The notes under the pieces: model-generated
What the model was told of the DNA's origin: nothing
The model's database searches: none
The model's input: the letters and a program-made list of their open reading frames with translations, nothing else
Position numbers and translations under genes: made by a program
Shown here: positions 1 to 64,000 of the stretch, one piece after another
How positions within the stretch are numbered: position 1 is the first letter of the stretch
Layout: every line of letters starts with the position of its first letter
Assembly (NCBI GenBank): GCA_001724275.1
Contig: MEDZ01000005.1
Coordinates: forward strand, 56,176 to 120,175
Direction: 5' to 3'
Origin: Gemmatimonadetes bacterium SCN 70-22
GTDB lineage: Bacteria > Gemmatimonadota > Gemmatimonadetes > Gemmatimonadales > Gemmatimonadaceae
DNA: 64,000 bases

Positions 1-54
1 GCGACGTATTTCCGGGGGCGGTGTGCGCGCGTCGTGCGATGTGCGCAGGAGTGC

Positions 55-98
55 CAGCGCGGCTGACCAGCGCGGCTGACCAGCGCGGCTGACCAGCG
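55..98. repeat. 13-bp tandem repeat, just over three copies
   Basis: Three perfect copies of CAGCGCGGCTGAC and a partial fourth lie just downstream of the multicopper oxidase stop codon. Each unit contains CTGA, but the spacing is 13 bp, not the 11 bp of the operator family described elsewhere in this window. I treat it as a simple tandem repeat. Confidence 0.8.
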
Positions 99-106
99 GG
101 CGCCAT

Positions 107-1144
107 TCAACGTGCGACGACGTCGAACACGCGCGCCATGCCGACCGGCGATCCTTCGGGACCCTCCTGCATGGCGTTCGACGTGTGGTGCGGAAAGTGG
201 CAGTGTACGAGCCACCGCCCGGGCTTGTCCGGCGTGAACACCACTTCGTGGAAGTTCCCCGGTCCTTCATCGACCGTCGTGACCACGGGGCGGTCGACGC
301 GCTCATGCCCATTCTGCGACTCGATGGTGAGGTCGAAGCCGTGCTGGTGCATCGAATGCACCAGTTGGCTGGCGTTGTAGAACCGCACACGTATCTTCTC
401 GCCGACCCGCACCCTCATTTCGGACGCGGCATCTCGCGTCTTCCCGTTCATCGTGTGGAAGTTGAAGTCGCCGCCAGGCGGGAACACCACGACGGGCTGC
501 CCGTCGCCCTGGAAGAACCACGACTGCAATACGAACGCGTAGTCGCGGTCGACGCGGTCGCGCGCCGCCTCGCGCCGAGGGAGCACGATGAAGAAGCCGT
601 CGAGCCCCTTGAGTTCCTGCGTGGCGCTGTTCGTGTGCGAGTGGTAGGCAAACGTCCCCGCGTGCCCGGGCGTGAACTCGTACACGTACGAGCCACCGGG
701 CGGAATCGGCTTCAGCTGGCTGACGCCGGGCACCCCGTCGGCCTCGTTGGGCGCATGCGCACCGTGAAAATGCACGGTGGTCGGTTCGGGCAGGTCGTTC
801 TGTACGACAAAACGGACGCGCTCCCCGTCGTGCGCGATCGCGGTCGGTCCCGGCGTCGAGCCGTTGTAGCCCCAGACTTCCGCCATACGGTAGGGGAACG
901 TGGCCAGTTGTTGTTGGAAGACGTGCGCGCGCAGCCGGAACTCTCGGACGTCACCGACTACCGTGGACGGCAGATTCGGGACATCCGGCGTCTCAGGTAT
1001 CGTGGCCGTCGTCAGGCGATCGCCCCGTGAGCCCCCACCGACAGTCGGCGCACTCACGCCGTCGCTGCACCCGAAGGCGCCGATCAGCACGAGGACCGTG
1101 CCGGTCGCGGCAGCCTGCCATCGCTCCCGCTTTGTCTTTTGCAT
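107..1144 (-). CDS. two-domain multicopper oxidase, predicted lipoprotein
   Basis: 345 aa. A lipoprotein signal ends at Cys26 (context GAFGC). Two cupredoxin domains follow, with the four multicopper-oxidase copper motifs in order: HFHG, HSH, HSMHQHG and HCHFPHH followed by a Met five residues later, which is the usual type 1 axial position. The length fits the two-domain laccase or nitrite-reductase-like group, in which the trinuclear copper site normally forms between subunits of a trimer. Probable role is oxidation of phenols or metal ions (Cu(I) or Mn) on the periplasmic face of a membrane; the substrate cannot be read from sequence. An in-frame ATG 63 bases upstream exists, but ATG 1144 has a strong GGAGGG ribosome site at good distance and starts exactly at the signal peptide, so I chose it. 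It stands alone, with no operator of the 11-bp family upstream. Confidence 0.9.
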   Translation of the reverse strand: MQKTKRERWQAAATGTVLVLIGAFGCSDGVSAPTVGGGSRGDRLTTATIPETPDVPNLPSTVVGDVREFRLRAHVFQQQLATFPYRMAEVWGYNGSTPGPTAIAHDGERVRFVVQNDLPEPTTVHFHGAHAPNEADGVPGVSQLKPIPPGGSYVYEFTPGHAGTFAYHSHTNSATQELKGLDGFFIVLPRREAARDRVDRDYAFVLQSWFFQGDGQPVVVFPPGGDFNFHTMNGKTRDAASEMRVRVGEKIRVRFYNASQLVHSMHQHGFDLTIESQNGHERVDRPVVTTVDEGPGNFHEVVFTPDKPGRWLVHCHFPHHTSNAMQEGPEGSPVGMARVFDVVAR

Positions 1145-1663
1145 CAGATTCCCTCCGGTCTCATCAGCTTTCATGCTCAACGCGGCCGAGACAGCCGCCC
1201 GCCGCACTTGTCATCCAGCGGCAGCAAGATTGGTGCACGCATTTGACGTGCAGTAAAGCAGCCGGCCCGTCGGGTTCTCGCGATATCGAGGATGGTGTCG
1301 GGCGCGCTGGTGGCTGACCTCCCAGGCTGCGTGGCCGCTGTCCCCCGCTGTCCCCCGCTGTCCCCCTATGTCAGGATAGTTGTCGCATGAGCGGTGCGTC
1401 GGCATCAGTCATGGTCACGTCGTAGATCGAGGGCCTCGACCTGGAGCGCTTCGGGATCCGGTACCAGCGTCGGCTTGCCGGTGCGGGGGAGGACGGGGGG
1501 TAGGAGCGGGAGCGAGGGGCGCGGCGACATGCGAGCCCCCGGACAGCGGGAGTCTCCACGCTACCGCACCAAACACGTGACGCTACGGCACCTGCCCGCA
1601 GCGTCGTCGGCGAGCTGAGCCGCCGTCATCAACATGGTCCATGAGCCAATTTCACGGAGCTGC
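1145..1663. other. intergenic region with a 10-bp tandem repeat
   Basis: No convincing gene. Three perfect copies of GCTGTCCCCC lie at 1337-1366. The promoter of the oxidase must lie at the left and the end of the insertion element at the right. I could not identify terminal repeats of the element by eye. Confidence 0.5.
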
Positions 1664-3043
1664 TCAGTTTCCTAAGAAACTCCTGCTGTCAGCGGTTGGG
1701 GGGGGGCGGACCACTTGCAGTCCCAGCTGTCGGGCGCGGCGCTCCAGGTTGTCGATGACCCGCGCTCGGTACTTCGCTTCATAGTAGTCGACGCCGGGGT
1801 CGATGTAGGTCATGCCGAAGCGCAGCGCATTGTAGAAGAGGACGGCCAGTTTGCGCGCCGTCGCCGTGACGGCCTTGGCCTTCCCGATGCGCGCCGCCAG
1901 CCGGCGGTAGAAGGCGCCGAGCGCCGACTGGGTCTTCCCGACGTTGACGGCGGCGATCCGCAGCAGCACGGCGCCCCGATTGGAGGACCGCCGCGTCTTC
2001 GCACTGAGGACACGCCCGCCGGAGATCTTGCTGCCAGGACAGAGCGTGAGCCAACTGGTGAAGTGCTTCACCGTCGGCCATCTCGTCATGTCGGTGCCAC
2101 ACTCGCTGACCATGCGCAGAATCGTGTACGGCCCGAGCGCATGGATCTGGCTCAGGTCGGCGCCGAGGAGTGTGTACAGCACGCGCCGCACATCGAACCG
2201 CGGGTCATTCTTCCCGGTCGCGCGTCGCACCTTGGGCAGTGGGGTCGGCGGCGGCGCCCGGTCGACAGTCAGCTGCTCGAGCACGTGGGCGATCTCCACG
2301 TCACACTCGCCGATCTTGGCCTGCAAGACATCGTAGAGGTCGAGCGTCTGCCGCAAGGCAAAGAGATGTTCCGGTCGATAGTTGCCGATCAAGGCCTGCC
2401 GAATCGTCTCCAGCGACTGCTTGCAGTGAGCGTCGCGATGCGCCGCGAGCCGCGCCGGATCGTGCACGCCGGCGACGATATCGCGAATGATCTTGAGGCC
2501 CGTCACGCCGGTGATATCCGTGACGACGTGATGCAACTGCACATTCATCTGCATCATCGCCTTCTGCATGCGCTGGACGTACGTGGCCGCCGCCGCCACC
2601 AGCCCCTCCCGGTGCCGCAGCAGCGCCCGCAGGCGGACGACGCGATCCTGCGGGCGAAAGCTGCCGCGCAACAACCCGAACTGGTGCAACTGCTGCAGCC
2701 ACTGCGCATCGTGCACATCCGTCTTGCGGCCGGGGACATTCCTGACGTCGCGCGCATTGACCAGCAGCACCTCGAAGCCGCGTGCCTCGAGGATCTCGAA
2801 CACCGGAATCCAGTAGACGCCCGTGGATTCCATCGCGACCGTCGTCACCCCCACCTCGTGCAACCAGTCCGCCAACCGGCGCAGGTCCTGCGTGAAGCTC
2901 CGCAACGTGCGCACCGGCTCGTCCGCGCGCTCCGGGGCCACCGCCACGACATGAAACGTGGAGCCGACATCCAATCCGGCGGCGTGTGCGTGAATCGTCG
3001 GCATCGTGCGTGGGGACCGTCGCCCGCGCGTCTGCTCGCCCAT
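1664..3043 (-). CDS. IS110-family transposase (recombinase)
   Basis: 459 aa. The N-terminal DEDD (RuvC-like) domain shows GLDVGSTFH near residue 24, the glutamate in VAMESTGVYW, and the paired aspartates in KTDVHDAQW. The C-terminal half carries the transposase_20 type helix-hairpin-helix region (TILRMVSECGTDMTRWP) and a conserved Ser-containing stretch (GGRVLSAKTRRSSNRGA). Length is normal and no frameshift is seen, so the element may be active. ATG 3043 is preceded by GGAGGAGACG. IS110 elements use a noncoding bridge RNA from a flank of the transposase gene to choose target and donor; the roughly 300 bases upstream (3044-3360) are gene-free and could hold it. Element ends were not located. 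Confidence 0.93.
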   Translation of the reverse strand: MGEQTRGRRSPRTMPTIHAHAAGLDVGSTFHVVAVAPERADEPVRTLRSFTQDLRRLADWLHEVGVTTVAMESTGVYWIPVFEILEARGFEVLLVNARDVRNVPGRKTDVHDAQWLQQLHQFGLLRGSFRPQDRVVRLRALLRHREGLVAAAATYVQRMQKAMMQMNVQLHHVVTDITGVTGLKIIRDIVAGVHDPARLAAHRDAHCKQSLETIRQALIGNYRPEHLFALRQTLDLYDVLQAKIGECDVEIAHVLEQLTVDRAPPPTPLPKVRRATGKNDPRFDVRRVLYTLLGADLSQIHALGPYTILRMVSECGTDMTRWPTVKHFTSWLTLCPGSKISGGRVLSAKTRRSSNRGAVLLRIAAVNVGKTQSALGAFYRRLAARIGKAKAVTATARKLAVLFYNALRFGMTYIDPGVDYYEAKYRARVIDNLERRARQLGLQVVRPPPTADSRSFLGN

Positions 3044-3724
3044 CGTCTCCTCCGTCTCCTCCTCGCTGCGGGGAATCCCGAACGAAGGGGCGGCGAGGAT
3101 CGATCACTTTCCTAAACGGGATCGCCCGCAGGCGTCACCACTCGCAAGTCCGCAATCCGCCCCCGGACCATGTTTTTTTACGGGCTTTTTTACGGGCTCA
3201 GACGACACCACAAAGCTGACGGCCACGTCGCTCGGGCCCGAGACAGTAGTCCCTCCGAGTTTCTGGTGCAACAGGTGGCGCGGCAGGCGCAAGATCGTTT
3301 TTATGAAGACGGTATGACGCAAGGCCTCGTCCCATAGGGCGTTTGGCAATTCGGAGGACTCCCGCGGCTCATCCGTGCAACTCTTTGCGCTGCGGTGCCA
3401 TGGGAGAGCGCTTCACCAAATGTTGATCAGTTCCAAAAATTCGAGAACTCACACCGCTGGAATGCGTGAGGACGTGGTGCACGTCGTGGGACGCGCGGGG
3501 CGCCGGCATCGCCCCGTCCCCTCGCCCCGTCCACTCGTCTCGAGGTCCCGGTGGGTGTCGTGGCACCTGTCTCGCAAGATCGAGTCGCCGCCTGCGGCGT
3601 TCGTGAAGGCGCGCTGAACGGGGCCGACGGCGCGGTGGCGTCGGGACGCCGCGGCGTCGGGTCGTGGTGGCGCACGACGGGCACGCAGCGCGTCCGCGAC
3701 GCGCCCCGCCCGCGCGCCGGCGCC
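3044..3724. other. gene-free flank between IS110 element and zwf
   Basis: No supported gene. The part next to the transposase contains an unusual low-GC patch at 3171-3200 with two copies of TTTTTTACGGGCT in direct repeat, unlike the surrounding DNA. This could be the non-coding end of the element (possible bridge RNA region). The remainder to 3724 is downstream of zwf and shows no recognisable coding signal. Confidence 0.4.
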
Positions 3725-5323
3725 TCAGTCCGCGTTGCCTCCGTCGGCCGGATCGCCGGCCGCGCCGATTGCGCACCACTGGTGCCGGCGCCCCTCCACC
3801 AGCGACCGCGCCGCGGCCGGCCCGTCGCTCCCTGCGGCGTAGTCGGGAAAGCGCGGGGGCGGCAGCTGCGCCCACGCCTCCTGAATGGGCGTGATGATGC
3901 GCCAGGCGGCTTCCACCTCGTCCCGGCGCGTGAAGAGCGTCGCGTCGCCGCGCATCGCGTCGTGCAGGAGCGTCGTGTAGGCGTCGGCGAGCGCCGCCGG
4001 GAAGACCCGCGCGTACGCGAACTCCGCCTCGACGGGGCGCGGCCGCATCGCCGAGCCGGGCTCCTTGACCGCGAAGGTGATCGTGATCCCCTCGTCCGGC
4101 TGGATCCGGATGGTGATCAGGTTCGGCGCCGCGAGCGCGGCGGGCGTGCTCGCGAAGAGCGCCTGCGGCGTGCGCCGGAAGTGGACCCGGATCTCCGTCA
4201 TCTTGCGTCCGAGACGCTTGCCCGTGCGGATGTAGAAGGGGATCCCCGCCCAGCGCCAGTTGTCGACGTGCAGCTCGACCGCGGCGAAGGTCTCGACGGT
4301 CGAGCCCGCCCGCACGCCCGGTTCCTCCCGGTAGCCCGGGACGGCTGCCCCGTCGATCATGCCGGCGCCGTACTGGCCGCGCACGGTGCGCCGGGCCACC
4401 TCGTCGACCGTCATCGGCGGGATCGCCCGCAGCACCTGCACCTTCTGGTCGCGCACCGCGTCGGCGTCGAAGACGGCCGGCGGCTCCATCGCGACGAGCG
4501 TCACGAGCTGCAGCAGGTGATTCGCGACCATGTCGCGCAACGCGCCCGTCTCCTCGTAGAACGCGGCCCGGTGCTCGACGCCGAGCGCCTCGACCGCCGT
4601 GATCTCGACGTACTCGACGTAGTGGCGGTTCCAGACCGGCTCGAAGAGCGAGTTGCCGAAGCGGAAGACGAGGAGATTCTGGACGGTCTCCTTCCCGAGG
4701 TAGTGGTCGATGCGGTAGACCGAGTCCTCGGGGAAGACGTCGTTGACCACGCGGTTCAGCGCGTGCGCCGAGGCGAGATCCCGGCCAAACGGCTTCTCGA
4801 GGACGATGCGCGACCAGCCGTGCGGGTTGCGCCCGAGACCCGCAGCGCCGAGCCCCTCGATGATCGGCCCAGCCACCGAGGCGGGCGTGGCGACGTAGAA
4901 GACATGGTTCGGGCTCGCGCCCGCCTGCCGCATGGCCTCCAGCTCCGCCGCCAAGCGCGGGTAGAGCGCCGGGTCGCCCGGATCGCCGGCGATGTAGTGC
5001 AGCCGGCGCTCGAGCTGCTGCCACCGCGGATCGTCCACACCGCCGCCCTCCGGCGGCGTTGCCGTGGCGGTGTGGCGCATGCGCGCGCGGAACTCCTCCT
5101 CGGTGAGCGGGGTGCGTCCCGTGCCGAGCACCGCGCAGCGGCTGTCCAGGCCGCCCGCGCAACGCAGCGCGTAGAGCGCGGGCATGAGCTTGCGGCGCGT
5201 CAGGTCGCCCGTCGCGCCGAAGATGATCACGGTGCACGACGCCGCGCGCAGGGCCGGCGCGCGCTCGTCCGCACTGGTCTCGGCAGGCGTCGCCGGCGCC
5301 GCCGCTCGCATGGTCAGGGTCAT
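3725..5323 (-). CDS. zwf: glucose-6-phosphate 1-dehydrogenase
   Basis: 532 aa, slightly longer than the usual 480-510. Oxidises glucose 6-phosphate to 6-phosphogluconolactone with reduction of NADP+ in the cytoplasm, the entry to the oxidative pentose phosphate pathway. The nucleotide-binding fingerprint GATGDLTRRKL is near residue 35, the active-site signature RIDHYLGKE is near residue 195, and YIRTGKRL follows later. The start codon ATG overlaps the gnd stop codon by four bases (ATGA), so the two genes form one transcription unit driven from the gnd promoter. No gene for 6-phosphogluconolactonase is present in the operon. Confidence 0.97.
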   Translation of the reverse strand: MTLTMRAAAPATPAETSADERAPALRAASCTVIIFGATGDLTRRKLMPALYALRCAGGLDSRCAVLGTGRTPLTEEEFRARMRHTATATPPEGGGVDDPRWQQLERRLHYIAGDPGDPALYPRLAAELEAMRQAGASPNHVFYVATPASVAGPIIEGLGAAGLGRNPHGWSRIVLEKPFGRDLASAHALNRVVNDVFPEDSVYRIDHYLGKETVQNLLVFRFGNSLFEPVWNRHYVEYVEITAVEALGVEHRAAFYEETGALRDMVANHLLQLVTLVAMEPPAVFDADAVRDQKVQVLRAIPPMTVDEVARRTVRGQYGAGMIDGAAVPGYREEPGVRAGSTVETFAAVELHVDNWRWAGIPFYIRTGKRLGRKMTEIRVHFRRTPQALFASTPAALAAPNLITIRIQPDEGITITFAVKEPGSAMRPRPVEAEFAYARVFPAALADAYTTLLHDAMRGDATLFTRRDEVEAAWRIITPIQEAWAQLPPPRFPDYAAGSDGPAAARSLVEGRRHQWCAIGAAGDPADGGNAD

Positions 5324-6825
5324 CGCGCCGCGTCGGCCTCTACGGACTGGTCGAGGACTGCGCGCCAGTCGGTGTGCACGAAGCCCGCTTCCGGCCGGTC
5401 GACGCGCTGATACGTGTGCGCGCCGAAGAAGTCACGCTGGGCCTGCGTGAGGTTCTGCGGCAGCACGGCGGTGCGATAGGCGTCGAAGTACGCCAGCGAC
5501 GCCGACAGCGCGGGCACGGGGATCCCATGGGCCGCCGCCATCTGCGCGGTGCGGCGCCATCCCGCCTCCGCCTCGAGCAGCTCGAGCCCGATGCCCGGGT
5601 CGAGCAGCAGGTTTGGAAGGTCGGACTCTCGCTCGAACGCGTGCATGATGGGGTCGAGGAGCCGCGCGCGAATGATGCAGCCGCCCTTCCAGATGCGGGC
5701 GACCTCGCGCAGATCCGTGTTCCACCGGTACTCGGCCGAGGCGACGCGCAGCAGCGCCATGCCCTGCGCGTAGGCGCAGCTCGCCGCCGCCGCGAGCGCA
5801 CTGCCGATGGCCGGCACGAGCGCGCGCCCCTCGGCCGCGACGTGGTGCCCGGCGGCGCTCGCGCGCGCCTCGTCGGCGAACCGCGTGCTGACGATCTGCT
5901 CGCTGGCGCGCACGCGCTCGGCCTTCATGGCGGAGAGGGCGCGCGCGTCGATCCCCGCCGCGATGGTCGGGATCGGCACGCCGAGGTCGAGGGCGGCCTG
6001 AACGGTCCACTTGCCCGTGCCCTTCTGCCCGGCCTGGTCGAGGATCATCTCGACCAGCGGGCGCCCCGTTTCGGGGTCGCGCGCGCGGAGCACCAGCGAC
6101 GTGATCTCGAGCAGGTACGATGCCATCGGCCCACCGTTCCACTCGGCGAAGACCTCGGCCACTTCGTCGGCCGGGAGGCGTAGGCCGCGGCGTAGCAGGT
6201 CGTACGCCTCGGCGATCGCCTGCATGATGCCGTACTCGATGCCGTTGTGCACCATCTTCGTGAAGTGGCCGGCGCCGTCGGGGCCGATGTAGGTCACGCA
6301 TGGCCCGGAGTCCGTCTTCGCAGCGATCGCCTCGAGCATGGGGCGCAGCAGCTCGTACGCGGGGCGCGGCCCGCCAGGCATCAGCGACGGGCCGTAGCGG
6401 GCGCCCTCCTCGCCGCCGGATACCCCCATCCCGACGAAGCTGAGGCCGCGGGCGCGCAGCGCGGCCTCGCGACGCTGCGTGTCCGCGAAGTGCGAGTTGC
6501 CTCCGTCGATCACGACGTCGCCCGGCGCGAGGTGCGGCGCCAGCCGCTCGAGCATCTCGTCCACCGGCGCACCGGCCTTGACCATGAGCAGCACGCGACG
6601 CGGCGCGGACAGACGGCTCACGAACTCCTCGAGCGTGTGCGTGCCGATCAGGCGCTGGTTGCCACGCTCCCGCGTGAGAAAGTCGTCCACCCGCTCCGGC
6701 GTGCGGTTCCACACCGCCACGCGGTAGCCGTGGTCGGCGACGTTGAGCGCGAGATTCTCGCCCATCACGGCGAGGCCGATCGTGCCGATGTCGGCTGTCG
6801 CTGGTGTCGTCGTTCCCGATTCCAT
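5320..6825 (-). CDS. gnd: 6-phosphogluconate dehydrogenase, decarboxylating
   Basis: 501 aa. Converts 6-phosphogluconate to ribulose 5-phosphate, CO2 and NADPH. The Rossmann fingerprint IGLAVMGENLALN starts near residue 16, the substrate-binding VSGGEEGARYGP near residue 138, and the catalytic lysine and asparagine lie in KMVHNGIEYG. First gene of the gnd-zwf operon. ATG 6825 has a CAGGAG ribosome site. An operator and -10 of the 11-bp TCAG family lies at 6961-7009, giving a leader of about 130 bases. Together with phosphoketolase at 32721-35108, it would supply pentose phosphates for cleavage to acetyl phosphate. Confidence 0.97.
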   Translation of the reverse strand: MESGTTTPATADIGTIGLAVMGENLALNVADHGYRVAVWNRTPERVDDFLTRERGNQRLIGTHTLEEFVSRLSAPRRVLLMVKAGAPVDEMLERLAPHLAPGDVVIDGGNSHFADTQRREAALRARGLSFVGMGVSGGEEGARYGPSLMPGGPRPAYELLRPMLEAIAAKTDSGPCVTYIGPDGAGHFTKMVHNGIEYGIMQAIAEAYDLLRRGLRLPADEVAEVFAEWNGGPMASYLLEITSLVLRARDPETGRPLVEMILDQAGQKGTGKWTVQAALDLGVPIPTIAAGIDARALSAMKAERVRASEQIVSTRFADEARASAAGHHVAAEGRALVPAIGSALAAAASCAYAQGMALLRVASAEYRWNTDLREVARIWKGGCIIRARLLDPIMHAFERESDLPNLLLDPGIGLELLEAEAGWRRTAQMAAAHGIPVPALSASLAYFDAYRTAVLPQNLTQAQRDFFGAHTYQRVDRPEAGFVHTDWRAVLDQSVEADAAR

Positions 6826-6960
6826 AGTGCGCTCCTGTTCGGCCGTTGCGCGGCACGATATACCCGCTATGGTTCGGATGCGCGTTCACGGCCAGGCGCC
6901 ATCGGCGTATCCGGACTACCATCGGCCTCCCACGCTGCTCGGCCCGTAGTGGTGCAGGGT

Positions 6961-7009
6961 AGGATAGCACGACGAGCTGAGCGCCCGCTGAAGCCGCGCT
7001 GAGCGACTG
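6961..7009 (-). promoter_or_regulatory. TCAG 11-bp direct-repeat operator plus -10 (gnd-zwf)
   Basis: On the + strand CTGA occurs at 6977, 6988 and 6999, exactly 11 bp apart; read toward gnd this is TCAG three times. The hexamer TATCCT (complement of 6961-6966) begins 14 bp after the T of the last TCAG. The placement matches all other copies of this module in the window. Confidence 0.8.
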
Positions 7010-7131
7010 GAATCGATTCGTCAGTGCGGGTCACGTCGACAGGTCGTCCCCGTGGCGCTCTTCCCTGTCGTGCGCTGGGGCGCGGTGGCGACGCGGCGAG
7101 GGCCACGGCCTCCTGGCGTGAGCCCTCGAAG

Positions 7132-7175
7132 CTTCAATTGCGATTCAGGCGCCGCTCAGCTTCCCACGATACCAT
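7132..7175 (+). promoter_or_regulatory. TCAG 11-bp direct-repeat operator plus -10 (YVTN gene)
   Basis: TCA cores at 7134, 7145 and 7156 (11-bp steps), then TACCAT at 7170-7175 at the standard 14-bp offset. Divergently paired with the gnd operator at 6961-7009. The leader to the ATG at 7254 is about 70 bases. Confidence 0.78.
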
Positions 7176-7253
7176 CCGCGCGGTGGGCGGGCCGTCTGGG
7201 CGGCGCCGCCCGCATTCACACACGGCCGGCACACATTCCTGGCGGAGGACCGA

Positions 7254-8339
7254 ATGATGGACAGGACGCTGCTCGCATCGGTGCGCGCCGCGGTCTTGAC
7301 GGTGGCGCTCGGCTCGGTGTCGTGCGCCCGTCAGGCGGCGTCCACCCAGGCGGCGTACGCGAATGAGACCGGATTCGTTTACACCGCGAACGAACGTGGC
7401 ACCTCCATCAGCGTGGTCGACCTCGGCACGGGACAGGTCAGAACCGTGCCCGTCGGCATCTCGCCGCACAATGTCCAGGTCTCGCACGACGGGCGATTGG
7501 TGCTCGTCGTCGGGAGGCCGGCCATGGCCGGCCAGCCGGCGAATCATGACACCCGCGGCACTCAGGAAGTAGGGCGCGGGCGGCTGCTCATCTTCGATGC
7601 GGCAACGATGGGCGTGGACACGGCGGGCAACATCGAGGTCGGGCGCGACCCGGCGCACGTCATCATCGACTGGCAGGGGAGGTTCGCCTACACCACCAAC
7701 GCCGAGGACAACAATCTCTCGGTCGTCGACGTCGCGCAGCGACGGATCGTCGACATGATCCCGACCGGGGCGTCGCCGCACGGGTTGCGTATGAGCCCCG
7801 ACGGGCGCGAGATCTACGTCGCCAACACGGGCGACAACAGCGTCTCGGTCATCGGCGTCGCCGAACGACGAGAGCTCGCCCGCGTCGCGGTCGGCCGAGC
7901 GCCCGCTCAGGTCGGGTTCACGCCGGATGGTCGGCGTGTCTACGTGTCTTCGACCACCGAGAACAGCGTGGTAGTCGTTGACACGCGGCAGCGCACGAGG
8001 ATCGCCACGGTCCCCGTCGGTCGCAACCCCATTCAGGTCTTCGCCACGCCCGACGGACGCCTCGTGTACGCCGCCAACGAGGGCACCGAGGAGAGTCCCG
8101 ACAGCACCGCGTCGGTCATCGACACCAGAACCAACCGGGTGATCGCGACGGTGGTAACCGACCAAGGAGCGCACGGCGTGGTCGTGAGCGATGACGGCAG
8201 CCGCGCGTTCATCGCCAATTCCGTCGGGAACACGGTGTCGGTCATCAATACGGCGACGCAGCGGGTGACGCGCACCATCCCGGTCGGCGAAGGAGCAGGC
8301 GGCATCACGTTCAGACCGAATCAGCAGGCGCAACGGTAA
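7254..8339 (+). CDS. YVTN-family beta-propeller repeat protein, exported
   Basis: 361 aa. An N-terminal signal sequence is followed by about seven repeats of the YVTN/NHL-like type with recurring blocks such as SPDGREIYVANTGDNSVSV, GFTPDGRRVYVSST and TPDGRLVYAANEG. A Cys near residue 24 in the signal region (SVSCA) is not a good lipobox, so lipoprotein status is uncertain. Family members are secreted seven-bladed propellers thought to act in binding or surface roles; no catalytic site is visible. The start at 7254 (ATGATG) has a GGAGG ribosome site seven bases upstream. It is controlled by the operator at 7132-7175. A decayed copy of the same family lies at 19404-19785. Confidence 0.85.
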   Translation: MMDRTLLASVRAAVLTVALGSVSCARQAASTQAAYANETGFVYTANERGTSISVVDLGTGQVRTVPVGISPHNVQVSHDGRLVLVVGRPAMAGQPANHDTRGTQEVGRGRLLIFDAATMGVDTAGNIEVGRDPAHVIIDWQGRFAYTTNAEDNNLSVVDVAQRRIVDMIPTGASPHGLRMSPDGREIYVANTGDNSVSVIGVAERRELARVAVGRAPAQVGFTPDGRRVYVSSTTENSVVVVDTRQRTRIATVPVGRNPIQVFATPDGRLVYAANEGTEESPDSTASVIDTRTNRVIATVVTDQGAHGVVVSDDGSRAFIANSVGNTVSVINTATQRVTRTIPVGEGAGGITFRPNQQAQR

Positions 8340-8359
8340 GACCGTGGGTAAGCGGTGCC

Positions 8360-9661
8360 TTATCCGGCCTCCTGTCTGCCGGGCCGCAGCGACCTGCTCA
8401 TCTCGAGACAGAGGCTCCCCACCGGGAGGAGATCGCGCCACTGCTGCACCAGCCGGCGGTACGCCTCGCCGACGGGGCGGATGTTGCGGCCGAGGTCGAA
8501 GAGGCCCAACGGGTTCACCCGGCCGTTGTCCTCGCGCAGCGCCGTGTCCCAGTCCACCTGGTCGGTGAGCGAGTACCAGGTGAACCCGACGATCGGCACC
8601 CCGTCCTCCTTCAGGCGCACCATGTTGGCCCACTGCTTCCACAGCCACCCGGGCGCCTGGTCGGCGTCGGCCAGGTTCGTCTCGGTGTGCATGACCGGCA
8701 GGCGGTAGCGGTCGAAGTACTGCCTGGTGATGACGTAGTAGCCGAAGACGTCGCCCGAAGGCACGGTCGTGCCGTCCCGGCGCACGAGGTGCTCGTTGGT
8801 CACGTAGTAGTCGTTGCCCATGATGCAGTACGGCTTGACCGCGAGCCCGCGCTCCAGGAACCAGTGGTACTCGTCGCGCGTGAGCCCGTGGTCGCCCAGG
8901 TACTCATACATGTGGGCGCTCACGTCGTGGCCGTAGCACAGGTCGAGCGACAGGAAGCGCTTCTGGTTGAAGTGGTCGGCCCGCGGCTGGGCGGCCGGCT
9001 CGGCGGCGTGGAAGTACTCGGTCGACTCGCTCTGGATGAACAGCGCCGCCGGCTGCACGCCGAGGATCGCCACTTCGGCCAGGATATTGGCGCGGACGAG
9101 GTGCTTGAGGGCGGTGACGAAGGCCCGGTCGGAGGCGAGCCGCTCGTTCCACCAGCCGTACTGCGCGGAGAAGGTCGCGGCGATGAAGATCTCGTTCACC
9201 GGTGTGTAGAGCCGCACCCACGGGAAGCGCGCGGCGAAGACCTGCGCGTAGTCGGCGAACATCGCGGGCCAGTCGGGGTTCTGGAAGCTGCCGACCCAAT
9301 CGGGCACGCCGAAGTGACAGAGGTCGACGATGGGCGTGATCTCCAACCGCCGCAGCTCGGCGAACGTCTCGTCGGTGAAGTCCCAGTCGTAGCGGTCGGG
9401 GCCCACGTGCGTGCGGTAATACGGCGGTCCGTAGCGCAGGTACGTCAGCCCCAGCTCGCGCACGCGCGCGAAGTCGTCGCGCCAGCGGTCGTAGTGGCCG
9501 GCCTTGGCCATCTCGTCCACGCGCTGCGTGGTACCATCCGGCAGCCGGATGGTGGGGTAGCTGTTCTCGATGCCCGTGGCGAACATGAAGCGGTCGCCGC
9601 TGACGCGGACCCGCTGCCGCGGGTAGTCATGCCCCACGCCGTCCCGGTCGGGGGCGGTCAC
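8360..9661 (-). CDS. glycoside hydrolase family 1-like protein (beta-glycosidase)
   Basis: 433 aa. TIM-barrel glycosidase of GH1 type: the acid/base glutamate sits in YTPVNEIF and the probable nucleophile glutamate in VMHTETN. These sites are looser than the classic TFNEP and ITENG, so substrate prediction is unsafe; cleavage of beta-linked glycosides is likely. No signal peptide is visible, so it is probably cytoplasmic. I place the start at GTG 9661, because GTGA overlaps the stop of the upstream SDR gene by four bases and the homologous part begins right after it; the reading frame stays open far upstream without coding sense. Last gene of the overlapping operon that begins at 15054. Confidence 0.8.
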   Translation of the reverse strand: MTAPDRDGVGHDYPRQRVRVSGDRFMFATGIENSYPTIRLPDGTTQRVDEMAKAGHYDRWRDDFARVRELGLTYLRYGPPYYRTHVGPDRYDWDFTDETFAELRRLEITPIVDLCHFGVPDWVGSFQNPDWPAMFADYAQVFAARFPWVRLYTPVNEIFIAATFSAQYGWWNERLASDRAFVTALKHLVRANILAEVAILGVQPAALFIQSESTEYFHAAEPAAQPRADHFNQKRFLSLDLCYGHDVSAHMYEYLGDHGLTRDEYHWFLERGLAVKPYCIMGNDYYVTNEHLVRRDGTTVPSGDVFGYYVITRQYFDRYRLPVMHTETNLADADQAPGWLWKQWANMVRLKEDGVPIVGFTWYSLTDQVDWDTALREDNGRVNPLGLFDLGRNIRPVGEAYRRLVQQWRDLLPVGSLCLEMSRSLRPGRQEAG

Positions 9662-10464
9662 ACCGGCCTCACGGCTGACGGCCTGACGGCCGGCCCCTCG
9701 GTGGGCTGGTGGCTGCCCAGGTGCGCGAGCCGGCCGCCGTCGACGTCGAGGACCGCGCACGAGACGAACGAGGCCTCGTCGCTCGCCAGGAACAGGATGG
9801 CCGCCGCAACCTCCTCGGGCCGGCCGAGCTCCGGGCCGGCCACCCGCTCCGCGCCCGACTCGACATTCGGGTTCTTCCACAACATCGCCGTGTCCACCGA
9901 GCCCACGCGGACGGCGTTGACGCGGATCCCCTCGCCGTCCCACTCGGCCGCCAGCCCGCGCGTGAACGCCTCGAGCCCGCCTTTGGAGGCGGCGTAGGAG
10001 GTGACCAGCGGGCCGGTGGCGCGGGCGTGCACCGAGGAGACGTTCACGATCGCGCTCCCCCGCCCCATGTGCGGGAGGCAGTACTTGGCGCAGAGGAAGG
10101 CGCCCTTGAGGTTCACGCCGAGCACCTGGTCCCACTCCGCCTCCTCGAGGTCCACGACCCGCCGGAAGACCATCGTGGCGGCGTTGTTCACCAGGATGTC
10201 CACCCGGCCCCAGCGCTCGACCGTCGCCCCCACCGACCGCCGCACGTCCTCCGCGCGCGAGACGTCCATCTGGACGAACAGCGCGTCGCCCGCCCCTTGG
10301 CGCGCGGCCGCCTCGCGCAGCGCCTGCTCCACCGCCCGCCCCTCCGCCTCCCGGCGGCCGGTGACGGTGACGCGCGCGCCCTCGGCCACGAACCGCTCGG
10401 CGGTCGCTCGGCCGATCCCCGACGTCGAGCCGGTGACGATCGCCACCCTGTCACGTAGTCGCAT
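9658..10464 (-). CDS. short-chain dehydrogenase/reductase (classical SDR)
   Basis: 268 aa from ATG 10464; GTG 10470 is an alternative two codons earlier. Cofactor motif TGSTSGIG near residue 10, the NNAAT structural motif, the catalytic serine in NVSSVHA, and YAASK with catalytic Tyr and Lys; a classical FabG-like SDR. An Arg in TGRRE after the second strand suggests NADP(H). Substrate unknown; a sugar or polyol is plausible given the adjacent glycosidase. The start overlaps a C-terminal remnant of a DUF6629 gene by a few bases, and the stop overlaps the GH1 start by four bases, so it sits inside the operon transcribed from 15.2 kb. Confidence 0.88.
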   Translation of the reverse strand: MRLRDRVAIVTGSTSGIGRATAERFVAEGARVTVTGRREAEGRAVEQALREAAARQGAGDALFVQMDVSRAEDVRRSVGATVERWGRVDILVNNAATMVFRRVVDLEEAEWDQVLGVNLKGAFLCAKYCLPHMGRGSAIVNVSSVHARATGPLVTSYAASKGGLEAFTRGLAAEWDGEGIRVNAVRVGSVDTAMLWKNPNVESGAERVAGPELGRPEEVAAAILFLASDEASFVSCAVLDVDGGRLAHLGSHQPTEGPAVRPSAVRPV

Positions 10465-10630
10465 GCTCACCGGGTGTCGAAGGGGCCGGGAATCCGCCGA
10501 GGGCGCGGTACCGCAGGTGGAGGTAGATCAGCACGCTGAGGATCGCGGCGAAGAAGCACCAGACCGACACCAGGGCGTGGGCCGCGAATACGTACGCCAC
10601 GGCGAACGACAGCAGCGCCAGGACTGTCGG
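10451..10630 (-). pseudogene. C-terminal remnant of a DUF6629-like membrane gene
   Basis: Reading leftward directly after the stop of the outer-membrane gene gives about 58 codons encoding hydrophobic helices (ALLSFAVAYVFAAHALVSV, then WCFFAAILSVLIYLHLRY). They resemble the last two helices of the intact DUF6629 protein at 29193-29876 (VFCFGGALMSLYLVYVIFRL). There is no start codon: the in-frame triplet preceding it is the TAG stop of the upstream gene. The simplest reading is a deletion that removed the front of the gene. It could still be translated by readthrough or from an internal GTG. Confidence 0.6.
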
Positions 10631-11413
10631 CTACCGCCGAACGCGCCACTCGAGCTCCGGCATGCCGACCAGCTGCGACGAGAACTCCTTGTTGCTGGTC
10701 ACCGGCAGCTGGTAGGCGAGGCCGAACACGATCCCCTCACGCACGCGCACCTTCAGCCCGGCGAGGACGTTCACGACGGGGCGCACCCCCGTACCCCCCT
10801 CGCCGAGCACCTCCACGACGGGGAAGACCCGCTCCCGGAGGCCGACGACGAACGCCACGCTGGCGTCCACCATGTCCTCGCGCGGGTCGTAGTGCACCAC
10901 CTGGTTGAACGCCGCGCGCTCGTTCGCGAGCGCCGTCGTGAACCCCACCAGCGTGCCGACGCGGTCCCCACCCTCAGCGCGGGTGGGGATCTCGAACTCG
11001 ATGATCGGCGCGAACCCGCTCATGCCGTTCTCGCTCATGATCGCCGCGAACTGGAACATCATCTCCGTCTGCGGCACGTCCAGGTAGCGGTCGTTGCGCA
11101 CGTGCAGGCCGATGCGTTCGGAGAGCCCGGTCTCGAGGTGGAAGGCGAAGTCCCCATTCGTGCGCCCCTCCTCGCGCGTCGCCAGCCCGGCGGTCCGCAG
11201 ATTCCAGACGCCCCGGCCCTCGGGGATGCCCATATGCGTGAAGAACGGGTGTGGAAGCTCGCTCTCCTCCTCCGCTCCCGCCACGGGCATGCCCGGCCCC
11301 TGCGCCGCGGCCGGGTGGCCGGCGCCGAGCAGCAGCGCGGCCGAGCCGAGCGCGAGGAGGGTCGGCGTCACCGGCCGGCGGACGCGACGGGTGGTGGCGC
11401 GCGAAGGGTGCAT
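10631..11413 (-). CDS. outer-membrane beta-barrel protein, hypothetical
   Basis: 260 aa. Signal peptide (TLLALGSAALLLGAGHPAAAQ), then alternating strands of beta-barrel character ending in an aromatic/Arg terminus (LEWRVRR). I do not recognise a specific family; the layout resembles transporter-like outer-membrane proteins of 250-300 aa. ATG 11413 is chosen because GGAG lies six bases upstream and the codon overlaps the stop of the DoxX-like gene (ATGA); an ATG at 11419 sits directly on the ribosome site. Fifth gene of the overlapping operon; with the redox-like membrane proteins upstream it may serve envelope homeostasis, which is inference. Confidence 0.75.
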   Translation of the reverse strand: MHPSRATTRRVRRPVTPTLLALGSAALLLGAGHPAAAQGPGMPVAGAEEESELPHPFFTHMGIPEGRGVWNLRTAGLATREEGRTNGDFAFHLETGLSERIGLHVRNDRYLDVPQTEMMFQFAAIMSENGMSGFAPIIEFEIPTRAEGGDRVGTLVGFTTALANERAAFNQVVHYDPREDMVDASVAFVVGLRERVFPVVEVLGEGGTGVRPVVNVLAGLKVRVREGIVFGLAYQLPVTSNKEFSSQLVGMPELEWRVRR

Positions 11414-12018
11414 CACCATCTCCGTGGTGGTGTGTGGGCGTCGGCGCGCTCGCGGCGGAGGCGCCGGAGCTGGACGAGCATGATCGTCGCGATCACGATC
11501 TGGATCGCCGCGAGCACGCTGTCGAGGTCGATACCCTCGTCGAAGGCGTCACCCGGGATGAGCCACGGGTGGGCGGCACCGTTGGCGAGGTGCAAGTTGA
11601 TCGCCAGAGAGGTCCCGCCGATCGCCGCCAGCGCGATGATGACGAGGAATGCCGCGCGCGCCTGGTCGGAGATCCGGTCCCAGGCGAGGAGCCAGACGAG
11701 CGGGCCGCCGAGGAGCGCGATCCCCGCGAGGAGCTCGCTCCACTGGATCAGGTAGCCGAAGAGCTCCCCGTTCGGGATCACGGCGCGCTGCAGGAACCCC
11801 GCGTACCACTCGGCCGTGCCCGCCGACTTCTCCACCAGCTCCTCGGCGAGCCCGGCCGCGAAATCGCCGCGCACGACCTTCCCGAGGCCGGAGATGAACC
11901 ACTCGTAGCCGACGACCATCGTCACGAGCAGGAGGCCGACCATGCCCGCGCCGGGGCGGCCGCGCAGGTCGTCCGGCCGATGGTCGCCTGGCGCCGTGGA
12001 CCGCCCGGCCGGGGTCAC
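11413..12018 (-). CDS. DoxX-like membrane protein (second copy)
   Basis: 201 aa, GTG start overlapping the stop of the SPW/VKOR gene (GTGA). Four predicted membrane helices, with the DoxX-like features VVGYEWFISGLGKV near the start, the amphipathic FAAGLAEELVEKS, and a long final helix in the C-terminal third. DoxX-type proteins are small inner-membrane components associated with quinone or thiosulfate oxidation and redox stress; function here is unproven. It mirrors the DoxX-like gene at 13457-13918, so two DoxX-like subunits flank a central SPW/VKOR protein within one operon. Confidence 0.75.
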   Translation of the reverse strand: MTPAGRSTAPGDHRPDDLRGRPGAGMVGLLLVTMVVGYEWFISGLGKVVRGDFAAGLAEELVEKSAGTAEWYAGFLQRAVIPNGELFGYLIQWSELLAGIALLGGPLVWLLAWDRISDQARAAFLVIIALAAIGGTSLAINLHLANGAAHPWLIPGDAFDEGIDLDSVLAAIQIVIATIMLVQLRRLRRERADAHTPPRRW

Positions 12019-13460
12019 CGGATGAAGCGCTCCCAGCTTCCGTAGCGCTCGCCTACCGGGCCGCGCGGGAGGCTGAGCAGGATCACGAGCGCCCCCGCCA
12101 CCGCGGCGCTCCACCGCGCCGCGGGCGTCGCACCGGCCAGCAGCCACGGGGCGGCGATCACCCAGGCGCCGAAGAGCACGTTGATGAAACGCGCCACGCG
12201 GCCGACGTCGGCCAGCGCGATCGCGGCGACCGTCACGATCAGCGCGCCCACGAGGTGGTCGCTGTGCGCGGCCGCGCCCGTGCTCCCCAGCGTGGCCGGC
12301 GCGAACATCAGCCACACGCCGAGCGCGGCGGTGGCGAGCAGGTTCCAGGGCAGCGCCACCCCCCACACCATCGCCTTCGCGCTCACCACGTCGGGGCGCG
12401 TGGGGCCGATGTCCGGCAGGCCGCGCAGCGTGCCGCCGAGCCAGAAGACACGCCAGAGCGACTGCCCCTCGCGCCGCGCCTGGACGAGGAACTGCCCCAT
12501 CGCCACCACCTCGTCGAGCGTGAGCGCGACCATGATCAGCATCGCGACGGCAGCGGTGAGACAGGGCGTGCACCAGGCGCCGACGGCGACCGGCTGCAGG
12601 ATCATGAGCGTGACGCTCACCACGCCGAGCGGGACGACCAGGATGCCGAAGAACGTCACCATCCACGGCATCGTGCGCCAGCGGCGCTTGTCGCCCATGA
12701 AGCCCATGAGGAACTCGATCATGTACGCCATGGCACCGAGCCCCGCATCGGGGATGGGGAAGGCGCGCGACACGTCGGACGTCAGCACGCGCTCGGTGCC
12801 GTTGCCGAAGAACGGGTCGGTGAGCGTCGCGACGTGCTCGAGCTGGAACGCGGTCATCTGCCGCGACAGGAAGAAGCCCAGCAGCGCGAGCGCGATGATG
12901 GGCGCCCGCTGCGGCCAGCTCGACGGGTTGTACGTCCAGCCGGGCGGCACGTCCGGGCCCGGCTCCATGGTCATGCCCACGGGCATGGGCATGCCCGGCG
13001 CCAGCACGGCGAAGACGATAACCAGCGTGCCCACGAGCGTGTCGTTGGCGTAGCCGGCCGCGGTGGGCGCCCAGAAGACGAGGGGCGCGAAGAGCAGCCA
13101 GACACCGACCAGCGAGTTCGCCCACGGCGCCCACAGGTGCCAGAACGGGCGACGCGAGAGCGAGAGCGCCGCGAGCACGAGGACCAGCACCCCGCTGACC
13201 ACGTCGCTCGCTTGGAGCCGCGGGTCGCGCAGCCCGAGCGCGAAGGCGCTGGTGATGAGCCAGAACCCGAGCGCCATGTTCGCGAAGTGCGGCCAGACGA
13301 TTCCCTGTCCGTGCTCCATCACGCCACCGTGCTCACCCCCGACGGCGCCGGTCTCTCGAGCGTCGGCGGACGGCGCTGGATGGCCCACATGCCTTGCCTG
13401 GCCGGCTTGGGCGGCTTGGGCGGCGTCGCCGCCAGGGATGTGTGGATCGGTCCGGCTCAT
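12015..13460 (-). CDS. SPW-repeat / vitamin K epoxide reductase-like membrane protein
   Basis: 481 aa, polytopic. After a 50-residue polar N-terminus come SPW-type helices (WPHFANMALGFWLIT and WAPWANSLVGVWLLFAP). A central VKOR-like region contains the Cys pair WCTPC near residue 297. A second SPW-like region closes the protein (LPWNLLATAALGVWLMFAPA). VKOR-like proteins reoxidise disulfide-forming partners using quinone; the CXXC motif is present, but I did not see a clear second loop Cys pair, so activity is uncertain. The open frame runs upstream to 13733, but the start at ATG 13460 overlaps the DoxX-like stop (ATGA) and fits the operon pattern. Confidence 0.82.
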   Translation of the reverse strand: MSRTDPHIPGGDAAQAAQAGQARHVGHPAPSADARETGAVGGEHGGVMEHGQGIVWPHFANMALGFWLITSAFALGLRDPRLQASDVVSGVLVLVLAALSLSRRPFWHLWAPWANSLVGVWLLFAPLVFWAPTAAGYANDTLVGTLVIVFAVLAPGMPMPVGMTMEPGPDVPPGWTYNPSSWPQRAPIIALALLGFFLSRQMTAFQLEHVATLTDPFFGNGTERVLTSDVSRAFPIPDAGLGAMAYMIEFLMGFMGDKRRWRTMPWMVTFFGILVVPLGVVSVTLMILQPVAVGAWCTPCLTAAVAMLIMVALTLDEVVAMGQFLVQARREGQSLWRVFWLGGTLRGLPDIGPTRPDVVSAKAMVWGVALPWNLLATAALGVWLMFAPATLGSTGAAAHSDHLVGALIVTVAAIALADVGRVARFINVLFGAWVIAAPWLLAGATPAARWSAAVAGALVILLSLPRGPVGERYGSWERFIR

Positions 13461-13918
13461 GTCTGTCTCGCGTGGTCGACTACCGGCGCCGGACGCCGAT
13501 CGGAATCCCGTCTGAGCCGGGGAATGATCCAGCGGTCCAGCCCCCACCAGCCCGCTGGCCGCCACGCGACGATGAGCACCAGCTCGAGCGCCAGCAGGAT
13601 CGGGTTCGCCGAGACCGTCCCTGCGAGCAGGAAGTTTGCATTCATGACGCCGCCAAAGAAGGCGGCCACCCCGGTCAGCACGCCGAGTACGAGCGCGGCC
13701 CCGACGAGCAGCTCGCCCAACGAGACAAGCCACCCGAAGACCTCGGCCTTCGGCAGCACGACCTCACGGCTGAAGAGCAGCACGCCGACCAGCAGCGCGG
13801 CGAAGGCCAGCCCGTGGTCCGACTCCCTCCTGCCGCTGTAGTAGAGAAGGAAGCCCCCCCCGGCGGCGGCGACGAGCGCGACCGCCTGCCTCCCGCGCAG
13901 AGAGCCGTCGGCGTTCAT
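13457..13918 (-). CDS. DoxX-like membrane protein (first copy)
   Basis: 153 aa with four predicted membrane helices; contains FGWLVSLGELLVGAALVLGV and GVMNANFLLAGTVSANP, the typical core of small DoxX-family proteins. The start ATG 13918 overlaps the epimerase stop (ATGA), and its own stop overlaps the SPW/VKOR start. The reading frame extends upstream to 14158, but that part is Arg/Gly-rich shadow of the epimerase gene. Role in the operon probably concerns quinone-linked redox chemistry in the membrane with the SPW/VKOR protein; inferred from family and position only. Confidence 0.78.
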   Translation of the reverse strand: MNADGSLRGRQAVALVAAAGGGFLLYYSGRRESDHGLAFAALLVGVLLFSREVVLPKAEVFGWLVSLGELLVGAALVLGVLTGVAAFFGGVMNANFLLAGTVSANPILLALELVLIVAWRPAGWWGLDRWIIPRLRRDSDRRPAPVVDHARQT

Positions 13919-15054
13919 CCTTCTCCGTCCTCTCTCGCTTCCTCGGCGACCTCGTGCCGTTGGGCCGCGGCCTCGCGCTCGAGCCGCTTCGGCGGCTCGA
14001 GGTCGTTCTCCCGATACCAGCCGAGCGGATCCGCGAGGAGCGCCGCGATCATCTTCGGCAGCGTCTCGCGCAGCGAGCGCTTGGGCTCCCAGCCGAGCAG
14101 CGTGCGGGCGCGCGTGATGTCGAGCGCGTAATGGTCGTTCGCCCGGTCGATCATCCACGGCTTGATGAACGCCTCCTGCCCGGGGATCTGGTCCAGCACC
14201 CAGGCACCCGCCTTCGTCACCGCCGACAGCTGCGACGGGATCTCGATCGTCTCCTTGCTCGAGCCGCGGAGCAGCCGCGCGATGGTGTGCTGCAGCTCGT
14301 CGTAGGTGAGCGCCTCCGGCTCGCCGAGGAGGATCGCGATCTCGGGAGGCAGCGCGGCGCGGCGTTCCACGACCCGCTCGATCGCATCCACCAGATCGTC
14401 CATGTGCATGAACGACTGGCCGTGCGCGGTGGATCCGGAGTAGAGCCGGCTGGTGAGGTCGCGCTCGTAGATGCGCTGGATCTGGTTCGCGAGGGGGATC
14501 GAGTGGGCCAGGTCATCATAGACGCCCGAGATGCGCAGCAGCACGGCCGGGACGTCGCCGCGCTCCTCCAGGATGAGCTGCTCGGTGCGTACCTTCGATT
14601 CCGGGTACGCCCACGTCGGTTCCAGCGGCCACTCCTCGGTGATGAACTCGCCGGGCTCCCCCGGCGGGTGCACGAGCATCGTGCTCGAGAAGACGAACTG
14701 CTCCACGTGGAAGCCGAGCGCGCGCAGCCCCCGCAGCAGCCGCCCCGTGCCGCGCACGGTGACCTCATCGTACATCGCGCTCGGCCGGCCGAAGAAGTCG
14801 TAGTAGGCGGCCAGGTGGATCACCGCGGCGACGTGCGTGCCGTGGTGGTCGCGGATCGTGCGCAGCCCCTCGTGCACCCCCTCGTCGGACGTGATCTCGA
14901 CGGGGATGTACACGCACCCCGGCGGCGGCGGGTTGGGCGCCTTGCGGTCGAAGCCGACGACGTCGGTGAAGCGTCCGGCGAAGCGCCGCATCACGGCGTC
15001 GCCGATACGGCCGTTCGAGCCCGTGACGATGATGATCCGGTTGTCTGCTGTCAT
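13915..15054 (-). CDS. NAD-dependent epimerase/dehydratase (extended SDR)
   Basis: 379 aa. Cofactor motif TGSNGRIGDAV near residue 12, the catalytic serines in FSSTMLVHP, and YPESK with the catalytic Tyr and Lys; substrate domain in the C-terminal third. Members act on nucleotide sugars or isoprenoid/sterol-like substrates; I cannot name the substrate. First gene of the eight-part leftward operon. ATG 15054 is preceded by GAGAGGACAGCC. The promoter carries the largest operator array of the window (six 11-bp repeats, 15215-15296), with a leader of about 150 bases. Confidence 0.88.
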   Translation of the reverse strand: MTADNRIIIVTGSNGRIGDAVMRRFAGRFTDVVGFDRKAPNPPPPGCVYIPVEITSDEGVHEGLRTIRDHHGTHVAAVIHLAAYYDFFGRPSAMYDEVTVRGTGRLLRGLRALGFHVEQFVFSSTMLVHPPGEPGEFITEEWPLEPTWAYPESKVRTEQLILEERGDVPAVLLRISGVYDDLAHSIPLANQIQRIYERDLTSRLYSGSTAHGQSFMHMDDLVDAIERVVERRAALPPEIAILLGEPEALTYDELQHTIARLLRGSSKETIEIPSQLSAVTKAGAWVLDQIPGQEAFIKPWMIDRANDHYALDITRARTLLGWEPKRSLRETLPKMIAALLADPLGWYRENDLEPPKRLEREAAAQRHEVAEEAREDGEG

Positions 15055-15214
15055 GGCTGTCCTCTCGGTGTGCCGCTGTTGCTGAAGCAGTTGCGCGGTC
15101 GGAACCGCGTTCGCCCCCCGACAGAGGCTCGCGCGCCGCGAACGCTGTGGGCCGGGTTACCGCCGACGCATGCACCGCACCGCGGCCGGCGCCGCGTTTC
15201 GCGCGATGCCAGCC

Positions 15215-15296
15215 ATCGTGCCACGCCTCCGTGAACGCCGGCTGAACGCCGGCTGAACGCCGGCTGAACGCCGGCTGAACGCCGGCTGAAGGTCGG
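15215..15296 (-). promoter_or_regulatory. six-copy TCAG 11-bp operator array plus -10
   Basis: Units of 11 bp begin at 15231 (GTGAACGCCGG), followed by four perfect copies of CTGAACGCCGG from 15242 and a last CTGAAGGTCGG ending 15296. Read toward the epimerase, the last core is TTCAC and the hexamer CACGAT (complement of 15215-15220) sits at the standard 14-bp offset. Other sites have three repeats, so this one looks like a tandem expansion. Confidence 0.82.
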
Positions 15297-15339
15297 GTGG
15301 CGCTCGACCGCAGCCGACGTCTACGCCCGCGGCGAGTCG

Positions 15340-15372
15340 CGACAGGGGCCACGCGACGCGTGGCCCCTGTCG
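15340..15372 (-). terminator. strong hairpin downstream of USP gene
   Basis: A perfect 15-bp stem (CGACAGGGGCCACGC with its complement) closes on a three-base loop. It lies between the stop of the USP gene and the epimerase promoter, so it most likely ends the USP transcript and insulates the next operon. No clear T-tract follows. Confidence 0.6.
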
Positions 15373-15542
15373 CTCGCCCCCTCAGATCGGCACAGGGCGA
15401 GCACCACCGGTCGTGCCCTGCCGTAGCGCGCGGAGCCACGGAGCAGGAGAGGGCCGTCCGACGCCGGCCTTACCGCCGCCGCTCAGGCGGTCCACGTCGG
15501 TGTCGAAGCGCACGCCGCGGCGCGCTAGTCCTGCGGTGACGC

Positions 15543-16526
15543 TCATTGCCGTGCACCCGTCTGGCCGGCGACCGTCCCCTCCGTGGCGCCGGAGGGGACG
15601 GTCGCCGGACGGTAGAGCAGCGTCGGCACGCCCGCGCCGCGGATGACCTCGTCGGCGACGCTCCCGGCGATATCTCCGGCGACGCTCGCGGCGAGAGGCT
15701 GCGCAAGGGCGCCCTCACCCTGCGTGGTGAGCGCGATCAGCTCGACGTCGCGGGTGCGCGCCACGCTCAGGATGGCGCGCGCCGGCCGCGCGTGGACGAC
15801 CACGTCAACGTTCACCGCTACCCCCGGCCGGCGAACCCGCTCCGCGACCGCGGCGAGGTAGCACATGGCATCCAGTCGCCGTCGCTCGAGGTCCGCGTCG
15901 TCGGTGCGCGCCACGACGGCAACGTGCGGCTCGGATCCGGTCGCGCCCGACGTCACCACTTGGAGGAGCAGATACTCGGTGTGCCCCCAAGTCCCCGCGG
16001 CGACGGCGTGGTCGAGCACCTCCTCGGCGAGCGGGGACCCGTCCAGCGGCACGAGGATCCGGCGGAAGGGCGGTGCGTCGGCGCGGCCGTGGCCCACCAC
16101 GCGCGGCCATGCGAGCAGCACGGGCACGCGGAGCCGGTGGACCAGCGCCTCGGCAACGCTCCCCAGCCACGCTCGTCCGGCCCCGCCGTGGCCATGCGCC
16201 GTCATGACCACCAGGTCGCTCGCCGACGCCTCGACGTGAGCCTGGAGCGCCGACGCGATCTCTCCCTCGAGCAGAGTGGCCGTCACCGTCAGGCCCCCGG
16301 CTACTTCGGTGCGAGCGCAGAGGCCCGCGAGCATGGTGAGGCTTGCCGCCGCGCCGCCCGCGCCGCGCCGTGCGCTGGTCGCAGCGGCACGACTCGCGGC
16401 GAACGGTTCGCGGACGTGGGTGAGCTCGAGCGTCGCTCCGGCAGCCCGGGCAACCCGGAGCGCGAGAGAGATGGCGCGTTCGCCGAAGGGGGAGCCGTCC
16501 AGCGGGACGAGGATCGTCTGGTACAT
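15543..16526 (-). CDS. universal stress protein, tandem UspA domains
   Basis: 327 aa with two UspA domains. Domain 1 starts ILVPLDGSPFGERA and ends with the ATP-binding type GHGGAGRAWLGSVAEAL; domain 2 starts ILVPLDGSPLAEEV and ends with a degenerate equivalent (TTQGEGALAQPLAASVAGD). Cytoplasmic, probably ATP-binding in domain 1. The true start is ATG 16526 (MYQTILV); the open frame upstream has no coding sense. Expressed from the operator at 16595-16643. A second intact tandem USP lies at 31643-32623, and two broken USP starts lie at 16859 and 24819, so this family has been duplicated repeatedly in the region. Confidence 0.92.
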   Translation of the reverse strand: MYQTILVPLDGSPFGERAISLALRVARAAGATLELTHVREPFAASRAAATSARRGAGGAAASLTMLAGLCARTEVAGGLTVTATLLEGEIASALQAHVEASASDLVVMTAHGHGGAGRAWLGSVAEALVHRLRVPVLLAWPRVVGHGRADAPPFRRILVPLDGSPLAEEVLDHAVAAGTWGHTEYLLLQVVTSGATGSEPHVAVVARTDDADLERRRLDAMCYLAAVAERVRRPGVAVNVDVVVHARPARAILSVARTRDVELIALTTQGEGALAQPLAASVAGDIAGSVADEVIRGAGVPTLLYRPATVPSGATEGTVAGQTGARQ

Positions 16527-16594
16527 GTGGGTGCCGCCGTATGCGTGAGAGTTCGGCAGGAGCGACCCGGCCGGGAGCTGGGCCGCCATACGAC

Positions 16595-16643
16595 GATGTA
16601 CGCGCGCCCGCTGAACGGCGCATGAGCGCTGACTGAGGAACGC
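16595..16643 (-). promoter_or_regulatory. TCAG 11-bp direct-repeat operator plus -10 (USP)
   Basis: On the + strand CTGA at 16611, ATGA at 16622 and CTGA at 16633, exactly 11 bp apart. Toward the USP gene, TACATC (complement of 16595-16600) lies at the 14-bp offset; this is the only copy lacking the final T in the hexamer. Confidence 0.75.
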
Positions 16644-16737
16644 GAAGCCGATGCGACCACGCGTCGGCTCACGCGGTCGATCTCGCACCAACTGCCGGCG
16701 GGTGTGCGCATACCACGGCGCCGGCTCGCGCGTCGGC

Positions 16738-16780
16738 TTCACGTGCCCTTCAGGTCACCCTCAGGTAGCCACCGCATCGT
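16738..16780 (+). promoter_or_regulatory. TCAG 11-bp direct-repeat operator plus -10 (HMA/cfa)
   Basis: TCA cores at 16739, 16750 and 16761, followed by CATCGT at 16775-16780 at the standard offset. Divergently paired with the USP operator at 16595-16643. It now drives a USP remnant followed by the HMA-like and cfa genes. Confidence 0.75.
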
Positions 16781-16858
16781 GACTTCGACGGCGACGTGGC
16801 CACGCTCCCGAGCGTCCGTCTCGCCAGAGTCGAACCGCTCCGGGGACGGGAGCGCCAC

Positions 16859-16951
16859 GTGTACACATCGATCGTCGTTCCGCTCGACGGCTTGGCATTC
16901 GGCAAGACGGCGAGTGCGGCGGCGGTCGCCGAGGCTTGCGACCACGGGCGG
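16859..16951 (+). pseudogene. N-terminal remnant of a universal stress protein
   Basis: GTG 16859 has GGGAG upstream and encodes VYTSIVVPLDGLAFGKTA, the typical first strand and P-loop-like start of a UspA domain. After about 30 codons similarity ends and the frame runs out of phase through the HMA-like gene. It is the first reading frame behind the operator at 16738-16780, so an original USP gene here was truncated, leaving its promoter to serve the genes behind it. Confidence 0.65.
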
Positions 16952-16976
16952 ACGGGTGCTCGAGGAGTTGAGCGAG

Positions 16977-17537
16977 ATGGCGCGGGCATACACGACCGTG
17001 CCCCTGCAGTCGCCGGACAGCGGCCGCGAGGTACGCAGCATCGAACGGGCACTGCGCCGGATACCGGGCGTGACGCGAGTCAGTGTGAATCCCGTGACCG
17101 AGATGGCATACGTGGAATACGATCCGGCGCAGTGCGACGAGCGGCGCTTCCGGCACGCGGTCGCCGATGCAACTGGTGGGAGCCTCGGTCCGCCGTGCGT
17201 TGGCCCCGCACACGGCGACGGCCGTGACGCGGGGCGGCGCGGGGCCCGTCGCCCGGCGTTGCTCATCGGCGCGGGGACAGCCGTCCTCGCGGCTCTCGTC
17301 GGTGTGGGCGCCGCGCTCTTCCCGTTCCACCCGGCACTGACCCGCGCCTGGGAGATGCTCGTGGTCGGCGTCGATTCGGCCGGTGTCGTCGCGCTCCCCG
17401 TCGGCATCGTCGAGGCCTTCGTCGCCGGCTGGGTCGCCGGCGGGATCGGCGTGTGGGCCGCTCGGCTGATCGCCGCCGCCCGTCGCGCCGGTCCTCGACC
17501 CCGAAGCCCTCGCGGGCAGGTCCATGCCAGCCGATGA
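16977..17537 (+). CDS. HMA-like domain protein without CXXC, with two membrane helices
   Basis: 186 aa. Residues 10-70 have the fold pattern of a heavy-metal-associated domain (REVRSIERALRRIPGVTRV, then YVEYDPAQCDERRF), but the metal-binding GMTCXXC is replaced by SPDSGRE, so it should not bind metal in the usual way. Two membrane helices follow (residues about 95-115 and 130-160). Such HMA-plus-TM proteins resemble the N-termini of P-type ATPases without the catalytic part. ATG 16977 has GAGGAG upstream. The end overlaps the start of the cfa gene by 14 bases, suggesting co-translation. Confidence 0.6.
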   Translation: MARAYTTVPLQSPDSGREVRSIERALRRIPGVTRVSVNPVTEMAYVEYDPAQCDERRFRHAVADATGGSLGPPCVGPAHGDGRDAGRRGARRPALLIGAGTAVLAALVGVGAALFPFHPALTRAWEMLVVGVDSAGVVALPVGIVEAFVAGWVAGGIGVWAARLIAAARRAGPRPRSPRGQVHASR

Positions 17538-19086
17538 CCCGCGCGCGACCGATCAGGCACGCCTTCGGGCGCTGCACGCCGGCGGCGCCGAGCAACGGAT
17601 CCCCACTCCACCCGCACCCGGTTCGGCCACTCGGATGACTGACGAAGCGATGTCCCGAGCGCGAGACCTCCGCAGCACGCGAGTGCCCTATCTGCAGGTC
17701 GCGCGGCGGGTGATGGACGAGCTGTTCGGCCCGGCGCACGAGCGACGCTTCGCCGTGCGCTACTGGTCGGGCGCGACCGAATGGCCCGCTGACGGGCGGG
17801 TGCCCCCGTTCACGATCGTCCTCCGTGCGCCCTGGACGCTCCGCCGCATGTTCTGGCCGCCCACGGAGCTCGCGCTCGTGGAGGCGTTCGTGCGCGGCGA
17901 TGTGGACTTGGAGGGCGACCTCGTGGCGGCGGCCGAGATCGCCCCCCTCCTGGCCGAGCGCCTGCGCTCGCCGCGCCGACTCGCCCGGCTGGCGGCGCTC
18001 CTGCTCCAACTTCCCGGTGGTCCTCCCATGGAGGGGGCGGCGACCTCGCCGACGGCCACGGTGGGTGCGGCAACAGGTCTCGCCGGCCGCCGCCACAGCC
18101 GCACGCGCGACGCGTCCGCGATCCGCCGGCACTACGACGTCGGGAATGATTTCTACGGGCTCTGGCTGGACGCGGAGCGGGTCTACTCGTGCGGCTACTT
18201 CCCCACCGGCGACGAGGACATCCACGCGGCGCAGCGGGCGAAGCTCGATCTCATCTGCCGCAAGCTCCGCCTGCGTCCTGGAGAGCGGCTGCTCGACATC
18301 GGCTGCGGGTGGGGCGGCCTAGTGCGGCACGCGGCGCGGCACTACGGCGTCGAGGCGCTGGGGATCACGCTCAGCCCGGCCCAGGCCGAGTACGCGGTGG
18401 CACGCATCGCTGACGAGGGTATCGCCGACTGCTGCCGCGTCGAGGTGCGCGACTACCGTGACCTCCCCGCCGATGCGGTGTTCGACAAGGTGGCGAGCGT
18501 CGGAATGTTCGAGCACGTCGGTCGCGCGCAGCTCCCGCCGTACTTCCGCGCCGCACTCCGTCTCACGCGGCCCGGTGGACTCTTCCTCAACCACGGCATC
18601 GTCAGCCTGGCCGACGCGCGCGCCCGCGACGCCGACGGCCCGCCGCGGCGGCTGTGGGGCAAGGGGAAGTTCATGGACCGGTACGTCTTCCCGGATGGGG
18701 AGCTCGTGCCCCTCGCTGTGGCGCTCGTGACCGCGGAGGGCGCCGGCTTCGAGACGCGCGACATCGAGAGCCTGCGCGAACACTACGCCCTCACGCTGCG
18801 GCACTGGGTGCGGCGGCTGGAGACGCGCGCCGACGAGGCGGTGCGGCTCGTCGGGCCGGAGACCTACCGCGTCTGGCGACTCTACATGGCCGCCTCTGCC
18901 CACGCGTTCGCGACGGCGCAGATCGGTGTAGTGCAGGTGCTCTTCGCCAAGCTCGACGCCGCGGGTCGCTGCCCTCTTCCGCGGACCCGCACCGACCTGT
19001 TGCCCTCCACCGACGGCCGCATTTTCCGCGAACCCGCGGGGCCTGTCCTGTTGTCGTCTTTCTCACCGGAGACTCCGTCGCCATGA
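17524..19086 (+). CDS. cfa: cyclopropane-fatty-acyl-phospholipid synthase
   Basis: 520 aa, longer than the usual 380-430 because of a polar N-terminal extension of about 45 residues. Transfers a methylene group from S-adenosylmethionine to unsaturated acyl chains in membrane phospholipids. Family motifs: HYDVGNDFYGLWLD, YSCGYF, the SAM site LLDIGCGWGG near residue 258, MFEHVG, and FLNHGI. Internal ATGs at 17636 and 17650 are possible starts, and 17650 would remove most of the extension; the upstream ATG is kept because of overlap with the HMA-like gene. Cyclopropanation is a classic stationary-phase and stress adaptation, which fits control by the USP-linked operator. Confidence 0.93.
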   Translation: MPADDPRATDQARLRALHAGGAEQRIPTPPAPGSATRMTDEAMSRARDLRSTRVPYLQVARRVMDELFGPAHERRFAVRYWSGATEWPADGRVPPFTIVLRAPWTLRRMFWPPTELALVEAFVRGDVDLEGDLVAAAEIAPLLAERLRSPRRLARLAALLLQLPGGPPMEGAATSPTATVGAATGLAGRRHSRTRDASAIRRHYDVGNDFYGLWLDAERVYSCGYFPTGDEDIHAAQRAKLDLICRKLRLRPGERLLDIGCGWGGLVRHAARHYGVEALGITLSPAQAEYAVARIADEGIADCCRVEVRDYRDLPADAVFDKVASVGMFEHVGRAQLPPYFRAALRLTRPGGLFLNHGIVSLADARARDADGPPRRLWGKGKFMDRYVFPDGELVPLAVALVTAEGAGFETRDIESLREHYALTLRHWVRRLETRADEAVRLVGPETYRVWRLYMAASAHAFATAQIGVVQVLFAKLDAAGRCPLPRTRTDLLPSTDGRIFREPAGPVLLSSFSPETPSP

Positions 19087-19121
19087 CCGGCGTCACCGGT
19101 CAGACTCGCACTAAATCCATT

Positions 19122-19215
19122 ATGGACAACGCCGTCGCCGTGGTGCAGGCGTACCGGCACGTGGCGGGTTCTTCACGATCACCGAGTCTACGGAGATCGA
19201 GGCGGCGCGGTGGCG
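19122..19215 (+). pseudogene. broken N-terminus of a conserved hypothetical gene (copy 1)
   Basis: ATG 19122 encodes MDNAVAVVQAYRHVAG, after which a one-base shift gives FFTITESTEIEAARWR. The 46939 remnant reads DNAVALVQAYLRVNGYFTV, so both are pieces of the same unknown family. No intact copy exists in the window. I recognise the DNAVALVQAYL-type start only as a hypothetical-protein N-terminus and assign no function. Confidence 0.6.
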
Positions 19216-19222
19216 CAGCAGC

Positions 19223-19300
19223 GGTATCGGCGCGACGCTCGACTCGCGCTTCTTCGACGACCTGCGCTTCGCTCCGATGATTCGGCTCGACAGCATTCGC
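19223..19300 (+). pseudogene. C-terminal fragment of a phospholipase-D-type gene
   Basis: 26 codons read GIGATLDSRFFDDLRFAPMI and then RLDSIR, matching the end of the intact PLD-type protein at 27627-29189 (VGATLDSLFLEDLRFADEIR). Neither a start nor the catalytic motifs remain. It is one of several gene fragments packed side by side here. Confidence 0.7.
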
Positions 19301-19403
19301 GGCCACGTAGGGCAGCACGGCGCCGCACGCGTGGTGTCGGCCTCGTGGCGGTGTTCGTGTACGCCAGCCGATTGCCGGTGCCCCGAGCGAACCTGAGATC
19401 GGA

Positions 19404-19785
19404 ATGCACCGCACAACGTGGAGGTCTCCCGGACGGACGATGCGCGTTATCGTCGTCGACATCGGCCAGGGCCGCGCCGTCGACACGATTGCCGTGGACG
19501 CGCCGCCGCACGGCTTGCGACTGAGCCCCGACGGACGCGAGATTCAGGGGGCGGTCTCGAACGACAACAGCGTGACAACAGCGTGACAACAGCGTCTCGG
19601 CGACCGCTACGCAAACGGCGCGGGAGGTGGTGCGCATCCCGATCGGGCGCTCACCCGTCCGGCTCGCCGTGACACCGGACGGTCGGTTCGTCTACGTCGC
19701 CAATGGCGCACCGAGACAGCCCCGGACAGCACGGGCTGGGTGATAGACACCCGGCAGAACGCGGTGGCCGTTACGCTGATCACCG
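19404..19785 (+). pseudogene. decayed YVTN beta-propeller gene
   Basis: Pieces in different frames match the intact gene at 7254: PHNVEVSR; then VDTIAVDAPPHGLRLSPDGR against VDMIPTGASPHGLRMSPDGR; then [20 protein letters not shown]; then [14 protein letters not shown]. At 19562-19594 the 11-base block GACAACAGCGT, present once in the intact gene, is repeated three times, which is a slippage scar and shifts the frame. No intact start or stop. Confidence 0.8.
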
Positions 19786-19793
19786 GCCTGGAC

Positions 19794-20030
19794 GTCACGA
19801 CGCGTATCCTGAGCTCCGCCGCATGTTCGTGCAGCAGCGTGACCGCGGCCAGCGTCGGCACGTCGCCGGCACAGACCATGACGGCGTCCGGCTCGGTGCC
19901 GCGGTCGTTGCTCGCCCACTCCCAGATCTTCACTCCTGCCGTGCAGTGGTTCACGGCCGCATCCATGTCGAGGAATTGGAGCGACGGCTGCTTCCCCGCT
20001 ACGATCACGTTCACGTAGTTGCGGCTCCCG
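19794..20030 (-). pseudogene. internal fragment of phosphoketolase
   Basis: About 79 codons on the minus strand match the C-terminal part of the intact phosphoketolase at 32721-35108: [20 protein letters not shown], then [20 protein letters not shown], ending at LRIRVV. Similarity starts and stops abruptly at both ends. There is no promoter or start. It lies back-to-back with the decayed propeller gene. Confidence 0.88.
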
Positions 20031-20200
20031 CCCAACCGAATGACCTTGGGTCGAAAGGCGACTGAAGGCGTGGTCAAGAAGCCTTGAGGGGACCTGTGCC
20101 AGGTGCTCGCTTGAGGACTCGCCTGCGTAGCTTCCGTAGCCGGCCGGATGCGATCGTTGGCCGCCCGGATGCCCACGACTGAAGAGGAGCTACGACGCAG

Positions 20201-21247
20201 ATGGAAATGGCAAGCACGGTCGATGCACTGGTCGCACCCGGCAAGGGCATTCTCGCCGCCGACGAGAGCCAGGAGACGATTCGGAGGCGCTTCGAGCCGT
20301 ACGGCATCGAGCCCACCGAGGAGAACCAGCGCCGCTACCGACAGATGCTGTTCACAACGCCGGGACTGACGGACCACATCAGCGGCGTGATCCTGTTCGA
20401 CGAGACGATACGGCAGAGCACCGACGACGGTCGGCCGTTCGTCCAGCTCCTCGCGGCGAATGGCATCCTCCCGGGGATCAAGGTGGATGCCGGCGCCACC
20501 CCGCTGGCCGGGGCACCGGGCGAGCGGATCACCGAGGGGCTCGACGGGCTGCGCGCGCGGCTGGAGGAGTACCGGACGCTGGGTGCCCGCTTCGCGAAGT
20601 GGCGCGCCGTGATCACGATCGGTGCCAACCGCCCGAGCAGCTACTGCCTCGACGCGAACGCGCATGCCCTCGCCCGATACGCGGCACTGTGCCAGGAGGC
20701 CGGGCTGGTGCCTATCGTCGAGCCAGAGGTCCTGATGGACGGCACCCACTCGCTGGAGCGGAGCTTCGCGGTAACGGAGGCGACGCTGCAGCACGTCTTC
20801 GCGGCCGTTCGAGCCCAACGCGTGGTACTCGAGCACCTCCTGCTCAAGCCCAACATGGTCGTACCCGGCCCGGGCGGTGCAAACCGAGCCAGCGTCCGCG
20901 ACGTTGCCGAGGCGACGGTGCGCTGCCTGCAGCGAACGGTGCCAGCGGCGGTGCCAGGCGTCGTGTTCCTGTCCGGCGGACAGGACGCAGTGCTCGCCAC
21001 CGCACACCTGAACGCCATGAATGCCATGCCGGAGGCGCATCCGTGGCCGCTCAGCTTCTCCTTCGCGCGGGCACTGCAGGCCCCCGCACTGGAGGCATGG
21101 CGTGGCGAGGCGGCCAATGTCGTGGCGGGGCAGCGGGCGTTCCTCCACCGTCTCCGCTGCAACGCCGCGGCCAGTGAGGGGCGGTACACAGCTGAGATGG
21201 AGAGGGAGCGGTCAGCCGCTGCGCTCGCGGGGGAACAGAGCGACTGA
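20201..21247 (+). CDS. class I fructose-bisphosphate aldolase
   Basis: 348 aa, the length of the glycolytic class I (eukaryotic-type) aldolase family. Cleaves fructose 1,6-bisphosphate to dihydroxyacetone phosphate and glyceraldehyde 3-phosphate. Family features: [10 protein letters not shown] near residue 14, [15 protein letters not shown], the substrate region VEPEVLMDG, the Schiff-base lysine in LLLKPNMV near residue 225, and FLSGGQ. ATG 20201 has GAGGAG 14-20 bases upstream, rather far; ATG 20207 is no better. No 11-bp operator was found upstream; the region there is filled by gene fragments, which may have replaced the original promoter. A hairpin at 21267-21309 may end the transcript. 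Confidence 0.95.
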
Positions 21248-21266
21248 CCGTGCGTGTAGCCGTCGT

Positions 21267-21309
21267 CTGGCGGGAGTCGGTGCCGTGCCAGTCGGGCTTC
21301 TCCCGCCAG
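21267..21309 (+). terminator. hairpin downstream of aldolase
   Basis: A 10-bp stem CTGGCGGGAG pairs with CTCCCGCCAG around a 23-base loop, 20 bases after the stop. It lacks a T-tract, so it is only a probable terminator. Confidence 0.4.
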
Positions 21310-21429
21310 AGTGAAGACCTCGGGGCTGCCGGCGCGCCGAGCGCGCCAACGCTTACGGGCCAGGTTCCTCCCCCAGCGCCGCCAGCGAGAGGGCGTCGCG
21401 CGACGCCGCATCCATCCGTAACGGATGCC

Positions 21430-21780
21430 CTACCGTCGCGCGACGATCAGGGCAGCGATGATCAGCAGGGCGATCCAGCACGACCAGTACAGCGCCTCGA
21501 ACCACCAGACGCGTTCGCCCCCGCCCTCGCGCTCGATCCGGTGGCGCTCACGCATGCCCCACGCGTGGAGTACCGCCCCGGCGACGATCAGGACTACCGC
21601 GTAGCGCCCGACGTACGCGACGGCCAGCGCGCCCAGGCCGGCGCCGAGTGCGCCGGCCCCGGTACTCGAGACGAGCTCCGCGCGTTTCAGGCGCGCGCGA
21701 TGCCGCCGATCGGCGAGATCCGTCGGCATGCGCGTCGGTCCGGTCGGCGGAGGGGGACCATCGACCATAGGGCTCGTCAT
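21430..21780 (-). CDS. small membrane protein, hypothetical
   Basis: 116 aa from ATG 21780 (MTSPMVDG). A polar N-terminus of about 40 residues, then two hydrophobic helices (GAGALGAGLGALAVAYVG and RYAVVLIVAGAVLHAW) and a third near the end (WSCWIALLIIAALIVAR). Resembles small 2TM-1TM proteins of unknown role; no family recognised. The ATG overlaps the stop of the small Cys-containing reading frame (ATGA), which argues that it belongs to the M50 protease operon. Confidence 0.65.
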   Translation of the reverse strand: MTSPMVDGPPPPTGPTRMPTDLADRRHRARLKRAELVSSTGAGALGAGLGALAVAYVGRYAVVLIVAGAVLHAWGMRERHRIEREGGGERVWWFEALYWSCWIALLIIAALIVARR

Positions 21781-22013
21781 CCGACGAAACGGTTGCACAA
21801 CCCGACCGGCTCAGTGGCGTCGTCCGGCTCGAACACGCACGCATACGTCGACGACGCCGAGTCGGCGCCCCGCGTCGGCAGGGCAGACGAGGAGCCGCGC
21901 TCCACCGTCGCCGCCCCACCGATCGGTGTCACGTCGCTCCTCGGACAGCACATTGCTTCGGGGTGATCGGTGGGCCCCATGGCCGTGAAGGGCATCGGAC
22001 TCAGCCCGGCCAT
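21777..22013 (-). CDS. small Cys-containing protein, hypothetical
   Basis: About 78 aa from ATG 22013; ATG 21995 or 21980 are other options. Contains MCCPRSDVTPIGG, YACVFEP and GLCNRFVG, four Cys in a short soluble protein, suggesting metal binding or disulfides. The start at 22013 overlaps the end of the M50 protease gene by 13 bases, and its stop overlaps the next small gene by four bases. No family recognised. Expression as a real gene is supported only by the overlap pattern. Confidence 0.45.
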   Translation of the reverse strand: MAGLSPMPFTAMGPTDHPEAMCCPRSDVTPIGGAATVERGSSSALPTRGADSASSTYACVFEPDDATEPVGLCNRFVG

Positions 22014-22921
22014 GGCAGCACGATCGCGAGAAGCAGGACGAACGAGGCGACGGCGAGCGCCGCACGCCCGCGCCCGAGCCCCGGCTCCTCGTGCTGGGCC
22101 GGTGGATGCCCGGTGCCGGCGAAGGCCCACGCGATGAACGCCCACATGAGCCAGTGGCGCGAATAGAGCAGCCCCGCCGCGACCATCAGCGCGATGACGC
22201 TCTGGCCAAGCAGGGCCGCCCGGCGGCGCCCGAGCAGGGCGTAGGCGATGTGGCCGCCGTCGAGCTGCCCGACCGGCGCGAGGTTCAGCGCCGTCACCAC
22301 GAGGCCGATCCAGCCGGCGAAGGCCAGCGCACCGAGCTGCACGGCCTCCTGCGGAGAGGCGCCGGTGACGAGCGTATAGATTGCGCCGAAGAGAAACGAC
22401 GACGCCGGCGTCGTGCCGCCGTGCACGACGACCGCCTCGCCGCGCAGGCCGACGGCGAGAGCGACCAGCGCGGCGGCGAGCCCGGCGAGCGGACCGGCGA
22501 CCGCGATGTCGAACGTGGTGGCGCGATCGCGCGCGGCACTCCGCATCCGAATGAAGGCTCCGAAGGTGCCGAGGAAGACTGGCGCGGGAATGAAGTAAGG
22601 GAGCGTGACGTCCACCCCCCGACGGCGCGCGACCAGGTAGTGCCCGAGCTCGTGGATGCCGAGGATACCGACCAGCGCGAGTGCGTACGGCACACCGAGC
22701 ATCCACCGCGCCGGCTCGACCAGGAGGTTGACGCCTTGGTGCAGCGCCCCGGCCCAGGTGGTCGTGACGAGCGTGGCCAGGAAGAGGACCGCCGGCCACA
22801 GTGAGGCAGCTCGACGGCTGCCGCCGGACGAGAGGCTCGTCACGTCCGTTTCGCCGACGGCACCAACATCCTCCGCCAGCGGCTGGCGCCGATACGTCTC
22901 CACGTCGGGCTCTCGCGTCAT
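22001..22921 (-). CDS. M50 family (site-2 protease-type) membrane metalloprotease
   Basis: 306 aa. Zinc-binding HELGHYLVARRRGVDV near residue 105 and a second conserved motif APVGQLDGGH near residue 218, embedded in about six membrane helices. Site-2 proteases cut membrane segments of anti-sigma factors and other regulators; the substrate is unknown. Start ATG 22921 (MTREPD) is chosen for its strong GAGGAGACG site; ATG 22945 also has a usable GAGG. Controlled by the operator at 23067-23115. Two small genes follow with overlaps. The start region is long, polar and cytoplasmic. Confidence 0.88.
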   Translation of the reverse strand: MTREPDVETYRRQPLAEDVGAVGETDVTSLSSGGSRRAASLWPAVLFLATLVTTTWAGALHQGVNLLVEPARWMLGVPYALALVGILGIHELGHYLVARRRGVDVTLPYFIPAPVFLGTFGAFIRMRSAARDRATTFDIAVAGPLAGLAAALVALAVGLRGEAVVVHGGTTPASSFLFGAIYTLVTGASPQEAVQLGALAFAGWIGLVVTALNLAPVGQLDGGHIAYALLGRRRAALLGQSVIALMVAAGLLYSRHWLMWAFIAWAFAGTGHPPAQHEEPGLGRGRAALAVASFVLLLAIVLPWPG

Positions 22922-23066
22922 CGTCTCCTCGTGCTGTTGCGTCATTGTGCCTCGCGCCATCACGACTGTCACGACTGTCGCATCCGAATGCCGGCCGTTG
23001 CTTCGCCGGCGATCAGCGCGACCAGACCGAACAGCGCCTGGCTGCGATCTCCACCGCTGTACGCGA

Positions 23067-23115
23067 ATGATGCCGGCGCAAGCTGAGAGGCACCTGAGGC
23101 CGGACTGAGGGCACA
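23067..23115 (-). promoter_or_regulatory. TCAG 11-bp direct-repeat operator plus -10 (M50 protease)
   Basis: CTGA on the + strand at 23083, 23094 and 23105 in 11-bp steps; toward the protease gene the hexamer CATCAT (complement of 23067-23072) sits at the standard offset. Confidence 0.78.
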
Positions 23116-23174
23116 GTGGCGGACCACGCCGACGCGCGCCGTGGCATGACGCTCGGCGCGACGCGACCGTCGTC

Positions 23175-23217
23175 CTCATGCGGCATTCACCGCGTCCTCA
23201 TCCAGCCAGCGCATCGT
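23175..23217 (+). promoter_or_regulatory. TCA 11-bp direct-repeat operator plus -10 (ppsA remnant)
   Basis: Cores CTCAT, TTCAC and CTCAT with T at 23176, 23187 and 23198, then CATCGT at 23212-23217 at the standard 14-bp offset. The G of TCAG is not kept in any of the three. Divergently paired with the site at 23067-23115. The gene behind it is broken. Confidence 0.62.
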
Positions 23218-23305
23218 ACGGCTTCGGCGCGACGGGAGTCCTCGGCGATCGCGTGCGCCGACCGCTCGACGGTGGCGCCCACCGTCCGCGTGGAGCGTGG
23301 AGACG

Positions 23306-23562
23306 ATGACCGATTCCTGGATTCTCTGGTTGGACGACCTCGGCCTCGCCGACGTGCTGCGGGTGGGCCGTCGCGGAGACGGTGCATGCGCGCCCCGGCA
23401 ACCGCACCACCCTGAAGCGGCACGTCCTCGACGAGCAGGGCGACGTGCCGGCCACGGCTCGCAGCGTAGGGCAGGAGATCGGCGTCAGTGGCCAGGCGCC
23501 GAGCGACTATCCGGAGTTCGCACGCTTTCTGGTCGAGCAGGGCATCGACAGCATCTCCCTCG
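23306..23562 (+). pseudogene. ppsA: internally deleted phosphoenolpyruvate synthase gene
   Basis: ATG 23306 encodes MTDSWILWLDDLGLADVLRV, the typical PpsA N-terminus (WL..LG..DV..VG). About 50 codons later, and in another frame, 23470-23562 reads GQEIGVSGQAPSDYPEFARF and then LVEQGIDSISL, the PpsA C-terminal active-site region. The roughly 700 codons between are missing. PpsA makes phosphoenolpyruvate from pyruvate for gluconeogenesis; this copy cannot work. Its promoter module is still present. Confidence 0.8.
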
Positions 23563-23652
23563 CGGCCGCGACGGCGCGTCCGCCGGGCCGACCGCCGCAC
23601 CAGCGGGGGCGCTCGATCCTGGCGTCGGGGAGGATATCCGCTCTGACCGCGC

Positions 23653-24639
23653 GTGGCGCGTACGATGAGGCCGGTGAGGCGAGCCGCGATCCAACGGCGG
23701 GCGCCGGTACCGCCGGTACGCTGGCTGGCACTCCTGGCCGTGACGGTGTTCGCCGCGGTGTGCTACGTCGGCATCAAGCTCGGCCTCGCGGACGCCCCAC
23801 CGCTCGTCTTCGGCGGCCTGCGCGCTTTGATCGCCGGCGTGGTCCTGCTGGCGGTCAGCGCGTCGCTGCGGACGCCCTGGCGGCCGGCGCGGCGCGACGC
23901 TTGGCCGCTCGCGCTGCTTGCGCTCACGGCCACGACCGCGACCTACGGGGCCATGTTCGCGAGCCCCGCGCAGATGGGGGCAGGGCTCGCCTCGGTGCTC
24001 GGCAACGTGCAGCCGCTGCTCGTCCTCGTGCTCGGCGCCCTCTTTCTTGGTGAGCGGCTCACCCGGGGCAAGGGCCTGGCACTGGCGGCCGGCCTCGTGG
24101 GCGTCGGGTTGATCCTCTATCCGGCGATCACCGCCCCGGTCGGTGGCGGTGGGTCGGCGATGGGCGCCTCGTTGGCCCTCGGCGCGTCGGCTGGAGCGGC
24201 GGTGGGGAGCGTCGTCGTGAAGCGCATCCGGGTCCGTCCCGGGCTCGTGGCTCTCACGGGGTGGCAGCTCGTCATCGGGAGCGTGCCGCTCCTGATCATG
24301 GCGGCACTGCAGCCGGGCGGCCTCGCGATCCGGTGGACGGCGACGTTCGCCCTCGTACTCCTCTTCCTCGCGCTCCTCGGCACCGCGCTGCCGACGACGC
24401 TCTGGTTCTGGCTGTTGCAGGACGAGGATGCGGGCCGCCTCTCGATGTTCCTCTTCCTGATCCCGGTGCTCGGCCTCGGGCTTGGCGCCGTCGCATTCGG
24501 CGAACGGATCGGCGTGCTCGAGGGAGCCGGCGTGCTCGTCATCGTGCTCGGCCTGGTCGCCATGTCCCGGGAGATGCGCCGCGCTCCGTCACGAGACCGG
24601 GCGGTCGACCCATCAGCGCGCCCACGCCGCGCCGTGTGA
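23653..24639 (+). CDS. EamA/DMT-family membrane transporter
   Basis: 328 aa with ten predicted membrane helices in two EamA halves; conserved features GLRALIAGVVLL, the ends of helix pairs FLGERLTRGKG and AFGERIGVLEGAGV, and LLQDEDAGRLSMFLFLIPV. Exports or imports small metabolites; the substrate is not predictable. GTG 23653 or ATG 23665 are possible starts; neither has a clear ribosome site. No 11-bp operator lies directly in front, but the ppsA promoter at 23175-23217 could read through. Confidence 0.85.
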   Translation: MARTMRPVRRAAIQRRAPVPPVRWLALLAVTVFAAVCYVGIKLGLADAPPLVFGGLRALIAGVVLLAVSASLRTPWRPARRDAWPLALLALTATTATYGAMFASPAQMGAGLASVLGNVQPLLVLVLGALFLGERLTRGKGLALAAGLVGVGLILYPAITAPVGGGGSAMGASLALGASAGAAVGSVVVKRIRVRPGLVALTGWQLVIGSVPLLIMAALQPGGLAIRWTATFALVLLFLALLGTALPTTLWFWLLQDEDAGRLSMFLFLIPVLGLGLGAVAFGERIGVLEGAGVLVIVLGLVAMSREMRRAPSRDRAVDPSARPRRAV

Positions 24640-24646
24640 CCGTCGG

Positions 24647-24689
24647 CTCAGCCGGGCCACAGGTGACGTTCAGCTTCCGGCACGATGCT
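24647..24689 (+). promoter_or_regulatory. TCAG 11-bp direct-repeat operator plus -10 (USP remnant/DUF2933-like)
   Basis: Cores CTCAG, CACAG and TTCAG at 24647, 24658 and 24669 (11-bp steps), then GATGCT at 24684-24689 at the standard offset. Drives the truncated USP at 24819 and probably the two small membrane proteins behind it. Confidence 0.7.
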
Positions 24690-24818
24690 ATCATCATCGG
24701 GTCAGAGCATGCGCGACGCCGGCTACGTCGGTGTGCGAGCCTGACACCCCCACTACCCCCCACTACCCGCCGCTCGCCACGGCCCGATGTCGCCCGGCGG
24801 CAGATCTTGAAGGTCGTG

Positions 24819-24872
24819 ATGCACGCCTCAATCCTGGTTCCCCTCGACGGCTCCCCGCCGGTCGACACCCGC
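24819..24872 (+). pseudogene. N-terminal remnant of a second universal stress protein
   Basis: ATG 24819 with GAAGG upstream encodes MHASILVPLDGSPPVDTRHG; the first strand and loop match a UspA domain, then similarity is lost after about 18 codons. Like the remnant at 16859, it is the first frame behind an intact operator. Confidence 0.65.
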
Positions 24873-24951
24873 CACGGCGTGACCACGAGACGCATCACCA
24901 CGCAGTGGAGACATCCGGGAGACATCCGGAACGGCTCCGGGGAGGCCCCAC

Positions 24952-25188
24952 ATGGAGTGGCTCAGGGAAAACTGGTTCTGGCTCGTCGTCACCATCCTGT
25001 TCCTGTTCGTCCACATGGGTCACGGCGGTCACGGCGGTCACGGCGGTCACGGCGGTCACGGCGGTCACGGCGGCCACGGCAGGCGTGACGGCGACGACCG
25101 CCGGGTCGGTGGCGAAGGGCCGCCGAGCGATGCCGATGACGTACCGGATGCCGACGCACGACGGGCGCCTCGTGGTCATCGCCACTGA
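24952..25188 (+). CDS. small membrane protein with a His-Gly-Gly tract
   Basis: 78 aa. One membrane helix (WFWLVVTILFLFVHMGH) followed by seven HGG/HGR units and a charged tail. The layout matches DUF2933-type small proteins (helix plus His-rich tail), of which another example is at 45573. The His tract could bind metal; no function is proven. ATG 24952 has GGAGG with good spacing. The tract is coded by a 9-bp tandem DNA repeat (25018-25080), so its length may vary between strains. Confidence 0.7.
   Translation: MEWLRENWFWLVVTILFLFVHMGHGGHGGHGGHGGHGGHGGHGRRDGDDRRVGGEGPPSDADDVPDADARRAPRGHRH
25018..25080. repeat. 9-bp coding tandem repeat, seven copies
   Basis: Seven head-to-tail copies of GGTCACGGC (last copy GGCCACGGC) encode the GHG tract of the small membrane protein. 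Perfect copies indicate recent expansion or slippage. Confidence 0.9.
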
Positions 25189-25271
25189 GTGGCCGGGCCC
25201 GCACGCCGGCTGCGACGGCTCACGCTCGTCGCGCAGGAACGACGGTGCACCATTCTGACGGAGAAGCCACC

Positions 25272-25544
25272 ATGCTCGACACGAAGCTCGTCTCCTGGTC
25301 CCTCGGCATCTGGGCCGCCATCACGTTCCTCGTCTGTGTGACGCACGGCCTGATCGTCCCGGAGAGCCTGCACATGCGCCCCTTTCTCGAGCAGGTGCTG
25401 CCCGGCTTCCAGTGGCTGACGTGGCGCGGCTTCCTTCTCGGCCTGGTGGAGAGCTTCCTCTTCGGCGCGTACGCGGGCCTCGTCTTCTGCCCCGTCTACA
25501 ACCTGCTGCGCCGACGGCTTGCACCGTCGGCGGTCGCGCGCTGA
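25272..25544 (+). CDS. DUF5676-family small membrane protein
   Basis: 90 aa with two membrane helices (SLGIWAAITFLVCVTHGLIV and FLLGLVESFLFGAYAGLVF). The pattern of a helix, VPESLH, then LPGFQWLTWRGFLLGLVES is that of DUF5676, whose function is unknown but which is often encoded with DUF2933 proteins and metal-resistance genes. ATG 25272 has GGAGAAGCC upstream. A related family member is at 46638-46943. Likely co-transcribed with the His-tract protein. Confidence 0.75.
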   Translation: MLDTKLVSWSLGIWAAITFLVCVTHGLIVPESLHMRPFLEQVLPGFQWLTWRGFLLGLVESFLFGAYAGLVFCPVYNLLRRRLAPSAVAR

Positions 25545-25604
25545 CCGCCGACGGCTCGACCTGTCGGGAGGATTCCCGTCGGTCGGATCGGGAAGCGGAA
25601 CGGC

Positions 25605-27197
25605 TCAGGAGGCCGACGGGCGTGCCCGATCACGGCACGCACGCCGGTACACGGTCTGGTACCGCTCCACCGATCCCTCCCACCCGAAGTCCCGTGCCAT
25701 GGCGGCGCGGACGAGGCGCCGCCACGCCACCGGCTCGCGGTGGTGGTCCAGCGCCCGCCGCAACGCGGCGACGAGGCCGTCCGGCGTGTACTCGTCGAAC
25801 AGGAATCCTGTGACACCGTCCTCGATGGTGTCGGCCAGCCCGCCGACTCGGTGGGCGACAGGGATAGCCCCGTAACGCTGCGCGCGCATCTGCGTGAGGC
25901 CGCAGGGCTCGTAGCGCGAAGGCATCAGCAGCAGGTCGGCGCCCCCCAGCAGCACGTGTTCCAGCCGGTCGCGAAACGCGAGCTGCACGGCCACGCGGTC
26001 GGGCATCGCGGCGGCGAGGGCCGTCAGTGCCCGTGCGTATTCCGGCTCTCCCTCCCCGAGCACCACAAGCTGCACCGGGACGCTCGCCGGGACCTCTGCC
26101 GCCAAGAGGAGGTCCAGCCCCTTCTGCGCGGCCAGCCGGGCGCAGACGGCGACGACCGGTATCGAGTCCGACACGGGGAGGCCGAACGTGCGCTGGAGCG
26201 CCGCCTTGCAGAGCCGCTTGCCCGCCAGGTCGCCCACGCCGAACGGGGCCGCAATGTCGGGGTCGCGCGCCGGATCCCACACCCGCTGGTCGATGCCGTT
26301 GGTGATGCCGACCAGGCGGTCCTCGAGCGCGACGAAGGCGCCGTGCAGGCCGAAGCCGGTGTCGGGCGCGCACAGCTCGCGCGCGTGGGTCGGGCTCACA
26401 GTGACGACGGCGTCGGCGAACGCCATGCCTCCCTTGAGCAGATTCACGCGGCCGTACCACTCGAGCCGCCGCCAGTCGTACAGCCGCGCGGGAAGACCGA
26501 GCCGCGGCAGCGTCTCGGGCGCGCAGTGCCCCTGATACCCCGCGTTGTGGACGGAGAGGACGCTGGCGAGGCGCTGGTGGAACGGATCCGCCGCCCAGTC
26601 CGTACGCAGGTAGACCGGTGCGAGGGCGGTGTGCCAGTCGTGGGCATGCACGACGCGCGCTTCGGGGGCGACCCAGGGAAGGATGGAGAGCGCCGCCCGG
26701 CAAAACAGTGCGAAGCGCCAGGGGTTGTCCGGGTAGTCCGTCCCACCCTCACCGTAGAGGCCCGGTCGGTCGAAGGCATCCGGGAGATCCAGGAAGAGGA
26801 CGCGCGCGGGTCCGGACTCCCCCACCTCGTCGGCGTCGGGCGCGGCTTCGAGGATCCGGGCCTGCGTCGACCAACCCGCGAGCTCCACCGCGAAGCGCGG
26901 CCCCACCGGCTGGAGGCGCGGGACCCTGTCGCGCACGGCCCGATAGAGGGGCATCAGCACGGTCACGACCTGACCGGCGGCACCCTGGTGCCGGGCGAGC
27001 GCGGCGACCGCCTCGCCCAAGCCCCCTGTTCGCGCGAACGGCCAGCACTCGGCCGTCAGGTGCACGACGCCGCCCGGCTGGCCGAGTGCGGGCGAGCGGG
27101 GAGGGCGTGGCGTGGCCACGCGTGTGGCAGGACGTGCTGCCGGGAGCGAGGCGCGGCCGGCCGGTACGGCCGCCGCGCGGTACAGAGCGGATTTCAT
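25605..27197 (-). CDS. glgA: glycogen synthase (GT5)
   Basis: 530 aa. Extends alpha-1,4-glucan using ADP-glucose (or UDP-glucose). The N-terminal GT5 domain contains FARTGGLGEAV near residue 55, where most glycogen synthases have KTGGL; the conserved Lys is Arg here. Further motifs: VVHAHDWHTAL, the GT-B C-terminal phosphate-binding region, and SRYEPCGLTQM with the catalytic-site Glu. An N-terminal extension of about 40 residues is unusual. ATG 27197 is the first in-frame start before homologous sequence. Own promoter with operator at 27270-27318. With glgP, pgm and GH57 in the window, this forms a glycogen cycle. Confidence 0.93.
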   Translation of the reverse strand: MKSALYRAAAVPAGRASLPAARPATRVATPRPPRSPALGQPGGVVHLTAECWPFARTGGLGEAVAALARHQGAAGQVVTVLMPLYRAVRDRVPRLQPVGPRFAVELAGWSTQARILEAAPDADEVGESGPARVLFLDLPDAFDRPGLYGEGGTDYPDNPWRFALFCRAALSILPWVAPEARVVHAHDWHTALAPVYLRTDWAADPFHQRLASVLSVHNAGYQGHCAPETLPRLGLPARLYDWRRLEWYGRVNLLKGGMAFADAVVTVSPTHARELCAPDTGFGLHGAFVALEDRLVGITNGIDQRVWDPARDPDIAAPFGVGDLAGKRLCKAALQRTFGLPVSDSIPVVAVCARLAAQKGLDLLLAAEVPASVPVQLVVLGEGEPEYARALTALAAAMPDRVAVQLAFRDRLEHVLLGGADLLLMPSRYEPCGLTQMRAQRYGAIPVAHRVGGLADTIEDGVTGFLFDEYTPDGLVAALRRALDHHREPVAWRRLVRAAMARDFGWEGSVERYQTVYRRACRDRARPSAS

Positions 27198-27269
27198 CGT
27201 GCGAAGTATGAGGGAGCCTGCCACGTCCCGACGGCGCGCCGCACTCCACGAGCGCCGGATGGTTGCCGA

Positions 27270-27318
27270 ATGGTGGTCACGCCGCCTGAACGGTCGCTGA
27301 GGACCGCGTGAATGCTGG
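27270..27318 (-). promoter_or_regulatory. TCAG 11-bp direct-repeat operator plus -10 (glgA)
   Basis: CTGA, CTGA and GTGA on the + strand at 27286, 27297 and 27308; toward glgA the hexamer CACCAT (complement of 27270-27275) is at the standard offset. Confidence 0.76.
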
Positions 27319-27328
27319 CGGTGCGCAC

Positions 27329-27363
27329 GTCGCGGACGTCGCGGACGTCGCGGACGTCGCGGA
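27329..27363. repeat. 9-bp tandem repeat between divergent promoters
   Basis: GTCGCGGAC is repeated three times plus a partial fourth, between the two operators of glgA and the PLD transcription unit. Not obviously coding. Confidence 0.8.
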
Positions 27364-27376
27364 ATCGCATCTCTCA

Positions 27377-27419
27377 CTCACCCGCGCCTCAGGCGCACCT
27401 CAGGTGGCGGACGTATGCT
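27377..27419 (+). promoter_or_regulatory. TCAG 11-bp direct-repeat operator plus -10 (PLD unit)
   Basis: TCA cores at 27378, 27389 and 27400, then TATGCT at 27414-27419 at the standard offset. Divergently paired with the glgA site. The leader to ATG 27463 is under 40 bases. Confidence 0.8.
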
Positions 27420-27462
27420 GTGGAGGACAGGACAATGGCCGCCTCAGCCCCGGAGCAATACC

Positions 27463-27627
27463 ATGTCCCACCCGTCGGACCCCACGGCTCCCCACGCAGG
27501 CGCCACGTCCAAGGTCCCGGCTTATCAGGCGCCTCCCGCACCGCAGCACTCGATGCGCGTCGCGGCAGCGTCGGCCACCACGGCCGCCGAGCCCCGTCCC
27601 GATCCGGCGACGGAGGCTCGGCGCTGA
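27463..27627 (+). CDS. small Pro/Ala-rich protein, hypothetical
   Basis: 54 aa starting MSHPSDPTAPHAG; no membrane helix and no recognised family. Supported as a gene by position directly behind the operator and -10 at 27377-27419, by GGAG seven bases upstream, and by the overlap of its TGA with the ATG of the following gene (TGATG), a translational-coupling arrangement. It could also be a leader peptide controlling the PLD gene. Confidence 0.5.
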   Translation: MSHPSDPTAPHAGATSKVPAYQAPPAPQHSMRVAAASATTAAEPRPDPATEARR

Positions 27628-29189
27628 TGGGGCCCACGCCCAGCGACCGGCCATCCCACCGGGGGTCAGTGCCTCCCGCCGGTACGCGTCGCGGCCGCGG
27701 TCGCGATCGCGGCCCGTCACCGTCGGGCACGCACCGCGTGCGAGCGCTCGGGCAGCGCCTCGGCGCGGCCATGACCCCGGACTGCGGCTGGCCGGAGCAG
27801 TTCCGGCGTCTACGCCGGAAGCTCATCTGGGCCGCGGTGATCCTCCTGGTGGTCAGCGTCCCGGTGCTCGTCTTTGCGCTCGTCGGCCTGCCGCACGTCC
27901 TCCGTAATCCCCTCGTGCGCAACGTGCTCTCGGCGGGAGGCGTCGCCGGCGTCCCCGCCGTCTCCGACGCGCGCTTCGGCGCGACGGCGACGCTGCTCAC
28001 CGGCACGAGGCTCACCACAGGGAACCGGATCGAGGTCCTCGCGGACGGCGACGGCACGTTTCCGCGCCTGTGGGCCGACCTGCGCTCGGCGCGGCGCTCC
28101 ATCACCGTGCAGATGTACTACGCCGGCCCCGGAGCGGTGGCAGACAGCGCCACCCGCATCCTGGCCGGCCGCGCGCGTGCCGGCGTGGACGTATACTTCC
28201 TCTACGACTCGTTCGGCGCGCAGGACTTCCCACAGCGCTACCTCGACACGCTCCGGGCGGCCGGTGCCCGCACGGCCGAGTTCCGGCCGATCCGCTGGTA
28301 TGCCCTCGATCGGGCGAACCACCGCTCCCACGTCCGCGGCGTCGTCGTCGACGGCGCGGTCGGCTACACCGGCGGCTTCGGCCTCGACGACAAGTGGCTC
28401 GGGCGCGGGCGAACGCGGGCCGAGTGGCGGGAGACGAACGCCCGCTTCACCGGCCCGGCCGTGCGGCAGTTGCAGTCGGTCTTCGTCGCCAAGTGGGCCG
28501 AGGCGACCGGGGAGCTCCTGACCGACATCGCCCTCGAGCCGGAGGTCGATTCGCCGACGGATAGCCCGTATCCCGTGCCGGGGGAGCGCAGCGCCACCGC
28601 CGGCGCTACCGTCGGTGCGACGCCCGCATCCATGCCTGGCGATACGGCGGCCCTGCTCTACAGCCCGCCCCTCACCGGCAGCACGACGGCCGAACGGTTC
28701 CTCGCGCTGTCGATCGCCGGGGCGCGCCGCACGCTCTACGTCAGCAACGCCTACTTCGTCCCGCACGCGGACTTCGTCGAGCTGCTCGCCGCTGCGGCGC
28801 GGCGCGGGGTGGACGTGCGCATCCTCACGAACGGCGCGGAGACGGACGTCAGGACGACGTGGCTCGCCGGCCGCAGCCGCTACGAGTCGCTGCTCGCCGC
28901 CGGGGTGCGCATGTACGAGTACCGGCCGACGACGATCCACGCCAAGACGTTCGTCGTCGACGGTGTCTGGACGGCGGTGGCGACGATGAACTTCGACAAC
29001 CGCTCGCTCGCCTACAACAACGAGGTCGCGCTGGTCACCCGTGATCTGCGCGTCGGCGCGACGCTGGACTCGCTGTTTCTGGAGGACCTGCGCTTCGCCG
29101 ACGAGATCCGGCTCGACGAGTTCCGCCGCCGCCCGTGGACGGCGCGGCTGCTCGAGCGTGGCGCCAGCGTCATCGCGGGCTTACTCTAG
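27627..29189 (+). CDS. phospholipase D / cardiolipin synthase-like protein
   Basis: 520 aa. One membrane helix near residue 70 (LIWAAVILLVVSVPVLVF), then two PLD domains. The second HKD motif is intact (TIHAKTFVVDG, then MNFDNRS). The first reads NHRSHVRGVVVDG, where the lysine of HXK is Arg. Cardiolipin synthases join two phosphatidylglycerols; with the altered first site this one may have changed activity. ATG 27627 overlaps the stop of the small upstream gene and has GGAGG ten bases upstream; ATG 27771 just before the helix is the alternative. A C-terminal fragment of a sister gene is at 19223-19300. Confidence 0.87.
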   Translation: MGPTPSDRPSHRGSVPPAGTRRGRGRDRGPSPSGTHRVRALGQRLGAAMTPDCGWPEQFRRLRRKLIWAAVILLVVSVPVLVFALVGLPHVLRNPLVRNVLSAGGVAGVPAVSDARFGATATLLTGTRLTTGNRIEVLADGDGTFPRLWADLRSARRSITVQMYYAGPGAVADSATRILAGRARAGVDVYFLYDSFGAQDFPQRYLDTLRAAGARTAEFRPIRWYALDRANHRSHVRGVVVDGAVGYTGGFGLDDKWLGRGRTRAEWRETNARFTGPAVRQLQSVFVAKWAEATGELLTDIALEPEVDSPTDSPYPVPGERSATAGATVGATPASMPGDTAALLYSPPLTGSTTAERFLALSIAGARRTLYVSNAYFVPHADFVELLAAAARRGVDVRILTNGAETDVRTTWLAGRSRYESLLAAGVRMYEYRPTTIHAKTFVVDGVWTAVATMNFDNRSLAYNNEVALVTRDLRVGATLDSLFLEDLRFADEIRLDEFRRRPWTARLLERGASVIAGLL

Positions 29190-29192
29190 GGC

Positions 29193-29876
29193 ATGTGCTT
29201 CTCCGCTACCGCCAGCTTCACCGCCGCTGTCGTGCTCGTGCCGGCGGGCGCGCTCACGGCACGTCGTGCCTACACGACCGACCGCCGCTACCTGGCGATC
29301 GGCGTGCTGCCGCTCCTCTTCGGCCTGCAGCAGTTCAGCGAGGGGATGGTGTGGATGGGGGGGGCGCGCCAGGCCCCCGCGCTCGTCGCGGCCTTCTCCC
29401 TGGCCTACATGTTCTTCGCCTGGTTCCTCTGGCCGGTGTGGGTGCCCTTCGCCACGCTGTTCGTGGAGCCGTCGCGGCGGAGGCCGCTCTACCTCCTCTT
29501 CGCCATCGCCGGCGGGACGCTCGGGGGCCTGCAGTACGTGCCCTACTTCGCCCACGACGGCTGGCTCGTCACGACGTTCCTGAATCGAGCCATCGCCTAC
29601 GGGGGCACCGAGCTGCTCGACTTCGTGGTCGGCCGGAACGCCACCTACGCGATCTACCTCTTCATCATCACCGCTCCGCTGCTGATCACGTCGGACCGCC
29701 GCCTGCGGGTGTTCGGCGTGCTGGTGAGCCTGGTCTTCGTGACGACGTACCTGTTCTTCCGCTTCGCCTACATCTCGGTGTTCTGCTTCGGCGGCGCCCT
29801 GATGTCGCTCTATCTCGTGTACGTGATCTTCCGCCTGAAGCCGCGACGGCCGGCGGGCGACCTCGCCGCCGCGTAG
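29193..29876 (+). CDS. DUF6629-family membrane protein
   Basis: 227 aa with seven predicted membrane helices. Begins MCFSATASFTAAVVL, the hallmark start of DUF6629. Function unknown. It starts three bases after the stop of the PLD gene, so the two are co-transcribed. A C-terminal remnant of a related gene is found at 10451-10630. Confidence 0.85.
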   Translation: MCFSATASFTAAVVLVPAGALTARRAYTTDRRYLAIGVLPLLFGLQQFSEGMVWMGGARQAPALVAAFSLAYMFFAWFLWPVWVPFATLFVEPSRRRPLYLLFAIAGGTLGGLQYVPYFAHDGWLVTTFLNRAIAYGGTELLDFVVGRNATYAIYLFIITAPLLITSDRRLRVFGVLVSLVFVTTYLFFRFAYISVFCFGGALMSLYLVYVIFRLKPRRPAGDLAAA

Positions 29877-29892
29877 TGCCGCGCGCCGCCGC

Positions 29893-31380
29893 TCACGCAC
29901 CGAGGAGCTGGCGCCCTGCGGCGAGGATCGCGACGAGCCGCTCCGGGCTCTCCGCCTCGGCGTAGCAGCGTACCAGCGGCTCCGTCCCCGAGGGGCGCAG
30001 CAGGAACCACGCGCCGTCCGCGAGCAGGAACTTGCCTCCGTCGATGCGGTTCACCTCGCGCACCGCGACGCCGCCGAGCGCTGATGGAGGATCGGCGAGC
30101 ACCGCCGCCACTCGTGCCCGGACGTCCGGCGTGAGCTCCACGTCGACTCGACCGGTGTGGAACGCCCCGACGCGCCGGAACAGCTCCACCAGCTGCTCGC
30201 GGATTCCCTTGCCTGTGCGCGCCACCATCTCGGCGACGAGGAGGCAGGCGAGCACCCCGTCCTTGTCGGGGACGTGGCCGGTGATCGCGAGCCCCGCGCT
30301 CTCTTCGCCGCCGAAGACGGCGCTGCCGTCGGCGATGCGCGCGCCGATGTACTTGAAGCCGACCGGCGTCTCGTACACCGTCAGCCCGTGCGCGGCCGCG
30401 ACGGCGTCGACGAGGTGGGTGGTCGCGACAGACCGGGCCACCCCTGCACCACCTCGCCAGCCACGCGTCACGGCCAAGTAATCGAGCAGCAGCCCGAGCA
30501 CGAGGTTGGGCGCGACGAACGTGCCATCCTCGTCCACCACGCCAAACCGGTCGGCGTCGCCGTCGGTCGCGAGGCCCAGCTCCGCCTCGCCCTCCGCGAC
30601 GGCACTCGACAGCTCGCGGAGCCCCGTCTCGTCGGGATCGGGGCGGCGGCCGCCGAAGTACGGATCGCGGTGATCGTGGAGCACCGTGATCCGCGCGCCG
30701 GCGCGGCCGAGCAGGTGGTCGAGGTACCCGCGCGCCGCGCCGTACAGCGGATCCACCACGATGGACGGCCGCTGGCGGCGGATCGCCTCGAGATCCACCA
30801 GGCGCGCGAGCCCCTCGAGGTAGTCGGGCCGGGCATCGACCGGGCGCGGCGCGGCGCGGGTCGCGTCGGCGACGGCCCCGCGGTCCGCCGCCGCGGTGAC
30901 CCCAACGCCGGCGAGCACGTCGATGCGCGCCTCGATGGCCCGCGTCGTCTCTGGCAGGGCGGGTCCACCCCAGGCCGGCGTGAACTTCACGCCGTTGTAC
31001 TCGGGCGGGTTGTGGCTCGCCGTGATCGTGACCGCGCCAGCGAGTCCTCGGCGGATCACGTGCAAGGCTACCGCCGGTGTGGGGGTCGCGGCCTCGCAGA
31101 GGAGCGGGCGCAGCCCGCCGTCCGCGAGTGTCTCCGCCGCGACGCTGGCGAAGCGCTCGCTGAGAAAGCGCGTGTCGTAGCCGACGAGGATCTCGGGTGC
31201 GCCCCGCGACGCCGGCGCCGCCGTCTCCCGCACGTGTTCGGCGATGGCACGGCAGACGAGCCGCACGTTGGCCACGGTGAACTCGTCCCCTAGCACGGCG
31301 CGCCATCCGGACGTGCCGAACCGCGGCGCCATCGGGGGCTCGGCCGCCGCGAAACGCTTCTCATGGGTTGCTGGTGCCAT
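29893..31380 (-). CDS. phosphoglucomutase/phosphomannomutase family protein
   Basis: 495 aa. Interconverts hexose 1- and 6-phosphates via a phosphoserine. All four family signatures present: TASHNPPEYNG near residue 118 (phosphoserine), the metal site DGDADRFG near residue 273, the sugar-binding GGEESAG, and the phosphate-binding RPSGTEP near residue 465. It links glucose 1-phosphate released by GlgP to the glucose 6-phosphate used by zwf. ATG 31380 has GAGGAGGCGGG upstream. Controlled by the operator at 31466-31510. Confidence 0.94.
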   Translation of the reverse strand: MAPATHEKRFAAAEPPMAPRFGTSGWRAVLGDEFTVANVRLVCRAIAEHVRETAAPASRGAPEILVGYDTRFLSERFASVAAETLADGGLRPLLCEAATPTPAVALHVIRRGLAGAVTITASHNPPEYNGVKFTPAWGGPALPETTRAIEARIDVLAGVGVTAAADRGAVADATRAAPRPVDARPDYLEGLARLVDLEAIRRQRPSIVVDPLYGAARGYLDHLLGRAGARITVLHDHRDPYFGGRRPDPDETGLRELSSAVAEGEAELGLATDGDADRFGVVDEDGTFVAPNLVLGLLLDYLAVTRGWRGGAGVARSVATTHLVDAVAAAHGLTVYETPVGFKYIGARIADGSAVFGGEESAGLAITGHVPDKDGVLACLLVAEMVARTGKGIREQLVELFRRVGAFHTGRVDVELTPDVRARVAAVLADPPSALGGVAVREVNRIDGGKFLLADGAWFLLRPSGTEPLVRCYAEAESPERLVAILAAGRQLLGA

Positions 31381-31465
31381 CCCGCCTCCTCGTCATGCTC
31401 CTGACCGGTTCTCTCCTAGCACCTGCTCATCGCGCGCCACGTGCGGTCGGGAGGACTGCGAGTAG

Positions 31466-31510
31466 AGGGTAACGCGCGATGCTGATGCTGGGCTGAGGGC
31501 TCGCTGAGCA
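31466..31510 (-). promoter_or_regulatory. TCAG 11-bp direct-repeat operator plus -10 (pgm)
   Basis: CTGA on the + strand at 31482, 31493 and 31504; toward the mutase gene TACCCT (complement of 31466-31471) is at the standard offset. Confidence 0.8.
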
Positions 31511-31545
31511 GGAAGGTGACGCCACCACGGGCGCCGCCCTGAGTC

Positions 31546-31588
31546 CTCATGGGCGCCTCAGAGCGTCTTCAGCTAACGCAGCTACTCT
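31546..31588 (+). promoter_or_regulatory. TCAG 11-bp direct-repeat operator plus -10 (second USP)
   Basis: TCA cores at 31547, 31558 and 31569, then TACTCT at 31583-31588 at the standard offset. Divergently paired with the phosphoglucomutase site. The leader to ATG 31643 is about 50 bases. Confidence 0.8.
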
Positions 31589-31642
31589 TTGGTACTGCGC
31601 ACAGTTCCGGCTGAAGCCGATACCCACTGGGTGGAGTATCCC

Positions 31643-32623
31643 ATGTTCACCTCGATCATCGTCCCGTTGGCCGGCTCCTCGCTTGCCGACCCTGCTCTAC
31701 GACTGGCCCTCGCTGTCGCCCAGCGTGTGAACGCGCCGGTCGAACTCGTGCACGTCTACGAATCGACGAGGCAGACGCTCGGCGCGCCAGTTCGCGACCC
31801 CGCGTATATCGAGGAGGAGCGAGGCCGACTCCGCCAACGATTCGCCGCGCTCGCCACCCGGCTGGACATCACCCGCAACGTACTGGTGACAGCGACTGTT
31901 CTGGACGGGGAACCGGCCGAGGCGCTGTGCCGCCACACCACCGACAGACGTTCGGCCCTCATCGTCATGGCGACGCACGGCCTCGGCGGCAGGAGCCGCG
32001 AGTGGATCGGCAACGTGGCCGACGCCGTCGTGCGATGGTCCCACGCACCCGTGCTCCTTGTCCACCCCGGTGCGGTCGGCCACGCGGAGGCGACCGGGCC
32101 GCTGTTCCGCCGGGTTCTCGTGCCGCTCGATGGCTCCGAACTCGCCGAGTCCGTCCTCGCCCACGCGTTGGCGTTAGGCGATGCCGCGGCCGGCGTCCAG
32201 GAGGCGACCGCGTTCGAGCTGCTCACCGTCGTGCGCTCGCGCTCCGGCTACCGACGCTCTTCGCCGAACGGACCGCCTGCGCGCGACCAGGAAGCTGGAG
32301 ATCCGCGAGGTACCGTGGGTGACGCGGAGCGCTACCTGGCGCACTTGGCAACGGAGCTCGAGCGATGCGGCACGCGCGTGTACTGGCGCGTCGTCGCGCA
32401 CACACACACGGCGCACGCCATTCTCGAGCACGCGCGAACAACGTCCGCTGACCTCATCGCCCTCTCGACGCACGGGTGTGGCGGACGCCGGCGACGCCTC
32501 GCTCACAGCGTGACGGACGAGATCATGCTCGGAGCGTCGATGCCGATCCTGATATGTCACCCTGATACCGACACCGCCGCTGCCGCAAGTCGGCGACACC
32601 GGGCCATCATCCGTCTCGCGTGA
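31643..32623 (+). CDS. universal stress protein, tandem UspA domains
   Basis: 326 aa, two UspA domains. Domain 1 begins FTSIIVPLAGSSLADPA and has the ATP-type loop MATHGLGGRSREWIGNVADAV; domain 2 begins RVLVPLDGSELAESV and has LSTHGCGGRRRRLAHSVTDEI. In domain 1 the usual PLDGS is PLAGS, losing the Asp. Cytoplasmic. ATG 31643 has GGAG seven bases upstream; the open frame extends 18 codons further without support. Paralogous to the USP at 15543-16526. Confidence 0.92.
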   Translation: MFTSIIVPLAGSSLADPALRLALAVAQRVNAPVELVHVYESTRQTLGAPVRDPAYIEEERGRLRQRFAALATRLDITRNVLVTATVLDGEPAEALCRHTTDRRSALIVMATHGLGGRSREWIGNVADAVVRWSHAPVLLVHPGAVGHAEATGPLFRRVLVPLDGSELAESVLAHALALGDAAAGVQEATAFELLTVVRSRSGYRRSSPNGPPARDQEAGDPRGTVGDAERYLAHLATELERCGTRVYWRVVAHTHTAHAILEHARTTSADLIALSTHGCGGRRRRLAHSVTDEIMLGASMPILICHPDTDTAAAASRRHRAIIRLA

Positions 32624-32656
32624 ACACCGGCTCGTTACTCCCAGGAGCGCGTCGCC

Positions 32657-32800
32657 ATGTCGGACGTTCTCGCCTGGGGCATCGTACTCGCCGCGCTCAT
32701 CGTGCTCCGAAACCCCGGGGTCACCGGGCCGGCCACACCCAATCGCGGATCTCGGGCATATCGTCTCCGTGCTCGGCGATGTACTGCGTGTGCTCGATGA
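32657..32800 (+). pseudogene. possible truncated small membrane gene
   Basis: ATG 32657 with AGGAG upstream encodes MSDVLAWGIVLAALIVLRNP, a hydrophobic helix, then reads antisense into the end of the phosphoketolase gene and stops at 32800. It may be the cut-off start of a small membrane gene behind the USP. Weak case. Confidence 0.3.
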
Positions 32801-35108
32801 GCTTGTCCCGGATGGCCTGCTTCGCGTAGGCCGCGACGGCGCCCAGCTTCGGCACGCGGTCGATGACGGCCGCCACCAGGTGAAAGCGATCCACCTCGTT
32901 CAGGACGACCATGTCGAACGGGGTCGTGGTCGTCCCCTCCTCCCTGAATCCGTGGACGTGGAAGTTGCCGTGATTGGTCCGGCGGTAGGTCAGCCGGTGG
33001 ATGAGCGACGGGTAGCCATGATAGGCGAAGATCACCGGCCGGTCGGTCGTGAAGAGCGTGTCGAAGTCCCGATCGGCAAGGCCATGGGGATGCGCTTCCG
33101 CCGACTGGAGCCGCATGAGATCCACCACGTTGACCACGCGCACCCTGAGCTCCGGGGAGAGGTCACGCAGCAGACTCACCGCGGCCAGGGTCTCCAGCGT
33201 CGGAGTGTCGCCGGCGCAGGCCATGACCACGTCCGGCTCGGTGCCGCGGTCGCTGCTCGCCCACTCCCAGATGCCGATGCCCGCGGTGCAGTGCTTGATG
33301 GCGGCATCCATGTCGAGGTACTGGAGAGCCGGCTGCTTCCCGGCCACGATGACGTTGACGTAGTTGCGGCTCCGCAGGCAGTGGTCGGCGACGCTGAGCA
33401 GCGTGTTGGCGTCGGGCGGCAGGTAGACGCGGATGACGTCCGCCTTCTTGTTCATCACCACGTCCAGGAAGCCCGGGTCCTGGTGCGAGAAGCCGTTGTG
33501 GTCCTGCCGCCAGACGTGAGATGTCAACAGGTAGTTGAGCGACGCGATGGGGCGCCGCCACGGGATATCGCCCGTGACCTCGAGCCACTTGGCGTGCTGG
33601 TTGAACATCGAGTCCACGATGTGGATGAAGGCCTCGTAGCAGGAGAACAGGCCGTGGCGACCGGTGAGCAGGTATCCCTCGAGCCACCCCTGGCAGGTAT
33701 GCTCGGAGAGGATCTCCATCACGCGACCGTCGGCGGCCAGTTCCTCATCGTCCGGCGCACGATCGGCTACCCAGGTGCGGTCCGTGACCTCGAAGAGTGC
33801 GCCGAGGCGATTGGACGTCGTCTCGTCAGGGCCGACGATGCGGAAGTTCCGCCGCTCCATGTTCAGCCGCATCACGTCGCGCAGGAAGGCGCCGAGCACA
33901 CGCGTCGCCTCTGCCACCTCCACACCGGGCGTCGGTACGGCGATGGCGTAGTCGCGGAAATCGGGGAGCCGGAGATCGTGGAGGAGCAATCCGCCATTGG
34001 CGTGCGGGTTGGCTCCCATCCTCCGGCGCCCCTCGGGTGCCAGTGCCGCCAGTTCGGGGATCAGGGTTCCGGCCTCGTCGAAGAGTTCCTCGGGGCGGTA
34101 GCTCCGCATCCACTCTTCCAGGAGCCGCACGTGATTCGGCCTCGTCGCCAGCTCCGCCAGCGGCACCTGGTGCGAGCGCCAGCTGTCCTCCGTCTTCCGG
34201 CCGTCGACCTCCCTCGGCCCAGTCCAGCCCTTGGGGGTGCGCAGGATGATCATCGGCCACCGGGGACGCTCGACCTCACCGTCGTCGCGCGCGGCCGATT
34301 GGATCGCGCGGATCCGTTCGACCACGGTGTCGAGCGTCGCCGCCATCGTCTGGTGCACGGCCGCGGGCTCCGCGCCCTCGACGAGGTACGGCTCGTAGCC
34401 GTAGCCGCGGAAAAGGCTCGCCAGCTCCTCGTCGCCGATCCGGGCGAGGATCGTGGGGCTCGCGATCTTGTAGCCGTTCAGGTGCAGGATGGGCAGCACC
34501 GCGCCGTCGGTGACCGGGTTCAGGAACTTGTTCGAGTGCCACGCCGCGGCGAGCGGCCCGGTCTCGGCCTCTCCGTCGCCCACCACACACGCGACGATGA
34601 GATCGGGGTTGTCGAAGGCGGCGCCGTATGCGTGGGCCAGCGAGTAGCCGAGCTCTCCCCCCTCGTTGATGGAGCCGGGCGTCTCCGGCGCCGCGTGGCT
34701 CGGGATTCCACGGGGGAAGGAGAACTGCTTGAAGAGCCGCTGCACCCCCGTGATGTCGCGGGAGACGTCGGGGTACAGCTCCGTGTAGCTGCCTTCCAGG
34801 TACGTGTTCGCGACCACGGCCGGCCCACCGTGTCCGGGCCCCGCGACGAAGATCATGTCCAGGTCGTCGCGTCGGATGACGCGATTGAGGTGCGCGTAGA
34901 TGAAGTTCAGCCCCGGCGTGGTCCCCCAGTGGCCCAGCAGTCGTGGCTTGATGTGCTCCAGTGTCAGCGCCTTGCGGAGCAAGGGGTTGTCGAGCAGGTA
35001 GATCTGCCCGACCGACAGATAGTTTGCGGCGCGCCAGTAGGCGTCGATCGAGTGCAGCTCGGGCGGTGAGAGGGGTCCGCTGGCCGCAGTGGCGCGTGTC
35101 ATCGTCAT
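32721..35108 (-). CDS. xfp: xylulose 5-phosphate/fructose 6-phosphate phosphoketolase
   Basis: 795 aa. Splits xylulose 5-phosphate or fructose 6-phosphate with phosphate to acetyl phosphate plus a C3 or C4 sugar phosphate, using thiamine diphosphate. Features: [20 protein letters not shown] near residue 90, the TPP-binding [19 protein letters not shown] near residue 176, and [14 protein letters not shown] at the C-terminus. The start ATG 35108 is chosen for GGAGGCGGGAACG directly upstream; ATG 35138 would overlap glgP by 13 bases. Co-transcribed with glgP. An internal fragment of a second copy is at 19794-20030. No acetate kinase or phosphotransacetylase is in the window. Confidence 0.95.
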
Positions 35109-35125
35109 CGTTCCCGCCTCCATTG

Positions 35126-37729
35126 TCATCGCTGCCACAGGATGTCCAGCGCTTCCAGCGGAATCCGCGCCTGGGGGTGGTACGGCACCAGACGTGGTGT
35201 GTAGTCTCCCGCGTCTCGCGAGGCGGGAACGCTCGCTTCGTACTCGTAGCCACCTAACGATCCCTCCACCGCCCGGGCACCCATCGTCTCTCTACCCATC
35301 GCCCGAGCGCGCGTCATCACCCAGCGCGTCGGCTCGCCGTCGTCGGAAAACGCGCCATTGGAAGGCTCGGCGTAGAGTTCGACGCGCACCGACTCAGGGT
35401 CAAGCCCGCCCAGATGGACCTCCACGATGAACTCGTGGCGGCCAGAGTGCGTCTCCACGCGCGTCGGGCCGAAGCGCGCCTCACCCCAGAGCTCGGTGAG
35501 GTGACGTTCCCACTTGCCCAGCCGGTCCGCCATCAGGCCCCCGTCTGCGGCCCGCGCGCGATAGGCCTCCGCGGCGGGCAGGTAGAAGCGCTCCGTGTAC
35601 TCGCGCACGGTGCGGTTGGTGGAGAAGCGCGACGTCAACGCCGCCATGCTCGCGCGCATGCGCGCGAGCCAGGCCGTAGGGATCCCGCGCTCGTCACGGG
35701 CGTAGAACGCCGGGACGACCTCGCGTTCGAGCAGCGCGTAAAGCGTCTCCGCCTCGGCGGAATCCCACGTCGGATCATCGCCACGCTCGTGGCCATCGCC
35801 CAAGGCCCACCCGACGTCCGGGGTGTACGCCTCGGCCCACCATCCATCCAGCTCCGACAGGTTGAGTCCCCCGTTGACGAGGACCTTCATGCCACTCGTC
35901 CCGCTCGCCTCCCAAGGGCGGCGCGGCGTGTTGATCCAGAGATCCACGCCCTGCACCAGGTGCTCGGCGAGGAGCAGGTCGTAGTCGGGGATGAAGATGA
36001 TGCGCCCCTCCACCTCCGGATGGCGACTGAAGCGAACCCACTCAGCGATCATCGCCTGGCCGGCAGTGTCGGCGGGATGCGCCTTACCGGCGATGACGAG
36101 CTGCACCGGGTGGTCGGGGTCGGTGAGCAGGCGGAGCAGTCGCTCGCGGTCATGGAGTAGGAGGGTCGGGCGTTTGTAGGTCGCGAAGCGGCGGGCGAAG
36201 CCGATGGTCAGCACAGCAGGGTCGAGCGCCGTCTGCGCTCTCTCCACCTGCGTCGATTGCGCGCCCGCCGAGACGAGCTCCCTTGGCAAGCGCTCGCGCA
36301 CGTAGTTCACCAGACCTTCGCGGTTTGCGGTACGAAGCGCCCAGAGGTCAGCATCGGGAACGCTCGCCAGTCCGTGACCCACGGCCTCCATGGTGCCGCG
36401 CCAACGGTCGGCGCCACACGCCTCCGTCCACAGTGCGTCGGCGGCGGCGGAGTCCCACGTAGGGACGTGGATGCCGTTCGTCACATGCCCGATCGGAACC
36501 TCGTGCTCCGGTCGCCTCGGGAAGAGTGGGCCGAAGAGCCGGCGGCTCACCGCACCGTGCAGCCGACTCACGCCGTTCACGGCTCCGCTGCCGCGCAGGG
36601 CGAGGTACGCCATGTTGAACGCCTCGCCACGATCGTGCGGATTCTCGCGACCCAGCGCCAGCAGGTCGTCCAGAGGGACCCCGAGCTCCTGCTTCGCGTA
36701 CCGCCCCAGGTATTGCTCCACGAGCGACGGCGCGAAGCGGTCGAAGCCGGCCGGCACGGCAGTGTGCGTGGTGAAGAGATTCCCCGCTCGGGTGGCCGTC
36801 AGGGCCGTCTCGAACGAGCACCCGTTCTGCTCCGCGAAGCGCCGTGCGCGCTCGAGCACGGCCAGCGCCGCGTGCCCCTCATTCAGGTGGCACACCTCCG
36901 GCGCCAGGCCGAGTGTGTCGAGCAGGCGCCAGCCGCCGATGCCCAGCACGATCTCCTGCTGCAGGCGGAGCTCCGGATCGCCGCCATAGAGCTCGCTCGT
37001 GATGGCGCGTGCCGCCGGCGGATTGGCCGGGTCGTTGCTGTCGAGGAGGTACAGGATCCGGCGACCCACGCGCACCTGCCAGGCGCGGAGCCGGATCGGG
37101 TAGGCCGGCCAGGCGAGCTCCACCCGCAGCCACTCGCCCGTCGCATCGCGGACCGGCGTGATCGGCAATTGGCCGGGATCGTTGTATGGGTACAACGCCT
37201 GCTGGCTCCCGTCGGGCCGGATAGCCTGCCGGAAGTAGCCCTGCTGGTAGAGCAGGCCGACGCCGATCACCGGAACGCCGAGATCGCATGCTGCCTTGAG
37301 CTGATCGCCGGCCACATTGCCCAGCCCACCCGAGTAGATGGGGAGCGCTTCGCTCAGGGCGAACTCCATGCAGAAATACGCTACGCCGGTGAGCTGGGCG
37401 TCGGGGTGGGTGCGCTGGAACCAGGCCGGCGCATCCAGATGTCGACGCCGGTGCTCCAGCAGTCGCTCGATCCGTTTCCGATTGGCGGGACCGGCGAGAA
37501 ATGCCTCGAGCCGTGCCTTCGAGACTGTCTGCAGCACGACCCACGGATTGTGTGTCGCGGCCCAGAGCTCGGGGTCCAGCAGCGCCCAGAGCTCGTCGCC
37601 CCGATGATTCCACGCCCAGCGCACATCGAGGGCAAGCTCCGTCAATGAGTCCACGGTCGGTGCGTGGCGTGGTTCCTCAGGGGACGCAGTCTCCGGTTTC
37701 CGACGCGAAGGTCGTTTCGGTGGTGGCAT
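35126..37729 (-). CDS. glgP: alpha-glucan (glycogen) phosphorylase
   Basis: 867 aa, the alpha-glucan phosphorylase subfamily with an N-terminal DUF3417 region ([19 protein letters not shown]). Releases glucose 1-phosphate from glycogen or maltodextrin. The pyridoxal-phosphate lysine lies in [20 protein letters not shown] near residue 620; substrate motif [11 protein letters not shown] near residue 120. The open frame runs 420 codons further upstream but only as noncoding shadow. ATG 37729 is preferred over 37738 because GAGG is nine bases upstream. Followed directly by xfp, coupling glycogen breakdown to phosphoketolase cleavage. Operator at 37861-37909. Confidence 0.94.
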
Positions 37730-37860
37730 TCGCCTCATCCTCGAGAACTCGATCGTGAATAGCCGAACGTCCTGCACGCGTCGGCCGATATTCGCGTGGA
37801 GCTGCCCCGTTCCCGCGTGCAGCCCAGTCGGGCCCACCGCTGATCGGGATCTCGACCTCC

Positions 37861-37909
37861 ACATTGCGACGTGAAGCTGAACGACGCCTGAGCAGTGGAT
37901 GAATGAGGG
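37861..37909 (-). promoter_or_regulatory. TCAG 11-bp direct-repeat operator plus -10 (glgP-xfp)
   Basis: CTGA, CTGA and ATGA on the + strand at 37877, 37888 and 37899; toward glgP the hexamer CAATGT (complement of 37861-37866) is at the standard offset. Confidence 0.76.
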
Positions 37910-38262
37910 ATTGCGTCCCGGCCTGCCGGTGGTCGCGATCGCGTCACGTTGCCCCTCGATCGTCCGTCTGTTCCCCTCCACGATCCCACTCACCGGTGCA
38001 CGTGGCAACGCGGTGCCCTGAGACGTCGGAGGGTGGCAGTGGGCGTGTCGGGGCGGGGGGCGGCACGCAGTCCCGTCCGGCGTTCCCCGACGCTGAGGGG
38101 CGCCGGCCCGGACCAAAGTTCCTCGTTCTCTCCCGATGGCTCCCCCCGCCGGCGTGCGCATAGTTCGTCCCGAGTCGCCTGACGCACCACCGCACCTGAC
38201 GAGGCGCCTCGCGCCACTGAGTGCGCGTCGTCCGACGACGCAGTCCGTGACGTTGCAGTCCA

Positions 38263-38303
38263 GATCCGTTCGCGCACGATCCGTTCGCGTCCGATCCGTC
38301 TCG
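38263..38303 (+). promoter_or_regulatory. three 15-bp direct repeats upstream of porin
   Basis: GATCCGTTCGCGCAC, GATCCGTTCGCGTCC and GATCCGTCTCG follow each other in 15-bp steps, 57 bases before the porin ATG. The spacing and core differ from the TCAG family. It may be an operator for another regulator or a chance repeat; the rest of 37910-38359 shows no gene. Confidence 0.4.
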
Positions 38304-38359
38304 AGTGTACACCGCGCCGCAGCCGGTCCAGCCTGCGGAATCTTCTGGAGCGCACGACC

Positions 38360-39760
38360 ATGTCCGCCACCTCCGTCCTCCTCGCCTTCGGCACGCTCGC
38401 CGTCCTGAGCGCTGCCCCGAGCACCACGCCGGCACTGGCCCAGCAAACCGGGCCGGTCACGGCACCAGACACCGGCGCCGCGCGGCCGACCGCCGCTGCC
38501 CGCGCCCCCACCACCGACTCGACGGCGCAGTCGACCATCCTCGACGTCTTCCGCAAGACCGTGCCGGGCGTCCGCCCCTACGACGCCCGCGGCATCAACG
38601 TCTTCGAGATGCCGAAGCCGGCCACCGCCACGTTCACCGGCCCGACGCTCGATCTCGGCGCGGCCTTCACGCAGTCCTTCCAGGCGCTCGATCACTCCAA
38701 CACGGCCGCACCCCGGATGGTTGGCGGCAAGGACCAGAACCAGCTCCTCGCGATCGGCGCCGGGCTCCCGCTGGCGAGCGCTAATCTGGTGGTGAACGCG
38801 CAGCTCGCGCGCGGCATCGTCGTCTCGCTGGAGAACTACCTGGCCGCGCGCGGCCACGAACAGTTCTACGTCAAGGGTGGCTACCTCCAGATCGACGCCT
38901 CGCCGATCAACATCGCGCCGCTCAACACGCTCATGAAGTACGCAACCGTCAAGGTGGGCATGTTCGAGAACAACTTCGGCGACTCGCACTTCCGCCGCTC
39001 CGACGCTGGCCAGGCGATGTACAACCCATTCGTCGGCAACTACATCGTCGACCCGTTCACGACCGAGGCCGGGGCCGAGGTCTACTTTCGCCGGGGTTCG
39101 GCCTTCGTCATGGGCGCGGTGACCAGCGGCGAGATGCGCGGCTCGGTGGCGACGCCGGAGAAGCGCGGCTGGGCGCGCTACGGCAAGGTCGGCGTCGACA
39201 AGCAGGTCAATCGTGACCTGCGCGTCCGCCTCAGCGGCTCGCTCTACAAGGCGGACCGCTCCCTCAACCAGACGATCTACTCGGGCGACCGCCCCGGCTC
39301 GCGCTACTACGACGTGCTCGTCGACTCGGTGGGCCGCGACCGCTGGAGCGGCAGCATCCAGCCCGGGTTCCGCAACAATGTGCAGGCGCTGCAGATCAAC
39401 CCGTTCGTCAAGTTCCGCGGCCTCGAGGTCTTCGGCTCGCTCGACCGTGGACAGGGGCGGGCCGCCACCGAGACGACCGACCGCAAGCTTTCCCAGGAGG
39501 CCGTGGACGTGGTCTACCGCTTCGCCGGCGACCGGCTCTACGTCGGCGGGCGCTACAACACCGCGACCATGCGACTGCAGGGGATGACAAAGGACGTGGG
39601 CGCCGATCGGCAGGCGCTCGCCGCTGGCTGGCAGATCTCGCCGCTCATCCTGCTCAAGGGTGAGTACGTGACGCAGAAGTACGTCGATTTCCCGACCACC
39701 GACCGCCGCAGCGGCGGCAAGTTCAACGGGTTCGTCATGGAAGGCGTGGTCGCCTTCTGA
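38360..39760 (+). CDS. outer-membrane porin-like beta-barrel protein
   Basis: 466 aa. Signal peptide (LLAFGTLAVLSAAPSTTPALAQ), a linker of 50 low-complexity Ala/Thr/Pro residues, then a barrel-type domain with many alternating strands and an aromatic C-terminal strand ending in VVAF, the usual signal for outer-membrane insertion. Resembles OprO/phosphate-selective or general porins in layout, but I cannot assign a substrate. GGAG lies ten bases upstream of the ATG. Two hairpins follow the stop. Confidence 0.75.
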   Translation: MSATSVLLAFGTLAVLSAAPSTTPALAQQTGPVTAPDTGAARPTAAARAPTTDSTAQSTILDVFRKTVPGVRPYDARGINVFEMPKPATATFTGPTLDLGAAFTQSFQALDHSNTAAPRMVGGKDQNQLLAIGAGLPLASANLVVNAQLARGIVVSLENYLAARGHEQFYVKGGYLQIDASPINIAPLNTLMKYATVKVGMFENNFGDSHFRRSDAGQAMYNPFVGNYIVDPFTTEAGAEVYFRRGSAFVMGAVTSGEMRGSVATPEKRGWARYGKVGVDKQVNRDLRVRLSGSLYKADRSLNQTIYSGDRPGSRYYDVLVDSVGRDRWSGSIQPGFRNNVQALQINPFVKFRGLEVFGSLDRGQGRAATETTDRKLSQEAVDVVYRFAGDRLYVGGRYNTATMRLQGMTKDVGADRQALAAGWQISPLILLKGEYVTQKYVDFPTTDRRSGGKFNGFVMEGVVAF

Positions 39761-39787
39761 CGACGCCCACTACGAACGCGTAGGGAT

Positions 39788-39846
39788 CGGCCCTGCCAAG
39801 GGCCGGATCGGGACCACCGTGGGGCGGGCCAGCATGGCCGCCCCAC
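39788..39846 (+). terminator. double hairpin after porin gene
   Basis: A 7-bp stem CGGCCCT/AGGGCCG with a 4-base loop at 39788-39805 is followed by a larger GC stem at 39819-39846 (GTGGGGCGG with CCGCCCCAC). There is no T-tract, so this is a probable rather than certain terminator. Confidence 0.45.
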
Positions 39847-40027
39847 GCTGTTGCTTTCAGCCTTTTGGGGTTCACCTCCGGCTGCGGAGCATTGGCGTGT
39901 GAGCCATCGAGCCGCACGGGTAGAGCAGCTGCTCACGCCGGTGCGGACGCGTCGCACGAACTCGGGCTCGCCGCCGCGTACGGCTCTACGCAGCGTGCAA
40001 TCGCTGGCGTGACGAGTGCAGTCGATG

Positions 40028-40190
40028 ATGTGCCTGGACAAGGCGATTCACGAGAGGCTGATCGCGCAGTGCGAACAGATCATCGCGGTGCCGTCAGCGG
40101 AGATCGAGCCGATGTAGGGATGGCTCCGGGAGTGGTACCGCGTCTCCTACGAACCGCGGATGAAGCCGAGCGGCACGAAGATGCAGGCAA
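40028..40190 (+). pseudogene. fragment resembling a DUF305-like protein
   Basis: ATG 40028 encodes CLDKAIHERLIAQCEQIIA, then EIEPM and a TAG stop; the same frame continues GWLREWYRVSYEPRMKPSG. The heptad-like EI..M..WL..WY pattern resembles DUF305 and related helical proteins. The internal stop and missing ends mark it as a remnant. The rest of 39847-40257 shows nothing recognisable. Confidence 0.4.
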
Positions 40191-40257
40191 AGCGCCACCG
40201 CGCCACCGGAGGTGGTGGCGCGGTGGCGCGTCAGGTCGCGATCACGTCGCGATCAGC

Positions 40258-40992
40258 TCACGCCTCGCGGACCGTCGCCCCTCGGTCCAGATAGAAGTCC
40301 GGATCGGCCACGAACTTGTCGCGGCAGGTCTGTGAGCAGAAGTGATAGGTGTGCCGGTGATGCTCGACGTGGTGCTCGGCGACGGCCCCCGAAACCTGCA
40401 TCCCGCACACGGGGTCCTGCACCACGTTCTGTGCCTGGTATCGTGGGTCGGTCTCGAGGCTGAGATACAGATCGAGGAAGCGCAGCAACCGGTCCCCGAC
40501 CCACTGCGCGACCGCCTGCTCGTCGGGCGCATCGAGTGAAATGTCCAGGTGATCCTCCTTCGTGAAGTCGAAGAGGACGGGGACCACCTCGACGCGAAAA
40601 AAGACGCTCGCCCCCCCCTTCACCCGGTCCTGCAATACGCCCACCGTCAGCGTGGTCGTCGCCGGAAAGCGAGTGGTGCGTGCGAAGATGCACCGCGTGT
40701 GCACGCCCACGGCCGTCTGGCACTGATCCATCTCGCAGCGCACGAGTGGCATCGCGCCGAGGCGAGTCGTGAGTGCCTCCACGCGCGGGCGAATGACGCG
40801 TCCGAAAAGATCCACGGCCATCTGCTCGAACTTCCGTTCGGCGGCCTCACGCTCGGCCATCGTCGTCTCCATCTCCCGGCTCTGCCGCGCCCTCGCCGTA
40901 TCCGCGGCAGTGATCACCTGCTCCAGCCGCTTCGTGAAGTCAGGTGTGTCGCCCGGACCACCTGATCTCTCGTCATTCGAGGCGTTCCACAT
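40258..40992 (-). CDS. YHS-domain protein with coiled-coil N-terminus
   Basis: 244 aa. Residues 15-75 form a charged helical segment (TKRLEQVITAADTARARQS). The middle part is of mixed composition with CEMDQCQTAVGVHTRC, giving four Cys in a cluster. The C-terminal 45 residues are a YHS domain (VQDPVCGMQVSGAVAEHHVE, then YHFCSQTCRDKF), a small metal-binding module usually found with copper or heavy-metal transporters. Function of the whole is unknown. ATG 40992 has GGGAGGACGCG upstream. Controlled by the operator at 41119-41167. Confidence 0.75.
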   Translation of the reverse strand: MWNASNDERSGGPGDTPDFTKRLEQVITAADTARARQSREMETTMAEREAAERKFEQMAVDLFGRVIRPRVEALTTRLGAMPLVRCEMDQCQTAVGVHTRCIFARTTRFPATTTLTVGVLQDRVKGGASVFFRVEVVPVLFDFTKEDHLDISLDAPDEQAVAQWVGDRLLRFLDLYLSLETDPRYQAQNVVQDPVCGMQVSGAVAEHHVEHHRHTYHFCSQTCRDKFVADPDFYLDRGATVREA

Positions 40993-41118
40993 CGCGTCCT
41001 CCCGCCCGCTGCACGCGGAGCTTCGTTTCGCCATCGTCCGCCGCGACCGTGCGGCCCGCGGCATTCATGGTCCCGGCGCGGCGCCTGCCATCGACAGCCA
41101 CCTGCACCGCACGGGTCG

Positions 41119-41167
41119 AAGATCGCGCCGCGGCCTGAATGGGGGCTGAAGAGCGCATGAGCAATCC
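41119..41167 (-). promoter_or_regulatory. TCAG 11-bp direct-repeat operator plus -10 (YHS gene)
   Basis: CTGA, CTGA and ATGA on the + strand at 41135, 41146 and 41157; toward the YHS gene GATCTT (complement of 41119-41124) is at the standard offset. Confidence 0.72.
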
Positions 41168-41220
41168 ACGGTGGATATGCTCGTCCCATGCAGCGCTGGT
41201 GACCGACTCCGCATGGTCGT

Positions 41221-41263
41221 TCATGCGCCCTTCAGCGGGCGCTCAGCGTGACGTGGTACTCTC
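41221..41263 (+). promoter_or_regulatory. TCAG 11-bp direct-repeat operator plus -10 (LacD/GH57)
   Basis: TCA cores at 41222, 41233 and 41244, then TACTCT at 41258-41263 at the standard offset. Divergently paired with the YHS-gene site. The leader to ATG 41339 is about 70 bases. Confidence 0.8.
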
Positions 41264-41338
41264 GATCTGCCGACGAGCGCCATTGCTAACTGCAGTCGTC
41301 GCGATGCGCCTCGTCCCCGACCTCTCACCCCTCCGCTC

Positions 41339-42331
41339 ATGCTGAGCAAATCCCCTCTTCCGTATGCAGCCGACCGGCAGCTGCCCGCCGCCACCCTGCG
41401 CGGCATCCATCGACTGTCCAACGATGCCGGCATCCTTTCCCTCTGCGCGCTGGACCACCGCGACGCCCTGCGCCTTCTGATCGACCCGGTGCACCCGGAC
41501 ACAGTCAGCAACGCGTCGGTTGTCGCGTACAAGCGGGAGCTCTGCGCCGTGCTCGCCCCCCACGCGTCGGCCGTACTGCTGGACCCTGCGTCGGGCGCCG
41601 AGCACGCGGTCGTCGCCGAAGCGCTACCACACGATGTAGGGCTCGTCGTGAGCGCCGAGGACGACTGTGACGCGGACGAGGACGGCGCGCGCGTCTCCGA
41701 GCTCCTCGTCCGCTGGAGCGCCGCCGACGCGCGGCGGCTCGGCGCCGACGGGGCGTCGCTCGTCGCCTACTACCATCCAGGGCATAGCGAGTCGGCGACT
41801 TGGCAGCTCCGCGAGGTGCGGCAGTTCGTCGAGCGCTGCCGGGAGGGGGCGCTCCCCAGCCTCGTCCAAGCCTTCACCTACCGCCTCGACCCGGAGAGCC
41901 CCGAGTCGTTCGCGCGGCGCAGGCCTGAGCTGGTGATCGAAACGGCACGGCAGGTGACCGCGCTCGGCGTCGACCTGCTCGCCACCGAATTCCCGGGCGA
42001 TGGGCGTTCAACGCAGGACGACGGGCGGCTTCGCGACGCCTGTCTCGAGCTGGACGCCGAATCGAGGGCGCCTTGGGTGCTCTGCGGTGCCGGTGCCACC
42101 TTCAACGAGTTCGCTCAGCAGCTTCGCATCGCCTGCGAGGCCGGAGCCGCAGGCTTCCTGGCGGGGCGAGTCGTGTGGGAGGAGGCGTTCGCGATCGCCG
42201 ACACCGGCGAGCGGCGGCGTTGGTTGCGCACGGTGGCGGCCGACCGCCTGCGCCGCCTCGCCGACATCGCCGGCACCCACGGCCGACCCTGGTGGGCTGG
42301 GAGGACGATGCCATGGAGGGCGACACCATGA
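41339..42331 (+). CDS. LacD-like class I aldolase (tagatose-bisphosphate aldolase family)
   Basis: 330 aa. Belongs to the DeoC/LacD class I aldolase fold: LCALDHRDALR near residue 35, DPASGAEH near residue 81, SLVAYYHPG near residue 141, LLATEFPG, and a late GAGATFNEFAQQLRIACEAG. LacD cleaves tagatose 1,6-bisphosphate and often other ketose bisphosphates; the true substrate here is not known. It could serve as a second fructose-bisphosphate aldolase. Stop and start of the GH57 gene overlap by four bases (ATGA). Operator at 41221-41263. Confidence 0.85.
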   Translation: MLSKSPLPYAADRQLPAATLRGIHRLSNDAGILSLCALDHRDALRLLIDPVHPDTVSNASVVAYKRELCAVLAPHASAVLLDPASGAEHAVVAEALPHDVGLVVSAEDDCDADEDGARVSELLVRWSAADARRLGADGASLVAYYHPGHSESATWQLREVRQFVERCREGALPSLVQAFTYRLDPESPESFARRRPELVIETARQVTALGVDLLATEFPGDGRSTQDDGRLRDACLELDAESRAPWVLCGAGATFNEFAQQLRIACEAGAAGFLAGRVVWEEAFAIADTGERRRWLRTVAADRLRRLADIAGTHGRPWWAGRTMPWRATP

Positions 42332-44715
42332 CGGACGTGACCAGGATGCACCTGTGGCACCAGACGAACGACGCGTCGCGCACACCACACCGGGTGAGCG
42401 CCGGCGAGCTGGTAGCCATCGAGAGCGGCACGTGGCCCGTGGAGCCCGGACAGAGCGTGTGGGTCGTCGTCCGGTCCGAGGAGACGGACGGTCGCGTGGA
42501 GCAGTCGCTCGTCAACGCCGCGTGGCAACGCAACGCAGACGGGAACAGCTACTGGCGGGCGACGCTCGGCCCCTTCGCCGACGCGACGCGCGTGACGTAC
42601 GAAGTGCATGGGCGCTCGCCAGCCGGCGAGGCGTCTGTGCCGGCCGTCACCTTCGTGGTGGGCCCGAAGCTCCATCTCGCCCTGCTCTGGCACCAGCACC
42701 AACCTCTCTACCGAGACACGGGCCATCCGACGGCACTTGGCAGCTACACGCAGCCGTGGGTCCGTCTGCACGCGCTGCGCAGCTACTACGCCATGGCCGC
42801 ACTGGTCGCCGACCACCCGGACATCCACTTGACGATCAACCTCACGCCGGTTCTGCTCCGGCAGCTGGCGGACTACGTCGAGCACGGCGCCACCGACCGA
42901 GCCCTCGACCTGACGCTGACGCCCGCGGAGTCGCTGTCGCCGGCCGAGCGCGACGAGGTCCTCTCGACCTTCTTCGACGCCCAGTGGCACAATCAGGTCT
43001 TTCCGCATCCCCGCTATCGGGAGCTCTTCGCGATGCGCAGCGAGGAGCGGGAGGGGAGCGCGCAGGACATCCGCGACCTCCAGATGTGGTTCAACCTCGC
43101 GTGGTTCGGCCGCGAGTTCCGCGACGGCGACGTGCGGCTCGTGACCGGCGAGGTCGTGTCCGTGCACCGGTTCGTTGCGCAGCAACGCGACTTCAGCGTG
43201 GATGACGTGCGGGCGATGGTCGCCGAGCAATACAAGGTCATGCGGGCGATCGTACCGATCCATCGCCTGCTGCAGGAGCGTGGACAGATCGAGGTCGCCA
43301 CGACGCCGCTCGCCCACCCGATCCTGCCGCTCCTCGTCGATACCGACTTGGCGACAATCGACCGTCCCGGCGCATCGCTCCCGCCACGCTTCGCCTGGCC
43401 CGAGGACGCCGAGGCGCACGTCCGTCTGGCCATCGAGAGCTACATACGAGCCTTCGGGCGGCCGCCGCGCGGCATGTGGCCGGCGGAGGGCGCCGTCAGT
43501 CAGACGGTAGTTCCCCTCTTCGCCGGGCACGGCGTCCAGTGGATCGCGTCCGACCGCGGTGTTCTCGCCCGGTCGGGGCGCTGGGGCTACCGAGCCGACG
43601 AACCCGACGTACTCTGCCAACCATACCAGGCGCTCGGTGGAGAGAGCGCCGTGAGCGTCTTCTTCCGAGACGGCTGGCTCTCGGACCGCATCGGCTTCGA
43701 CTACCAGCACGTCGCCGACCCGGTCGACGCGGCACGCGACTTCGTCGCGCACGTGAGAGCGCGCTTCATCGAGCCGATGGCGAAGGACGATGCGGATCGC
43801 GTGCTCACCGTCATCCTCGACGGCGAGAACGCGTGGGGCGCGTACCGCGACGACGGGCGTCCGTTCCTGCACGCGCTGTACACGGCGCTGGAGCAGGCCT
43901 CCGACATCCGAACGGTGACCTTCGCCGAGTACCTCGACGGGAACGCCGGGCGGCGGATCCGCCCGCATCCCCCCAGCGAGCAGGCCGTCGTCCATGACCT
44001 CTTCACGGGCTCCTGGATCGACGAGAGCGGGTCCGCTCCGGGGGCCGACCTCGGCACGTGGGTCGGAGAGGCTGAGGAGAACCGCGCCTGGGCGCTGCTC
44101 GGCGCAGTCCGCGCGGACCTCGAGCGCGCCCGGACCGCTCCGGCGGAGCGGGTGGCTGCGGCCTTCGACGCACTCCATGCTGCCGAGGGCAGCGATTGGT
44201 TCTGGTGGTTCGGTGACGATCAGGAGTCCGGAAACGACGGCGCGTTCGACGAGCTGTTCCGCACGCACCTCCGGAACGTCTACCACGCGCTCGGGCGTCC
44301 GGCACCGGCGGCGCTGGCGCAGCACGTCGTGCCACGCGCCGTGGTCTGGAGCTTCGCCAGCCCCGTCGATCGCATCCAGCAGGGCGACCGGCTGATGGTC
44401 CACACCAACTGCCCGTGCGAGCTCACCTGGCGACTGGACGAAGGGCCGGTGCAGTCGGCGGTCCTCGTGCCGGCCGGCGGCGTGATGGCCGGGCCGCAAC
44501 GCCATCATCTGACGCTCGGGCCGTTCCCGCCCGAGGCTGCCGTCCTGCGCTTCCGGCTGCGCTGCCTGCACGAGGGCTGTGAGCACGACGGTAGGTGCTT
44601 CCGCGGGGACGCGCGGACGGTATGGCTCGGCGAGTCTGGTCGCGACAGCGTCCCGTCGGACACCGCCGACGGCGGCGCGGCACATTCAGGAACGACGCCG
44701 GCGAGCGCGACGTGA
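42328..44715 (+). CDS. glycoside hydrolase family 57 protein (alpha-amylase/glucanotransferase type)
   Basis: 795 aa. An N-terminal domain of about 110 residues resembles a starch-binding or immunoglobulin-like module (GQSVWVVVRSEETDGR), then the GH57 (beta/alpha)7 barrel: LALLWHQHQPLY near residue 115, the nucleophile Glu in GMWPAEGAVS near residue 385, SDRGVL, and the acid Asp in ILDGENAWGAY near residue 495. GH57 enzymes act on alpha-glucans; 4-alpha-glucanotransferase or amylase activity is likely. No signal peptide, so it probably works on intracellular glycogen with glgA and glgP. ATG 42328 has GGAGGG nine bases upstream. Confidence 0.92.
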   Translation: MTDVTRMHLWHQTNDASRTPHRVSAGELVAIESGTWPVEPGQSVWVVVRSEETDGRVEQSLVNAAWQRNADGNSYWRATLGPFADATRVTYEVHGRSPAGEASVPAVTFVVGPKLHLALLWHQHQPLYRDTGHPTALGSYTQPWVRLHALRSYYAMAALVADHPDIHLTINLTPVLLRQLADYVEHGATDRALDLTLTPAESLSPAERDEVLSTFFDAQWHNQVFPHPRYRELFAMRSEEREGSAQDIRDLQMWFNLAWFGREFRDGDVRLVTGEVVSVHRFVAQQRDFSVDDVRAMVAEQYKVMRAIVPIHRLLQERGQIEVATTPLAHPILPLLVDTDLATIDRPGASLPPRFAWPEDAEAHVRLAIESYIRAFGRPPRGMWPAEGAVSQTVVPLFAGHGVQWIASDRGVLARSGRWGYRADEPDVLCQPYQALGGESAVSVFFRDGWLSDRIGFDYQHVADPVDAARDFVAHVRARFIEPMAKDDADRVLTVILDGENAWGAYRDDGRPFLHALYTALEQASDIRTVTFAEYLDGNAGRRIRPHPPSEQAVVHDLFTGSWIDESGSAPGADLGTWVGEAEENRAWALLGAVRADLERARTAPAERVAAAFDALHAAEGSDWFWWFGDDQESGNDGAFDELFRTHLRNVYHALGRPAPAALAQHVVPRAVVWSFASPVDRIQQGDRLMVHTNCPCELTWRLDEGPVQSAVLVPAGGVMAGPQRHHLTLGPFPPEAAVLRFRLRCLHEGCEHDGRCFRGDARTVWLGESGRDSVPSDTADGGAAHSGTTPASAT

Positions 44716-44758
44716 GAAGCCCGTCCATCCACCGCTCGGCGTTCATGTCGGAGGCACC

Positions 44759-45355
44759 ATGCGTGTAAGCTCCCTGATCCGTCTCGGTGTCGCGATGGTG
44801 TTGTTGGTCGCCGCCCGCTCCACGCGGGCGCAGCCGACACCACACAGCGTTGACGCCGACGGCCGGCGTGTGTCGGCGCACATCCTGCTCGGTGGCTTCG
44901 TGCCCACCGGGGCGCAACGTCGGGCGCTCGGCCCGGCAGCACTCATCGGGGCCCAGCTCGCGGTCGGGCTCCGACCGCAGCTCGCCGTCGTCGGCGGCGT
45001 GGCCATCGCCCAGACGAGAGATCGTAGCGCGCCGACGAGCACCGACGTCGATCTGGTCCAGTTCGACGTCGGTGTGGAAGTCGGGGGCGGCGCGGCGCAG
45101 TCGGCGAGACGAGGGATCGCACCGTTCGGTGGCATCGGCATCGGCGGACGACGCTACGATCACCGCGCTGACGGCGTCGCCACGCAGACCGTGCTCGCCG
45201 GTTACCTCGCCGCCGGCGCCGAGCTCACGCTGTGGCGAACGGGACTCCGCATCGAGGCACGCGATTACCTGTCCGGTGGCCACGGGCGAGCTGACGGTGC
45301 CTCCGTTCGGAACGACCTCGCCTTGCTGGCCGGACTGGCGTACCACTTCCGGTAG
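44759..45355 (+). CDS. small outer-membrane beta-barrel protein
   Basis: 198 aa. Signal peptide (LGVAMVLLVAARSTRAQ) followed by eight or so alternating strands and a C-terminal strand LLAGLAYHFR, typical of small OmpA/OmpW-like barrels. No specific family recognised. ATG 44759 has GGAGGCACC directly upstream. Lies 43 bases behind the GH57 gene and may share its transcript. Confidence 0.72.
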   Translation: MRVSSLIRLGVAMVLLVAARSTRAQPTPHSVDADGRRVSAHILLGGFVPTGAQRRALGPAALIGAQLAVGLRPQLAVVGGVAIAQTRDRSAPTSTDVDLVQFDVGVEVGGGAAQSARRGIAPFGGIGIGGRRYDHRADGVATQTVLAGYLAAGAELTLWRTGLRIEARDYLSGGHGRADGASVRNDLALLAGLAYHFR

Positions 45356-45572
45356 CAGGACACGACGCATGCTCGCGCCGGCCTCGGCAGCGCGATGGCG
45401 CTCGATTGCGCTCGATTGCGCTGCGCGTGGTTCGCCAAGTGGCTGGATACCTCACAACATGACGCCGAACGTGGAGCGTCATGCCGACATCTGGATAAGC
45501 ACACGGTGCGACCAGCGGTCCCCATGCTGGACACGCCCCGTCCTGATCCCTTTCACCTGAGTCGCACACACC

Positions 45573-45911
45573 ATGGCCAGCTCCGCCACGCTTCGAACGG
45601 CACTCGCCGTCACCGGGTTCCTGCTCGTCGCCGGCTTCTTTCTCATGACCGAGCACCGGGCACACATCTTCGGCCTGTGGCCATTTCTGCTGATCCTGGC
45701 CTGTCCTCTCCTGCACATCTTTCTGCACCGCGGCCATGGGAGCAGTCACGGTCACGACGGTGGGCGCCATGATGAGGGGGGCCATCGTGGCGGACACAGC
45801 GATCGCGCTGCGGCAGCTCCTGCCGACCAATCGGCAGCCGAACAATCGGACGCCGGCGCACGCCGTCGGCAGGACTCGCCTCACCACTCCTCACCGTCTG
45901 AGGTAGCATGA
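45573..45911 (+). CDS. DUF2933-family small membrane protein
   Basis: 112 aa. One or two membrane helices (LAVTGFLLVAGFFLMTEH; HIFGLWPFLLILACPLLHIF) followed by a His/Gly-rich tail (HRGHGSSHGHDGGRHDEGG). HRAHIFGLWPFLLILACPL is the DUF2933 signature. Family function is unknown, but it is common in metal-resistance islands. The stop overlaps the following ICMT-family gene by four bases. The 217 bases before it hold no gene, only a short duplicated GCGCTCGATT motif. Confidence 0.82.
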   Translation: MASSATLRTALAVTGFLLVAGFFLMTEHRAHIFGLWPFLLILACPLLHIFLHRGHGSSHGHDGGRHDEGGHRGGHSDRAAAAPADQSAAEQSDAGARRRQDSPHHSSPSEVA

Positions 45912-46588
45912 CCACCGACACCGCACCCGCCTACGGCCTGTGGTCGCTGGTTATCCTGAACTCGGCGATCTTCATCTTCTTCGCGTTCAGCTTCTTCAAG
46001 CCGCGCACGAGCCGCGACTGGCGCTCACTCGGCGCCTTCTCCGCCTTCGTCGTGGCGCTGTTCACGGAGATGTACGGCATCCCGTTCACCGTCTACCTCC
46101 TCTCGGGCTGGCTGGGCCAGCGCTATCCCGGCCTCGACCTCCTTACGCACGACGCCGGCCACCTGTGGGACACGCTGCTCGGCTGGCAGGGCGATCCGCA
46201 CCTGAGCCCCTTCCACATCCTGAGCAACGTCCTGATCGCCGGCGGGTTCATCCTGCTCTCGGCGGCATGGCACCATCTTCTCGCCGCCCAGCGCGAGCGG
46301 CGCCTCGCCACCAGCGGGCCCTACGCCCGCATCCGGCATCCGCAGTACGTCGCCTTCATCGCCATCCTGCTGGGCTTCCTGCTCCAGTGGCCGACCCTGC
46401 TCACGCTCCTGATGTTCCCGGTCCTCGTCGCGATGTACGTACGGCTGGCGCGGCGCGAGGAGCAGGAGGTGCGCGCCGAGTTCGGCGCCGAGTACGACCG
46501 CCATGCGGCCGTGACGCCGGCGTTCCTGCCACGGCCCGGCCGGATCGCGCGCTCCGCGTCCCCGGCGTCGCGCGACGCCACGTCTTGA
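45908..46588 (+). CDS. isoprenylcysteine methyltransferase (ICMT)-like membrane protein
   Basis: 226 aa with five membrane helices and the C-terminal ICMT/PEMT motif SGPYARIRHPQYVAFIAILLG followed by EEQEVRAEFG...YDRHAAVTPAFLP. Bacterial members methylate unknown substrates using S-adenosylmethionine and often occur next to DUF2933 genes. ATGA overlap with the upstream DUF2933 gene. Confidence 0.85.
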   Translation: MTTDTAPAYGLWSLVILNSAIFIFFAFSFFKPRTSRDWRSLGAFSAFVVALFTEMYGIPFTVYLLSGWLGQRYPGLDLLTHDAGHLWDTLLGWQGDPHLSPFHILSNVLIAGGFILLSAAWHHLLAAQRERRLATSGPYARIRHPQYVAFIAILLGFLLQWPTLLTLLMFPVLVAMYVRLARREEQEVRAEFGAEYDRHAAVTPAFLPRPGRIARSASPASRDATS

Positions 46589-46637
46589 GCGTCCCTGCGG
46601 ACCCCCTCCTGACCACTCCCCTGCTGAGGACACGACC

Positions 46638-46943
46638 ATGCGACTCAACACTGCAGCGCTCGCCCTCGCCGCGGGCATCACCACCGCCGTCGTCTACGCG
46701 CTCTGCTCGCTCCTCGTCACCGTCGCACCGGGCAGCGCTGCAGCCGCCTTCAGCTACGTGTTCCACCTGGACGTCAGCGGGCTTGTACGGCCACTCACGT
46801 GGGGCAGCCTCGCCACGGGCCTCGTCTGCGTGAGCCTGGCCGTGGCACTCGTCGTCGCGCTGCTGGGGGTGCTGTACAACAGGTTCGCGGCCGGCACGCT
46901 CGGCACGCCGACGCCGTCGCGGGTGGGCGCGCAGCAGGGATAA
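46638..46943 (+). CDS. DUF5676-family small membrane protein
   Basis: 101 aa with two helices (ALALAAGITTAVVYALCSLL and CVSLAVALVVALLGVLYN). Matches the DUF5676 plan. Third gene of a DUF2933-ICMT-DUF5676 cluster, with GAGGAC six bases before the ATG. Sister of 25272-25544. Its last codons overlap the beginning of a broken conserved gene. Confidence 0.75.
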   Translation: MRLNTAALALAAGITTAVVYALCSLLVTVAPGSAAAAFSYVFHLDVSGLVRPLTWGSLATGLVCVSLAVALVVALLGVLYNRFAAGTLGTPTPSRVGAQQG

Positions 46944-47072
46944 CGCCGTCGCGCTGGTACAGGCATACCTGCGCGTGAACGGCTACTTCACGGTGACGAA
47001 GTTCCCGGTGATCGAGGCGCTGCGCGGTGGCGCGTACCGCACCGCCGCACGGTGCTCGTGCGCTTCGGCTTG
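46939..47072 (+). pseudogene. broken N-terminus of a conserved hypothetical gene (copy 2)
   Basis: Reads DNAVALVQAYLRVNGYFTV and then TKFPVIEALRGGAYRTAAR before stopping at TGA 47070. Same family as the broken copy at 19122. The ATG is missing because the region overlaps the end of the DUF5676 gene. Confidence 0.6.
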
Positions 47073-47089
47073 AGAAGGCGCTGGGAACG

Positions 47090-47309
47090 TCAGGGTGACG
47101 TACTGTAGAGAAGCCACTCGCGGAAGACCGGCACACCGGCGGCGGCATCCCGCCGTACGAGCGGCTCGCACAGGTAGCGTGGCACCCCAAGAAACGCGGC
47201 CATCGCGAGGCTCGCGACGCCGAGATGCAGCACCTCGACGGCGACGGTGAACCAGCCGGCGACGACGAGAAGGGTGTCGTGCCAGGCGCCCCGACACGCG
47301 CCCGGTCAT
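47090..47309 (-). pseudogene. frameshifted small membrane gene at end of mer operon
   Basis: ATG 47309 has an excellent GAGAGG ribosome site eight bases after the merP stop, but its frame is nonsense after seven codons. Shifting one base gives AWHDTLLVVAGWFTVAVEVL and then 40 further codons of membrane-protein character (LGVASLAMAAFLGVPRYLCE) to TGA 47090. Either a real frameshift or a sequencing error in a GC-run disrupts a 70-residue protein. Family unknown; the position suggests a mer accessory gene. Confidence 0.5.
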
Positions 47310-47316
47310 GCGCCTC

Positions 47317-47796
47317 TCAACCGGTCGCTGGCGCTACAATCGAGGCCGTGTAGCCGAGCGTCTTGATCGCGGCGATCATCTGCTCGACGGTCACCTTCGC
47401 CGGATCGTAGGTCACGACCGCTGTCCCCTTCTCGTAGCTCACGTCCGCCTTGGCAACTCCGGGGAGGCGCGTGAGAACCTTTTGCGTTCCGAGCACGCAC
47501 CCAGCGCACGTCATCCCCTTCACTGCGAGCGTCACCGTCCGAGACGCGGACGCTGGTTGCGTCACCGCCGGTTGTGCCGGCGACCGTTGCGTCACCGCCC
47601 GTGCGGCTGCCTCCACCGGCGGTCGAGCGTCGGCATGCGGTCGTACAGGTGGAGATGCCTGCACGGGGGCGGCCTCTGCGATCGGGGCGAGACCATCAAT
47701 GGCGCCGATGGACCGTGACTCCGGCCCGCAGAGATTGGAGAGGGAGAGGGCGCCTACGGCGGCGGCGAGACCGAAGGTGGCGAGCGGTTGGATCAT
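47317..47796 (-). CDS. merP: MerP-like periplasmic heavy-metal-binding protein
   Basis: 159 aa. N-terminal signal region, a linker rich in Ala/Pro, then an HMA domain with GMTCAGCVLGTQKVLTRLPG near residue 93 that binds Hg(II) through the Cys pair. MerP normally passes Hg(II) to MerT. Longer than typical MerP (about 90 aa) because of the linker. Located behind merT in the mer operon. Confidence 0.78.
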   Translation of the reverse strand: MIQPLATFGLAAAVGALSLSNLCGPESRSIGAIDGLAPIAEAAPVQASPPVRPHADARPPVEAAARAVTQRSPAQPAVTQPASASRTVTLAVKGMTCAGCVLGTQKVLTRLPGVAKADVSYEKGTAVVTYDPAKVTVEQMIAAIKTLGYTASIVAPATG

Positions 47797-47875
47797 CGGT
47801 ACACCCGGTGTAGGGGACGTGAGGGCTTGGTGAGAACGTCGGCGCGCCGCCTCGGGGCGACGCCGCTCGGTGGAG

Positions 47876-48325
47876 TCAGACGAGAAGCATGGACCACTGG
47901 GGGAATGTCAGGAACACGAGCGCGACGAACGCGGCGATCCACAACAGGATCTCGTCGCGGGTCCGGTGGCGGGGAGCGGTGCATGTCGCGTCCTGCGTGC
48001 ATGCACCGCTCGGGGCGGTAGCGGCTTGCGCCGGCTTCCTCCCATAGACGACGTAGAAGCCGACTGCAAGGAGAATCAGGGTCAGGACGGTCAACGGGAG
48101 GCGGAGCGGCTCGAACGTGCTCGCGAGTCCCGCGCCGACGCCGAGCGTCACGAATAGGAGCGGCCCCATGCAGCAGAGCGAGGCGAGAAACGCGGCGCCG
48201 ATGGCGCCCGCGGCCGCCGCGAGGCCGCGCCGCGCACCGGAGCTGGGACTGGGGTTGTGCGCCGCCGTAGACAGGGGGATCGGGTCGGTCGTGGCAGGCG
48301 TTCGGTAGGCTACTCGGTCGGTCAT
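47876..48325 (-). CDS. merT: MerT-like mercuric ion transporter
   Basis: 149 aa with three membrane helices. The first contains the vicinal Cys pair in FLASLCCMGPLLFVTLGVG near residue 50, as in MerT; a second Cys group CTQDATC lies in the loop. Takes up Hg(II) for reduction by MerA. Stands between merA and merP; about 75 bases separate it from each. Confidence 0.85.
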   Translation of the reverse strand: MTDRVAYRTPATTDPIPLSTAAHNPSPSSGARRGLAAAAGAIGAAFLASLCCMGPLLFVTLGVGAGLASTFEPLRLPLTVLTLILLAVGFYVVYGRKPAQAATAPSGACTQDATCTAPRHRTRDEILLWIAAFVALVFLTFPQWSMLLV

Positions 48326-48401
48326 GTCGGGACGTAATCGTGGTCGTGGTCGTGGTCACGCGCTGCAGCTACGCCAAGCAGGACGTTCCCGGGCGCGCGG
48401 T

Positions 48402-50249
48402 TCATGCGCAGCAGCTCAGCTTCTGGACGCCGGCGGATCCGCCCTGCGCGACAAGCTTCAAGCTCTCCACCCACGTGAGATACGGATGGAGCGTGCCCGA
48501 GAGATCCTTCGCGGTCAACCCGAACCGGATGGCGAGTGTCACCTCGCCCATGAACTCCCCGGCGTTTGGCGCCACTGCGTGCACGCCGAGGATGCGCCCT
48601 GAACCGGACTCGGTGACGAGCTTGACGAGCCCGCGCCGGTTGAAGCTCACGAGCGCGCGCGGAACGTCGGCCATGTCCAGCGTGGCGACCTCGATGTGGT
48701 ACCCGGCCGTCCGCGCGGCGGCCTCGGTCAGGCCCACCGAGGCCACCTGCGGGTCGGTGAACGTCACGCTCGGTACCACCCTCAGGTCGAACTCGCGCTG
48801 ATCGTCGCTCGTCGTCCCGGTCGCGTGGAGCGCCTTTAGCGCGTTCTCCGCAGCCACGCGCCCACCCGCGGCGGCCACGTACACGTAGCCTGGCCCTCCG
48901 GTCACGTCGCCAGCGGCGTACACGTCCGGGTTCGTGGTCCGCATCGTGGCGTCCACCTCGACGTAGCCGCCCGGCGTGAGCGCCACGCCGACCTCCTCGA
49001 GGCCGAGGTCCTGCGTGTTCGGCCGTCGTCCCGTGGCAACGAGCACCCGCTCGGCGCGGAGCTGCCCGTCGAGGCCCCCCCGCCGCACGTCGACGAGCAC
49101 CCCGCCTTCGTCGCGCTCCGCGCGCACCGCGGTGGTGCCGGTATGGACCTCGATCCCCTCGGCCTCGAGCGCCTGGCGGAGCAATTCGGCGATCTCCGGG
49201 TCCTCTCCGGGGAGCAGATGCGCGCCGCGCTGGACGATCGCGATCTTCACTCCAAAGCGTGCGAGCGCCTGCCCCAGCTCCACGCCCACCGGGCCGCCCC
49301 CGACCACGAGCATGGAGGCGGGGAGTGCCTCGAGACTCATCGCGGTCGTACTCGTTAGCGCGTCGACGGTCTCGACACCCGGGATCGCCGGCAGGGTGGC
49401 GGCCGACCCTGTGGCGACGATCACCTTGCGGGCGAGGTACTCGCGTGTGGATGGGCCGTCGCCGACCCTCACACGGATCGCGCCGCTGGAGGTATCGTTC
49501 ACGGCGCTCGCCAGGAGGCGCGCGCGGCCCTCGAAGCGCACCACACCGGGGTAACTCGCGAGCACGTCGGCGTATTTGGCTTCGCGCAGCTCGCCCACGA
49601 GCGCGTCTTTCTGACGCACGACTTCGCCCCAGTCGACGGCGGGCTCGCAGGGCGCCACACCGGGGAAGCCGCGCCGAGCGGCGTGGGCGTGCGCGGCAGC
49701 CTCGACCAGCATCTTCGACGGGATGCAGCCAACGTTCACACACGTGCCACCGAGCGTGCCGCACTCAGCGATGGCGACCTTCGCGCCCATCCCGGCCGCC
49801 TGAATCGCCGCAGCGACGCCCGCGCCGCCAGTTCCAATAATGAGGAGGTCGAAGTCGGCGCCCGGCGCGGCGCCTGTCCTGTCGGGCGCGCCGGCGGTTG
49901 CGTGTACCGAGAGCCGGCGTGCGGGAGCCTCGCGAGCGAACGACGGCGTGTCGGAGCGCCCTGAACCGGGCGCCGCAGACGCCTCGATGCCGGCCATCCC
50001 GACCGATTCGGCGCTGACCTCGTCGGGGATGAGCGGCTGGGCGCGATAGCCCGCCCGTGCGACCGCAGCGGCGAGCGCGCCGGCCAGCGCCGGCGTCGGC
50101 GTCACGCCCGGGGCCAGTTCCACGCGGCTGCGGCCCGCCCGGTAGTCGACGTGCGCCGCCTCGACCCCCGCTACACGCTCAAGCGCGGCCGTGACGTGCC
50201 GGGCGCAGTCGAGGCAGGTCATCCCGCTGATGGTCAGATCGAGGCGCAT
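48402..50249 (-). CDS. merA: mercuric reductase
   Basis: 615 aa. N-terminal HMA domain (ISGMTCLDCARHV), linker, then the FAD/NAD(P)H disulfide reductase core: FAD site IIGTGGAGVAAAIQAAGMGA, redox-active GGTCVNVGCIPSK near residue 172, NADPH site VVGGGPVGVELG, FAD site VYAAGDVTGGPGYVYVA, and the C-terminal Hg-binding Cys pair KLSCCA. Reduces Hg(II) to volatile Hg(0) in the cytoplasm. ATG 50249 begins the HMA domain; the frame upstream is not coding. Confidence 0.97.
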   Translation of the reverse strand: MRLDLTISGMTCLDCARHVTAALERVAGVEAAHVDYRAGRSRVELAPGVTPTPALAGALAAAVARAGYRAQPLIPDEVSAESVGMAGIEASAAPGSGRSDTPSFAREAPARRLSVHATAGAPDRTGAAPGADFDLLIIGTGGAGVAAAIQAAGMGAKVAIAECGTLGGTCVNVGCIPSKMLVEAAAHAHAARRGFPGVAPCEPAVDWGEVVRQKDALVGELREAKYADVLASYPGVVRFEGRARLLASAVNDTSSGAIRVRVGDGPSTREYLARKVIVATGSAATLPAIPGVETVDALTSTTAMSLEALPASMLVVGGGPVGVELGQALARFGVKIAIVQRGAHLLPGEDPEIAELLRQALEAEGIEVHTGTTAVRAERDEGGVLVDVRRGGLDGQLRAERVLVATGRRPNTQDLGLEEVGVALTPGGYVEVDATMRTTNPDVYAAGDVTGGPGYVYVAAAGGRVAAENALKALHATGTTSDDQREFDLRVVPSVTFTDPQVASVGLTEAAARTAGYHIEVATLDMADVPRALVSFNRRGLVKLVTESGSGRILGVHAVAPNAGEFMGEVTLAIRFGLTAKDLSGTLHPYLTWVESLKLVAQGGSAGVQKLSCCA

Positions 50250-50324
50250 GCGCTGCTCGGCTGTGTGGTTAGGAGCGCGACTCCGCTCCAAGGAACTCAG
50301 CTCCACGGTCTCGGCTCCAAGGCC

Positions 50325-50882
50325 TCAGCGGGTGATACTTCCCGACGCGCACGGCGTTGGCGCCGCGGCGGCGTCGGGCGCGTTCAGTGCGGCGATGATT
50401 GGACAGTCGAACGGGTCAACCGCCGCGTCCACATTCGTGCCGCAGGTCTCGTCACACTCGGCCACCAGTACGAAGAGCGACTGGCGGAGTGCCCCGAGCA
50501 TCCGGAGCTTCTCGTCGACTTCGCGCAGCTTCGTCGCGGCCACGTCGCGTACCGCGAGCCCGGCCCCCCGGCGGGCCGGTGTCCCCCGCAGCCGGAGCAG
50601 TTCCTCGACCTCGGCGAGACTGAAGCCGAGCACCTGCGCGTGCTTGATGAAGCGCACCACGCCGATGGCCTCCGGCGGGTACTCGCGATAGCCGCTCGCT
50701 CGCCGGCCGGTTGGCTGCAGGAGTCCGCGTCGCTCGTAGTAGCGGAGCGCGTCGGGGGTGACGCCGGCGGCGGCGGCCAGGTCACCGATGCGGAGCACTG
50801 CAGCCGTTGGGCGCGCGGGAGCAGATGCGGGAAGTCCGAGGCTGAAACGGCGGCGGGTGGTTGCCGAGAAGGAGCTGGACAT
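50325..50882 (-). CDS. merR: MerR-family transcriptional regulator
   Basis: 185 aa. Helix-turn-helix RIGDLAAAAGVTPDALRYYERRGLL near residue 34, the dimer helix, and a metal-binding end ECDETCGTNVDAAVDPFDCPIIAAL with three Cys, consistent with Hg(II) sensing. The first gene of the mer operon and probably autoregulated from the promoter at 50889-50920. ATG 50882; an upstream open frame to 50945 is not needed. Confidence 0.9.
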   Translation of the reverse strand: MSSSFSATTRRRFSLGLPASAPARPTAAVLRIGDLAAAAGVTPDALRYYERRGLLQPTGRRASGYREYPPEAIGVVRFIKHAQVLGFSLAEVEELLRLRGTPARRGAGLAVRDVAATKLREVDEKLRMLGALRQSLFVLVAECDETCGTNVDAAVDPFDCPIIAALNAPDAAAAPTPCASGSITR

Positions 50883-50888
50883 GATCGA

Positions 50889-50920
50889 AGGATAAACCCT
50901 GGAGTACACTCCAGAGTCAA
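50889..50920 (-). promoter_or_regulatory. MerR-type operator and promoter
   Basis: Reading leftward: -35 TTGACT (50920-50915), the dyad CTGGAGT-GT-ACTCCAG, then the -10 TATCCT (50894-50889). The 19-20 bp spacer is the MerR hallmark. The promoter overlaps the merR start region and drives merR-merA-merT-merP. Confidence 0.85.
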
Positions 50921-50987
50921 GTTCCGGCATGACGCACAGCGGCACTCACGCGGACCATGATCTTTGGTGATCACCCCCCGGAGCGGA

Positions 50988-51581
50988 TCACCTTCTGGCG
51001 TACACCGCCGTCTCGCCATCGCGCGTGAAGGTGAGCACGTCGTACGGCTGCCCGCTGCCCTCCATTCCCGGCGAGCCCGCCGGCATGCCGGGCACGGCGA
51101 GTCCCGCGACTGGCGGCCGCTCGTCGAGCAGCCGCACGACGAGGTCCGCCGGCACATGCCCTTCGACGACATACCCGCCGACCAGCGTCGTGTGACACGA
51201 GGCCAGCTCGCCCGGCACCCCCTGCTCCGCCTTGATCGCCGCGATGTCCGATACGTTCTTCTCGGTTACCTCGAAGCCAGCGCGACGCATGTGCCGGAGC
51301 CAGAGCGAGCAGCACTGACACGTGGGGCTCTTGTAGACCGTGATCTCGCTCGCCTGTGCGGGTGCCGGCGTGGCAAGCCACCAGCCGGCACCAAGGAGCG
51401 CCGCGACTAACACCGCGGCGATGATGCGGAGCCGGCGGCTGCGTGCACCCGCAGGGCTCGGGGCAATAGCGCCCCGGCCTGGCCGCCCATCGGGGCGGCC
51501 CTGCGCGAGACGACCGCCCTCGCGCGCCTCGTGCCGCGCGCCGCGCAGCGCCGAGGGCCGATGTTGCTTGTGTTCACTCAT
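50988..51581 (-). CDS. DUF411 metal-binding protein
   Basis: 197 aa. Membrane anchor near residue 50 (LRIIAAVLVAALLGAGWW), then the DUF411 domain: TVYKSPTCQCCSLWLRHMR near residue 82, SCHTTLVGGYVVEGHVPAD, and GLAVPGMPAGSPGM. The Cys trio and Met-rich end are typical of copper-handling CopG-like proteins. The start overlaps the cusA stop (ATGA), making it the last gene of the cus operon. Confidence 0.88.
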   Translation of the reverse strand: MSEHKQHRPSALRGARHEAREGGRLAQGRPDGRPGRGAIAPSPAGARSRRLRIIAAVLVAALLGAGWWLATPAPAQASEITVYKSPTCQCCSLWLRHMRRAGFEVTEKNVSDIAAIKAEQGVPGELASCHTTLVGGYVVEGHVPADLVVRLLDERPPVAGLAVPGMPAGSPGMEGSGQPYDVLTFTRDGETAVYARR

Positions 51582-54500
51582 GGCGTCAAACCTCCCTCGC
51601 TGTTGTTGGACGATGTCATCGAAAGCTGCGCGGCACCGACAGGTCGTGGTGCCGCCCCTGCCATGCGCCCGCCGAGCGACCGCTCGGCGGCAAGATCCGC
51701 ACGCACCTCGCGCTCTTTCCAGAGCGAGTAGATGGCCGGGATGACGATCAGCGTGAGCACCGTGCTGCTCACCATCCCGCCCACCATCGGTGCGGCGATG
51801 CGCTTCATCACGCTGGACCCCGTCCCCGTGCCCCACAGGATCGGCAGCAGGCCGGCCATGATCGCCGTCACTGTCATCATCTTCGGTCGCACGCGCTCCA
51901 CGGCGCCCTCCATCACCGCGTCGTAGAGGTCGCGCAGCGTCGGCCGGCGGCCGTCCACCTGTCGCGCCTTCCACGCATGGTCCAGGTAGATGAGCATGAT
52001 GACCCCTGTCTCCGCCGCCACGCCGGCCAGCGCGATGAATCCGATCGCTACCGCCACCGACCAGTTGTAGCCGAGCAACCAGATGAACCAGATACCGCCG
52101 ATGATCGCGAACGGCAGCGAGAGCATCACGATCAGCGTCTCGCCCACGCTCTTGAAGTTGAAGTAGAGGAGCAGGAAGATGATTCCCAGCGTGGCCGGTA
52201 TGACGACCTTCATCGTCTCCTGCGCGCGCAGCATGTATTCGTACTGCCCGCTCCACGCGAGGGTGTAGCCGGAGGGGAGCGTGACCATCTGCTCGACGAC
52301 CCGCTGCGCCTCGGCCACGTAGCTCCCGATGTCCCGATCGGCGACGTCCACGTAGACCCACGCCGTCGGCTGCGCGTCCTCGGTGCGGACCACCATGGGG
52401 CCCGGCACCTGCTTGATCGTGGCTACCTGGCCGAGCGGCACCTGCGCCGCCCGTCCGCCGCTGGCGGCGCCGGGCGCCGCCCCACCACCCATCGCCATGC
52501 CGGCGCCCGCCGTGGCTGCGTCACCCCCCGCCGTATTCACGGGAATGAGGACGGACGCCAGCCGCTCCGGGCTGTCTCGCAGCTCCTGCGGGTAGCGCAC
52601 GCGCACACCGTAGCGCTCGCGCCCCTCGACGGTCTGCGTGATCGTCATGCCACCGATCGCCGTCGTGATGACAGCGTTGACGTCACCCACGTTGAGTCCG
52701 TAGCGCGCGGCCGCCGCGCGATCGATGTCGATGTCCACGTAGTAGCCGCTCACCGCGCGCTCGGCGAACGCGCTCCGCGTGCCGGGCACGGATTGCACAG
52801 CGCGCTCGACCTCCTTGCCGATTCGCTCCAGCTCGCCCAGGTCGGGACCGAAGATCTTGATCCCCACTGGCGTCCGGATGCCTGTCGCGAGCATGTCGAT
52901 GCGCCCGCGGATCGGCATCGTCCAGGCGTTGGTCACCCCTGGCATCCGCACGGCGGAGTCCAGCTCGGCGATGAGATCGTCGTACGTCAGCCCCTTCCGC
53001 CACTCCGATTCCGGCTTGAGCGTGATCGTCGTCTCGAACATGTCGAGGCCCGCCGGGTCCGTCGCCGTGTTGGCGCGGCCGGCTTTCCCCCACACGTGCT
53101 CGACCTCCGGGAACGACTTCAGGATCGCATCCTGTGTCCGCATGATCTCGCGCGCCCGGGCTACGCTCACACCCGGCAGTGTCGTTGGCATGTAGAGGAT
53201 CGTCCCCTCCTCGATCGGCGGCAGGAACTCGCTGCCGACCTTCGTCCACGGAATCCACGAGAGGATGAGCGCGACGGCGGCCACGCCGATCACCGGCCAC
53301 CGGTGCCGGAGAACGCCCGTGATCATCGGACGATAGACACGGATGAGCGCCCGGTTGAGCGGATTGGCGCGCTCCCGGTACATCTTCCCGCGGATGAAGA
53401 GCCCCATCGCCACCGGGACGAGCGTCACCGCCAGCAGACTCGACGCCGCCATGGCGAACGTCTTCGTGTACGCGAGGGGCTTGAAGAGCCGCCCCTCCTG
53501 CCCGGCCAGCGTGAACACCGGCACGAACGAGACGGTGATGATGAGGAGCGAGAAGAAGAGCGCAGGTCCCACCTCCCGCGACGACTCGACGACCACCTGC
53601 CAGCGCTCGCGCGCCGAGAGGACGTTCGTGTTGAACGAGCGCCCCATCGAGACTGCGCCCCGCGCGACCTCCTTCGCTTCCACCGCACGTTCGAGATGCT
53701 TGTGCATGTTCTCGATCATCACGATCGCCGCGTCGATCATCGCGCCGATGGCGATCGCGATACCGCCAAGCGACATGATGTCCGCACCCACGCCAACCCA
53801 CCGCATGCCGATGAAAGCCATCAGGATGCCGATAGGCAGCGTGAGGATGGCGACGAGCGCCGAGCGCGCGTGGAAGAGGAAGATGAGGCAGACAAGCGCG
53901 ACGACGACCGACTCCTCGAGCAGCTTCTCGCGCAGGTTCTCGATGGCGTGCTCGATGAGCGAGCTCCGGTCGTAGACCGGCCGCACGACCACGCCTGGCG
54001 GGAGCCCACGCTCGACCTCCACCAGCTTCTCCTTGATGCGCTCGATGGTCGTCAGCGCGTTTTCGCCGAAACGCATGACGACGATGCCGCCCACGGCGTC
54101 GCCGCGCCCGTCGAGCTCGGCGACCCCGCGCCGCACGGCCGGGCCCACGTTCACCCGTCCAAGTTCGGCGACGCGGATCGGCGTGCCGGTCTCGGTGGCA
54201 CCGACGACCACGTTCTCGATGTCGCCGATGCTGCGCAGGTAGCCGAGACCGCGCACCATGTATTCGCGCTCGGACAGCTCCATCACCATCGCGCCGACGT
54301 CCGCGTTGGCATTCTGGATGGCGCTCATCACGCGCGTCACCGGGATACCGTACGCGAGCAGCTTCGCCGGATCGATGTCCACCTGGTACTGCTTCTCGAA
54401 CCCCCCGACGGCGGCGACCTCGGATACCCCGGGCACTGCCGTGAGGGCGTAGCGGAGATACCAGTCCTGGAGGCTCCGCAGTTCGGCGAGGTTCATCCGG

Positions 54501-54946
54501 CCGGTGGTATCCTCGAGTGCGTACTGATAAACCCAGCCCAGCCCCGTGGCGTCCGGACCCAGACTGGGCGTCACGTTCGCCGGCAGCTTGCCCTTGATGC
54601 CGCTCAGGTACTCGAGCACGCGGCTGCGCGCCCAGTAGAGGTCCGTCTCGTCGTCGAAAATGACGTAGACGAAGGACACACCGAAGAAGGAGTACCCACG
54701 CACCGTCCGCGCGCCCGGCACCTTCAGCATCTCGGCGGCGATTGGGTAGGTGACTTGGTCCTCGACGATCTTGGGCGCCTGCTCGCCGTAGTCGGCCTGC
54801 ACGATGACCTGAACGTCGCTCAGGTCGGGCAGCGCCTCGAGCGGCGTGCGCTGGAGGGCCCGTATGCCGCCGAAGATGGCCCCGACCGTGAACAGGGCGA
54901 CGAGCAGCTTGTTGCCGACGGCCCATTCGATGATGCGATTCAGCAT
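51578..54946 (-). CDS. cusA: HME-family RND efflux pump (CusA type)
   Basis: 1122 aa, 12 membrane helices with two large periplasmic loops, normal length for CusA/CzcA. N-terminus WAVGNKLLVALFTVGAIFGG; the CusA-type segment IAIAIGAMIDAAIVMIEN in helix 4, whereas CzcA-type pumps usually show further acidic residues there. Exports Cu(I)/Ag(I) from periplasm or cytoplasm with CusB and a TolC-like channel. A glycine/alanine-rich insertion (AGAGMAMGGGAAPGAASGG) sits in the second periplasmic loop. ATG 54946 follows cusB by six bases. Confidence 0.94.
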   Translation of the reverse strand: MLNRIIEWAVGNKLLVALFTVGAIFGGIRALQRTPLEALPDLSDVQVIVQADYGEQAPKIVEDQVTYPIAAEMLKVPGARTVRGYSFFGVSFVYVIFDDETDLYWARSRVLEYLSGIKGKLPANVTPSLGPDATGLGWVYQYALEDTTGRMNLAELRSLQDWYLRYALTAVPGVSEVAAVGGFEKQYQVDIDPAKLLAYGIPVTRVMSAIQNANADVGAMVMELSEREYMVRGLGYLRSIGDIENVVVGATETGTPIRVAELGRVNVGPAVRRGVAELDGRGDAVGGIVVMRFGENALTTIERIKEKLVEVERGLPPGVVVRPVYDRSSLIEHAIENLREKLLEESVVVALVCLIFLFHARSALVAILTLPIGILMAFIGMRWVGVGADIMSLGGIAIAIGAMIDAAIVMIENMHKHLERAVEAKEVARGAVSMGRSFNTNVLSARERWQVVVESSREVGPALFFSLLIITVSFVPVFTLAGQEGRLFKPLAYTKTFAMAASSLLAVTLVPVAMGLFIRGKMYRERANPLNRALIRVYRPMITGVLRHRWPVIGVAAVALILSWIPWTKVGSEFLPPIEEGTILYMPTTLPGVSVARAREIMRTQDAILKSFPEVEHVWGKAGRANTATDPAGLDMFETTITLKPESEWRKGLTYDDLIAELDSAVRMPGVTNAWTMPIRGRIDMLATGIRTPVGIKIFGPDLGELERIGKEVERAVQSVPGTRSAFAERAVSGYYVDIDIDRAAAARYGLNVGDVNAVITTAIGGMTITQTVEGRERYGVRVRYPQELRDSPERLASVLIPVNTAGGDAATAGAGMAMGGGAAPGAASGGRAAQVPLGQVATIKQVPGPMVVRTEDAQPTAWVYVDVADRDIGSYVAEAQRVVEQMVTLPSGYTLAWSGQYEYMLRAQETMKVVIPATLGIIFLLLYFNFKSVGETLIVMLSLPFAIIGGIWFIWLLGYNWSVAVAIGFIALAGVAAETGVIMLIYLDHAWKARQVDGRRPTLRDLYDAVMEGAVERVRPKMMTVTAIMAGLLPILWGTGTGSSVMKRIAAPMVGGMVSSTVLTLIVIPAIYSLWKEREVRADLAAERSLGGRMAGAAPRPVGAAQLSMTSSNNSEGGLTP

Positions 54947-54952
54947 GGCCGT

Positions 54953-56428
54953 CTACTCCCGATGCTGCGAGTGATCGATGCCCGGCGTCTTGGGCATGGG
55001 CACCGCCTTGGGCGCCGCCGGGGGTCGCGGGCCGGGCGCGACCGGCGTGCTCGCGCGGTCGTCACCGCCCGTGGCACCCGATGCCCCCATGTCCATCCCC
55101 GGCATGTTCCCCATCCCACCGAGCGCCGAGCCGAGGTTCGACTCGGCGTCTACAAGGAAGGTGGCCGAGGCGACGACGGTGTCGCCCGCCACGAGCCCCT
55201 GCAGGATCTGCATCCGATCGGTCGTCGCCAAGCCGAGGACGACGTCGCGCGGCGCAAGCGTGCCATCGGCGCCCTTCACGAAGACCATGGTGCGCGTCCC
55301 CGTGGCGAGCACCGCCGAGCGGGGCACGTTGAGCGCCGACGCCGGGCCCGTGCCACGCACGCGAATGGTCGCGTACATCCCAGGCTTGAGCACGAGACGG
55401 GGATTCGTCAGCTCGACGCGCACCCGCGCCGTTCGCGTTTCCGCGTTCAGCGTCGGGTAGATGTAGGTGATCCGACCCATCCGCTGCTCGCCGGGCAATG
55501 CCTCGAACTCCGCGGTCACCTCCTGACCCAGCCGGACACTGGCCAGGTCGCGTTCGAAGACCTCGCCCTCGAGCCAGACCGTGCTCAGGTCGGCGACCCG
55601 ATACAGTGCGTCACCGGCCATGATGCGCTGGCCGGCCAGCACGTTCTTCTCGACCACGACCCCGCCCGCCGATGCCCGCAGGACGAGCGCCTTCCGCACC
55701 TCGCCCGTCCGCTCGATGCGCTCGATCTCGCTCGCCGGGATGTCCCAGAAGGCGAGGCGCCGCCGCGCGGACTCGCGCAGCTCTTCGGCACCGCGCTGTG
55801 CCTCCGGCGTACCGGCAGCCACGTCGGACGTCAACTGCCGCGCGAGGAGAAGCTCCTGCTGCGCCGACACGAGCATCGGCGAGTAAATCGACAGGAGCGC
55901 CTGCCCTTGTTGCACCGGCTGGCCCGTGTAGTTGACGTAGAGCTCTTCGACCCAACCGTCGATCTTCGGCGCGATGGCCTTCACGCGCGTCTCGTCGTAC
56001 GTCACCAGCGCGACGGTCCGAATCTCGGTCGCGAGCGGGCCGAGGACCACGGGCGCGTACGTCACGCCGATCCGCCGCGCGTTCTCCTCCGTCAGCAGCA
56101 CGGGCATCGCGCTGTCCGCGGCGGGGGCGGCCCCGTGGTTGTGTCCGGCCGCGGCCGCCGCTTCGTCGCCGCTGCGCGTGAGCAGGTAAACAGCCGCGAT
56201 CGCCGCCAATATCACCACGGCGAGAATCGCGGCGCCGAGCGCGCGGCGACGGCGGCTCGGTCGGCCGGATCCGAACGGCGACTCTTCGTTCGAATCCGGA
56301 GTCGGACCGATGGGCGAGGCTCGTTGCGTGCCCGCATCAGTATGGGGGTGAGTGGCATCCCGCCGGGGGTCGTCGTGCGGCACGCTCGTCGCCCTCTCGT
56401 TCAGATAATCGTTCGGTACGTTGCTCAT
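54953..56428 (-). CDS. cusB: efflux RND periplasmic adaptor (CusB type)
   Basis: 491 aa. A long cytoplasmic N-terminus (60 residues), one membrane helix (ALGAAILAVVILAAIAAVYL), a His motif HNHG, then the barrel-sandwich and alpha-hairpin parts (YVNYTGQPVQQGQALLSIYS). The C-terminal 70 residues are Met/His/Pro-rich (MGNMPGMDMGASG, HSQHRE), a likely copper-binding tail. Overlaps the stop of the TolC-like gene by four bases. Confidence 0.93.
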   Translation of the reverse strand: MSNVPNDYLNERATSVPHDDPRRDATHPHTDAGTQRASPIGPTPDSNEESPFGSGRPSRRRRALGAAILAVVILAAIAAVYLLTRSGDEAAAAAGHNHGAAPAADSAMPVLLTEENARRIGVTYAPVVLGPLATEIRTVALVTYDETRVKAIAPKIDGWVEELYVNYTGQPVQQGQALLSIYSPMLVSAQQELLLARQLTSDVAAGTPEAQRGAEELRESARRRLAFWDIPASEIERIERTGEVRKALVLRASAGGVVVEKNVLAGQRIMAGDALYRVADLSTVWLEGEVFERDLASVRLGQEVTAEFEALPGEQRMGRITYIYPTLNAETRTARVRVELTNPRLVLKPGMYATIRVRGTGPASALNVPRSAVLATGTRTMVFVKGADGTLAPRDVVLGLATTDRMQILQGLVAGDTVVASATFLVDAESNLGSALGGMGNMPGMDMGASGATGGDDRASTPVAPGPRPPAAPKAVPMPKTPGIDHSQHRE

Positions 56429-57828
56429 CTTCTGCTCCCGGCCGCGGGAGCGGCCACCACGTTCGGGTCGAACAGCTCGCGACCAATCAGCATCTCCAGG
56501 TCGGCCACCGCCTTGCCCTGCTCCGCCACGAGCACGAAGAGCTCCTGCTGGTAGCGGTTGAGGGTCATCTGATTGTCGAGCAGCGTCATGAAGTTCACGT
56601 CGCCCACCCGGTACGCGGCGAGCGAGGACGTGATGGTCGCCTGGGCCTGCGGCAGGATGGTGCTGCGATAGAGGTCACTCAGGTTGCGCGCGCGGCGCCA
56701 ATCCGCGTACGCGCCAGCGACGCGCCCGGCAGTTTCAGCGCGCATGGCCGTGAGGTCCGCCGCCGCCATGGTTCGCATGGCCGTCGCCTCCTCGCGCATC
56801 TGGAGCTGGCGGCTCCGGGCGAAGATCGGGAGACTGGCCCCGAGCATCAGGCTACCCATCTGCTCGTTCCCCATGCCCACTGGGCCCGCCCGCCAGCCGT
56901 ACTGTACGCCGACCTCGAGGTCGGGCCACAGCTCCCGGCGAGCGAGCGTCGCGGCCGCTTCCGCCCCCCGCAGCTCCTCACGCCCCGCTTGAATCATTGG
57001 GCGGTTCGCCTGGGCCAGCCAGATCAGCGAGTCGAGCGGCGGCAGTTCGGTCGGCAGCGCCGGGAGCACGGGCGAGGCCGGATCGGCCTGCGGGGCGCGG
57101 TTGAGCAACCCCGCGAGCCGTGCGTCCATGCTGGTGCGCATCGTCTCCATGCGGACGATGTCCTCTGTCATGCGGGCGATCTCGACCTGCGCGCGGAGCA
57201 CGTCCGGCTGCCGTCCCTCACCCACCGCATACATGGTCTGCGCGGTCGTGGCGATGTCCTGCAGGAGCCGCCGCGTCGCGATTGCCACGTCGAGCGACTG
57301 GTCGGTCTGGTACAGGTCATAGAAGGCCATCGCTGCCTGGGCGCGGACGTCCCACCGGACGTCGGCGGCGCGGCTGCGGGCCGCCGCCGCCTGCGCCTCA
57401 GCCACGTCACCGGCCAGACCGAGCTTGCCCGCCACAGGGATCATCTGGATGAGCTGTAGCTGCGTCATGCCGAGCGGGTCCATCGACTTCAGCGACGGCA
57501 ACTCGCGGTTCATGAAGCCGAGCTGGAGCAGTGGATCGGGCGGACGCTTGGCGCCGGGCACGCGCGCCTCGGCGGCACGGGCCAATGCCCGAGCGGCCTC
57601 GAGCCGCGGACTCGCGGTGGCGAGCTGCCGGTAGAGCGCGCCGAGCACCAGAGAGGGCGCTTGACGAGCGGGTGTGTCGCGGTCGCCGGCTGCGGAAGCT
57701 GACGACGTCTGCGCAACGGCGCGACCGGGCATTCCGATACCGGCGAGCACGGCCGTGGTGGCCAAGCCAGCTGTGCGGACGAGTGCGCCTACGCGCCGAT
57801 CTCGCCAGCAGAAAGAACTGAGTTTCAC
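56425..57828 (-). CDS. cusC: TolC-like outer-membrane efflux protein (CusC role)
   Basis: 467 aa. Signal peptide (TAGLATTAVLAGIGMPGRAVA), then the two-repeat alpha-helical barrel of outer-membrane factors: LARAAEARVPGAKRPPDPLL in repeat 1 and AEAAATLARRELWPDLEVGV in repeat 2. First gene of the cusCBA-DUF411 operon. Operator at 57897-57945. Confidence 0.92.
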   Translation of the reverse strand: MKLSSFCWRDRRVGALVRTAGLATTAVLAGIGMPGRAVAQTSSASAAGDRDTPARQAPSLVLGALYRQLATASPRLEAARALARAAEARVPGAKRPPDPLLQLGFMNRELPSLKSMDPLGMTQLQLIQMIPVAGKLGLAGDVAEAQAAAARSRAADVRWDVRAQAAMAFYDLYQTDQSLDVAIATRRLLQDIATTAQTMYAVGEGRQPDVLRAQVEIARMTEDIVRMETMRTSMDARLAGLLNRAPQADPASPVLPALPTELPPLDSLIWLAQANRPMIQAGREELRGAEAAATLARRELWPDLEVGVQYGWRAGPVGMGNEQMGSLMLGASLPIFARSRQLQMREEATAMRTMAAADLTAMRAETAGRVAGAYADWRRARNLSDLYRSTILPQAQATITSSLAAYRVGDVNFMTLLDNQMTLNRYQQELFVLVAEQGKAVADLEMLIGRELFDPNVVAAPAAGSRR

Positions 57829-57896
57829 GGGAATCGTCTCGGGTTGGCGCCGGCGCGTGCTGGTCCGACGATCGAGCCTACAGTTGGTCGATCGGA

Positions 57897-57945
57897 ACAG
57901 TCGCCAGGCTACCTGAGCCTGCGCTGAGCGGGACCTGAGCGTACA
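57897..57945 (-). promoter_or_regulatory. TCAG 11-bp direct-repeat operator plus -10 (cus operon)
   Basis: CTGA on the + strand at 57913, 57924 and 57935; toward cusC the hexamer GACTGT (complement of 57897-57902) is at the standard offset. This ties copper efflux to the same regulon as the carbon genes. Confidence 0.74.
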
Positions 57946-58023
57946 CCAGCGATGTGCTGCAGCATGCTCGTCCGGCCGACGGCTTGTGGGCGGAGGAGCG
58001 ACTCGTGGCCTGCGAGGGCGCAG

Positions 58024-58494
58024 CTACGCTCGAGGAGGGGGGACGTCGGGGGCGTCGGCGCGTGAGTGAGGACGGGTGTCCGATTCGGACATCTCCCCAC
58101 CTGCCTGCCATGCGTCGGTTGCCAGCGACGGGGCGGTCGCAATTGACATAGCCACGGCCGAGCACGCCATCATGGCGGCGCAACCTGAGGGAATACCCGA
58201 ATCGGGGCAATGCGACGGCACCGACTCAGTGCTCTCAGTCGAAGGCGACGCCCCCGGGATTGCCCGCGCCTCATTGCGAGCTCGGTGCGCGGGCGTCATC
58301 ACCATCCCATCATGCGTCATCCCTGCCGCGGTCTGCACGCCCGATTGAGCAACCGCCGCCATCGCCGGAACGGCGTTCGACCCGCCGTGCGAACTCGCGT
58401 GCCCCACCAGACACGCCGCACCACTCCCCTGCCAGTCGGCCTGGAAGAGGAGGAGCGTGGTGACGAGTGCGGTAAGGCGGCGAAGGACGAGCAC
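58024..58494 (-). CDS. small secreted or membrane protein, Met/His/Cys-rich, hypothetical
   Basis: About 156 aa from GTG 58494; the open frame extends to 58638 and the start is unsure. A hydrophobic N-terminus (LRRLTALVTTLLLFQADW) may be a signal; the body contains AGMTHDGMVMTPAH and SHCPDSGIPSGCAAMMACSA and ends DAPDVPPPRA. Metal binding is plausible next to cus genes, but no family is recognised. A low-GC stretch at 58552-58585 may hold its promoter. Confidence 0.5.
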   Translation of the reverse strand: MLVLRRLTALVTTLLLFQADWQGSGAACLVGHASSHGGSNAVPAMAAVAQSGVQTAAGMTHDGMVMTPAHRARNEARAIPGASPSTESTESVPSHCPDSGIPSGCAAMMACSAVAMSIATAPSLATDAWQAGGEMSESDTRPHSRADAPDVPPPRA

Positions 58495-58757
58495 GACTGG
58501 CGACCGAGGAGGGATGATCTGTGTAGCGACCGGGCCACTGAAGAAGCTAAGCTCTAGACGCTCGATAAAATGTAAGATTCCGACGGTTGCTCCGCCAATC
58601 GGGAAACCGGGCGCGAGACGTCGGAGAAACCCGGACATCTACGATGGCGCAGACACCGGAGTCGGAGGTGCGGCTACCGTTCTCGATCTGCGCGCGCCCG
58701 ACCTGAGGCGCCGGCGGCTGGGACTTGGCGGGTCGGCGGGTCGGCGCCCCTCGAGGA

Positions 58758-59027
58758 TCACCGCCCTTCGAGGTCCCGTTCGCCAAGAACGTGCCGCGTT
58801 GCACGTCCTTGGCCGGGGTGAAGACTGGCGTCGTAGAAGCGCTCTCCCTTGAGGCGGAGGGCGACGATCAGCCCCGCGTAGTCGAGCGGCGTCATTTCCC
58901 GGGCGATGCGGGGGATGAGTGCTTTGAGCAAAGTCTGACGGTCCGGCAGCGACAACGAGTTCGCCTCCTCGACCAGCTTCCTCAGCGCGGCGTGGTCCAG
59001 ATCGTCGGTCTGGTGACTCGTCGTCAT
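58758..59027 (-). CDS. small hypothetical protein
   Basis: 89 aa, mixed helical protein (HAALRKLVEEANSLSLPDRQ; IAREMTPLDYAGLIVALRLK; RHVLGERDLEGR). No membrane helix. The even amino-acid composition and codon pattern suggest a real gene, but I recognise no family. It lies between the M56 peptidase and the Met/His-rich protein. Confidence 0.6.
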   Translation of the reverse strand: MTTSHQTDDLDHAALRKLVEEANSLSLPDRQTLLKALIPRIAREMTPLDYAGLIVALRLKGERFYDASLHPGQGRATRHVLGERDLEGR

Positions 59028-59167
59028 GCGCTCGTCATCGGTGGCGGGTGTGTGCAGAGAATGGGCAGCTCGTCCCCTCCGTCAGGACGATGGCCCCACA
59101 GCGATCGTCCGGCAACCTTTCGTGGTGCCGGTCCGCCGCACCAGCACCATGCGGCCCGTGCCGACCG

Positions 59168-60214
59168 TCAGCGGCCGATGTGAGGGCACTCGCGCAGGAG
59201 CGGACCGAACGGCGAGCCGAGGCAGAACAGGTGGCTGATCGCCGATTGGCCCTCGTGCATGCAGTGGATCGGCACATCGGGCCGCTCGCTGGGCAGGGGG
59301 TGCGCCATGAGCACGCCCGACGCCCAGACGAGGCCGAGCGCCAGCGCGGCGCCGGCGACAGACCGTCGTGTTACGTGGCTCGTCACCGGCGGCTCCTCGC
59401 CGGCGAGCCGCCGGATGCGGCGGTCGAGAAGGTCCGGCCGGTAGAAGCCCACCGAGAAACCGGTAGAGATGCCGACCGAAGCGCGCACCAGCGCCGGCGG
59501 TGTCCGCCAGTGGGCCAAGGCCAGGATCGCCGAGGCAAGGACCAGCGGGCGACCGGCGGCGGCCGCGTCGTCGGCGGTGACTTCCGCATCGTCGGCCGCG
59601 TCCGCCGCCAGGCGGTGGAGCGCGGGGAGCCAGAAGAGCATCCGGCCCAGAAAGCGCAGGACCGAGAGGCGAAGCGGGTCCCGCCGCACGAGGTGCGCGC
59701 GCTCGTGCGCAAGCACCGCCGCGAGCTCGTCCGGCGTCAGCCACTCGGCCAGTTCCGCCGCCACGTAGATCATCGGGCGCAACCAGCCGACAGTAAACGC
59801 TGGATTGGGAAGCCCGGAGACAATCCAGAGGCGCGCCGGGTCGATGCCCGACGCGCGCGCCGCCTGCCAGAACGAGTCGCCAGCTTGGGGCGGAGTAGCC
59901 CCGAGCGGCACGAGAGCGCGGCGGACCGTCAGCCACGCGCGCGCACGGTCCCAGATGGCGTAGGCCAGCCCCGCCACGATGAGGACATGAAACAGGTAGT
60001 GAACCGGCGCCAGCAAGTGGTGCAGAGCTATCAGGCACAAGGCCCAGAGATGGTCCTGGCCCGCCAGCAGCGTCTCCATCCCTCGTGCCACATGGTGGCC
60101 AAAGACCGGACTGGTGCTCAGAACAATGAGGGCGGCGAAGCCGAGGAGGACTACGCGACGATGGCGGTCCTCCCGCGACGCGAGGGCGGTCGGCCGATTC
60201 GGGGCGCCGTCCAT
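59168..60214 (-). CDS. M56-family membrane metallopeptidase (BlaR1/MecR1-like)
   Basis: 348 aa. Three or four helices, then the zinc-peptidase core AAVLAHERAHLVRRDPLRLS near residue 170 (HEXXH form) and a further helix near residue 295. There is no penicillin-binding sensor domain, so it is a peptidase without a lactam sensor. A C-terminal tail has CMHEGQ, FCLGS and ECPHIGR, which might sense metal. Starts 18 bases behind the BlaI-family gene, so the two form a repressor/peptidase pair. Confidence 0.85.
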   Translation of the reverse strand: MDGAPNRPTALASREDRHRRVVLLGFAALIVLSTSPVFGHHVARGMETLLAGQDHLWALCLIALHHLLAPVHYLFHVLIVAGLAYAIWDRARAWLTVRRALVPLGATPPQAGDSFWQAARASGIDPARLWIVSGLPNPAFTVGWLRPMIYVAAELAEWLTPDELAAVLAHERAHLVRRDPLRLSVLRFLGRMLFWLPALHRLAADAADDAEVTADDAAAAGRPLVLASAILALAHWRTPPALVRASVGISTGFSVGFYRPDLLDRRIRRLAGEEPPVTSHVTRRSVAGAALALGLVWASGVLMAHPLPSERPDVPIHCMHEGQSAISHLFCLGSPFGPLLRECPHIGR

Positions 60215-60232
60215 GCCTTGTCGCCCCGGCCC

Positions 60233-60724
60233 TTACCCGCCGTCGCCCGGCCGCTCGCCAGCGCTCTGCGCACGAAGACGGCGGCGGATGAGGCGGCCCA
60301 GCTCGGCGAGACGCTCCGGGTCCTGCTCGGCGAGCACGTCGACGACCGAGGCCGCGACGGCGTCGGGCCCGAACGAAAGAATCCCCTCGACGACGCGCCG
60401 TGACACGAGCGTCCGGAACTCCTCCTCCTTCATGACGGCGCGATAGTGAAGCAAGCCGTTCTTCGACGCTCTCGTGAGGAACCCCTTCGTCACCAGCTTG
60501 TTGAGCACTGTGATGACAGTGAGCGGCGCGACCGGATGCGACGCGATGACCCGCTCGTACACCGCCCGGGCGGGTGCCGGCGCCCCGAGCGCCCATACCG
60601 TCTGCAGCACGCGCGCCTCCAGATCGCCCATGACCTTGGCCAACCCTTCGGCCGAGAGACGGACAGTGTCCTGCAGGTGCAGGCCCTTGCGATTCGAGTG
60701 GCGGGGCGGACGGTCGGGCGGCAT
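60233..60724 (-). CDS. BlaI/MecI/CopY-family transcriptional repressor
   Basis: 163 aa. Winged-helix region VMGDLEARVLQTVWALGAPA and TVITVLNKLVTKGFLTRASK, then the dimerisation tail. Family members repress lactamase or copper genes until cleaved by the partner M56 peptidase or titrated by metal. ATG 60724 has GGAG seven bases upstream. A low-GC stretch with TATATTC at 60762-60771 lies in the promoter. Its neighbour is a copper ATPase, so copper control is more likely than lactam control. Confidence 0.85.
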   Translation of the reverse strand: MPPDRPPRHSNRKGLHLQDTVRLSAEGLAKVMGDLEARVLQTVWALGAPAPARAVYERVIASHPVAPLTVITVLNKLVTKGFLTRASKNGLLHYRAVMKEEEFRTLVSRRVVEGILSFGPDAVAASVVDVLAEQDPERLAELGRLIRRRLRAQSAGERPGDGG

Positions 60725-61039
60725 TCGGATGCTCCGTTGGGAAGTAGAAAGATACGACTCGCTATATTCCGCGTAAAGCATCTCCCCCCGGCGGTGGAGC
60801 GCGCCCTATCGTACCATGCCGCCGCTGCGGGTCCATCGACCGAGTCTCACCAGGTGTGGACGTAGTCGGCGCGCCGGCGGTGCCGTTCCATCGTCCCCGC
60901 GTCGATGGGCGGCTTGTCCTTCGTCGTTGCTCTCCCGAGAGTGGCGACCCCTGCCGCCGTTCGGCCTGCAACGGATGGACGGAGGGGAGATCGGGAGGAC
61001 GGGCGCCAGCGGCCTCCCCCAAGACATACCGGAACCACC

Positions 61040-63364
61040 TCACAGTCCGGCACGTCGGAGGAACTGCGCGTTGACGGCGACAATCACCGTGCTGAGGGAC
61101 ATGAGCACCGCACCGACGGCAGGCGTGAGCACGATGCCCCACGGAGCGAGGACCCCGGCCGCGAGCGGAATGGCGAAGACGTTGTAGCCGGTGGCCCACC
61201 ACAGGTTCTGGACCATCTTGCGGTAGCTCGCCCGACTGAGCCTCACGATGCGCGCCACGTCCCGCGGATCGCTCCGCACGAGCACGATGTCCCCCGCCTC
61301 GACCGCCACGTCCGTCCCGGCACCGATGGCGATGCCAACGTTCGCCGTCACGAGCGCCGGCGCGTCGTTCACGCCGTCGCCCACCATCGCCACGCGTTTC
61401 CCGGCCGCCTGAAGCTCCTCGATCTTGCTCGCCTTCTGCTCCGGGAGCACCTCGGCGAAGACGGTGTCGATCCCGATCTCCTGCGCCACCGCGTCAGCCA
61501 CCGCACGCGCGTCGCCCGTCATCATGACGACCTCGATCCCCTCCTCGTGCAGCGCACGGACCGCCTCGCGCGACTCCGGCCGAACGACGTCGGCGACGGC
61601 GAAGGCGGCAAGCGCCCGCCGCTCGTCGGCGAGGTAGATCGAGGCCTGCCCGCGTGCGGCGGCTCGGTCCGTGGCCTCGCGCAGGGGCGCCGGCACCTCG
61701 AGCGACTGCGCCCGCACGAGTGCCGGGCCACCCATGTAGAGCGTGCGCCCGTCCACTCGGGCGCGCACGCCCTTCCCCGGGATCGCCTCGAACGCCTCGG
61801 CCGCCCGCACCACGATCCCGCGCTCCTCGGCGCTGCGCACGATCCCCTGCGCAATCGTGTGCTCCGAGTCACGCTCGACGGCGGCCGCCAGCCGGAGCGC
61901 TTCTTCGGGTGCGAGGCCGTCGGTCGTGGCGATGTCGACGACACCGAACTCGCCGCGGGTGAGTGTCCCCGTCTTGTCGAAGACGACAGCATTCACAGTG
62001 CGCGCCTCTTCGAGTCCGCGCCGGTCGCGCACGAGCAGGCCGTTGCGCGCGCCGAGCGTGGTCGAGATGGCGATGACGAGCGGGATCGCGAGCCCCAGGG
62101 CATGCGGGCAGGCGATGACCAGCACGGTGACCATGCGCTCGACGGCGAAGGCCGGCTCCGCCCCGAGCGCGAGCCACGCCACGAGCGTGAGGGCGCCGGC
62201 GGCGAGGGCGATGAGCGTGAGCCAGAAGGCCGCGCGGTCGGCGAGCGCCTGCGCGCGCGACTTGGACGTCTGCGCCTGCTCCACCAGTCGCATGATGCCG
62301 GCCAGTGCCGTGCGCTCGCCGGTACCAGTTACCTCGACGCGGAGCGAGCCCGCGCCGTTCACCGTCCCGGCAATCACCTTGGCGCCTTCGCCCTTCTCCA
62401 CGGGTGCAGACTCGCCCGTGATCATCGCCTCGTTCACGTCGCTCGCGCCGGACCGCACCACGCCATCCGCCGGAACGCTGGCTCCCGGGCGAACGAGCAC
62501 GAGCTCCCCGTCGCGGAGCTGGTCGAGCGGGACCTCCTCCGTGACCTCGCTCCCGTCCGTCATCCGGAGCCGGATCGCGGTGTTCGGCAGGAGCTTGGCG
62601 AGCTCCTGGAGCGCCCCCTGCGCCTGGGCGATGGAGCGCATCTCGATCCAGTGGCCGAGAAGCATGATGGTGACGAGCGTCGCCAGCTCCTCCCAGAGCG
62701 GCATGCCGGGGAAGCCGAGGGTGACGGCGGCGCTGAAGACGAAGGCGACTGTGATCGCCAGCGAGATCAGCGTCATCATGCCCGGAAGTCGATCCTTGAG
62801 CTCGCGGATCGCGCCCTGGATGAAGACCCAGCCGCCGTACACGAACACGGCGGTGCCGAAGAGGGGCGGAATCCACCGTGCGCCGGGGAACTGCGGCGGG
62901 GTATACTCGAAGGCGCGCTGCAGCATGTGCCCCCAGACGAGCGTCGGGAGCGTCAGGAGTAGCGAAACCCAGAACTTGTCGCGGAACATCGCCACGCTGT
63001 GGCCAGCGTGCTTGTCGTGCGCCCCGTGATCCGCCGGTGGGTGGCCTGCGTGCATGTCGTGGCCCGAATGGCCGGCATGCGCTCCCATGGAAGCCGACGC
63101 GGCGGCGCGCGCTGACTGCCCCGCCCGCGGCAAGTCTGGATGTTCTGGGTACCCCGGCTCGGCAGGCAATTCGTCGTGCGCCCGTCCATCAGGCGGACCG
63201 TGATGTGCGTGAGGCTTCGGTGACGCAGCTTCCGCCCCGAGGCTCACGTGGTGAGCTCCGTGCTCTCCGTCGTCGGCCGCGTCGCGATGCGCTCCGTGGC
63301 CCGAGGCATCCTCGTGGCCGCCACGATCTGGCTCTTCCCGGTGATGCTGGTGGCGTTCGTCCAT
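61040..63364 (-). CDS. copB: copper-translocating P-type ATPase (CopB type)
   Basis: 774 aa. A His-rich N-terminus of about 125 residues (HHREEPDRGGHEDASGHGAH, then GHSGHDMHAGHPPADHGAH) instead of HMA domains. Core motifs: TGES in MITGESAPVEKG, the ion-path motif ACPHALGLAIPL (CPH, not CPC), DKTGTLTRGEF, and GDGVNDAPAL. The CPH motif and His tail define the CopB subgroup that exports Cu or Ag. ATG 63364 has GAAGGAGCGGA directly upstream. Confidence 0.94.
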   Translation of the reverse strand: MDERHQHHREEPDRGGHEDASGHGAHRDAADDGEHGAHHVSLGAEAASPKPHAHHGPPDGRAHDELPAEPGYPEHPDLPRAGQSARAAASASMGAHAGHSGHDMHAGHPPADHGAHDKHAGHSVAMFRDKFWVSLLLTLPTLVWGHMLQRAFEYTPPQFPGARWIPPLFGTAVFVYGGWVFIQGAIRELKDRLPGMMTLISLAITVAFVFSAAVTLGFPGMPLWEELATLVTIMLLGHWIEMRSIAQAQGALQELAKLLPNTAIRLRMTDGSEVTEEVPLDQLRDGELVLVRPGASVPADGVVRSGASDVNEAMITGESAPVEKGEGAKVIAGTVNGAGSLRVEVTGTGERTALAGIMRLVEQAQTSKSRAQALADRAAFWLTLIALAAGALTLVAWLALGAEPAFAVERMVTVLVIACPHALGLAIPLVIAISTTLGARNGLLVRDRRGLEEARTVNAVVFDKTGTLTRGEFGVVDIATTDGLAPEEALRLAAAVERDSEHTIAQGIVRSAEERGIVVRAAEAFEAIPGKGVRARVDGRTLYMGGPALVRAQSLEVPAPLREATDRAAARGQASIYLADERRALAAFAVADVVRPESREAVRALHEEGIEVVMMTGDARAVADAVAQEIGIDTVFAEVLPEQKASKIEELQAAGKRVAMVGDGVNDAPALVTANVGIAIGAGTDVAVEAGDIVLVRSDPRDVARIVRLSRASYRKMVQNLWWATGYNVFAIPLAAGVLAPWGIVLTPAVGAVLMSLSTVIVAVNAQFLRRAGL

Positions 63365-63767
63365 TCCGCTCCTTCACATCGTCGTAGTGGTTCGTGCTCG
63401 ACGTAGCATAAAGCGTGGCGCTCGCGACGAGAATGGCCGCTCATGCGGCGCGCGGCGCGCTCGCGTCTTCAGTCATTCGACCGTCAGCATGCAATGCGCT
63501 CTATGTTCGGGTCGAGACTGCACCTTCCGCTGACCACGACTGAACCGCACGGACTGTCCATCCAACCGCGGGCTCATGCCCGCTCGAAGCACACGTCACG
63601 CGCAAACCAGAATACGCGAGTCGGCAACCATCGTACAGACGCGCCCGCCTCGGCGGGCGATTTCGGAACTCCCCAAGGGTGAGTCCCTCGGGGCAAACCA
63701 CTCAGACCTGTGCCCAGTCCCCTCGGCTTGAGCATGCGCTTCGCAGCGGGCATGATGCGCAAGCAAA
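63365..63767. other. intergenic region, promoter of copper ATPase
   Basis: No gene seen. Reading leftward, TTTATGCTACG near 63400-63415 could be a -10 for copB. No TCAG repeats. Small hairpin-capable segments near 63656-63700. Confidence 0.4.
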
Positions 63768-63800
63768 GGGCGGCGGCTCCAAAGGCTGAAGCCGCCGCCC
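63768..63800 (-). terminator. hairpin downstream of DUF305 gene
   Basis: An 11-bp GC-only stem GGGCGGCGGCT and its complement around an 11-base loop, followed leftward by TTTGCTT. It lies about 50 bases behind the stop of the DUF305 gene. Confidence 0.65.
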
Positions 63801-63851
63801 TGCAGCGTTCCGAGTCGTTTTGTACTCGGATGCACCACACTCGCGTCTCGA

Positions 63852-64000
63852 TCAGCGCGCCTGCTGCTTACGCTCGAACTCCGCGATCTCGCGCTCCTGG
63901 TCCGCCCGCATCTTCTCCGCCATCGACCTGACCGCGGCGTTCTGAAGGCGCGGCATGAACCGATCGATCATCTGGAGCGCCTCGCGATGGTGCATGATGA
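63852..64000 (-). CDS. DUF305-family protein, partial (C-terminal end)
   Basis: 49 codons at the right edge reading IMHHREALQMIDRFMPRLQN and then a helical tail REIAEFERKQQAR. HHREAL...M is the DUF305 signature of small ferritin-like helical proteins, often next to copper-resistance genes. The gene continues beyond the window. A terminator-like hairpin follows the stop. Confidence 0.8.
   Translation of the reverse strand, partial: IMHHREALQMIDRFMPRLQNAAVRSMAEKMRADQEREIAEFERKQQAR

Follow-up and report, generated by a model that had tools for sequence, protein, structure and literature searches.

In the 64-kb stretch of DNA analysed here, hereafter called the window, a single promoter module stands before at least 16 genes or operons concerned with metal removal, stress and sugar metabolism. 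The module, a set of 11-bp direct repeats followed by a hexamer, is probably the activator box and −10 element of promoters that would be switched on by the island's PhoP-type regulator, a prediction of binding made from sequence. It is likely the docking site of one switch protein, controlled by a sensor and encoded nearby, and the stretch would therefore act as a self-contained stress programme.

The promoter module and the genes behind it

Counted from the first base of the last TCA core (position 0), the 16 sites of the window have their cores at −22, −11 and 0 and their hexamer at +14 to +19. The initial annotation had described 16 such sites, with TCA repeats in steps of 11 bp and a hexamer starting 14 bp after the last T. 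All 16 were found again, and its base counts for the hexamer were reproduced exactly: A at the second base in 16/16, T at the last base in 15/16 (the exception being TACATC, at 16595), and T, C or G at the first base in 7, 6 and 3 sites, respectively. Three TCA cores are present at 15 of the 16 sites, while the middle repeat reads ACA at 24647. The conserved letters are those of the cores and the hexamer only, the letters between repeats being variable. Two features of a PhoP/PhoB-type direct-repeat promoter are present: head-to-tail repeats with an 11-bp period, and a fixed spacing from the last repeat to the −10 element, seen in the window and in most triple repeats of relatives.

A scan against called genes and shuffled sequence had been proposed beforehand. 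The strict pattern, defined as three TCA at 11 bp plus the A and T of the hexamer, gave 14 matches in the window, compared to none in 100 dinucleotide shuffles. Scores of at least 13 of 14 were reached by 18 real positions (the 16 sites and two weak candidates, 47811 and 3595) and by 0.05 per shuffle (20 shuffles), and none of the 21 matches scoring at least 12 was within a gene called in this analysis. Spacings between TCAG motifs were concentrated at 11 (20 pairs) and 22 (10 pairs), with 3 pairs or fewer at every other distance from 5 to 44. Each of the 16 sites faces a same-strand called gene 5 to 582 bp away, and 12 of them form six back-to-back divergent pairs. The automatic placement picked a stronger neighbour for 23175, 27377, 31466 and 41221, whose own modules were present in the same scan.

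Unless stated otherwise, the modules have three repeats. The first one, at 6961..7003 (minus strand, hexamer TATCCT), stands before 6PGD-G6PD, and the next, at 7133..7175 (plus, TACCAT), before a beta-propeller (YncE-like) gene. Six repeats are found at 15215..15290 (minus, CACGAT), in front of a seven-gene run that goes from an epimerase to a GH1 protein and includes a VKOR-SPW protein and an SDR. A universal stress protein gene, the called start of which is just 5 bp from its module, is located behind 16595..16637 (minus), and HMA-domain and cyclopropane synthase-like genes behind 16738..16780 (plus, CATCGT). Further on, modules precede an M50 peptidase gene (23067..23109, minus, CATCAT), the remnant of a PEP-utilising enzyme gene followed by an EamA transporter gene (23175..23217, plus, CATCGT), and a small membrane protein with a GHGG-repeat tail together with DUF5676 (24647..24689, plus, GATGCT). 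Glycogen synthase GlgA is preceded by 27270..27312 (minus, CACCAT), a cardiolipin-synthase-like gene by 27377..27419 (plus, TATGCT), phosphoglucomutase by 31466..31508 (minus, TACCCT) and another universal stress protein gene by 31546..31588 (plus, TACTCT). The last four are found before alpha-glucan phosphorylase and phosphoketolase (37861..37903, minus, CAATGT), a YHS-domain gene (41119..41161, minus, GATCTT), a DeoC/LacD-type aldolase with a GH57 glycosidase (41220..41262, plus, TACTCT), and the outer membrane protein-CusB-CusA efflux genes (57897..57939, minus, GACTGT). All 16 sites were read directly and scored; the genes behind them were assigned with NCBIfam for 27270 and 57897, and with Pfam for the other sites except 24647.

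Both weak candidates score 13 of 14 and lie on the minus strand. That at 47792..47834 (scan, Pfam), with ACA as third repeat, precedes an HMA-domain gene (47317-47796). The other, at 3576..3618 (scan), has GCA as third repeat, is separated by 532 bp from the IS110 transposase gene that it precedes, and may be a chance match. To the left of the window, the genome scan placed a module at C5:44018-44060, before a GAPDH-CopA operon. Both enzymes checked for second copies elsewhere in the genome, G6PD and GAPDH, have them. As regards a possible swap to a metal-insensitive aldolase, the rest of the genome gave a weak match for a class II aldolase (54.6 bits).

The proposed regulon is confined to one stretch of the genome

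In the whole 4.70-Mb genome the strict pattern had 16 matches, and the same pattern read backward had none. Fifteen of the 16 fall within C5:44019-114113, about 70 kb of the contig that carries the window; the regulon is therefore confined to an island, in one 70-kb stretch, and is not genome-wide. A single regulon spread over the genome had been expected at the outset: the single regulator is supported by the results below, whereas the spread had to be given up, as one strict match lies off the contig and, with one mismatch allowed, 20 of 25 matches are on C5 and five off it. The sole strict match off the contig is in front of another OmpR-type regulator gene.

The stretch reaches left beyond the window, to the module of the GAPDH-CopA operon, and the contig ends where the window does on the right. 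Insertion sequences are present on the contig, and no more than patchy similarity to five relatives was seen over the left 8 kb. As is usual for a genomic island, presence among relatives is sporadic: an ortholog of the regulator described below was found in 12 of 179 family genomes, belonging to 9 of 35 genera, and neither of the two further genomes of the genus has it.

A PhoP-type regulator that occurs together with the module

The contig also encodes a PhoP-type response regulator (C5:41807-42481) and a kinase (C5:42516-43949), 14 kb to the left of the window. The regulator belongs to the OmpR/PhoB class, with a receiver domain (PF00072, 105.9 bits) and a winged-helix Trans_reg_C domain (PF00486, 86 bits) both above cut-off, and its closest solved structures are those of M. 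tuberculosis PhoP (E 1.9e-58) and PrrA. Its recognition helix is near-identical in 13 orthologs, residues N189, E192, V193, Y194 and Q197 being invariant. With the base-contacting residues of PhoP taken from the accessible part of PMC4832192, 4 of 6 helix contacts are kept (Asn212, Val213, Glu215 and Tyr217), and Ser216 and Tyr220 are not. Fifteen loci on viral contigs have 37–45% identity to the regulator.

More specific NCBIfam labels were rejected. The regulator scored below cut-off with the heavy-metal regulator model TIGR01387 (CztR/SilR/CopR; 219 bits for a cut-off of 279.2) and with the PhoB phosphate regulator model TIGR02154 (201.7 for 296.2), as did the kinase with the heavy-metal sensor kinase model TIGR01386 (212.4 for 292.55). 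No clear metal-binding motif was seen in the part of the kinase alignment inspected.

Regulator orthologs, at 71–83% identity, coincide with the module. It was found in 11 of the 12 genomes with an ortholog and in 15 of the 167 without, or, leaving out the genome under study, in 10 of 11 versus 15 of 167 (Fisher p 5e-9). Wherever ortholog and module co-occur (11 genomes), the regulator has one module or more on its own contig; of all 55 sites, 49 are on such a contig. The twelfth ortholog genome, G352, has a 13-of-14 module before outer membrane protein-CusB-CusA. The 15 genomes without ortholog hold 21 pattern matches, some of them plain tandem repeats, and one genome (G094) has two modules and a fragmented assembly in which the ortholog was not found. 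The backward control pattern gave 11 matches in 7 genomes of the family set.

The hexamer is mostly kept in relatives. Among 50 triple repeats, collected without using the hexamer but from stretches partly chosen for full-pattern matches, A was found at +15 in 44, T at +19 in 43 and both in 42, one or both being missing in 8. When one match was dropped for each of the 11 preselected stretches, these figures became 33, 32 and 31 of 39. In the site survey including relatives, 71 of 72 sites scoring at least 13 were intergenic, and several had no called gene within 1 kb.

More distant homologs extend the association: at 11 of 79 loci, Actinomycetota by record title, a double repeat with the same hexamer offset lies 42–58 bp upstream of the regulator gene, compared to 0 in controls. 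A site at an OmpR-type regulator gene, which the initial annotation had suggested looking for, is present at these loci and at the off-contig regulator gene. Against the proposal, the island's own regulator gene has no module directly upstream in the sequence inspected. The initial proposal of one OmpR/PhoB-family regulator behind all sites gains support from the PhoP-type gene on the contig, from the fact that presence of an ortholog predicts the module in other genomes, and from the shared offset at the distant loci, binding itself being predicted.

Proposed mechanism and alternatives

The regulator likely acts as an activator, its box replacing the −35 element, because of the geometry, the confinement to the island, the coupling of ortholog and module, and the conservation of the hexamer in relatives. 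The kinase would sense a signal and phosphorylate the regulator, which would then line up head to tail along the 11-bp repeats, with three protomers at a triple repeat and more of them at the sixfold one. Bound in place of a −35 element, it would adjoin RNA polymerase, whose −10 contact would be the (T/C/G)A(Y)nnT hexamer. The predicted targets would expel copper or a similar metal and supply additional enzymes for the pentose phosphate, glycogen, glycolysis and phosphoketolase routes, along with stress and membrane-lipid proteins. Copper is suggested as the signal, and this is the least sure step of the proposal.

The same regulator and boxes might instead respond to redox, oxygen or energy state, the metal genes being passengers, which we hold to be possible though somewhat improbable. 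Modules of relatives also lead genes for pyruvate:ferredoxin oxidoreductase, for acetate kinase with phosphoketolase, for a PEP-utilising enzyme and for Rieske-cytochrome b, and the scores of regulator and kinase below the metal-family cut-offs point the same way. Distant homologs are mostly without adjoining metal genes (metal/carbon queries matched 3 of 23 loci, one being the Gemmatimonadota locus itself). Against this, metal genes follow modules in several genomes. In most fetched relatives, genes like those for CusA, CopA or a multicopper oxidase either follow a module or adjoin the regulator, and a GHGG-repeat membrane protein is behind a module in both G000 and G046.

It is quite improbable that the response regulator merely travels along and that another regulator of the island binds the repeats, namely a BlaI-type repressor with its M56 peptidase, a MerR or an ArsR. 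Genes of all these types are present on the contig, but BlaI/M56 homologs were found in some fetched relatives only (G180, G046 and G094); the response regulator, by contrast, is common to all 12 genomes of the ortholog set. Moreover, the module recurs at the genes of its distant homologs, and direct repeats in 11-bp steps are typical of PhoP-type regulators, as far as the accessible part of the literature describes it. That the modules are just mobile or tandemly repeated DNA with no part in regulation, as the six identical repeats at 15215 and plain tandem repeats fitting the pattern (e.g. in G315) could suggest, is hardly credible given the variable letters between conserved cores and hexamer, the intergenic location, and a hexamer offset constant across genera.

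Returning to activation by the PhoP-type regulator, we tentatively propose a self-contained, horizontally spreading regulon, in which the island would carry a sensor and a promoter code of its own, along with a further set of enzymes for central carbon metabolism (G6PD, 6PGD, archaeal-type GAPDH, aldolases, phosphoketolase and glycogen enzymes). If true, copper would poison the resident glycolysis and pentose phosphate enzymes, and the signal for efflux would also turn on a metabolic bypass. According to the accessible part of PMC10249872, copper inhibits both GAPDH and the functioning of the pentose phosphate pathway in S. aureus, so that a regulon adding such enzymes would directly answer metal poisoning. 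Within the open-access literature we found no published report of such a regulon joining metal efflux and carbon metabolism. Known copper two-component systems, for example C. glutamicum CopRS, control few operons (PMC3140484, accessible part); here about 20 promoters with one strict code in one stretch would tie metal efflux to central carbon metabolism. The strict code allows targets to be predicted from sequence alone in the poorly studied Gemmatimonadota, and the idea is therefore testable.

Comparison with known systems

Boxes of 11-bp repeats for OmpR/PhoB-type regulators are already known, the closest being those of M. tuberculosis PhoP, E. coli PhoB and C. glutamicum CopR. The pho box of E. 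coli PhoB replaces the −35 element. It is made of CTGTCAT repeats with an 11-bp period (PMC4832192, accessible part). The present module shares this period and, as proposed, the place of the box, but its core is TCA(G) rather than TGTCA, and the regulator scores too low for the PhoB model. The mycobacterial and corynebacterial MprA box is an 8-bp direct repeat with a 3-bp spacer. The module-bearing distant homologs include proteins of Mycolicibacterium, Dietzia and C. xerosis, which may belong to the MprA group. For C. glutamicum MprA, the accessible part of PMC12113857 gives a loose TKTTAAGAAM motif, which does not resemble the module.

The M. tuberculosis PhoP box is TCACAGC-N4-TCACAGC, on which tandem binding can grow to trimers and tetramers (PMC4832192, accessible part). 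Period and TCA opening of each repeat are alike, and PhoP is the closest solved homolog, sharing most base-contacting helix residues. The module differs in reading YTCAG(S) without the CAGC part, in its usual three repeats and in the −10 hexamer at constant offset; the genes differ too, and presumably the signal. Finally, C. glutamicum CopRS is a copper-responsive two-component system, the CopR box of which is TGAAGATTT-nn-TGAAGATTT; CopR has one genomic site and governs two divergent copper operons (PMC3140484, accessible part). Compared by their boxes, the two systems are alike on the other strand, which reads CTTCA in 11-bp steps. Relative to what that part of the source describes, the island differs by its approximately 20 sites and by the carbon-metabolism genes among those behind them.

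Results

All 16 sites of the initial annotation were read directly, then scored, and they match its description. Counting from the T of the last TCA as 0, cores lie at −22, −11 and 0 and the hexamer at +14 to +19. Three TCA cores are present at 15 of the 16 sites (the middle core of site 24647 is ACA), and site 15215 carries six repeats. The hexamer composition reported earlier was recovered, with A as second base in 16/16, T as last base in 15/16, and T, C or G as first base in 7, 6 and 3 sites. The strict module, that is three TCA cores at 11-bp steps plus the hexamer's A and T, gave 14 matches in the window versus 0 in 100 dinucleotide shuffles, and a score of at least 13 out of 14 was reached at 18 positions versus 0.05 per shuffle (20 shuffles). 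Two of these 18 (47811 and 3595) are weak and could have arisen by chance. TCAG-TCAG spacings peaked at 11 bp (20 pairs) and 22 bp (10 pairs), no other spacing between 5 and 44 bp exceeding 3 pairs. None of the 21 matches scoring at least 12 lay inside a gene called by us.

The window lies at the right end of contig C5 (120,175 bases), in a genome of 4.70 Mb. Genome-wide, 15 of the 16 strict matches fall within C5:44019-114113, and C5 as a whole has 13/13 TCAG-TCAG plus hexamer matches and 20/25 matches when one mismatch is allowed (control, 0), so that the predicted regulon is restricted to one stretch. The backward pattern, scanned over the whole genome as a control, had no match. The sole strict match off C5 (contig C19, 71479-71520) is separated by 68 bp from the downstream gene of a paralogous OmpR-type regulator (43% identity); cross-regulation through this module is possible.

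Targets were assigned from Pfam and NCBIfam, and operon limits were set by spacing alone. Behind window modules we found 6PGD-G6PD, a beta-propeller gene, a seven-gene run, two universal stress protein genes, HMA-cyclopropane synthase, an M50 peptidase, GlgA, a cardiolipin synthase-like gene, phosphoglucomutase, alpha-glucan phosphorylase-phosphoketolase, a YHS gene, aldolase-GH57 and outer membrane protein-CusB-CusA. The 23175 module precedes a PEP-utilising enzyme remnant (23418-23561; 48 residues, 42% identical to a gene of the related genome G412), then EamA; the G412 counterpart is uninterrupted (798 residues) and likewise stands behind a module. Another module precedes DUF5676 and a small membrane protein (24952-25188) of 78 residues, which has a single hydrophobic segment and ends in a GHGGHGG repeat; G046 has a near copy, also behind a module. 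The window further carries mercury-type genes (HMA/MerP-like, MerT, MerA, MerR; 47317-50945), and a BlaI-type repressor and M56 peptidase beside a copper-type ATPase (59168-60724), with like pairs in G180, G046 and G094.

In relatives, modules precede DUF5676-GAPDH-CopA and M50-GlgA (G412), 6PGD-G6PD, pyruvate:ferredoxin oxidoreductase and a gene run with acetate kinase-phosphoketolase at its end (G046), CopA-like and Cus genes (G129, G352, G416) and Rieske-cytochrome b (G180, G374).

One score-13 module (stretch L003, 9660-9726, minus strand) has no called gene for 15 kb behind it and adjoins transposase remnants, perhaps a promoter severed by insertion. L003 also carries an IS3-type element (11241-13924); its transposase gene is interrupted by a second element on the opposite strand.

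The hexamer lock was examined on 50 triple YTCA repeats from 15 stretches of 12 other genomes, found without using the hexamer. The A was present at +15 in 44 of them and the T at +19 in 43, with both present in 42, for a background of about 0.17 per base. Eleven of the 15 stretches had been chosen for a full pattern match; once one match per such stretch was dropped, both bases were present in 31/39. In stretches chosen by the regulator ortholog alone (G016, G352 and the first contig of G416), 4 of 5 triple repeats had both. Over C5 and the relatives' stretches, a single one of 72 sites scoring at least 13 touches a called gene.

The initial annotation had proposed an OmpR/PhoB-type regulator with the box as −35 substitute. 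This class assignment is supported by a response regulator with PF00072 and PF00486 (C5:41807-42481), encoded 14 kb left of the window beside a histidine kinase (C5:42516-43949), and by its coupling to the module across genomes. A module (C5:44018-44060) follows the kinase, and the genes behind it encode a type II GAPDH and then a copper-type ATPase. The regulator scores under the cut-offs of both the metal model (219 of 279.2) and the PhoB model (201.7 of 296.2).

Orthologs (71–83% identity; other matches reach at most 48% in 24 genomes compared) occur in 12 of 179 family genomes, own included, and in 9/35 genera; both other genomes of the same genus were searched, and it is absent from them. 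The module pattern is present in 11/12 ortholog genomes versus 15/167 others (own genome excluded, 10/11 versus 15/167; Fisher p = 5×10−9), with 55 sites versus 21 (backward control, 11), and 49 of the 55 share a contig with the ortholog. The twelfth ortholog genome, G352, has a score-13 module before outer membrane protein-CusB-CusA. In G094, whose assembly has no ortholog, the contig starts just before its two modules. Among 395 genomes sampled across the phylum, pattern (12 genomes) and ortholog (10 genomes) were restricted to the source organism's family.

Discussion

The island's response regulator likely activates the predicted promoters from a box replacing the −35: it would act on the repeats, and these would stand in for the −35 element. 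The signal may be copper, as suggested by gene content and by the CTTCA motif that recurs in the C. glutamicum CopR box (PMC3140484). The main rival is that redox or energy state, rather than copper, is sensed. A copper signal would account for the carbon genes of the regulon, since in S. aureus both GAPDH and pentose phosphate function are reported to be inhibited by copper (PMC10249872).

Among 80 distant homologous loci of named genomes, 79 of them with 200 bases upstream, 11/79 carry a double repeat with an identically placed hexamer 42–58 bp ahead of the homologous region (none in reversed controls). By title, all 11 are Actinomycetota, including Corynebacterium xerosis, Dietzia, Mycolicibacterium and Nonomuraea. 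As double modules also number 34 versus 3 in reversed sequence over all 80 loci, the box appears to be a long-standing trait of the regulator clade, probably for self-regulation. What is special here would then be the large regulon, not the box itself.

The nearest solved structures are M. tuberculosis PhoP and PrrA. PhoP reads TCACAGC through Asn212, Val213, Glu215, Ser216, Tyr217 and Tyr220, as stated in PMC4832192; their aligned counterparts are N189, V190, E192, V193, Y194 and Q197, so that four of these six residues are kept, and N189, E192, V193, Y194 and Q197 are unchanged across 13 orthologs. The box type is known; as far as limited literature searches show, what is new is that about twenty promoters across the island share one strict code, which joins metal efflux to a second carbon-enzyme set.
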